From Kiritimatiellia bacterium (GTDB lineage: Bacteria > Verrucomicrobiota > Kiritimatiellia > RFP12 > JAAYLN01), in assembly GCA_028718445.1 (NCBI GenBank), contig JAQULY010000005.1, forward strand, positions 1-33,553: 33,553 nucleotides of DNA. Reading direction: 5' to 3'. Every line of letters starts with the position of its first letter. Position 1 is the first letter of the stretch. The position numbers were made by a program, and so were the translations under genes. Below the pieces are notes generated by a model. That model was not told the origin of the DNA, ran no database searches, and worked only from the letters and a program-made list of their open reading frames with translations. Positions 1 through 33,553 of the stretch are shown here, in pieces.

Positions 1-2
1 CC

Positions 3-179
3 CTGTTCGAGCCCAGCATGGTGGTCACGGTGATGACCTGCAACAGTCGCTCCGGCACGTTCGCGCAGACCAATTTCCTGAACGACGTGTCGTGCCGGGT
101 GAACTACCTTGGCAACATGATTACGCTGGACCAACTCAATCCCATGCGGATTCGTGGAACATCCATCTCGATCCGGTGA
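3..179 (+). CDS. 3' end of a secreted repeat (beta-helix/autotransporter-like) protein, truncated by the window edge
   Basis: Open frame from position 3 to TGA 177-179: LFEPSMVVTVMTCNSRSGTFAQTNFLNDVSCRVNYLGNMITLDQLNPMRIRGTSISIR. It aligns with the C-terminus of the 18864-20348 protein (FYFAPGAVVTAMTYSARNGTFARNNILGGMECRVNY...ITLDRLRPVPPGTVIAIR). Confidence 0.8.
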   Translation: MFEPSMVVTVMTCNSRSGTFAQTNFLNDVSCRVNYLGNMITLDQLNPMRIRGTSISIR

Positions 180-889
180 CATGGGAGCGAACAACGCCAG
201 CGCCATGACCTCGCGAAGTCGTCCAGAGAACCTTGGCTTTCGAGAACCCCGATCACCTGCTGTGGCTGACAGGTTCAGACCAGAAGATAGAATATGACTG
301 CGTAGAGGGTACGTGTGTTGAATTGGCGGGGTCAGTCACGGTAACGTCAGAGAAGCCGCAATCAGCACGAATGCGACCGCAGACCGATACGTGCCCAGTG
401 CCGCGCCAACAACGGCAACTCCCCCACCCAAGACTGGTGACGTGACATTCTACATACTCACAACCAGAGGCATACGTACGACGACGGCGAGAGAAGAGGG
501 CCTCGGCGAGCAAAGACATGTGCTTTCATCCCTCGTCAACGAGGGGGAAGAAGTAATCACACAGTCAAGACTTGTGTCAGAGTTGAAATGAGTGCCGAAC
601 CAGCGGGTGGAGCGTGCTATGAGACTTGGACCGGAAAGCCGGCCCATGCTGACGCGCCGTCATCCGGTAGCCCCGATCCGCGCCGTACTTGTCCACGGTG
701 GCGGGGACTGAGTACTTCTTCCGGTTCAGGAGCCGCCTTCGGGACGCCGACGGGCAGCGCCGACACCCTTGGTATGTGACCCGGAGTGCTGTCTGACGGA
801 GTCAGGCGCAGCTCCATTTTCGTCGCGCTCGCATACAACCCAATCGCGCCCCTGTCTCGCTGATGCATGTCTGTCCTATTTGCGGGGTG

Positions 890-2011
890 TTAACCGTCTA
901 CTGATTTTCTCCCCCTCTTTTTCTGTCCATTGCGGGCGACGATTAAGGTGGACGATTCGGACGTGTCCGGAGAACGAAGGAGTCGGTCGTCAACTGACGG
1001 CCGCACACGGCGGCCGCGCTGGATGTGCGTGACGCGGAACAGACTAAGGTTCACACCCGGCGCGAAAAGGTGGTGACAGGATGGCAGACTGAGGTCGCGG
1101 AACGGATCATCGGCGACCCGTCGCGCTCGCCGCGCACGCGTCTCGCCGGGACAGTGCCCGAAGTGCCGTTTGAACATGCGGTTGAAGTGGGAAGGGTCCT
1201 GGAAGCCGGCTTTGGATGCCGCCACTTTGGCTGCGGCGCCGTCGGCCAGCAACTGGTAGGCTTGCCACAGACGCCGGTCAATGCAGTACTGCTTGGGCGT
1301 TTTGCCGAAATGGCGACGAAACTTGCTGATGAAGTGCTGAACGCTCCAGCCCATGTCGCGGGCCAGTTGCCTGACGGTGAGAGGCAACTCCGTTTCCTCT
1401 TCCAGCCGGAGGAGAAGACACTGCCAGTCCGTCAGATGGCAGTCCTGCGACGGTTTGCGGTGGGACACAAGTCCGAACGCCAGCCCGATGAGGTCGAGAA
1501 TGGCGGAGGCTGTTTCGATACGCCATGCGGGACGGAGCTGCAGCAACGACTGGACCATGCGCTCGAACGGTCCGATGAAGCGATTGAGGTCCGGCCCAAC
1601 GTGCAGCACGTGCGGAAGGCTGCCGATCTCTTCCAGATGCGGAATCGTATACTCGAAAGGCGGCGCGGCGGGCTGGAAGATCACTTGGTAGATAGATATT
1701 GCTTCGTTTTCAGACACAGTGTATCCGTTGCGACCAGCGTAGAACGTCACAAGCGAGCCGGGACCGGCAGTACCCACGGCGCCGTCCGAACACCAGAAGC
1801 GCATCTGGCCATGAAGGATCAGATAGATGTTCACGCCGGGAATCCAGATGTCGAAGTCGGATGCGGCCGGATGCACATAGAAGGACGCTAACAAGATGCG
1901 GGGCGTCAGTTGTTGCACATCCAGCGGCTGCCGGGCATGCGGGCCCAGTTCGTCCGATGCGGCCGGCAGTGTCAACGAAGGGTTATCTCGACTCGCAGAA
2001 TTCACTTTCAT
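890..2011 (-). CDS. AraC-family transcriptional regulator (AraC-like N-terminal sensor plus C-terminal double HTH)
   Basis: 373 aa ORF. C-terminal HTH pattern LTVRQLARDMGWSVQHFISKFRRHFGKTPKQYCIDRRLWQAYQLL...VAASKAGFQDPSHFNRMFKRHFGHCPGETR. Divergent from the LamG-led operon. Confidence 0.88.
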   Translation of the reverse strand: MKVNSASRDNPSLTLPAASDELGPHARQPLDVQQLTPRILLASFYVHPAASDFDIWIPGVNIYLILHGQMRFWCSDGAVGTAGPGSLVTFYAGRNGYTVSENEAISIYQVIFQPAAPPFEYTIPHLEEIGSLPHVLHVGPDLNRFIGPFERMVQSLLQLRPAWRIETASAILDLIGLAFGLVSHRKPSQDCHLTDWQCLLLRLEEETELPLTVRQLARDMGWSVQHFISKFRRHFGKTPKQYCIDRRLWQAYQLLADGAAAKVAASKAGFQDPSHFNRMFKRHFGHCPGETRARRARRVADDPFRDLSLPSCHHLFAPGVNLSLFRVTHIQRGRRVRPSVDDRLLRSPDTSESSTLIVARNGQKKRGRKSVDG

Positions 2012-2209
2012 TTAATACCATTGAATCCGAATTTAGATCAACTGTTTGCTGTTGTCCAGCCGTTCATGATAGGAGAAACTGTAATACAGAAGCAGGTGAC
2101 ATATCCAGTCCGGCGCGGTGCCGCGGCGCCAACGTGCGATCCCGAGGTAAGGGTTGTGTCGAACTGGCCTTGCGCAAATCGAACACGAAGAAAGGAGAGG
2201 GACGACGCT

Positions 2210-3988
2210 ATGACATACTCAATATGCAGTCGGTTGTGGGTGGCGGTTCCGCCGTTCATATCCCTGATCAGGACCAGTGTCCTGGTGACGGCGCTGGCCC
2301 TGTCTGGGACCGAGGCGCGGGCGGAACTGGTCGGATACTGGAACTTCGACGGTAACGTCAACGACGCCAGCGGCAACGGTAACAACGGCACGATCCATGG
2401 CGCGGTTGTTTACACGAACGGCGTGTTTGGCGGCGCCGGCGGCGCGGCCTATTTTGACGGGAACGTCGCCGACTACGTGAGTGTCCCGAATTCGGCGAGT
2501 CTCGGCGCCGCATGGCCGGGCTGTGTTATCTCGTTCTGGTGCAAGAAGACCGGCGGAGGCTTCCCCGTGTCGAAGATCCAGAATGATTCCAAAGCGGGGG
2601 TCGGGCAATGCGCCGACGTTTGGTACTGGTATCATGTTGAGGGTGCTGGCTATAGCAGTATCAGCGCGGGGAACACGATGAACTCCACCTGGCAAAACCT
2701 GGTTCTGCGGTGGGACGGCGCCAATATCACGTCGTACAGGGACGGCGTTCAACTGGATACCGCCCCGGCCCCCACATTCGCCAACAGCACGGACGAACTG
2801 CACATCGGCAAGGACAACCGAGGCGCCCAAAATGAATGTCCCTGCAGCATAGACGAGGTGGCGATCTTCAACACCAACCTCACCGTGGCCGCGTGCAAGG
2901 CGATCTATAACATCGCCGTTTCCAGGCTGAGCTACTCCATGGCCGACATGAGGAAGCTTTTCGCGCTATATGCGGCCGCTGGGGGCACGACAAGCACCAG
3001 TGACGGCAAGACTTGGTCATACGTCGCGAGCGGCCTCCCCGGCCAAGCGGGGCAGCTCACCGAGTCCGTCGGCTATTTCTCCGTGATTCTTTCCGACTCC
3101 GGTTCCGCCGGCGTGCGGGCATATTCCGCCTCCGCTGGACTCGCCGGCTACTGGGACTTCGACGGCACCCTCAACGATGCCAGCGACAATAACAACCACG
3201 GCACCGTTAACGGCACGGTCCCCTATGCGAACGGCGTATTCGGCGGCGCCGACGGCGCGCTGTCGTTTGACGGCAACAGCAACAACTACGTGCGCGTCTC
3301 GAGCTCGGCAAGCCTTAGCGCGGCGTGGCCCGGTTTTGTTGTCTCGTTCTGGGGCAAGACCGGTACAGCCGGCTCGCCCATGGGCAACCACGATGGCACA
3401 AGAGGATTCATGCAGTACGCCTTTAACGCCGACGGTTGGTATTATGGCTATGGGACGGATTATTGCTTCATCTCGGCGGGAGCTAACGGCGACTCTGCCT
3501 GGCACAATCTGGTTTTGCGGTGGGACGGCGCCGAGATCACGTCGTATATGGATGGTGTTCAGCAGGCGAACGCCACTCCGCCGAGTTATGTAAATAGCCA
3601 AAACGATTTGTGTTTCGGCAGAGACAGCCGTTTCGGCGATCCCTTCCCCGGCTACTCAGGCAACCCCTATACCGGCTACGTAGACGACGCCGCGATTTTC
3701 ACCGTGGCCCTGACAACGAACGCGTGCCGGGCGATCTACAATGTCGGCGTCTCCCCGCTGGGCTATTCCATGGGCGACATGATCAAGCTGTTCACACTAT
3801 ATGCGGCCGCTGGGGGCAAGGTGAGCACCAGTGACGGCAGGGAGTGGAAGTACGTGGCCGAGGGTCTCCCCGGCAACGGGGGCGAGCTTGCCGGCTCCAG
3901 TGGCGCCTATTCCGTGATCTTCTCCGACTCGGGATCCGCCGGCGTCCAGCAGTATGCCCACTCCGGAACAGTCATCCTGCTGCTCTGA
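2210..3988 (+). CDS. Secreted protein with two tandem LamG/concanavalin-like modules, each followed by a repeated ~80 aa module
   Basis: ATG 2210 preceded by AAAGGAGAGG. Hydrophobic N-terminus (LIRTSVLVTALALSGTEARA). LamG hallmarks GYWNFDGNVNDASGNGNNGTIHG and GYWDFDGTLNDASDNNNHGTVNG. C-terminus GTVILLL. Confidence 0.88.
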   Translation: MTYSICSRLWVAVPPFISLIRTSVLVTALALSGTEARAELVGYWNFDGNVNDASGNGNNGTIHGAVVYTNGVFGGAGGAAYFDGNVADYVSVPNSASLGAAWPGCVISFWCKKTGGGFPVSKIQNDSKAGVGQCADVWYWYHVEGAGYSSISAGNTMNSTWQNLVLRWDGANITSYRDGVQLDTAPAPTFANSTDELHIGKDNRGAQNECPCSIDEVAIFNTNLTVAACKAIYNIAVSRLSYSMADMRKLFALYAAAGGTTSTSDGKTWSYVASGLPGQAGQLTESVGYFSVILSDSGSAGVRAYSASAGLAGYWDFDGTLNDASDNNNHGTVNGTVPYANGVFGGADGALSFDGNSNNYVRVSSSASLSAAWPGFVVSFWGKTGTAGSPMGNHDGTRGFMQYAFNADGWYYGYGTDYCFISAGANGDSAWHNLVLRWDGAEITSYMDGVQQANATPPSYVNSQNDLCFGRDSRFGDPFPGYSGNPYTGYVDDAAIFTVALTTNACRAIYNVGVSPLGYSMGDMIKLFTLYAAAGGKVSTSDGREWKYVAEGLPGNGGELAGSSGAYSVIFSDSGSAGVQQYAHSGTVILLL

Positions 3989-4001
3989 AGGAACCGGGCT
4001 C

Positions 4002-6905
4002 ATGTCTGAAATAGAATCAGAACCTCAGCAGCCACCGAAATCCACGTGGAAGTTCGTCCGGGAGTTGCGGAGTCCGCTCTGGCGGAAGATCCGCTGGCAG
4101 CCGCGTGCCCTGCGGGTCCATGAAGCCGATCTGAGTCATGGCGTCACGATACGGGCGGGTTTCCAGGACGACTGCGGTCTCCTGGACACCGCCTACCGGG
4201 ATCTGGAGCGGTTCTTGAATGCCGCGGGAATCCGTCACCCCGGCCCTTACTCGATCGTGACGCACCATGTCAGCACTCCCGTGCCAGAAGCCTACCGTCT
4301 GGTCGTTGGACGCGAGGGGTGCGAGATTCTGGCCGGCGACACCGAGGGGATTCGGCGGGCGATGTTCTTCCTCGAGGATGAGATCCTGCGCAGCGGCGGG
4401 CCGTTCCTGCCCCTCGGAACCATCAAACGACGACCGGTGATCCGCACCCGCATCTCCCGTTGTTACTTCAGCACCCCTTACGGCGCCCTGACGGATGATG
4501 TCAGCTATTATCCGGAAGAGTACCTCAACCGGCTGGCGCATGAGGGTGTGAACGGACTCTGGTTGGGGATTACCTTCAGCAGGAACTGCCGTTCCACCGT
4601 GATTCCGGAGCACGGGCGCGAGCCGGATGTCACCCCGCGCATCCACATGCTCCGCCGGATCGTCGAGCGTTGCGCCCGCTATGGGATCAAGATTTACCTG
4701 TTCGGCATCGAGCCGCACCACATTCTGGCGGATAGTGCGGTGGCCAAAGCGCATCCGGAATTGCTTGGCCACAAGATGGGGTTTCATGAGGCTGATACAT
4801 TTCACTATTTCTGCACCAGCAACCCGACGGCGCAGGCCTACCTGGAGGAGGTCACGCGCAACCTGTTCACAGATGTGCCCGGACTTGGCGGCTTGATCAA
4901 CATCAGCGTCGGAGAGGGCGGTACGCACTGCTACTCCGGTTGGCCGGACCACATCGCCTGTCCGCGTTGTGCCTCGCGCCGGCCGCGAGACGTGCTGAAC
5001 GACACCATGGCCGCCATGGAACGCGGGATGCACGCCGCCAGCCCTGATGCCGAACTCATTTCCTGGCCTTACACCCAATACGTGGACTGGGGCCAGGCAC
5101 TGACGGTGGACTCCGCGGGACATCTTCCCAAGGGTGTCTGTCTTCTGCACAACTTCGAGTCTGCCGGCGAGGCCAGCCAGTGTGGCCACCGGCAGGCCCT
5201 GTGGGACTACTGGCTGTCGTGGGCCGGACCGAGCAAGCTTTTCCGCGATTGCGCCCGGGCGGCGGTCAAGCGCGGCAACCGCATGTTCGCCAAACTGCAG
5301 GTGGGCAACAGTCACGAGGTGGCCACAGCGCCATTTGTGCCGGCGCCGGGCCAGCTCTATCGAAAGTACCGGGCCATGCACGCCTTGGGCGTGAGCGGGG
5401 TCATGCAGTGCTGGGACTTCGGCAACTACCCTGGCGTCATGACCCGAGCCGCGGGTGAACTGGCGTTCGCGCCCTTGCCGAAGAGCGAGGATGCGTTTCT
5501 TCGGAGATTAGCGCGACGCGATTGGGGACAGGACGCGGACATCGTGGCGCGAGCGTGGACACTGTTCCAGCGCGGATACAGTCACTTCCCGATGAACCAT
5601 GTGTTCGGTTGGCTGGGCCCCGCCCATGATGCGCCGGCGTGGCCGTTGCATCTGGAACCGGCCGATCGCGTGATTGCCCCCACCTACGCGTTGTGGCCGG
5701 AGTCCAGCGGCGACCGGATTGGAGAATGTTTCGCCCACACGCACACACTCGCCGAAGTCTTGTCTCTCTGCCGGCGGATGGCCGACGACTGGAATCGCGG
5801 CGTGGTCATCTTGAAGAGACTCCTGCCGCGCTACCGGCACGACCGGGACCGCCGTCTGGACATCGGAGTGGCCGTGGCGTTGGGAATACAATTCGAAAGC
5901 GCCTACCACATACTGCGTTTCTATGCCCTGCGGGAAGATCTCCCCCACCAATCCCGCGTCCGCCAACTGGCGACCCTCAAGCGCATGCGGGCGCTCGTCA
6001 AACGGGAGATAGCGCGGGACGTGGAACTGCTGGAGCTGTGCCGAGCCGATTCGCGCCTTGGATTTCATTCGTCGGTGAAAGGCTACAAGTACTTCCCGGC
6101 CAAGATCCGCTGGCGCAAACGGCAGTTGGAGTATTTGCGGAGGGACGAGTTTCCGCGTGTGGAGTCGCAGGTCCGGCGGAGCATCCCGCTCTGGCCTGAA
6201 TATACCGGTCGTAAACCCACCGGCAGCCTTTACCGGTGCCGGCGAGTGGCCGCGCCGCCGGCCATGGCCGGCAAAGTCCGCGACCCGGTTTGGGCTGGCT
6301 TGGAGGAGGCTGAACTGACATTCAGGAAGGTGTGGAAGGAGCGCAACGCAGGTGACGTGTCCGCCGAATCGCGCACGACTTGGCGGGCGTGTTACGACCG
6401 CCACGCCCTCTACATTGGCGTCAACTGTCCTCTTGAAGACGGTGTCACCGCCCATCCCCATGTGCGCAAGGTCATACCGAGGAACATCAACACGAATGTG
6501 GCCAGTCTGGGGATGGTGGAAGACGATCCGGAGCGCAACGACATCGTGCGCGTGCTGATTGAACCCAGGCGGCTGTGGCCCAACCAGTGTTACGAAGTCG
6601 CGGCTGACGGCACCCGGTATGACCCCGTCTACCCGGTGCCCGAAGGCCCGCATCGGAAGGCGTGGAGCGTGGTGACACATCGTGACCCAACCGGCTGGTT
6701 TGCCACCTTCCGTATCCCCTGGATCTGCCTGTGCGACGACGCGTCACGGCGCCGGCCCATTCGGATCGATGTGGAACGGACCGTGAACGGCAAGGCGGGA
6801 ATCGTCACCCACAGTTGGATGGAACGGCATCCGTTGCGTCATCGCCTGGTGTTCTTGACTGCCAACCCGGCCGATCTGGGCTGGCTGATCTTCAGCGGCG
6901 CATGA
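4002..6905 (+). CDS. Large glycoside hydrolase-like protein (GH20-like N-terminal and TIM-barrel region) with C-terminal CBM9/DOMON-like domain
   Basis: ATG 4002 with SD AAGGAA, 13 nt after the previous stop. N-terminal YRLVVGREGCEILAGDTEGIRRAMFFLEDE resembles GH20 domain 2. No obvious signal peptide. The C-terminus (YRCRRVAAPPAMAGKVRDPVWAGLEEAELTF...RACYDRHALYIGVNC) resembles CBM9-like folds. Confidence 0.75.
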   Translation: MSEIESEPQQPPKSTWKFVRELRSPLWRKIRWQPRALRVHEADLSHGVTIRAGFQDDCGLLDTAYRDLERFLNAAGIRHPGPYSIVTHHVSTPVPEAYRLVVGREGCEILAGDTEGIRRAMFFLEDEILRSGGPFLPLGTIKRRPVIRTRISRCYFSTPYGALTDDVSYYPEEYLNRLAHEGVNGLWLGITFSRNCRSTVIPEHGREPDVTPRIHMLRRIVERCARYGIKIYLFGIEPHHILADSAVAKAHPELLGHKMGFHEADTFHYFCTSNPTAQAYLEEVTRNLFTDVPGLGGLINISVGEGGTHCYSGWPDHIACPRCASRRPRDVLNDTMAAMERGMHAASPDAELISWPYTQYVDWGQALTVDSAGHLPKGVCLLHNFESAGEASQCGHRQALWDYWLSWAGPSKLFRDCARAAVKRGNRMFAKLQVGNSHEVATAPFVPAPGQLYRKYRAMHALGVSGVMQCWDFGNYPGVMTRAAGELAFAPLPKSEDAFLRRLARRDWGQDADIVARAWTLFQRGYSHFPMNHVFGWLGPAHDAPAWPLHLEPADRVIAPTYALWPESSGDRIGECFAHTHTLAEVLSLCRRMADDWNRGVVILKRLLPRYRHDRDRRLDIGVAVALGIQFESAYHILRFYALREDLPHQSRVRQLATLKRMRALVKREIARDVELLELCRADSRLGFHSSVKGYKYFPAKIRWRKRQLEYLRRDEFPRVESQVRRSIPLWPEYTGRKPTGSLYRCRRVAAPPAMAGKVRDPVWAGLEEAELTFRKVWKERNAGDVSAESRTTWRACYDRHALYIGVNCPLEDGVTAHPHVRKVIPRNINTNVASLGMVEDDPERNDIVRVLIEPRRLWPNQCYEVAADGTRYDPVYPVPEGPHRKAWSVVTHRDPTGWFATFRIPWICLCDDASRRRPIRIDVERTVNGKAGIVTHSWMERHPLRHRLVFLTANPADLGWLIFSGA

Positions 6906-7069
6906 CAGGAGAGTCTTCACACAACGGGGTGGAACTGAAGAATATCCAAAGAGTAGATCGAAAACCGTTTCCAGCGAGATGCCTTAACGACGCAAAGGAT
7001 GTGTTGGAAAGAGCACATCAGTCTCAAGACTATTCCCGGCGAAGACACACAGCGAAAGAGGATGACCCC

Positions 7070-10000
7070 ATGCGCACGATACAAAACATAGCTCTGGTCG
7101 GAATTGTCCTTGTCGCCACTCGCCTCATGGTGGTGTCCTCCACGTTGGCCGCGGACCCGCCGCCGCAGGTCTCCATTCCTGAAATGGTGCAGGCTCCGAA
7201 GCTGGATGGAGTGATTGAAACGGGGGAGTGGCAGGATGCCGTCGGCAACTACGGGTTTGCCAACGTCAACGGCGCCATGCGCCTCAATGATCGTGAAGCC
7301 CGTTTCTGGGTGGGGCGTAAGGGCGAGACGCTGTATATCGCGATCCAGACCGAGACGCCGCCCGGCGATAGCGTTCTAATCCGCACTCAGCCGGACGCCA
7401 CACGCGACATCCCCGAGGCGTTCTACGATGACAACATCGAGCTGGTTCTGGATCCCAACCGCGGGCGTACATCCGGCGACCGCACATTTTACCATATCAT
7501 CTCTAGCGCCAATGGCGCCATGCACGACTGGTCCGTTGATCCGGATAACAAGGCCAATCCGAAAAGCACCGTATGGCGTCTGCCAGAATGGACGATGACC
7601 AACACCGTGCACGACGGGTCGTGGGACATCGAGCTGGCCATTCCATTTCCGGCGCTTGGCGCGCATCAATCCGATCTGGCCACGCCGTGGGGCATGCGAA
7701 TTGCCCGCAATTGGCAGCGCCCGTTCCAGCAGTCGCAATGGGAGTCGGTCGGGGGGGACTACGACGCTCAGAGCACGATGCCCGTGGTGGTCTGGGATGA
7801 CACGGCGCCGGTGACGCAGGTACTGTCGCTGTATGACCGCGACAAGTCGCTGATCCGGGTGAACCTCCGTAATCCGCACGCCGCTCCCCTGGACGTGGCC
7901 GTCTACATGCAGGATGCCTGGCACTCGGACCAACTCCAGGTGCTCAAGAAGACGATCACGCTGGAGCCCAACACGGAACAAGTGCTGGAACTGACCTCGC
8001 CGGACGGCGGACCGGGCGGCGATCACCGGACCATCATCAATCTCACCAGTCCGGACGGCAAGAAGACGTACTATTTCCGGGACTTCAAATGGAACCTGCA
8101 CCGGGCCCATGACGCCTGGCAGGTCGCCAAGCGCGAGAGCAAGAAGGTGGATCTCAAGTTCAAGTTCTATCCGTCCTACAACAAGATTCGGGTATGGGTG
8201 AACGCGAAGGGTCTGGATAAGGCCCGGGTTACCGGGGCGTCGGCGGAAGCGCTCAAGCTGGAAGGGACGGAGCGGAAGGCTGGGAAACGCTACTGGCACG
8301 GCAGACTGGAATTCAAGGATGGGATATCGGAGACGATCGCGGAGATTCCTGAGTTGCCCGATGGCGACTACCGGCTGATGGTCAAGTTGGAGGGAGAGAA
8401 CGTATCGCCAGAACCACTGGTTCAGGACTTCATCCGCAGACACTTCGAGTGGGAGCACAACAAGTTGGGCATCAGCGACAAGGTCATCCCGCCGTTCACG
8501 CCGCTGAAGGCCAGGGGAGCAACCGTCCAGTGTGTGCTGCGCGAAATGACTCATGGGGACGCGGGGCTCTGGGACAAGGTCGTGAGCCAGGACAAGGACA
8601 TCCTGGCTGGTCCGATGCGGTGGGAAGTCGAGATGACTGACGGCTCCAAGCCGGCCATCAAGGGCGCCGGATGGAAAGCGGTCTCGCGGAGAGAAACCGA
8701 AGTGGTGGGGCGGACGAAATGGCAGGCGGGGGCGCTAAGAGCCGATCTGGAGACCCGCTATGACTATGACGGTATGATGAAGTGTACGCTTACGCTGAAG
8801 CCCTGCGAGACCGCCGTCAACGGGCTGACCCTCAAGATGCCGGTGGACGATGGGCGGGCCGGGTTCATGCACGCTTGCGGCGATCACCTGCGGCAAAACT
8901 ACGCCGGCCAGACTCCGACGGGCAGCGGCCGGGTCTGGGACAGCTCGAAGGGGAACAAGACCGAGATTGTGGGCACGTTCTATCCGTATATCTGGCTTGG
9001 CGACGGCGAGCGCGGCCTCTGCTGGTTCGCGGATACGGACCGCGACTGGGTCCTCGATGACAAGACGCCGGTGATTGACCTCGTCCGGGAAGGGAAGACC
9101 CTTTGGCTGAACGTTCATTTCATCACCAGGCCGGCGCATCTCGTTCGCGAGCACAAGATTGTCTTCGGTCTGCAGGCAACGCCCACCAAACCGATGCCGG
9201 ATGGCTGGCGACGCTGGACCTTTGGAGGCACAATCCCGGGAGCTCGGCCGGTGGCCCTTCTGGGAGCATCCTACTATTGGGGCAACACCCTGGGTTGCGA
9301 CAGCATGCCATACCCCTTCGAAAAAGACTTCACCTTCTTCAGGGAGATGAAGCGGTTACGGGAAACCGGCCAGACCGACGCCCGGACCGCGGAGTTCCTC
9401 GAGAATTGGATGAAAAGGATCGCGGCGGCCTATCATGCACCGGAAGGTTCCGCGAACTACGAAGATATCCGGGTGCACGTGAATGCCGGAATGAGCATGT
9501 CCGCCGGCACCGCCTGGAAAGACGGTGTGCGCCTGGTCCCCTACACCAACGCGCGGGGCGTCGCTTTCCGTGACGAGGAGTTTGCCACGTTCCAGGATGA
9601 ATGGCTGAACTACTCCTTCTTCAACCGCGAATGGGACCCGAACGTCTTTGGCAACGGTGTCGCATACGACGTTACCCCCACAACCAGCATGATTGAGTGT
9701 CTGCTTTGGTATTACCAGGAGATGCTGACATGCCTGGACGGCGTGTACTGGGACAACACGTTCCTGGCTGCGCGTCAGGACCCGGTTGTGGGGGATGGGA
9801 CCTGGACGGACGACAGGGGCCGGGTGCATCCCGGCCTGGGGCTCTTTGCCCTGCGGGAACTGGTCAAGCGGACGGCTGTTTTCTTCGCAGAGGAAGAGAG
9901 GAAGCTGCCGCAAAACCGAAAGCCGCTGGTCATAATGGCCCACATGACCAACACGGAACTCGTGCCGGTGCTCTCCTTTCTCAATTGCACGTACGACTGG

Positions 10001-10549
10001 GAGTGGAAGTACGGCGAGGACGATTTCCAGGACCGCTTCACCTGGGACCTGGCCGTGGCCGAGACTATTGGCCGTCAGGTCGGCGCCTGGCCGACCATTT
10101 TGGCCGGCGGCAATTGGGATCCGAAGGGGCCCCGCTACGAATGGCTCATGCGGAATCGCCTGGGCGTCTGCCTAGTTCATGAGATTTGGGCGCATTGTGC
10201 GGGCAAGGACCCCTATGCCAAGTTGTTCGAGTTCGGCTACGGTTCGCCGGGGTGCACGGTTTACAACTACTGGCAGGACGGTCATCCCGCCATCGTGACC
10301 GGCGATCAGGTGATCGGCAAGACCCTGGTCATCGCCAAGCCCGGCGCCGCTATCGTGGCGATCACCGACTACGGCGAGGGTGGTCTTTGCCGGGTGAAGC
10401 TCGACTTGGCGAAGCTCGGCTTGGACCAAGATGTAGCGGCCGTCAATTTCGAGTCGGGCGAGTCGGTCAAGCGAATCGCCCCCGGCGAGTTCGAGGTGCA
10501 GATTCCCAAGCACGATTTTCGAATCATCACAGTAGGACAGCCCAGATGA
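7070..10549 (+). CDS. Secreted glycoside hydrolase-like protein, N-terminal CBM9-like and DUF6067-type core
   Basis: ATG 7070 follows AAAGAGGA. Signal-like N-terminus MRTIQNIALVGIVLVATRLMVVSSTLAADPP. CBM9-like VQAPKLDGVIETGEWQDA. DUF6067-like segment ERGLCWFADTDRDWVLDDKTPVIDLVREGKTLWLNVHFITRP. Confidence 0.75.
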   Translation: MRTIQNIALVGIVLVATRLMVVSSTLAADPPPQVSIPEMVQAPKLDGVIETGEWQDAVGNYGFANVNGAMRLNDREARFWVGRKGETLYIAIQTETPPGDSVLIRTQPDATRDIPEAFYDDNIELVLDPNRGRTSGDRTFYHIISSANGAMHDWSVDPDNKANPKSTVWRLPEWTMTNTVHDGSWDIELAIPFPALGAHQSDLATPWGMRIARNWQRPFQQSQWESVGGDYDAQSTMPVVVWDDTAPVTQVLSLYDRDKSLIRVNLRNPHAAPLDVAVYMQDAWHSDQLQVLKKTITLEPNTEQVLELTSPDGGPGGDHRTIINLTSPDGKKTYYFRDFKWNLHRAHDAWQVAKRESKKVDLKFKFYPSYNKIRVWVNAKGLDKARVTGASAEALKLEGTERKAGKRYWHGRLEFKDGISETIAEIPELPDGDYRLMVKLEGENVSPEPLVQDFIRRHFEWEHNKLGISDKVIPPFTPLKARGATVQCVLREMTHGDAGLWDKVVSQDKDILAGPMRWEVEMTDGSKPAIKGAGWKAVSRRETEVVGRTKWQAGALRADLETRYDYDGMMKCTLTLKPCETAVNGLTLKMPVDDGRAGFMHACGDHLRQNYAGQTPTGSGRVWDSSKGNKTEIVGTFYPYIWLGDGERGLCWFADTDRDWVLDDKTPVIDLVREGKTLWLNVHFITRPAHLVREHKIVFGLQATPTKPMPDGWRRWTFGGTIPGARPVALLGASYYWGNTLGCDSMPYPFEKDFTFFREMKRLRETGQTDARTAEFLENWMKRIAAAYHAPEGSANYEDIRVHVNAGMSMSAGTAWKDGVRLVPYTNARGVAFRDEEFATFQDEWLNYSFFNREWDPNVFGNGVAYDVTPTTSMIECLLWYYQEMLTCLDGVYWDNTFLAARQDPVVGDGTWTDDRGRVHPGLGLFALRELVKRTAVFFAEEERKLPQNRKPLVIMAHMTNTELVPVLSFLNCTYDWEWKYGEDDFQDRFTWDLAVAETIGRQVGAWPTILAGGNWDPKGPRYEWLMRNRLGVCLVHEIWAHCAGKDPYAKLFEFGYGSPGCTVYNYWQDGHPAIVTGDQVIGKTLVIAKPGAAIVAITDYGEGGLCRVKLDLAKLGLDQDVAAVNFESGESVKRIAPGEFEVQIPKHDFRIITVGQPR

Positions 10550-12459
10550 AATCCATCGAAACAGCACTAGGCAAACTGACCGTCGGGGACCAGGCTTTTC
10601 TGCGTTTTGCCCCCGCTTCGGGTAAGGCGCCCTGGCAGTGTCAACGACCGCTGCGCCTGCTGATGTGGGATGGCCCGTGTCAGCGCCAGACCGTCGTCGA
10701 ACAATATGACTATCGCTTGGATTTCCAGGGCCAGCGTGGCCTCGTCCAGCGGTTCCGGGTCTTCATTCCTTCCGTGTGCTTGCGTTTCGACATGGATATT
10801 GAAGCCGCTGAGACCGGCTTTCTGCTTCGTCTCTTTCCCGCCACCGTCATCGAAGAGCGGCCTCGCCAGCTTCGGCTCCTGGAAGCGGACTTGCTGCCGG
10901 ACTTCTGGTCCGCCCGGCGCGGTGAGGAAGGCTTCTTTCTCCTTCCGCACTACAGCGGCACGCTGTTCCACTTCAATCTCGACCGCGAAATCGAGCAACG
11001 CAGCATGATATACTTGGAGCAACCGAGATGGGAACATCTGCCGACAATGCCCATGTTCGGCTGCCGGACAGCGAACGGCGCCTGGCTCGGGATTCTCAGC
11101 AGCGGCCAGTTCGACGCCCGCATCGTGACCCGCAGCCGGAAGGAGACGGAGGGTTTTGTCTACACGATCAATCCGTCCTTCGTGTTCCGTCACGACGCGC
11201 ACGACCCGATGGTAGGAGACATCAAGGAACTCCGCCTGACCTACTTCCCCGAACCGCACGCCGACTGTAACACCATGGCCGTCGCTTATCGCGACGATCT
11301 CATCCGTCGCCGCGGGTTGCGCCCCTTGCGGGAACGGGTGCAGGACAACCCCATCCTCGCCTACGCTGCCCGCAGCTACCACTGTAAAATCTTTCAGGGC
11401 ATCAAGGCCGGACTGGTCTATGATGGCGAAGAGGAGATGACCGTTTCGACGACCTTTGCCGAGGCGGAGACGATCGCGCGGGAGATGAAGACCGCCGGCG
11501 TGGAGGAGTGCGTGTTCTGGCTGGTCGGATGGAATCCGGAGGGGCACGATGGCCGCTATCCCACCCGATTCCCGGTCGAGCCCCGTTTAGGTGGGGAAGC
11601 GGGCTTCCGGAAACTGCGTCAAACACTCGACGAACTCGGTTATCGGTTGAGCGTTCACGACAACCACGTGGACCTCTACCCCATTTCCGTTCACTTCGCG
11701 CGGCAGGACCTGCTCACCGATCGGGCCGGCCATCCCGTTGGCGGCAGCCACTGGGGTGGCGGGGCGGCATGGCGGGCGTGCCCGGCGGCCTTCCCCACGC
11801 CCAAGTCGCTCCTCGACTTCGAGCGGATGAAGAAGCTTGGCGTGAACGGCATCTACTATCTGGATGCCATGCCTGGCCCACTCTACAGTTGCTTCCACCC
11901 GAAGCACCCCATTTCCCGGCGGGGTTGCGCCGAGGGGCTTCGTCGCCTGGCCCAGAGCGCGCGGGACGAGTTCGGCGCACTGGTCACGGAAATCGCGAAC
12001 GATTACTTGGCCGAAGCGCAGGACATGATCTACGCGCTGGGGGGGCCATTCCGTGAGTTGACGCCTTTCCAGGAGCCGCTGCCCTTTGCGGATGAGTGGG
12101 TGCCCTTCTACCACGTGGCGTTCCACGGTCTGCAACTCTATCATGTGGCCGGCGCCGATGGCTGGAAGAAGATGGCTCCCACCCCCCAGGCCGCCGCCGC
12201 CCTCGAGCTGGCGGTCGGCGCCATGCCTCGGCACGAAGTAGCTTGCCGGGCCCTCTGGGGCATACCCGCCTATCGGGAATGGCTGCCCGCCATGGCCCAC
12301 CACTACCGGATCGTGTGCCGTGAGCACGCGGAGCTTCAACAGATGTTCATCAACGCCATCCGCATCGATCGCAGCAGCGCGCAGATCGAGACGACGTTCG
12401 AGGACGGCCGAACGCTACGGGTTGGTATGAACGACGGCCAGATCGCGTGGCGTCGTTAG
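10546..12459 (+). CDS. Putative glycosidase, DUF5696/GH101-like
   Basis: ATGA overlap with the upstream gene. 638 aa, no signal peptide. Barrel-like motifs LGYRLSVHDNHVDLYP and LGVNGIYYLDAMPG. Confidence 0.6.
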   Translation: MKSIETALGKLTVGDQAFLRFAPASGKAPWQCQRPLRLLMWDGPCQRQTVVEQYDYRLDFQGQRGLVQRFRVFIPSVCLRFDMDIEAAETGFLLRLFPATVIEERPRQLRLLEADLLPDFWSARRGEEGFFLLPHYSGTLFHFNLDREIEQRSMIYLEQPRWEHLPTMPMFGCRTANGAWLGILSSGQFDARIVTRSRKETEGFVYTINPSFVFRHDAHDPMVGDIKELRLTYFPEPHADCNTMAVAYRDDLIRRRGLRPLRERVQDNPILAYAARSYHCKIFQGIKAGLVYDGEEEMTVSTTFAEAETIAREMKTAGVEECVFWLVGWNPEGHDGRYPTRFPVEPRLGGEAGFRKLRQTLDELGYRLSVHDNHVDLYPISVHFARQDLLTDRAGHPVGGSHWGGGAAWRACPAAFPTPKSLLDFERMKKLGVNGIYYLDAMPGPLYSCFHPKHPISRRGCAEGLRRLAQSARDEFGALVTEIANDYLAEAQDMIYALGGPFRELTPFQEPLPFADEWVPFYHVAFHGLQLYHVAGADGWKKMAPTPQAAAALELAVGAMPRHEVACRALWGIPAYREWLPAMAHHYRIVCREHAELQQMFINAIRIDRSSAQIETTFEDGRTLRVGMNDGQIAWRR

Positions 12460-12474
12460 TTGCCCGAACGAACC

Positions 12475-13377
12475 ATGAGAACAGCCCTCATAGCGTTGTC
12501 ACTCTCCCTGATCCTGCCGGCGGTTCTTCCGATGCCAGTTTGCGCCGACGGAGAGCCCCCGTTTGACTCTCCGTACCGTTCTCACCCGGAACTGATGGAC
12601 TTGTTGGCAGATGCGATCTTCTACGTCAGCTACGATGACGAAAGCATGAAGCCCGGGCTGATGGCCGGCAAAGAAGGGTTGCTGCGGACGGAACCGCCTG
12701 GCTGGCATGACCAGCCGGAGCCCGGGAAGGTCTATGGCGAGTATGCACCCGGCTTGGTGGGCAAGGCCCTGAAGTTCGGAGCCGGCATCGGGACTTACGC
12801 CGCGACGGGCAACATCACGCTGTCAACCTGCGGCGCCGTCTCCTTCTGGATCAAGCCGGTCGCTTGGAGGGAGCATGGCGATGGCGGCATGACCTACTTC
12901 TGTACCGAGTTCGCTTCCATCGGCGTGGAGCGCCTGGCCGGCGAAATAGACAGGGACGGGAGACTCCTGGCGAATGAGAGCAACTTGGCCTGGATCAGTC
13001 CGGCGCCAGGGGCGCGGAATCTCACTGCAGGGCAGGGGGGCTTGCTCGAGAACGGGAAATGGCATTTCCTGGTCTTCAACTGGGCCTGGCCGACTTTTTC
13101 GTTGAGCATCAACGGCGGGGCACCATCCACCCAGTCTCTTTCCCAGCTCCCGGTTCAAGCAGTCGTGGGTCAGAAGGTTTTCCACCTCGGATCCAAAGGC
13201 AAGCCCGCGCCAACCTTGATGGACGAGGTGATGATCTTCAGTCGCCCCCTCAACGCCGCGGAGATCAGACTCATCTATGAAACGGTGAGTTCCTGGGCGA
13301 AGAAACGGAATAGCGCGTCCGTTGTGTCGCAGGGGCTGCCAGGTAATAACTCAACCGTATCGAATGACAAACAATGA
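12475..13377 (+). CDS. Secreted LamG/concanavalin-like domain protein
   Basis: ATG 12475, with TTG 12460 in frame as an alternative. Signal peptide MRTALIALSLSLILPAVLPMPVCA. LamG-like TLSTCGAVSFWIKPVAW...GKWHFLVFNWAWPTFSLSINGG...TLMDEVMIFSRPLNAAEIRLIYE. Confidence 0.75.
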   Translation: MRTALIALSLSLILPAVLPMPVCADGEPPFDSPYRSHPELMDLLADAIFYVSYDDESMKPGLMAGKEGLLRTEPPGWHDQPEPGKVYGEYAPGLVGKALKFGAGIGTYAATGNITLSTCGAVSFWIKPVAWREHGDGGMTYFCTEFASIGVERLAGEIDRDGRLLANESNLAWISPAPGARNLTAGQGGLLENGKWHFLVFNWAWPTFSLSINGGAPSTQSLSQLPVQAVVGQKVFHLGSKGKPAPTLMDEVMIFSRPLNAAEIRLIYETVSSWAKKRNSASVVSQGLPGNNSTVSNDKQ

Positions 13378-14615
13378 AACATGAACTGAACCGGGCTGAA
13401 ACGTCGAAACGTCCTACGGTCGTCGCCATCTACTGTCCGCTCTGGCATTCCTACCCGCACATGGATGCATGGAAGGGTGAGGGCTGGACGGAGTGGGAGT
13501 TGGTGAAAACCGCGCCTCCGCGCTTCAAGGGACATTACCAGCCGCTGCAACCGGCCTGGGGGTGCTTTGACGAGTCGGATCCGAAGTGGGCGGCAAAGGA
13601 GGTCGGCATCGCCGCCGATCACGGCATTGATGTGATGCTGTTCGACTGGTACTGGTACAGCGGGGTGAGGATCATGGAGGAGGCGCTGGAACACGGGTTC
13701 CTACGGGCACCCAACCGGAACCGCATCAAGTTCGCCCTGATGTGGGCAAACCACGACTGGGGCGATTACTTCCCGCCGCCGTTCAAAGGCCCATGGAACT
13801 CGTGGCTGTCCATCCGCCATTCGCCGCGGGACTTCAGCCGGGTCATGGACTACTGCATCGAGCACTATTTCCGTCAGCCCAACTACTGGCGGCTCGATGG
13901 CCGGTTGTTCTTCAGTCTCTTCCAGCCCGAGGTGCTCGTTGACCAACTCGGCGGGGTGGAAAAAACCAGGCGGGTGCTCAAGCAGGCAGACCGCCGGCTG
14001 CACGCGCGCGGTCTACCCTCGATTCACTGGAACGGCATGACGAGCGATGCGAAGCGTACACCGGAGTTCAAGGCGGCGGGATTTGCCACCACAACCTGCT
14101 ACAACGTTTTGGCCAGCGGCAAAGCGGGGCCCGGCACCGATCTGATCGATCGCTATGAAGATGTGATGGAGGCTCACCGGAAAGTCTGGCGAACACTCCA
14201 CCGGGCCGGTGGCTCCTACCTGCCGGTTGTCACGATGGGCTGGGACGTCTCGCCACGTTGTCGGCACGACGAGCGGTGGCCTTTTCGAACCGCAAAGGAG
14301 AACGGCGCTCCCGGCGCATTCGTGCCGTTTGAATCGGCCGGAGAACGCAAAGGCAAATTGCGGTATCCGTACATCCACGTTGCCGTGGGCAACAACCCGA
14401 AGTTATTTGGGCGGCTTTGCCGTGACTCCATCCGCTTTCTCGAACAGGTGAACAGCAAGCAACGGGTGGTTTTCATCAACGCCTGGAACGAGTGGACGGA
14501 AGGCTGTTATCTTCTTCCGGAGAAGCGTTACGGCACTGGCTATCTGAAGGCGCTGCGGTCGGTGTTCGGCCTGCCGGGCACCAAGGCACGCCCGCGAAGG
14601 GAACGATCAGAATGA
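13374..14615 (+). CDS. GH99-like / WbsX-family protein
   Basis: ATGA overlap with the upstream gene. AIYCPLWHSYPHMDAWKGEGWTEWELVKTAPPRFKGHYQPLQPAWGCFDESDP...IDVMLFDWYWYSG...VVFINAWNEWTEGCYLLPE is typical of WbsX-like proteins. Confidence 0.85.
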   Translation: MKHELNRAETSKRPTVVAIYCPLWHSYPHMDAWKGEGWTEWELVKTAPPRFKGHYQPLQPAWGCFDESDPKWAAKEVGIAADHGIDVMLFDWYWYSGVRIMEEALEHGFLRAPNRNRIKFALMWANHDWGDYFPPPFKGPWNSWLSIRHSPRDFSRVMDYCIEHYFRQPNYWRLDGRLFFSLFQPEVLVDQLGGVEKTRRVLKQADRRLHARGLPSIHWNGMTSDAKRTPEFKAAGFATTTCYNVLASGKAGPGTDLIDRYEDVMEAHRKVWRTLHRAGGSYLPVVTMGWDVSPRCRHDERWPFRTAKENGAPGAFVPFESAGERKGKLRYPYIHVAVGNNPKLFGRLCRDSIRFLEQVNSKQRVVFINAWNEWTEGCYLLPEKRYGTGYLKALRSVFGLPGTKARPRRERSE

Positions 14616-16657
14616 AAGCAACACAATCAATCCTGCAGTTTCATGGCCTGGGCGCCGCCTTCTATCCCGAACATCATCCGCGCGAACAGTGGGCGGACTA
14701 TGTGTCCCTCCTGAGCAAGTCCGGCCTGGGCTTTGTGCGGGTAGCGGAGTTTGCCTGGGACAAGCTGGAGCCGTGCGAAGGTCAATTCGATTTTGCCTGG
14801 CTCGACGAGGCGCTGCGGTTGCTGAAACGGCGAGGCGTTCGCGCAATCATGTGCACGCCAACGGCGGCGCCCCCGTTGTGGGCCTGCGAACGCTATCCGG
14901 AAATCCTGCCCGTTCTGGAGGATGGCTCCACGTACGGTTTCGGCCAGCGGCGCTACGCCTGCCCCACGTCGCCGGCGTATCTACGGTTGTCCTCGGGCGT
15001 GGCCGCCGCGATGGCGCGCCACTATGGACGGAGCCCGCAGATCCTGGCTTGGCAGATCGACAACGAATTTGGGCATCCCTTTTGTTTCTGCGCGCGGTGC
15101 CAGGGACTGTTCCAGGAGTGGTGTCGGAAACGCTTCGGCACAATCCGGCGGTTCAACGACGCCCTCTGCACCCATTTCTGGGGCCAGACGTTGGCGGACT
15201 TTTCGCAGGTCGCCTTTCCCGTGAAGAACGGGCACCCGGGCTACTGGCAGCTCTATCACCGGTTCCATTCGGAGGCGATCATCGCCTGCTACAGGAGGCA
15301 GGCGGACGCCCTGAGAGCCAACGGAGCCGTCGCGCCCGTGACGACCAACATGATGCCCACCTGGTATGGGTACGACCACGAGGAGATGGCCAGCCACCTG
15401 GATGTAATCGCCGGGGACCATTACGGTTTGCATAGTCAGCGATTGTTCGGCGACTATTTTGCCAACGAGGTCTTCGTGCACGAGTACCTGCGCGGCCTCA
15501 AACACGGACAGCCCGTCTGGTTCCTCGAGTTCCAGTGCGATCGCAACCAGCCGCCCCTTCCAGGGATGACGCGCTGGGAAGCGCTGACCCAGGTTGGCTT
15601 GGGGGCCAATCTGATCGACTATTTCCGGTTCGACACGTGTCCCTCCGGCAACGAGCGTGGCGGCGGGATGGTAGGCGTGGACCGAAAGACCGGCAGGGTC
15701 TACCGGGAAATCCGGGGCGTGGCTTCGGACTTGCGCAAGCTCCGCTCGCACCTCGACGGCACTACGGCGCCGCCGGCAAAGGTGGCCTTCCTGTTCACGT
15801 TTGCCAACCACTGTGAATTCACGCGGAACGTTCACCATCGTGAATTCGAAGGCCCCTTTGGCAATGGGTATGCCATGCACGTGGCCCGGCATATGCAGGC
15901 CATTACCCGGCTGAACATCCGGACGACAATTGCCCATCCCGATGATGATTTCGCTAAGTACGAGATCGTTATCGCCCCGGCGCTTTACCTCTGCCCGCGC
16001 ACATTGGCGGCCAGACTCGAACGGTTTGTCGCCCAGGGCGGCACACTCCTGTTGACGAGCTATTCGGGGTATGCCAACGAGTACGGGACTTTGTGGGAGA
16101 CGCCGATTCCCGCGCCGATGAGCGCGATGTTCGGCCTGGAGGTCCACGATTACGGGGGCAATTTCGCCAACGCCGGCGCGATAGCGATTCGGCCCGAGAG
16201 CGACCAACTGCAGTTCAAACCCATCGATGATATTCGTCACATTGACGAAATTCGAACGCATGACCGGCGGGTGGAAGTGCTGGCGACGTATGACAATGCC
16301 TTTTTCAGGAACCTGCCGGCGATCACGCGACGACAGCACGGCAGAGGTTGGGCCTACTACCTGGGCGCATTGCTCGGTCAGAGTGGATACGAGAGTGTTT
16401 ACCAGGGATTGGTCCGGCACTGGAAGCTGGCGCCTCTGCTGGAATTGCCCGCCGGAATCTACGCCACAGCGCGAGTCAAGGGCAGACGCCGGATTGTGTT
16501 CATCAACAATCCGAACGGCCACCCGCAGAAGCTCGACCTGAAACGCGCGTATGTGGACCTGATCGGCACGCGTAGGATAGCCGGACGGATTACCCTGAAG
16601 CCTTTCGAGGTGCTAGTATTGTCAGGGAGCATCGTGGACGGTCCTACAGAAGCGTGA
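14612..16657 (+). CDS. Beta-galactosidase, GH42 family
   Basis: ATGA overlap with the upstream gene. GAAFYPEHHPREQWADYVSLLSKSGLGFVRVAEFAWDKLEPCEGQFDFAWLDEAL...PTAAPPLWACERYPEILPV...ILAWQIDNEFGHPFCFC matches the GH42 pattern. Confidence 0.9.
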   Translation: MKATQSILQFHGLGAAFYPEHHPREQWADYVSLLSKSGLGFVRVAEFAWDKLEPCEGQFDFAWLDEALRLLKRRGVRAIMCTPTAAPPLWACERYPEILPVLEDGSTYGFGQRRYACPTSPAYLRLSSGVAAAMARHYGRSPQILAWQIDNEFGHPFCFCARCQGLFQEWCRKRFGTIRRFNDALCTHFWGQTLADFSQVAFPVKNGHPGYWQLYHRFHSEAIIACYRRQADALRANGAVAPVTTNMMPTWYGYDHEEMASHLDVIAGDHYGLHSQRLFGDYFANEVFVHEYLRGLKHGQPVWFLEFQCDRNQPPLPGMTRWEALTQVGLGANLIDYFRFDTCPSGNERGGGMVGVDRKTGRVYREIRGVASDLRKLRSHLDGTTAPPAKVAFLFTFANHCEFTRNVHHREFEGPFGNGYAMHVARHMQAITRLNIRTTIAHPDDDFAKYEIVIAPALYLCPRTLAARLERFVAQGGTLLLTSYSGYANEYGTLWETPIPAPMSAMFGLEVHDYGGNFANAGAIAIRPESDQLQFKPIDDIRHIDEIRTHDRRVEVLATYDNAFFRNLPAITRRQHGRGWAYYLGALLGQSGYESVYQGLVRHWKLAPLLELPAGIYATARVKGRRRIVFINNPNGHPQKLDLKRAYVDLIGTRRIAGRITLKPFEVLVLSGSIVDGPTEA

Positions 16658-16707
16658 GGGAACAGTTACCGGATTATCTCTTCATAGTCCTCACAACACT
16701 CAAGACA

Positions 16708-16756
16708 GTGCCCGTATCGCTCCACACAACAAGATAGCCGTGGAACGCGAGGGCAC
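16708..16756. terminator. Imperfect hairpin between convergent genes (candidate transcription boundary)
   Basis: GTGCCCGTATCGCTCCAC (16708-16725) can pair with GTGGAACGCGAGGGCAC (16740-16756). It lies between the stop of the GH42 gene (16657) and the stop of the minus-strand AraC gene (16780). No T-tract. Confidence 0.35.
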
Positions 16757-16779
16757 GACTGGCGTTCAGGGATGCACTT

Positions 16780-17709
16780 TCAGGGCGAAGCAGGGATGTT
16801 GTGGAATTGCTGCCGTCGATAGGTCGCGGGCGGAATGCCGTTCATCTTGGTGAAGAATCGGCAAAAGTAATATTCGTCGGCGAAGCGTAGCTGTCCGGCG
16901 ATCGTCTTGATGCGCTCATCGGTGTTGACCACCAGGCGACACGCCTCCCGATTGAGGCGGCGGTTGAGGTAGGCCTTGGGACTGAGTCCGAGCGAACGTT
17001 CGAAGGCGTGGGAGAAAGTGGAGACCGACGTGCCGTGCGCCTTGGCCAGATCGCCGATCCGCAGGGAGGCGCTTAAGCGTGCGTCAATCAGGTCCAAAAC
17101 GCGCTCGAAACGGGCGTGTATTTCACGGTGCTGGGCAATGATCCTGTCGAGGCCCGGAAAATATGTGGCGGCCCATTGGGCCAGCATGCCCTGCAACCGT
17201 AGACCGGCATTCAAACTGATCGGTATCTGGCGCCATTCGCGCCGCAATCCGGCCATGTCCCAGCAGCCCAGATGAATGGGGCGGCGCTCCGGCCACTCCG
17301 CGAACATGTCCACGCCCTCGATCAGTTCGCACCGGAACGTGAGGTAGAAGACCTTGTAGCGATGTCGGCAGACCCGCACCAGCGGGGTGGGGGGGATCCA
17401 ATAGGCGTGCCCCGGTCTCAGAACGGTGGTCTGGCCCTCCTCGTGGATCAAACGCGCCAGGCCGCCGTAGACAAACTGGATGGAGTGTGGCCCCCGGGCG
17501 GGATCGAAGCGACCGTGCGAACCCCACTCCGGTCCTACCACCGCACGGCGGAGACCCACGAGCCTGAACCGGATGCGCGCAGCCTCATCCAGTCCATGCC
17601 GGTTGACATGGTCGTCGAAGATCCTCTCCAGTTCGTAATAGCGGGGCAGGCGGTTCACGGCTTCCGCGGTCATGTCAATAAAGTACAAAGAAACGCGACG
17701 TTTGTCCAT
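16780..17709 (-). CDS. AraC-family transcriptional regulator
   Basis: C-terminal HTH SLRIGDLAKAHGTSVSTFSHAFERSLGLSPKAYLNRRLNREACRLV...IKTIAGQLRFADEYYFCRFFTKMNGIPPATYRRQ. Divergent from the GH29-like gene. Confidence 0.9.
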   Translation of the reverse strand: MDKRRVSLYFIDMTAEAVNRLPRYYELERIFDDHVNRHGLDEAARIRFRLVGLRRAVVGPEWGSHGRFDPARGPHSIQFVYGGLARLIHEEGQTTVLRPGHAYWIPPTPLVRVCRHRYKVFYLTFRCELIEGVDMFAEWPERRPIHLGCWDMAGLRREWRQIPISLNAGLRLQGMLAQWAATYFPGLDRIIAQHREIHARFERVLDLIDARLSASLRIGDLAKAHGTSVSTFSHAFERSLGLSPKAYLNRRLNREACRLVVNTDERIKTIAGQLRFADEYYFCRFFTKMNGIPPATYRRQQFHNIPASP

Positions 17710-17813
17710 TTCCGGGCGAAGGGGCGATATGAGAGCATGACGATGTCGAACCGGACTGGGTTTGCGTCATACCGCCGGGCGTCTTTCGCGTGAGGTTGCA
17801 GGACAATACAGAC

Positions 17814-18824
17814 ATGATGAATGACACCACAGCGCCCGATCGGGCTGCATGGATCAAGGAGGCCGGATTTGGGTTGGGCCTGCATTGGACGGCGGAGAGT
17901 CTGCCGCGCGGGAAGGACCGGCCGATGCCGTATCGGGAGGCTGTCGCCCGGTTCGACGTGCAGCGCCTCGTATCGCAATGCGTAGAGGCTGGCGCGGGAT
18001 GGCTGCTGTTCACCGTGGCGCATGCCTCCCAACTATTGCCCATCCCTTGCCGGACGATGGATGCGATTCTGCCGGGCCGAACGTGTGAACGCGACCTGGT
18101 GGGGGAGTTGGCCGAGGCGCTGGGCAAGCATGGCATACGGCTGATCCTGTACTATCCGTCGGTGGCGTGCGACAACGATCCCGACTGGCAGCGTGCCAGC
18201 GGATGGCTCTACGATCCGGCGTCGTATGCGACACGGCAGTACGACATCGTGACGGAACTGGGCGAGCGTTACGGCAGCCGGCTGGCGGGCTGGTGGCTGG
18301 ACAACTGCTACGATTCCAAGCTGGCGACGACCACGTGGCACCACGTCCATCCTTCGGTCCGAGGCTTCTCCGACCTCTACGATTTCCCGCGGTATGCCGC
18401 GGCGTTGCGTGCGGGCCATGCCGGCCGCGCGGTGACGTTCAACTTCACGGGAACGGGCGCTTGGGCGTCTGCGCTCGGCCGCGGCATCGTCGACTATGGG
18501 GCGGGAGAAAGCAACAATCTGGATCGGGTGCCGTACGAGGACCAGGCAGGCGAAGGCGGTTCGGTGTGGCACGCCTACGTGTGGATGGACGAGGCCCGGG
18601 AAGGGACCGGTAACGGGTGGGTGCACTCCGTTCCAGGCGAGGTCGGTCCGCCGCGCTATCAGGACGACCATGTCGTGTCCTACATCCGGTACGTGATGCG
18701 GCACGGCGGCGGCTTTACCTATGGTGTGGCTCCCTATCAGGACGAACTGGTGGCCGAGTCAACCATGACACAGCTTCGGGCGGTCGGACGGGAAGTCCGG
18801 TCGGGTGTGACGGTCAGAAAGTGA
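17814..18824 (+). CDS. Alpha-L-fucosidase-like (GH29-type) protein
   Basis: GLHWTAESLPRGKDRPMPYREAVARFDVQRLVSQCVEAGAGWLLFTVAHASQLLPIPC...GRTCERDLVGELAEALGKHGIRLILYYPS...LAGWWLDNCYD resembles GH29. GTG 17790 is an in-frame alternative start. Confidence 0.75.
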   Translation: MMNDTTAPDRAAWIKEAGFGLGLHWTAESLPRGKDRPMPYREAVARFDVQRLVSQCVEAGAGWLLFTVAHASQLLPIPCRTMDAILPGRTCERDLVGELAEALGKHGIRLILYYPSVACDNDPDWQRASGWLYDPASYATRQYDIVTELGERYGSRLAGWWLDNCYDSKLATTTWHHVHPSVRGFSDLYDFPRYAAALRAGHAGRAVTFNFTGTGAWASALGRGIVDYGAGESNNLDRVPYEDQAGEGGSVWHAYVWMDEAREGTGNGWVHSVPGEVGPPRYQDDHVVSYIRYVMRHGGGFTYGVAPYQDELVAESTMTQLRAVGREVRSGVTVRK

Positions 18825-18863
18825 ATGGAGCGCAACGCGTCGCAGACGGCAGGGGGAGCGAAC

Positions 18864-20348
18864 ATGAAACGAACACGATGGACGGCAACTTTGGCTTGCG
18901 CGCACGTGATCAGTGTGATGGCGGGCGCGCACGCGGGACAGGTCTTCTTCGGTGTTCCCAGCGGGAACTGGAACGTCCCGGGCAACTGGACGGGCAGCGA
19001 GCTCCCGGACGCAAGTGACCAGGCGGTCGTTGGCGCCGTGCTGCCTGGCCAGACGGCCATCCTGACGGACACACAATCGGTAGGCATAGCCTCCATCTCC
19101 TACCTGTCCAAAGCCACACTCGACATCCAGGCGACTGGCGACCTGGAGGTCAGTGGACGCTGCGAGGTCGGCGGCTCGGTGACGGGAACGGTGCTTGTGG
19201 CCGGCAAGTTGGCGGCAGCCAGTATCTATCTTGGTTACGGCTTGGGACGGCTGGTCCAATCCGGCGGAACGATAACGTCGCCGGTCGAGTTCAGCATGGG
19301 GTTCAATCCTAATGACCGCGCCATTTACGAGCAGTACGGTGGCACGAATGCCTTCGGACTCATGCAAATCGCGCGCCACAACAATGCCTATGGTGTCTGC
19401 ACCATCACCAACGGTGCGCTGGCGACGTCGACTCTCACCGTGGGAAGCGCGGTCGGCGGCGTTGGCGGCACCGGGGTACTCACGATCGCGGGCTCGGCTA
19501 GCGTGGCGGTAGGCACTCTCCACGTGGGCTCGGCTCCCGGCGGCAACAGCGGATTCATGAGCATGGACGGCGGCATGCTGACGGCGAGCGCGATCTTCGT
19601 CTCCTATCAGGGATTCGGCTGCTGGACGCAGTCCGCCGGAACGGTCACCTGCCCGACAATCAATATCTCATGGAGTGCCGGAGTCACTGGACGTTGTGTG
19701 ATGACGTCGGGCGTGCTCAACGGGGATTTCATGCGACTGAGCTACGTGCATGGCACCGGCACGATCGCGTCAATGGACCTCTACGGCGGCATGCTGTCGC
19801 TGACCAATCTGACGATGGGCACCGGCACGGGCAGCGTGTGTACCGTGCGCCAGTACGGCGGCACGAACCGGATCGCGAACACGCTCAGAATCTGCGACAA
19901 CATTCAGGAAACCAGCGCCTATATCATCAACGGTGGCCTGCTGGAGGTTGGGAACCTGAACATCGGCGGTCAGGCGGGGACCGTCGGCACGCTCACGTAC
20001 GGCGGCGGCGATATTCGCGCCGGTAGCCTGGCCATGAGTTCGGCCGGCGACGCCTCGCTCGAGCTGGTGCTGACGCCGACGAATCTCAGCCCCATTCAGG
20101 TGTCCGGGACCGTCACGCTCAACGATGCCTTGACGATCCGGCGCGCCGGCAACTTCTACTTCGCTCCGGGCGCCGTGGTTACGGCCATGACTTACAGCGC
20201 GCGCAACGGCACTTTCGCCCGGAACAATATTCTGGGAGGCATGGAGTGCCGCGTGAACTACGACGTCGACGTGGGCGGCGGCCTCAAAGCGATCACCCTG
20301 GACCGGTTGCGGCCGGTGCCGCCGGGAACCGTTATCGCCATCCGCTAG
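18864..20348 (+). CDS. Secreted Gly/Thr-rich repeat protein (beta-helix, autotransporter-associated-strand-like)
   Basis: ATG 18864 (MKRTRWTATLACAHVISVMAGAHAG). Repeated segments such as LTVGSAVGGVGGTGVLTIAGSASVAVGTLHVGSAPGGNSGFMSMDGGMLTAS. C-terminus GTVIAIR. Homologous 3' block in CDS 3-179. Confidence 0.8.
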   Translation: MKRTRWTATLACAHVISVMAGAHAGQVFFGVPSGNWNVPGNWTGSELPDASDQAVVGAVLPGQTAILTDTQSVGIASISYLSKATLDIQATGDLEVSGRCEVGGSVTGTVLVAGKLAAASIYLGYGLGRLVQSGGTITSPVEFSMGFNPNDRAIYEQYGGTNAFGLMQIARHNNAYGVCTITNGALATSTLTVGSAVGGVGGTGVLTIAGSASVAVGTLHVGSAPGGNSGFMSMDGGMLTASAIFVSYQGFGCWTQSAGTVTCPTINISWSAGVTGRCVMTSGVLNGDFMRLSYVHGTGTIASMDLYGGMLSLTNLTMGTGTGSVCTVRQYGGTNRIANTLRICDNIQETSAYIINGGLLEVGNLNIGGQAGTVGTLTYGGGDIRAGSLAMSSAGDASLELVLTPTNLSPIQVSGTVTLNDALTIRRAGNFYFAPGAVVTAMTYSARNGTFARNNILGGMECRVNYDVDVGGGLKAITLDRLRPVPPGTVIAIR

Positions 20349-20455
20349 CGTGAGGAATCAGGGCGACGCCGTGCCCGCGAAAGAAAAGGGGAAAAAGGTG
20401 CCACAGATGAAACTGTCGGTAACAGCAGGAGTGCCGGTAACGTGCGTATATCTGG

Positions 20456-23400
20456 CTACGTCAGTTTGACCGGGCGGCTCAGGATCAGGGAGACCGGCCC
20501 CAGCAACCCCGAAGTGGTGTCCCCATGGTACAGGGTGGGGATGGTGACAAAGTGGTTGGCCAGCGTGTTGCACACCATGATCTCGAGCCGGTTGGCGCCG
20601 GGTTGGACATAGCCTGAGAGGTCAACTTTCCAGGGGGGCGCGCAGAGCGCGCGGACTTGCCGCCCATTGACATGGACTTCCGCGCTTGCTGCGACTGCTC
20701 CCAGATCCAGCACAACCCTTCCCGTCGCCTGGGCATCCGTCAGTTCGAATGAACGGCGATACCAGGCTCCCCCCGAATACGTTTTCAGAACACCCGTCTC
20801 AGCCCAATTGCCCGCCGGCAACCGTCCAGTGCCGCAGTCCAACCGGATCGGTTCCGGAATGGACGCGCCGCAGTAACAGCCACGGTCCTGCACGATGCGA
20901 AGAGCGACGATCGCGGGGGCCGCCGTCGGTTCGCTGACTTCCAGGCGCCAGGAGGAAGATTGCATGTCCGTCCGAACGAGGATCGCTTGCCGCCTCACCC
21001 GGCAGGGCCTTCCATTGACCCATGCTTCCACGGAACCCCGCGCGCTCAAGGTCAAGGCTTTCAAACCGGGCGGGGCCGTGAACCGATACCATCCCGCGGG
21101 ATTCGGTCTTTCCGGGGCGACATCGAAGGGGATAACGGAGGGATCGTTCAACCACCGCATGGCGAGGGGGATGCCGGGATCTCCGGCAGCCTGGCCTTCG
21201 AGCCGGAACACGATGTGTGTCCGGCCGGTGCTTTCGAAGCGCACCAGCAGGGGATTGGCTCCGGCTTTCAGGGAAACCCTTTCGTCCGGATTGACGGCAC
21301 GCCCGTTGAGATAGATGGCAACCGGCTTCAGTTCACCCATCAGGATGCGGGCCATTCCGTCTCGAGGCGCCCAGGCCGTGGTCCATAGATAGTAAACGCA
21401 GCCTTCCGGTTCAGCGGCATAGTGGAATCCTTTCGCCACGCCAGGACCGCCGCCTTCCTTCCTTCCAAGGGTGATGAAATCGTCCGATACGATCGCCTTC
21501 AGCCCATGATAGCCTTGAGGACCGGGGTCGTCTTCCACTCCCCATCGCATGGAGAAGCTCATGGGTTGCCAGGCGAGAACCTTTCCATGGACGAGGATCG
21601 GTTTGGTGGGGTCCACGCTCTTTGGATCCAAAAGAAGCGCATCCGCCTGGTTCGGCAACGGGCCCAGCTTCCAGAATCGGGGGCCGACGGTATTGGTGAC
21701 CCATGGCCAGGCGCTGTCGTCCAGATCCGCCTTTTCCCAGCCTGGGTTGGGAAGCGTTTCATCCGCATATCGGAACTGTCGCGCTTCGGGGCCGATCAGC
21801 GTCGGCTCCGGGGGTTGTGAAAAATCGCCCCACCGGTTGTCCAGAACCGGTTTCAACTCAAAGTCCCAGGGACCATCCAGGGGAATGACGGTGGGATCTT
21901 CGGCTTGACCGCGAAGGGTGACCAGGCGGTCGCCTGCGCGAACCCTTGCCGTCTTGGGACCGCCCGTGAGGGAGTAACCCTCCACGTGGACTCGATTCCG
22001 TCGCATGACGGCGGCGGACAGTTCCTCCAGACCCGACTCTTCCACCGCGAGGGCGGGAGCGCCCGGACTGAACACGATCACTTGGATTTCGGAGGCTTCG
22101 CCCGGCAGGACGACCATCGTTCCCTTGGAGCTGCGGGTAAAAGCGTGAAGAGGTTGGGTTGATCCGGTCCAGGGATCCCAGCGTTCCGCCTTACCATGGG
22201 CGCGGAAAAAACATTCCGTATTGCGCGGAAACCCATATAAGGCGTAGACATCCCGGCGGCCGATGCGCCGGTGCAGGAAGCAGGCGTCGGGATGATCGCC
22301 ACTGGCGCGCACGTCCGGCGTGAAGGCTTCCCGGATAAGGGATACCGCGTGAGCGGAGGCGGGTGCGACGACCGCCATGCCGCCTTCTGGACTTCGTCGG
22401 ACGTGGGGTTCTTGCAGGCTATGTGCCCTTGCCGCCGGCAGGCCAAAGAGGTCGGCCACCTGTCGATCAAGGCCCGGATCGCTGCGTCCGGTCCGGTCAC
22501 TGGCTTCCGGCAGGGCGCCGATGGCGATGACGATGCCACCTTTTCTGTAAAACTCAACCGCTTGGTCGAGGGTGGACTGCCGGAGCGCGCGCATCGCGGG
22601 TAGCACCAGGACACGGTAGTCTTCGCCCGAGACCCTCAGATGGCCGTCCGAGGCGGCCGCCCGCTCCAGGGATTCGAAATCCATGAAATCAAAATCGACG
22701 CCGGCGGCATACAGAAGTCGCCCGACTTCGAACGCCGTCTCCACGGACCGTTCCCCCTCCATTCCGGCTTCCATGGATGCCACCGGGTACACGACGGCCA
22801 CGTCGCAGCAGTGATGGCCCTGACTGAGCAGATAGCTCAGACGCTCGAAGCATTTCATGGCGCCGCCCATGTGCGTCCAGTAGGGCATGTTGAAGTGGTT
22901 GTCGGGCGGCGCCCACTCCCACCAGCCGCCGTGCATCGAGTAAGAGAGGCCGTGGAGGGTCAGCAAATTCTGTCCCATCAGGAAATTTCGGAACGTGGCC
23001 CGCGTGACCTCGGCGGGCGTGGTCCCCCAACCGCTGCCATAGTAGCCCTCCAGCCAGACGCGCGGCCGGAGGTAAAGATGGGCGATGGAACTGGCGACCT
23101 TGTTTTTGACGACATCCGCTCCCAGCCCGGGCTGGTCGCAGCCCGGCCCCTGGTTCCAGCGCTGGGTGCGGAAATAGTCGCCGAACTCCACCACGTCATA
23201 GCCGCGACCCCCGTGATCACAGCCATAGATCATGCCGCGTTTCTGATGCCACTCATAGATGGGTTTGAAGTAATGCTCCTCCTCCAGCGCCACCATCACG
23301 TCGCTGTAGTCTAGGCGGATTTTCGGCGTCCGGGGCCCGATGTCCATAAAGAGGGCCGGCAGTTCCGGGATCACGTCGTAACCCTTCCGCTTTTGGAAGG

Positions 23401-24253
23401 TCTGGGGGAGGGCGTGGTGCCACAGCCAGCCTCGGAGGCCGAACCCCAATTCATCGGAGAAGAAGAAGTTCAGCGCGCGGCCCGCTTCGCCGGGAAGGTG
23501 GTCTTCCATCCTCTGGAAAAACTTCTCGATGATTTTACGGCCCATGGCCGGGTTCAAGGGATCAATGGACGAGGGGATGACCCGGGTGTGGACGGCGGCC
23601 ACACGCCAGCGCCCTTCCGGCGGAAGCCACGTCAGGACGTTCTCCCGGACCGCCTTTCTGAGATCGACGGACTCCCCGTCCGCGCGGTGCTCGGCCATGC
23701 GGAAAGCCGTCACCGCGATTGCCCCTTCGGGTACGGTCCAGTTCAGCGGGCATCCCCCCTCCGCATCGCAGATGGAAGTGGTCAGCAGGGAACCATGCAG
23801 GGAAGCGTTTTCTTTCAGGATTTCATCCACGTACCAGCCCTGTCCCAGCCAGTTCAGCGTGTAGTCGCTGAGGCTGACGGCCATGCCATGTCTCCTCGCC
23901 TCACCCGCGAACCATTGGACAAGCCCCCACCATTTTTCCGAAAACAGAGGCGGATCGCTGGGGTACGTGAGTCCCCAGGAGTAGCCGCCCACAGGGCTGT
24001 GGGAGTAGTTGATCTGGAGGCCCATGACCCCCTGGCCGCTCAGTCTATCGATTTGCCAGGCCAGTCGTTCCCGGGTGAGCGGATCGCCCAGCCACCAGTG
24101 GAAGGCGACTTCGCCGTAACCGGGAGGGGGAGTAAGGAAGCCGGGACGGACATCCAGCGATTTCGCACGGCTTGGAAAGCCGATAGCCCCGGCTGGGGGC
24201 TGCGTGGGGCGGAAGCAATCCCGGGAGAAACGGGAGGATGTGCCGGTCTTCAT
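20456..24253 (-). CDS. Alpha-L-rhamnosidase-like protein (GH106-type) with C-terminal GH2-like sandwich
   Basis: FLTPPPGYGEVAFHWWLGDPLTRERLAWQIDRLSGQGVMGLQINYSH...FFSDELGFGLRGWLWHHALPQTFQKRKGYDVIPELPALFMDIG. C-terminal YRRSFELTDAQATGRVVLDLGAVAASAEVHVNGRQVRALCAPPWKVDLSGYVQPGANRLEIMV. On the minus strand CGGAG precedes ATG 24253; the ORF extends to 24361. Confidence 0.82.
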   Translation of the reverse strand: MKTGTSSRFSRDCFRPTQPPAGAIGFPSRAKSLDVRPGFLTPPPGYGEVAFHWWLGDPLTRERLAWQIDRLSGQGVMGLQINYSHSPVGGYSWGLTYPSDPPLFSEKWWGLVQWFAGEARRHGMAVSLSDYTLNWLGQGWYVDEILKENASLHGSLLTTSICDAEGGCPLNWTVPEGAIAVTAFRMAEHRADGESVDLRKAVRENVLTWLPPEGRWRVAAVHTRVIPSSIDPLNPAMGRKIIEKFFQRMEDHLPGEAGRALNFFFSDELGFGLRGWLWHHALPQTFQKRKGYDVIPELPALFMDIGPRTPKIRLDYSDVMVALEEEHYFKPIYEWHQKRGMIYGCDHGGRGYDVVEFGDYFRTQRWNQGPGCDQPGLGADVVKNKVASSIAHLYLRPRVWLEGYYGSGWGTTPAEVTRATFRNFLMGQNLLTLHGLSYSMHGGWWEWAPPDNHFNMPYWTHMGGAMKCFERLSYLLSQGHHCCDVAVVYPVASMEAGMEGERSVETAFEVGRLLYAAGVDFDFMDFESLERAAASDGHLRVSGEDYRVLVLPAMRALRQSTLDQAVEFYRKGGIVIAIGALPEASDRTGRSDPGLDRQVADLFGLPAARAHSLQEPHVRRSPEGGMAVVAPASAHAVSLIREAFTPDVRASGDHPDACFLHRRIGRRDVYALYGFPRNTECFFRAHGKAERWDPWTGSTQPLHAFTRSSKGTMVVLPGEASEIQVIVFSPGAPALAVEESGLEELSAAVMRRNRVHVEGYSLTGGPKTARVRAGDRLVTLRGQAEDPTVIPLDGPWDFELKPVLDNRWGDFSQPPEPTLIGPEARQFRYADETLPNPGWEKADLDDSAWPWVTNTVGPRFWKLGPLPNQADALLLDPKSVDPTKPILVHGKVLAWQPMSFSMRWGVEDDPGPQGYHGLKAIVSDDFITLGRKEGGGPGVAKGFHYAAEPEGCVYYLWTTAWAPRDGMARILMGELKPVAIYLNGRAVNPDERVSLKAGANPLLVRFESTGRTHIVFRLEGQAAGDPGIPLAMRWLNDPSVIPFDVAPERPNPAGWYRFTAPPGLKALTLSARGSVEAWVNGRPCRVRRQAILVRTDMQSSSWRLEVSEPTAAPAIVALRIVQDRGCYCGASIPEPIRLDCGTGRLPAGNWAETGVLKTYSGGAWYRRSFELTDAQATGRVVLDLGAVAASAEVHVNGRQVRALCAPPWKVDLSGYVQPGANRLEIMVCNTLANHFVTIPTLYHGDTTSGLLGPVSLILSRPVKLT

Positions 24254-24317
24254 GCGGGGGCTCCGAATTCTGCGGTTCTGCGGTTCACCAGGAATAGGGC
24301 GAAACGCATGGTCCTTT

Positions 24318-24863
24318 TCATACCGGCGGAGGAAGAGTCTTGGGGTTGATCGCGGCGGCAATGGCGTCCGCGATGTTCTCGATATCGATCAGCGGTTCCG
24401 TTGCGTCGGCCATGGGCGAGATGTCGCCGGTTTCGGGATTCCAGTCGATCGGACCGTAGCGCGCCGTGACATCGAGACTCCGCAGCAGACATTCGTAGGC
24501 GTCCCCGCTGCTGTAGTGCCAGAACTCGTAAGGGTAGGCCAAGAAACCGCCATCCTCAATGATGGCGTCTATCCTCAATATCCATCCGCGCCGGTTCATC
24601 TTCTCGGCGGCGCGAATTAATCCAGGTATCCCTCCGCGGCGCAGCACGAAACGGCGCGGAGATCCATTCGCATGTGGTTCGGATGCAAACGCCACTTCCA
24701 CTCCCGCTTCGCGTGCCACCGGGCCAAGCGCAACCAGTGGTTCGCCGCATTCCGCCACCGGGTGCCGCAAGGCTCGCATCATGAAGCCGTGCGCCTCGTC
24801 CAGTTTTAGCGCCCAGTACTCCCTTCGCGCGACGTCTTCCGATTTACCCGTTTCCTTCAACAT
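24318..24863 (-). CDS. M15/VanX (D-Ala-D-Ala dipeptidase)-like protein, apparently shortened
   Basis: 181 aa. AAEKMNRRGWILRIDAIIEDGGFLAYPYEFWHYSSGDAYECLL carries an ExWH-type motif. The expected upstream SxHxxGxAxD metal-binding motif is not seen. Confidence 0.5.
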   Translation of the reverse strand: MLKETGKSEDVARREYWALKLDEAHGFMMRALRHPVAECGEPLVALGPVAREAGVEVAFASEPHANGSPRRFVLRRGGIPGLIRAAEKMNRRGWILRIDAIIEDGGFLAYPYEFWHYSSGDAYECLLRSLDVTARYGPIDWNPETGDISPMADATEPLIDIENIADAIAAAINPKTLPPPV

Positions 24864-24910
24864 TGGCTGCCTTTATGATGTGGCCCGCATTCTATACAGA
24901 AGAAATGTCC

Positions 24911-24939
24911 TTGACCAGTCATATGTTACGTATTATTCT
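24911..24939 (+). promoter_or_regulatory. Sigma70-like promoter of AraR-type regulator copy 1
   Basis: TTGACC (24911-24916), 17-bp spacer, TATTCT (24934-24939). The same architecture precedes copy 2. Confidence 0.6.
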
Positions 24940-24952
24940 TGCGTCCGTAGCG
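24926..24952. promoter_or_regulatory. Candidate operator dyad, copy 1: GTTACG-N15-CGTAGC
   Basis: Inverted half-sites overlapping the -10 region and abutting the SD. 5 of 6 positions are symmetric here; copy 2 is perfect. Confidence 0.45.
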
Positions 24953-24962
24953 GAGATAAATA

Positions 24963-26075
24963 ATTAATCTGGATTTTGAAATCAAGCCGGCCGAGCCGGC
25001 CGACGTACAACTGGGACGTTTTCTGCGCCGCCAGATCACATCCGGAACGCTGGCGCCGGAAACACGGCTGCCTCCGACCCGAGAACTGGCCCGGCGCTGG
25101 CATGTGAACAACGAGACCATCGGCCGCGCCCTCGCGCCACTGACGGCCGAAGGGCTGCTGGTCCGCGCCCCCAAGCGCGGCACGTTCGTCCGGGCCGCCA
25201 CGGACAAGACGCTCATCGGCGTGTTGTTCGGTCCCAGCCTGACGGACGAGACCGCGCATTTCTACCGCGCGATGCTCAAGGCGTTCTCGGTGGAGCTCAG
25301 GGAACGCAAAAGCTTGCGCCGGTCATTCGATGGATTGTTCGTGAGACTCGGGTCGAACGACCCGGACGAAGCACATGCCCGCCGGCATTTGATCTCGGAA
25401 CTGGGGCACCATCGGTTCTCGGGGCTGATCGAGTTCGCGTTCAGCAGCTACGCCTTTCCCGACTTGGCCTTGGCTCGAACTCAGCCCCGGGTGTGTTTCG
25501 AGTCTTCGCGGGCCGACACCGATGCTGTGGTTGATTCCACGGTTTACGGTCGAACCAGCGTCGAGTTCCTGGCACGGCTCGGCCGCCGTCGGATCGCCGT
25601 TTTTTTGCCGAACAAGGCGTTGTCCCCCGGGAAGTTGGACGCCATCGTCAGCGCCGCTGCGAGCGAGATGGGACTTCCGCAACCCCGGATGGTGGAAGTG
25701 TCACTGCCGCCCCGGCAAGGATATGAGGTCGAGCAGGCGGCATTCAACGCGGCCGTGGAGATGCTCCGCGGGTGGGCGCGGTTGAACGATGAAGACAGGC
25801 CGGACGCCCTGCTGGTCTCCGATGACATCATCATGCGCGCCGTGGCCCTGGCCTTGATCAAGGAGCGCGTGCGGGTGCCGGAGGATTTGTTGGTAATCAC
25901 ACAGGCCAGCGAAGGCGTCGAACTGCATTACGGGATTCCTGTCGTTCGATACGAGTTCTCGACGCGTGAAATGGCGCGCGCACTCGTGGACCTGCTGTGG
26001 AAACGAATGCAGGGCGCGGACACCGGTCCGTTGCCGATCCGGTTTGTGGGGAAGATCAGGGCCGGCAACCCGTAA
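24963..26075 (+). CDS. GntR-HTH / LacI-type effector transcriptional regulator (AraR-like), probable non-canonical start
   Basis: NLDFEIKPAEPADVQLGRFLRRQITSGTLAPETRLPPTRELARRWHVNNETIGRALAPLTAEGLLVRAPKRGTFVRA is a GntR winged HTH. LacI-like tail ...DRPDALLVSDDIIMRAVALALIKERVRVPEDLLVITQASEG. An in-frame TAA at 24957-24959 closes the frame upstream. No ATG/GTG/TTG occurs before GTG 25104, which lies inside the HTH. Confidence 0.85.
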   Translation: MNLDFEIKPAEPADVQLGRFLRRQITSGTLAPETRLPPTRELARRWHVNNETIGRALAPLTAEGLLVRAPKRGTFVRAATDKTLIGVLFGPSLTDETAHFYRAMLKAFSVELRERKSLRRSFDGLFVRLGSNDPDEAHARRHLISELGHHRFSGLIEFAFSSYAFPDLALARTQPRVCFESSRADTDAVVDSTVYGRTSVEFLARLGRRRIAVFLPNKALSPGKLDAIVSAAASEMGLPQPRMVEVSLPPRQGYEVEQAAFNAAVEMLRGWARLNDEDRPDALLVSDDIIMRAVALALIKERVRVPEDLLVITQASEGVELHYGIPVVRYEFSTREMARALVDLLWKRMQGADTGPLPIRFVGKIRAGNP

Positions 26076-26135
26076 CGGGACATGCCGATTGAGTATGGTT
26101 TGGTAGAGCTTGTGACTTGATGGGTAACGATAGAG

Positions 26136-27692
26136 ATGCGTATGAAGACAGGCATTGCAGATACAGGCATTCGTAGAGAACTGAGCTGTATGGGAACCAT
26201 GTTGTTTCTGTTCCTGTTCGGAAGCGCAAAGGGGCAGGCTGTCGAGCCGACAAATATCGCAAATCTGCAGCTCTGGCTCAAGGCCGACTCCGGGGTATAC
26301 GCCGATCAGGCGGGAACCACGCCAGCGATGAATGGAACGGCTGTTCAGCGCTGGGAGGACCAGTCCGGCAACGACAAGCACCTGACTTCGGTCGGCACAA
26401 GCGAGAACGCCATCCTGCGGTCGTCGGTTGCGGGTCTCTGTAAACGGGCCGCGGTGGAATTCACGGGAACGACCAATGGTATTCTTGAGCTCGTTAACCA
26501 AACACTGGCCATCACCAACGATTTGACGGTATTCGTCGTCACACAGTTCAACCTCATAACGAACCATCAAACATTCATCGCAAATCGCTATAGCACTTTC
26601 GGATGGGACTTCTATCATTATTCCGCGGACCTCAAGATGTGTGTCAAGGCCACTGCAACCTGGCCCAAGGACTTTGTGATGCTGCAGAATGGTCTCAGCA
26701 CCAACTGGTTGTTCGCAACCGGGCTGCGCATCGGAACCACAAACAGTGTCAGCGTCAATCGCGCTCTGACGACTTCCGCCGTGGGATCGTCCGGCCCCAT
26801 CAGCTACCATGCCAATAGCAGGCTGACAGTCGGCGGGCTATCAGACAATTCTCAACAATATGTTGGTCAGATGGCTGAGGTTGTCGTCTACAATAGAGCG
26901 CTCACGAGTGGGGAGCGCTCCCAGGTGGAAGCGTACCTCTACGCCAGGTACTATGATCGCCCGGATAGCTCCACACCACCCATTGCGCACTGGAAGCTGG
27001 ATGAGACCAGCGGCCCGGTCCTTGCGGACTCGTCGAAAGATGGTCTTTACCCCATGACTCTAAACGGCGAGACGCCATCCGCTGCGCTCGGGTCAGCGGA
27101 CGTGCCTTCAGGAATGCCCGCCGGAAGCAAGAGCGTCTTCTTCAATGCAAATGATCGCAAGGGAGAGTTGGCAACCCGCGCCTATACGGCATCACTGTGC
27201 GGTTCAACTTTTACCGCGGCTGCCTGGGTAAAGCCAAACGACAGTACCCCCGACTCATTGCAGGAATTCATTTTCGGACCGTATGGAACAACTGTTTTTA
27301 CCGGTTGGTCCATGAGATGGTATGATGGCCCATTTTTCTCTCAGCAGATCGGCGCTGACAATAAATGGTACGGCGGCGTGTCTAGCGCGAAATTAGCGGC
27401 AGGATTGTGGTATCATATTGTTTTTCAGATCGAAGACAACGGGACCAAAGACAACTATCGTCTCTACGTGAACGGCGCGCTCGCGAACGAAGCGTTGGCG
27501 GGGCCGAACTATACACCGAGCGCAACGGCGTCTTTCGTTCTCGGCGGCCGACACGACTATACACGCTGGGATGGGGGGCTGGATGACGTGCAGTACTACG
27601 ACTACACGTTGACCGCCAAAGACGTTGCGTTCCTGTACCACAACCCCGGCGCAACAATCCCCCCGCCGCCCACCATTGTCTTGATCAAGTAG
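26136..27692 (+). CDS. Secreted LamG/concanavalin-like protein (two LamG-like modules)
   Basis: PTNIANLQLWLKADSGVYADQAGTTPAMNGTAVQRWEDQSGNDKHLT and IAHWKLDETSGPVLADSSKDGLYPMTLNG...WYHIVFQIEDNGTKDNYRLYVNG...GGLDDVQYYDYTLTAKDVAFLYHNPG. Hydrophobic N-terminus MGTMLFLFLFGSAKG. C-terminus PTIVLIK. Confidence 0.85.
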   Translation: MRMKTGIADTGIRRELSCMGTMLFLFLFGSAKGQAVEPTNIANLQLWLKADSGVYADQAGTTPAMNGTAVQRWEDQSGNDKHLTSVGTSENAILRSSVAGLCKRAAVEFTGTTNGILELVNQTLAITNDLTVFVVTQFNLITNHQTFIANRYSTFGWDFYHYSADLKMCVKATATWPKDFVMLQNGLSTNWLFATGLRIGTTNSVSVNRALTTSAVGSSGPISYHANSRLTVGGLSDNSQQYVGQMAEVVVYNRALTSGERSQVEAYLYARYYDRPDSSTPPIAHWKLDETSGPVLADSSKDGLYPMTLNGETPSAALGSADVPSGMPAGSKSVFFNANDRKGELATRAYTASLCGSTFTAAAWVKPNDSTPDSLQEFIFGPYGTTVFTGWSMRWYDGPFFSQQIGADNKWYGGVSSAKLAAGLWYHIVFQIEDNGTKDNYRLYVNGALANEALAGPNYTPSATASFVLGGRHDYTRWDGGLDDVQYYDYTLTAKDVAFLYHNPGATIPPPPTIVLIK

Positions 27693-27790
27693 CGCGCATG
27701 CTGGTGCCGTTGGATATGCTGGTTGTCACACAGGCCAGCGAAGGCGCCGAGCTGCATTGTCACCGATACGGTTTGTGGTGAAGATCAGAG
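27670..27790 (+). pseudogene. Degenerate remnant of the 3' end of an AraR-type regulator, with an internal deletion
   Basis: CTTGATCAAGTAGCGCGCATGCTGGTGCCGTTGGATATGCTGGTTGTCACACAGGCCAGCGAAGGCGCCGAGCTGCATT matches CTTGATCAAGGAGCGCGTGCGGGTGCCGGAGGATTTGTTGGTAATCACACAGGCCAGCGAAGGCGTCGAACTGCATT of the 24963 regulator. After a jump of roughly 100 bp, CGATACGGTTTGTGGTGAAGATCAG matches CGATCCGGTTTGTGGGGAAGATCAG. Confidence 0.85.
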
Positions 27791-27821
27791 AAGAAAAACA
27801 CTCCAGCGTTGAGGAATGAAC

Positions 27822-29399
27822 ATGAAGCGAAGACTCGGACTTGGAATCACTCTGCTGGTGGCGCTGGGAATGGCCGTGGCGCGGGCCGCGGAATACACGG
27901 GCATCACGACCAATTACAGTCTGTATTCGCTGTCCGACCAGACGGACACGTGGACGAGATGCGAACTGACGGTCGCGAACTTGTACGTCGCGTCCAACGC
28001 GAATAGCACGGCTGCATTCCGGCTCATTTCGACCACGAACAACATCAACGGCACGCATTACATCGGGTTCGCCGGTCCCGGCAAGTATTGCGCCGAAAGC
28101 GGTAGCCTGCTCAGGATTGGGGCGGGTGTGGAAGTGCGGCGCGGCGAGTTGCGGATGACCGACTCGACCGGGGTAGTCGCCAGCGGCAAGAGCGTTCTTC
28201 TGGATCTGGCGAAATCGGGCACGACGGGCGACCTGCACTTGATGCGCTCGCGGCTCGAGCAAGCTTCCGGCGGCGCACTGGATATCCAGGCGGGCTATGC
28301 CTCGCAAGGAGGGAAACAAGGCCGGTTGTTCGCCACGGATTCCACGCTCATCGCCAGGAATCTCACATGCGGTTATAGCGACCCCAATATAAACTACCCG
28401 GAAGGCTTCTTCGTGTTCGACCATTCAATTGCGGCACTGGCCTACTGCCGTCTCGGAGGAACCACCGGCGTTGGCAACAATCGCGGATTCCTTATGCTCA
28501 CAAACGGGAGCGAAATGGCCGTTTCTGGCAACCTGGAGGTGGGTTTCGGCAGCGGGGATGCCTATGAGTGCAAACTCATCGCATCCGGTTCGCGTCTGAC
28601 AGTGGGAGGGAACACGACAATCGCCGAAAGAGGAATATACGGCCGGGGGCGGGTGACGTTCAAGGACGGCGCGACGGGGCTATTTTCAGGCAACGTGACA
28701 GTGGGTGTGAGCGTCAGAAGCGGAGTTCCATCCCGCGGCTATCTCGATGTGCTTTCTGCCAGCCGCATGGATATCACCAACACCTCCGGCAACGCCACCC
28801 TGACCGTTGGAGTCTGGGGGCCAGCACCCGGTCAGGGGGGCAGCGACACGCCGGTTCCCGGCGGCTATGGGCGGTTGACCATCGACGGCGGAAGCACCTG
28901 CCGGGTCGACAACCTGGTGGCCACGAACAACCTGCTGTACCAAGGGGCGCCGTGCAGCGCGATTACGTTCAGCAACGGCCTTCTGAGCGTGAAAAGCGGG
29001 GCGATTGCCAACGATCGGACCACGACCATCGGCGATGGAATTGATCCTGCGAAACTTGACCTGTGGGGGCGGCAGCCCTTCAACGTCACCAGCAACTTGG
29101 TTTTCTCCGACAACGCGACGCTGTCCTTAGAGATCGGCGGGCCGATCACGAACGACTGCAACTACCTCGACGTGCATGGGGTGCTGACCTTCGACGCAGG
29201 TTCGGCGCTGGTGGTGAGCCTGGTCAACGGGTACAAGCCGTGCGCGGCGGATGACATCACGGTGGCGCTGGCCGATACACTCGCGACACTGCCCGGCACG
29301 CTTACATCGCGGTGGGTCGCCAGGATCGTGGACGAGGGGGGCCGCAAGGCGTTGAAGATCAACCTGCCTCCCGCCGGCGTCGTCATCATGCTACGCTAG
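27822..29399 (+). CDS. Secreted repeat (beta-helix/autotransporter-like) protein
   Basis: GAGGAATGAAC precedes ATG 27822. Signal peptide MKRRLGLGITLLVALGMAVARAA. Repeats such as NGSEMAVSGNLEVGFGSGDAYECKLIASGSRLTVGGNTTIAERGIYGRGRVTFKDGATGLFSGNVTVG. C-terminus PPAGVVIMLR. Confidence 0.82.
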   Translation: MKRRLGLGITLLVALGMAVARAAEYTGITTNYSLYSLSDQTDTWTRCELTVANLYVASNANSTAAFRLISTTNNINGTHYIGFAGPGKYCAESGSLLRIGAGVEVRRGELRMTDSTGVVASGKSVLLDLAKSGTTGDLHLMRSRLEQASGGALDIQAGYASQGGKQGRLFATDSTLIARNLTCGYSDPNINYPEGFFVFDHSIAALAYCRLGGTTGVGNNRGFLMLTNGSEMAVSGNLEVGFGSGDAYECKLIASGSRLTVGGNTTIAERGIYGRGRVTFKDGATGLFSGNVTVGVSVRSGVPSRGYLDVLSASRMDITNTSGNATLTVGVWGPAPGQGGSDTPVPGGYGRLTIDGGSTCRVDNLVATNNLLYQGAPCSAITFSNGLLSVKSGAIANDRTTTIGDGIDPAKLDLWGRQPFNVTSNLVFSDNATLSLEIGGPITNDCNYLDVHGVLTFDAGSALVVSLVNGYKPCAADDITVALADTLATLPGTLTSRWVARIVDEGGRKALKINLPPAGVVIMLR

Positions 29400-29404
29400 T
29401 TTCT

Positions 29405-32371
29405 TCAATGCGATTCCACCAGGAATATGTATCCTTGTTTTGCAGTAAAGGGAATGTTGGCGCCACGTTCAAAAAACACTTCCTGCTGATATTCCTCAAT
29501 ATGCGGTGCATGCAGTCTATAGTGCTCCGGCAGCCCGAGTGCCTTTGTGTCGAGAGTCAATTCTGTTTTTGTGTCAGCCGGATACCATGAAGCCACGGCA
29601 ATAATACTGTGCTCGCTGCCGAGATAGACAGTTGCTTTGATTTCATTGTTTTGACAGACCGCCGGACAGTCCTTGTTCCACCAGCCAAGCATTTGCATAT
29701 CTTTCAGCCGATATTGATCCCAGAACTGCCAGATCGGAACCGGATTTCCGCCCTGCTGCCAGCCAAGTCGAGGGGTCATGCCGAATACCATTCCGCGCCA
29801 CCGGTTGCCTCCTCGCTGAAGCATGTCTCCCATCAATCCAAAGGGGATACCACTAATTTCGGTCAGCCAGTAATCATAGCTCCGGTTGTCGTAATCATAG
29901 CCTTCACCCATCCAAAGGCTGTCCACGGAGGGCATCAACTCCAGATAAGAGCTGATGGGACTGGAAAGGCCATATCTAGGTTCATAATTGTTGCCGGAGT
30001 GAAAATCGATAAGACAACCGGGTTTGGCAAGATCCATGACTTTGCGTACTCGCTTCATTATCTGACGGTCATAACCCACGCCATCCAGATAAATGCCGTC
30101 GAAGCCGAGTTCCTTAATCAGGTAGGAAAGCCCTTCCAGATAATGGTTGTGCCAACGGGATATGCCGGCTAAAGCAATGGAGGCATCGTAGTCTTTGTCG
30201 GCAAGAATCTGCTGCCACGCCGGAACAAAACCCTCCAGCAGATGCTCACAAAGCCAGGGAGCACCTGTCACTTTTGACGCCTTATCCTCCAAGAAATGAT
30301 CTGCCAGCTGAAATCCGGGACCATTTCTCAAAACTTCGTCCCCAAGTGTTCTGAGCGCCCACAGTTCCGCGGCATGTGTGCTAAGCTCTCGTACGGTGTA
30401 GTACAGCTTATATTTTAGTCCCATTTCATGGGCTTTTTGGGTTTGTTCCTTCAAAGCCCCTGGAATCAGAAACGGATAGTTGATATATGCGTTGAGCTTG
30501 CCGCCCTGATGCAGATTCACGACAGAGGCGCCGCCCGATTTTGCCTCATCGAGTGAAGGACAGGGATCCTTCCAAGTGTCCACATGATGATAGCGGTCTG
30601 TGAAGTGCTGTTGATAGGCAATCGGCTTAAGCGGGGTAATCAGCAGTGAAAAGCGCAAGGTTTCGGCAACTCCCTTGTGAAAGGAATAGGTGCCGGTTTT
30701 GCCCTGGAAGATAACACCGCTATCCTTCTCTTCCAGAGCAATTTCGCCATTGCCGTCATTATTCCAAAGCTTTGGGAGTCCTGTCTTTGCATAGGAATAA
30801 ATTTCCCAGACATCTTCTGTATGCTTGATTTTGATCTGAGCGCCGGCATGGGGAGCGCCTAACCAGCAGGTGTTATTGGCACGGCTTTTATCCCACCGAT
30901 AGAACCACTTGGCAGGGCGGAAGCCACCGGATCTTCCCAGACCTACCATATACTCGGAAGCTTCACGGGAATAGGGAACGCAAAGAGAAAGTGAACCGGA
31001 GAAATCCTTTTTCGGAGTCAGAGAGATAATGGTATCGAGATGCCCGTCATATTCCATTACCGTTCTGATTTCTGCATCTAAATAGTTGTTGCAGCATGAG
31101 CCAGAAACAAGAACACTGCCGGAACCTTTTCTTTCTATCAAAGCATCCGCGCACTTCCATGTGATATTCCGGCTGTTGACATCCAGCCTAAGCTCTACCG
31201 GAGCACACAAAACGTCTGTAAACTGATCCCCGACGCCGCAACAGTCCCTGGTAAAATAGCTGCGGATATTCTGGGGAAGCCCTCCCTTGGCAAAGGTTAC
31301 GCTACGGCCGAGACAGGAAACAGTGCTGCCTGAAATGTCCACATCGCTGTAGCCCGCCGCGACACCGTCATCCATGCCAATGCCGGAATTCAGCCAGAAG
31401 AGACGCGACAGGCGCCACAAATCATCGCAGCCCTTGTTAGGCAGCTGTTCGGGAACAATATCCAACCGGAGGGACACTCTGTCACTGCCTTCAGCAGTCT
31501 CGACTAAAACAGTAAGCTCCAGCCGTTCACCTTTGACTTGTTCCAAATCAATGCCGCACCACAAAGGGAATATTTCTCCCGGATTTACTTCCGGCTCGTG
31601 CCGGAGTTTGTTGCCAAAGCAGTCAGTACCCTCCAACGTAAAGCAGGTACAGGAGTCTGTTAGCTCCGCTCCGGTTTTGTCAAAAAAGCGAAGACTTAAC
31701 TTCGTCAGTTTTTCGGCGGCGCAGAGCACAGTCTGAAACACATAATATTCATTGGAATAAGCAGTGTCAGAAAGCTCATTCAGTCTGTCCCGATCCTTCC
31801 ATATTGCGGGAAGTTCGTTAAACATACGGACGGGACGCCGTCTGTCCTCTATTACCGCAACAAAAGGTTTCTTAGCATGTTCTGCATAGAAGATAGAGGA
31901 CTCCGATGCAGTCATCGGCACTTCCATGGGATAAAAGCTCTCAAATTCATTTCGGGATTCGATTTTGAGCAATTTCGCTTTCGCCGGAGTCTTCGGCATA
32001 TTTCTTAGCCAATGCTCGGAGGGTGTCATCTGATCGGGGCGGAAATACCGTACCACTGGGGAAGCCCAAGAAGGACCCTCGATAGAAAAAGGCATGTAAT
32101 AGATTGCATACCGTCCCTCGCATGGCGCACGGAACACGATTTCACCGGCTTCACGTGTTGCTTTCAGTATATGTACATCAGTGATCTCCTCTCCGGTACC
32201 CATAGAGACTGCTTTGATACCGATAAGTTCAGGGGATAGATCACGTCTGCGCCATGGAACGGAGACGGACACATAGTCATGTTTACCCGATTCAACTACA
32301 ATTCGGTGATTTCCATAGCCGGAATTGGGTTCCCAGCTTTCCGAGGCTATTTCAAAAGTTGTTTCGATCAT
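29405..32371 (-). CDS. Glycoside hydrolase-like protein, DUF6067-type
   Basis: CGGASVVNLHQGGKLNAYINYPFLIPGALKEQTQKAHEMGLKYKLYYTVRELSTHAAELWALRTLGDEVLRNGPGFQLADHFLEDKA...ELGFDGIYLDGVGYDRQIMKRVRKVMD resembles DUF6067 proteins. On the minus strand GGAGCATCCT precedes ATG 32371. Confidence 0.75.
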   Translation of the reverse strand: MIETTFEIASESWEPNSGYGNHRIVVESGKHDYVSVSVPWRRRDLSPELIGIKAVSMGTGEEITDVHILKATREAGEIVFRAPCEGRYAIYYMPFSIEGPSWASPVVRYFRPDQMTPSEHWLRNMPKTPAKAKLLKIESRNEFESFYPMEVPMTASESSIFYAEHAKKPFVAVIEDRRRPVRMFNELPAIWKDRDRLNELSDTAYSNEYYVFQTVLCAAEKLTKLSLRFFDKTGAELTDSCTCFTLEGTDCFGNKLRHEPEVNPGEIFPLWCGIDLEQVKGERLELTVLVETAEGSDRVSLRLDIVPEQLPNKGCDDLWRLSRLFWLNSGIGMDDGVAAGYSDVDISGSTVSCLGRSVTFAKGGLPQNIRSYFTRDCCGVGDQFTDVLCAPVELRLDVNSRNITWKCADALIERKGSGSVLVSGSCCNNYLDAEIRTVMEYDGHLDTIISLTPKKDFSGSLSLCVPYSREASEYMVGLGRSGGFRPAKWFYRWDKSRANNTCWLGAPHAGAQIKIKHTEDVWEIYSYAKTGLPKLWNNDGNGEIALEEKDSGVIFQGKTGTYSFHKGVAETLRFSLLITPLKPIAYQQHFTDRYHHVDTWKDPCPSLDEAKSGGASVVNLHQGGKLNAYINYPFLIPGALKEQTQKAHEMGLKYKLYYTVRELSTHAAELWALRTLGDEVLRNGPGFQLADHFLEDKASKVTGAPWLCEHLLEGFVPAWQQILADKDYDASIALAGISRWHNHYLEGLSYLIKELGFDGIYLDGVGYDRQIMKRVRKVMDLAKPGCLIDFHSGNNYEPRYGLSSPISSYLELMPSVDSLWMGEGYDYDNRSYDYWLTEISGIPFGLMGDMLQRGGNRWRGMVFGMTPRLGWQQGGNPVPIWQFWDQYRLKDMQMLGWWNKDCPAVCQNNEIKATVYLGSEHSIIAVASWYPADTKTELTLDTKALGLPEHYRLHAPHIEEYQQEVFFERGANIPFTAKQGYIFLVESH

Positions 32372-32509
32372 AGGATGCTCCTTAATTGAGATTGTCAAGG
32401 ATGGTACCGTTACTACTGAGATGAAATCGTTTTTCGGGCAGCGCGGGCAGTGACCCACTTGGAACGATCTACTGGAGCGCTTTCATGGGGAGACGGTAGC
32501 CGCAGCGAG

Positions 32510-32540
32510 GGGGAGTCGTCAAGATGCAGGCGCTCCCCCT
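32510..32540. repeat. Short perfect inverted repeat AGGGGGAG...CTCCCCCT
   Basis: AGGGGGAG and CTCCCCCT flank TCGTCAAGATGCAGGCG upstream of the minus-strand DUF6067-like gene. Confidence 0.5.
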
Positions 32541-32750
32541 AAACTGCGAGAGTTGCAGCTTTCTCTGCCGCCCACCCATGCGCTTGCCCTTGTGCTTGCG
32601 GCTCGGCAGAGCCTCGCCCTTCATGACGTTCGTTCACTCGCGCATGGATAACACTGGTGGAGTGCGAGCGTCCTCGCGAGCCGTCTCCGCGCAATCAACG
32701 TGCATGGTTTGGTGGCACCAGTGCGCAACTCTCGCAGTCTAGGGGCTCCG
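32531..32750. mobile_element. ~220-bp non-coding element bounded by inverted repeats (MITE-like or internally deleted IS)
   Basis: Left end CGCTCCCCCTAAACTGCGAGAGTTGC (32531-32556). The reverse complement of the right end 32724-32750 is CGGAGCCCCTAGACTGCGAGAGTTGCG. They share CCCCTA[A/G]ACTGCGAGAGTTGC. An internal CACTGGTG/CACCAGTG pair is also present. Confidence 0.5.
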
Positions 32751-32853
32751 GGGCCTCGCGCTCGTCGGACAACATCTTTGTCATGCTGAAGGTGAAGTGG
32801 GCGATGCGGGAGGGGGAAGAGGATCATCACGGTCAGGAGCGCGGAAAATGTTC

Positions 32854-32882
32854 TTGACCAGTCATATGTTACGTATTATTTT
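32854..32882 (+). promoter_or_regulatory. Sigma70-like promoter of AraR-type regulator copy 2
   Basis: TTGACC (32854-32859), 17-bp spacer, TATTTT (32877-32882). Parallel to copy 1. Confidence 0.6.
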
Positions 32883-32895
32883 TCGATGCGTAACG
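32869..32895. promoter_or_regulatory. Candidate operator dyad, copy 2: GTTACG-N15-CGTAAC
   Basis: Perfect 6-bp inverted half-sites, 21 bp apart start to start, overlapping the -10 element and adjoining the SD. Confidence 0.5.
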
Positions 32896-32905
32896 GAGAA
32901 GAATA

Positions 32906-33553
32906 ATTAATCTGGATTTTGACATCAAACCGGCCGAGCCGGCCGACGTGCAACTGGGACGGTTTCTGCGCCGCCAGATCACAACCGGAACGCTGGCGCC
33001 GGAAACACGGTTGCCTCCGACCCGCGAGCTGGCTCGGCGCTGGCGTGTGAACAACGAGACCATCGGCCGCGCCCTCGCGCCACTGACGGCCGAAGGACTG
33101 CTGGTCCGCGCCCCGAAGCGCGGCACGTTCGTCCGGGCCGCCACGGACAAGGCGCTCATCGGCGTGCTCTTTGGCGTGGATCTGACGGTCGAGAACGCCT
33201 ATTTCTACCGCGCCATGCTCAATGCCTTCCGCGCCGAGTTGGACAGCCGGGACAGCCTCTGCCGGACGTTTGACGCGCTGTTTCCCGGGCGCGACCGGGA
33301 TGGACTGCGCACGCAGGCGCACCGCAACCTGAAGGACGACCTGAGCCACTACAGGTTCACTGGAATGATCGAGTTCTCCGTAGGTCACGAGGTCTTGCCC
33401 GGCTGGCCGCGTGACGCCACACCGAAGCAGTATTCGCGCGGCAGGGGTGAGAAAGAAAATCAAGGATCTGAGAAAGGCAGGGAGGACGTGCGTTCGCGGG
33501 AGCCTTATGGATCGCGGATTTCAAGAGAGACTGGGGCGCTGGGCACGGTGCGC
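32906..33553 (+). CDS. AraR-type GntR/LacI regulator, second copy, running off the window; possibly disrupted near its 3' part
   Basis: NLDFDIKPAEPADVQLGRFLRRQITTGTLAPETRLPPTRELARRWRVNNETIGRALAPLTAEGLLVRAPKRGTFVRAATDKALIGVLFG is near-identical to copy 1. Similarity fades after about 33410. Confidence 0.7.
   Translation, partial: MNLDFDIKPAEPADVQLGRFLRRQITTGTLAPETRLPPTRELARRWRVNNETIGRALAPLTAEGLLVRAPKRGTFVRAATDKALIGVLFGVDLTVENAYFYRAMLNAFRAELDSRDSLCRTFDALFPGRDRDGLRTQAHRNLKDDLSHYRFTGMIEFSVGHEVLPGWPRDATPKQYSRGRGEKENQGSEKGREDVRSREPYGSRISRETGALGTVR

Follow-up and report, generated by a model that had tools for sequence, protein, structure and literature searches.

In MYXO-CTERM and GlyGly-CTERM proteins, a short C-terminal motif is followed by a transmembrane segment. 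The beta-signal of outer-membrane proteins, which is read by BAM, is a very short, beta-strand-like sequence at the far C-terminal end of beta-barrel proteins, with an aromatic last residue. LPXTG signals have a transmembrane segment after the short motif, and a PEP-CTERM signal needs the PEP motif, a transmembrane helix and a basic cluster (PMC1569441). In type IX secretion (T9SS), the last 22 residues of the C-terminal signal are enough to export fused GFP (PMC4804311), and two residues of the C-terminal domain (CTD) are conserved, a Gly in motif D and a basic terminal residue in motif E (PMC11969387).

Here, a C-terminal tail of about seven residues is compared with these systems. The window, i.e., the whole stretch of DNA that was analyzed, is an entire contig (C5 of genome G000; 33,553 bases) from a draft genome of 5.72 Mb that is 86.7% complete. 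The following features were identified.

156..179, forward strand: tail GTSISIR (156-176) and stop codon (177-179) of a beta-helix-type protein gene cut by the left contig edge
2210..3988, forward strand: exported protein with two LamG domains (Pfam PF13385, E=2.2e-18); signal peptide read directly
3965..3988, forward strand: variant tail GTVILLL (3965-3985) and stop codon; a change of one base in the last codon, CTC, would give the Arg codon CGC
12460..13377, forward strand: LamG protein (Pfam PF13385, E=3.2e-10) without the tail, an internal negative
18864..20348, forward strand: exported protein, predicted beta-helix (AlphaFold model with repeated strands, pTM 0.71), ending in PPGTVIAIR
20325..20348, forward strand: tail GTVIAIR (20325-20345) and stop codon at the end of the 18864..20348 protein
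26136..27692, forward strand: exported protein with LamG domains (Pfam PF13385, E=3.5e-27), ending in PPPPTIVLIK
27669..27692, forward strand: tail PTIVLIK (27669-27689) and stop codon at the end of the 26136..27692 LamG protein
27816..29399, forward strand: exported repeat-rich protein with no Pfam match, ending in PPAGVVIMLR
29376..29399, forward strand: tail GVVIMLR (29376-29396) and stop codon at the end of the 27816..29399 protein

The original prediction, made from the window only, had proposed that five proteins share a short C-terminal tail, and all five could be located at the stop codons named for them by reading the sequence. The two exceptions that it had pointed out were also found: the LamG protein at 12460-13377 ends in NDKQ, and GTVILLL lacks the basic residue. 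The last residue of the five tails is Arg in three, Lys in one and Leu in one (GTVILLL). Because the window is the whole contig and its edge cuts the gene, only the 3' end of the GTSISIR gene is present; the last 58 residues of its product match a tailed paralogue in L150.

Enrichment was analyzed by a DNA pattern search of the genome and in a 790-kb sample picked by contig order, blind to content. The degenerate DNA pattern encodes G, then T, V or other residues permitted by RYN, followed by x-I-x-[I/L/M]-R and a stop codon. In its own genome 35 matches were obtained, vs 0 for the reversed pattern. Thirty of the matches were fetched, and 25 of these were the exact C-termini of open reading frames of at least 84 amino acids; the remaining loci included the window gene at the contig edge and two or more spurious short frames. 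In the 790-kb sample, genes were called by a simple procedure, and exported and non-exported proteins were separated by a hydrophobicity rule and not by SignalP. When the C-termini of this sample were scored with the peptide pattern T-x-[ILVC]-x-[ILVM]-[RK], the tail was found on 7 of 149 predicted exported proteins, whereas the rate at which this pattern occurs inside proteins predicts 0.05, and shuffling of the last 20 residues gave a mean of 0.07 tails with a maximum of 2. An eighth tailed protein had been classed as non-exported, its start being called too far upstream, and contains an internal signal peptide, so that all 8 tailed proteins of the sample have a predicted signal peptide. Extrapolation from the sample gives roughly 60 tailed proteins per genome, and more if ends such as GTVMLMR, GTVLLIN and GTVAVIR are counted. 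Many exported proteins lack the tail. The motif thus survived the check for genome-wide enrichment on exported proteins, and it is concluded that the tail is real and far stronger than the window alone shows.

A profile was built from 75 tails of eight genomes, using Thr at position -6 and the terminal Arg/Lys class as selection. Gly was present at -7 in 71 of the 75 and Ile at -4 in 62, and within the selected terminal class Arg was the last residue in 69. Position -5 is occupied by Leu, Val, Thr or Ile, -3 by Leu, Ile or Met and -2 by Ile or Leu, and Pro is enriched upstream of the tail at -9 to -11. The information content is 2.7 bits at -7 vs 0.55 at -8, which gives the tail an abrupt upstream edge at the Gly. 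Codon usage varies freely: Gly and Thr are each encoded by all four of their codons, Arg by six, and any of the three stop codons may follow; since synonymous codons and all stop codons are used, selection acts on the peptide itself and on where it stands, the extreme end of the protein. Chance or a codon artefact is ruled out by the reversed-pattern control together with this free codon variation. Variants such as GTVILLL, GTVLLIN, GTLLIIE and TSLLFIVQ exist, and therefore the terminal Arg is not absolute. The tails of the window are a fairly loose subset of the genome-wide form, and the motif of the original prediction is better written as G-T-x-I-x-[I/L]-R.

The carrier proteins are unrelated and include LamG, choice-of-anchor-Q beta-helix, autotransporter-type PATR repeat, F5/8C and CBM96/DNRLRE proteins, and furthermore a GDSL lipase, a phosphodiesterase/sulfatase with LamG, and G8 proteins. 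T5SS/PEP-CTERM-associated and passenger-type repeats stand before the tail in some of them. Among nine distinct closed LamG frames that were read, seven have a tail-like end, one of which, GTVIMIP, ends in Pro. In L208 the choice-of-anchor-Q domain stops 11 residues before the C-terminus. NCBIfam names this domain for the varied anchors that adjoin it.

The position of the tail relative to the preceding domains was studied by alignment and by structure prediction. In an alignment of 11 LamG sequences the domain end is common to all and is followed by a linker ranging from almost nothing to more than 20 residues. The AlphaFold model of the C-terminal domain of the 26136..27692 protein (mean pLDDT 60, pTM 0.67) is a ConA/LamG jelly roll, a fold that was confirmed by Foldseek; the last 11 residues lie outside the jelly roll and the tail forms, with modest confidence, a coil after the last helix. 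In the model of the 18864..20348 protein a low-confidence Pro linker (residues 485-490) leads to a low-confidence strand of three residues (491-493), with a pLDDT of about 51 for the tail. The variable LamG linker, and models that put the tail outside the LamG core or after a linker, do not support the alternative that the tail is an ordinary interior strand, which the original prediction had named as a refutation.

Among 59 relatives of the same order, families f1 and f3 have many matches to the DNA pattern (e.g., 15 matches in G040 and 8 in G054). Family f4 is at noise level, with GTPIAMR matches in short frames that have near-identical upstream sequence; GTPIAMR matches, which occur in many relatives, were set aside as probably antisense to a conserved gene. 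When 388 genomes of the phylum were searched, most families were at the level of the reversed control, and the clear exception beyond the order is family f17 of the same class (G158: 14 matches and 0 in the control, in 3.1 Mb). In 29 named genomes to which other loci had led, mostly of other phyla, 11 matches, 8 of which end in TGG and not in a stop codon, were found vs 8 for the reversed pattern. The tail is thus restricted to a set of related lineages comprising several families of the order and class. Looser ends were seen on choice-of-anchor-Q and LamG proteins in other families of the class, namely GTVYSIR, GSVYKVR and GMLLIVK (G185), GLTIIAR, ATILIVR and GAVIQVR (G222) and GTLLIIE (G236), and in view of these versions the strict pattern probably understates the age of the tail. 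In some other families of the class an FYRV-type domain is found at the protein end in place of the tail.

A system that resembles the tail in its genomic behavior is PEP-CTERM/exosortase (TIGR02595/PF09721), which is likewise C-terminal, present in many copies per genome and carried by diverse signal-peptide proteins of little mutual homology with variable domains before it; the lineage logic used to propose PEP-CTERM (PMC1569441) applies equally to the tail. The signals themselves differ, as the tail has about 7 residues compared to about 24 and contains no PEP, helix or multi-residue basic cluster. Residue-by-residue reading of the 75 tails revealed no case of PEP plus helix plus basic cluster, and the NCBIfam model PEP_CTERM did not match the tailed proteins scanned, so that the earlier statement that the tail is not PEP-CTERM holds. 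Tail and PEP-CTERM counts in 33 genomes of the class gave, without correction for phylogeny, a Spearman coefficient of -0.43 (p 0.012). Family f4, with 16-30 PEP-CTERM proteins and no real tail, provides the clearest contrast within the same order to G000, which has 2 PEP-CTERM proteins and more than 30 tails; G158 has 1 and 14, respectively, and some genomes are poor in both. Exosortase (PF09721) was detected in the genome of the window (E=1.7e-54) and in 145 of 154 genomes of the class, and was dismissed as a discriminating partner since it is near-universal there. Homology upstream of the tail between proteins with the tail and PEP-CTERM proteins of beta-strand type was looked for by comparing L285 with ten tailed C-termini; it reached at best E=0.004 in a tiny set and is not claimed.

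With the T9SS CTD (TIGR04183, including the short CTDs of Prevotella intermedia) the tail shares a terminal hydrophobic strand, a conserved Gly and a terminal basic residue, and by analogy the end of this domain may be its nearest mechanistic counterpart; however, the tail has no CTD fold and is far shorter than the short CTDs of 43-55 amino acids. TIGR04183 gave no match in the window or in seven other tailed proteins, in agreement with the original view that the tail is not a T9SS CTD. SprA_N matched 0 of 58 genomes, with no control genome giving a match either. A true PorV was not found in the tailed genomes searched: it was above the cut-off only in G422, and the genome of the window gave one sub-threshold match of 40 residues. 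Por_Secre_tail was absent from the other tailed genomes listed and present twice in G000, on small contigs, where the one match that was read has a different, FlgD-like end. PorV and Por_Secre_tail show no association with the tail, and for SprA none was seen in this search, which had no positive control.

MYXO-CTERM, GlyGly-CTERM and LPXTG resemble the tail as C-terminal sorting tags on dozens of unrelated proteins, but the tail has no transmembrane segment. For the 75 tails as printed, the final 40 residues contain no hydrophobic stretch long enough for a helix, and the combination of motif, transmembrane helix and basic end typical of these tags was not found in them. The beta-signal is, like the tail, very short, strand-like and at the extreme C-terminus, whereas the tail ends in Arg or Lys (a selected class) and its carriers are not predicted barrels, Pfam giving LamG, PATR, F5/8C and CBM96 and no barrel. 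In the searches of Pfam and NCBIfam the tail was recognized by no model. In the literature searches made, we found no paper that describes it, nor one on type IX secretion, PEP-CTERM or C-terminal sorting in the Kiritimatiellota.

In G040, two tailed proteins have an N-terminal domain of cytosolic appearance together with a predicted transmembrane segment. If these segments are real, the tail can sit on a protein fixed in the inner membrane, in which case the tail may be read in the periplasm, or else the segment may be removed by cleavage. No convincing lipobox was seen on reading the tailed proteins, and a lipoprotein route was dismissed for this reason. Among the neighbors of tailed genes no family recurs except regulators and carbohydrate-related proteins, and a dedicated gene adjoining the tailed genes was likewise dismissed.

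Several explanations of the tail were weighed. It could be a structural end-piece, the final beta-strand with which the beta-rich domain before it is capped or closed, as most carriers are beta-rich and the beta-helix model has its short low-confidence strand at the tail; however, these seven residues are shared by proteins whose preceding domain is LamG, F5/8C, CBM96, PATR or choice-of-anchor-Q, the LamG linker varies strongly in length and the tail is a coil in the LamG model at modest confidence, which makes this explanation quite improbable. Short hydrophobic C-termini are typical handles, and the tail could be an assembly or quality-control tag, either a donor strand that polymerizes surface proteins or the point at which a periplasmic protease or chaperone takes hold. 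A periplasmic reader would suit the proteins with a predicted inner-membrane anchor. Classical PDZ grooves take a hydrophobic last residue, against which stands the Arg in 69 of the 75 tails, and no groove-bearing partner was found; this explanation is considered slightly more improbable still.

That the tail is a degenerate PEP-CTERM signal processed by exosortase would be in line with the near-universal exosortase of the class, which the genome of the window shares, and with the Pro-rich stretch that often precedes the tail, but the PEP, transmembrane helix and basic cluster that such a signal needs (PMC1569441) are lacking and the lineages richest in PEP-CTERM proteins have no tail, so that this is very hard to believe. 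A secretion signal, which would target the cargo to an outer-membrane translocon and may be removed on passage like T9SS CTD strands, leaving no lasting anchor, is unlikely but deserves more credit. The tailed proteins are large and extracellular-looking, the Gly and Arg of the tail loosely parallel the Gly of motif D and the basic residue of motif E (PMC11969387), and T9SS does use a C-terminal signal of which 22 residues suffice for GFP export (PMC4804311). The T9SS parts searched for were not detected, apart from PorV in G422 and the two Por_Secre_tail matches of G000, and SprA_N was searched without a positive control; moreover, the tailed proteins of G040 with a predicted inner-membrane anchor fit poorly with simple secretion or translocation across the outer membrane.

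The preferred reading, with a probability of about 0.6, is that the tail is a minimal tag, specific to these lineages, by which exported proteins are sorted or anchored through their C-terminus. In line with this reading, the tail begins within a few residues of the end of the choice-of-anchor-Q domain, and its counts correlate negatively with those of PEP-CTERM. Enrichment on exported proteins, unrelated carriers and a fixed C-terminal position, the general marks of a C-terminal sorting signal, were all found, and to this extent the sorting or anchoring signal of the original prediction is partly supported, while its function stays inferred. The tail occupies the place where other bacteria have an anchor.

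For such a tag, the protein would be exported by Sec and the free tail would then be read in the envelope, where it may add as a short beta-strand to the edge of the sheet of an envelope receptor. The four consecutive beta-branched or aliphatic residues between the Thr and the C-terminal Arg would suit such a strand, with hydrophobic residues pointing to either face and the Arg and the carboxylate forming a polar end, and as a result large adhesin-like and carbohydrate-binding proteins could be held at, or passed to, the outer surface. The searches made gave no co-distributed or other candidate for the receptor. Against the preferred reading also stand the two G040 proteins with a predicted transmembrane segment, the variants without a terminal Arg, the many exported proteins that have no tail and the genomes poor in both tail and PEP-CTERM. 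The tail would belong among the C-terminal sorting signals as a new helix-free form. It is possible, at somewhat under even odds, that it represents a new class of sorting system, in which a helix-free, Arg-ended tag of about seven residues with its own envelope receptor took over from PEP-CTERM as the principal C-terminal surface tag in several lineages within a single Verrucomicrobiota class.

How large adhesins and polysaccharide-binding proteins are placed on diderm surfaces outside the well-studied phyla is mostly unknown, and the tail offers a direct handle on this question. With it the likely surface proteome can be recognized directly in sequences, a reporter can be given the tail, and a phylogenetic profile becomes available with which partners can be sought. 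If the preferred reading is true, the tail would rank among the smallest known signals for C-terminal sorting and among the few that have no transmembrane helix.

The sequence directly 3' of the PTIVLIK stop (27693-27800, + strand) reads MLVPLDMLVVTQASEGAE, which resembles the terminal part of the LacI-type regulator at 25104-26075, VPEDLLVITQASEGVE. The stretch is a decayed partial copy of the end of the regulator, and it is probably the recombination junction that the original prediction had noted at this terminus. No direct repeats of at least 18 bases were found around 27693-27800.

Matches to GTPIAMR/GTPIAIR were observed in many relatives (loci L016, L032-L039, L043 and L044) and belong to a single frame of near-identical sequence (NQHSGTPIAMR), which probably runs antisense to a conserved gene and can mislead counts of the tail pattern. 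Two tailed proteins were found in the related genome G040:

L229, 2231-4906: tailed protein
L230, 6646-10803: tailed protein

Both have a FecR-like cytosolic N-terminus followed by one predicted transmembrane segment, with GDSL/CBM96 or PATR/LamG regions located C-terminal to this segment. Where families of the class lack the tail, the C-terminus of many exported proteins is formed by another short domain, which has an FYRV/FYKV strand and then a few residues (L257, L262, L263, L276 and L323).

The T9SS C-terminal domain TIGR04183 was matched twice in the window's own genome and not in the related genomes listed:

L330 (contig 447, short): TIGR04183 match
Contig 553 (short): TIGR04183 match

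The one that was read has an NPFxP/FlgD-like C-terminal domain. These matches possibly represent contamination, which is 5.6% for this assembly, or a horizontally acquired tail type. Laminin_G_3 was matched 131 times in this single 5.7-Mb genome, and only 5 of the 14 control genomes contained a match. The window also encodes large proteins of carbohydrate-active appearance in a gene run at 3954-16657, including:

14612-16657: GH42-like beta-galactosidase, closest named relatives only ~30% identical

The exosortase open frame spans ~560-800 codons in several tailed lineages (G000:C73, G158:C15, G010, G012 and G015) and ~330 codons in many tail-free lineages; the longer frame perhaps reflects a fusion with an EpsI-like part.
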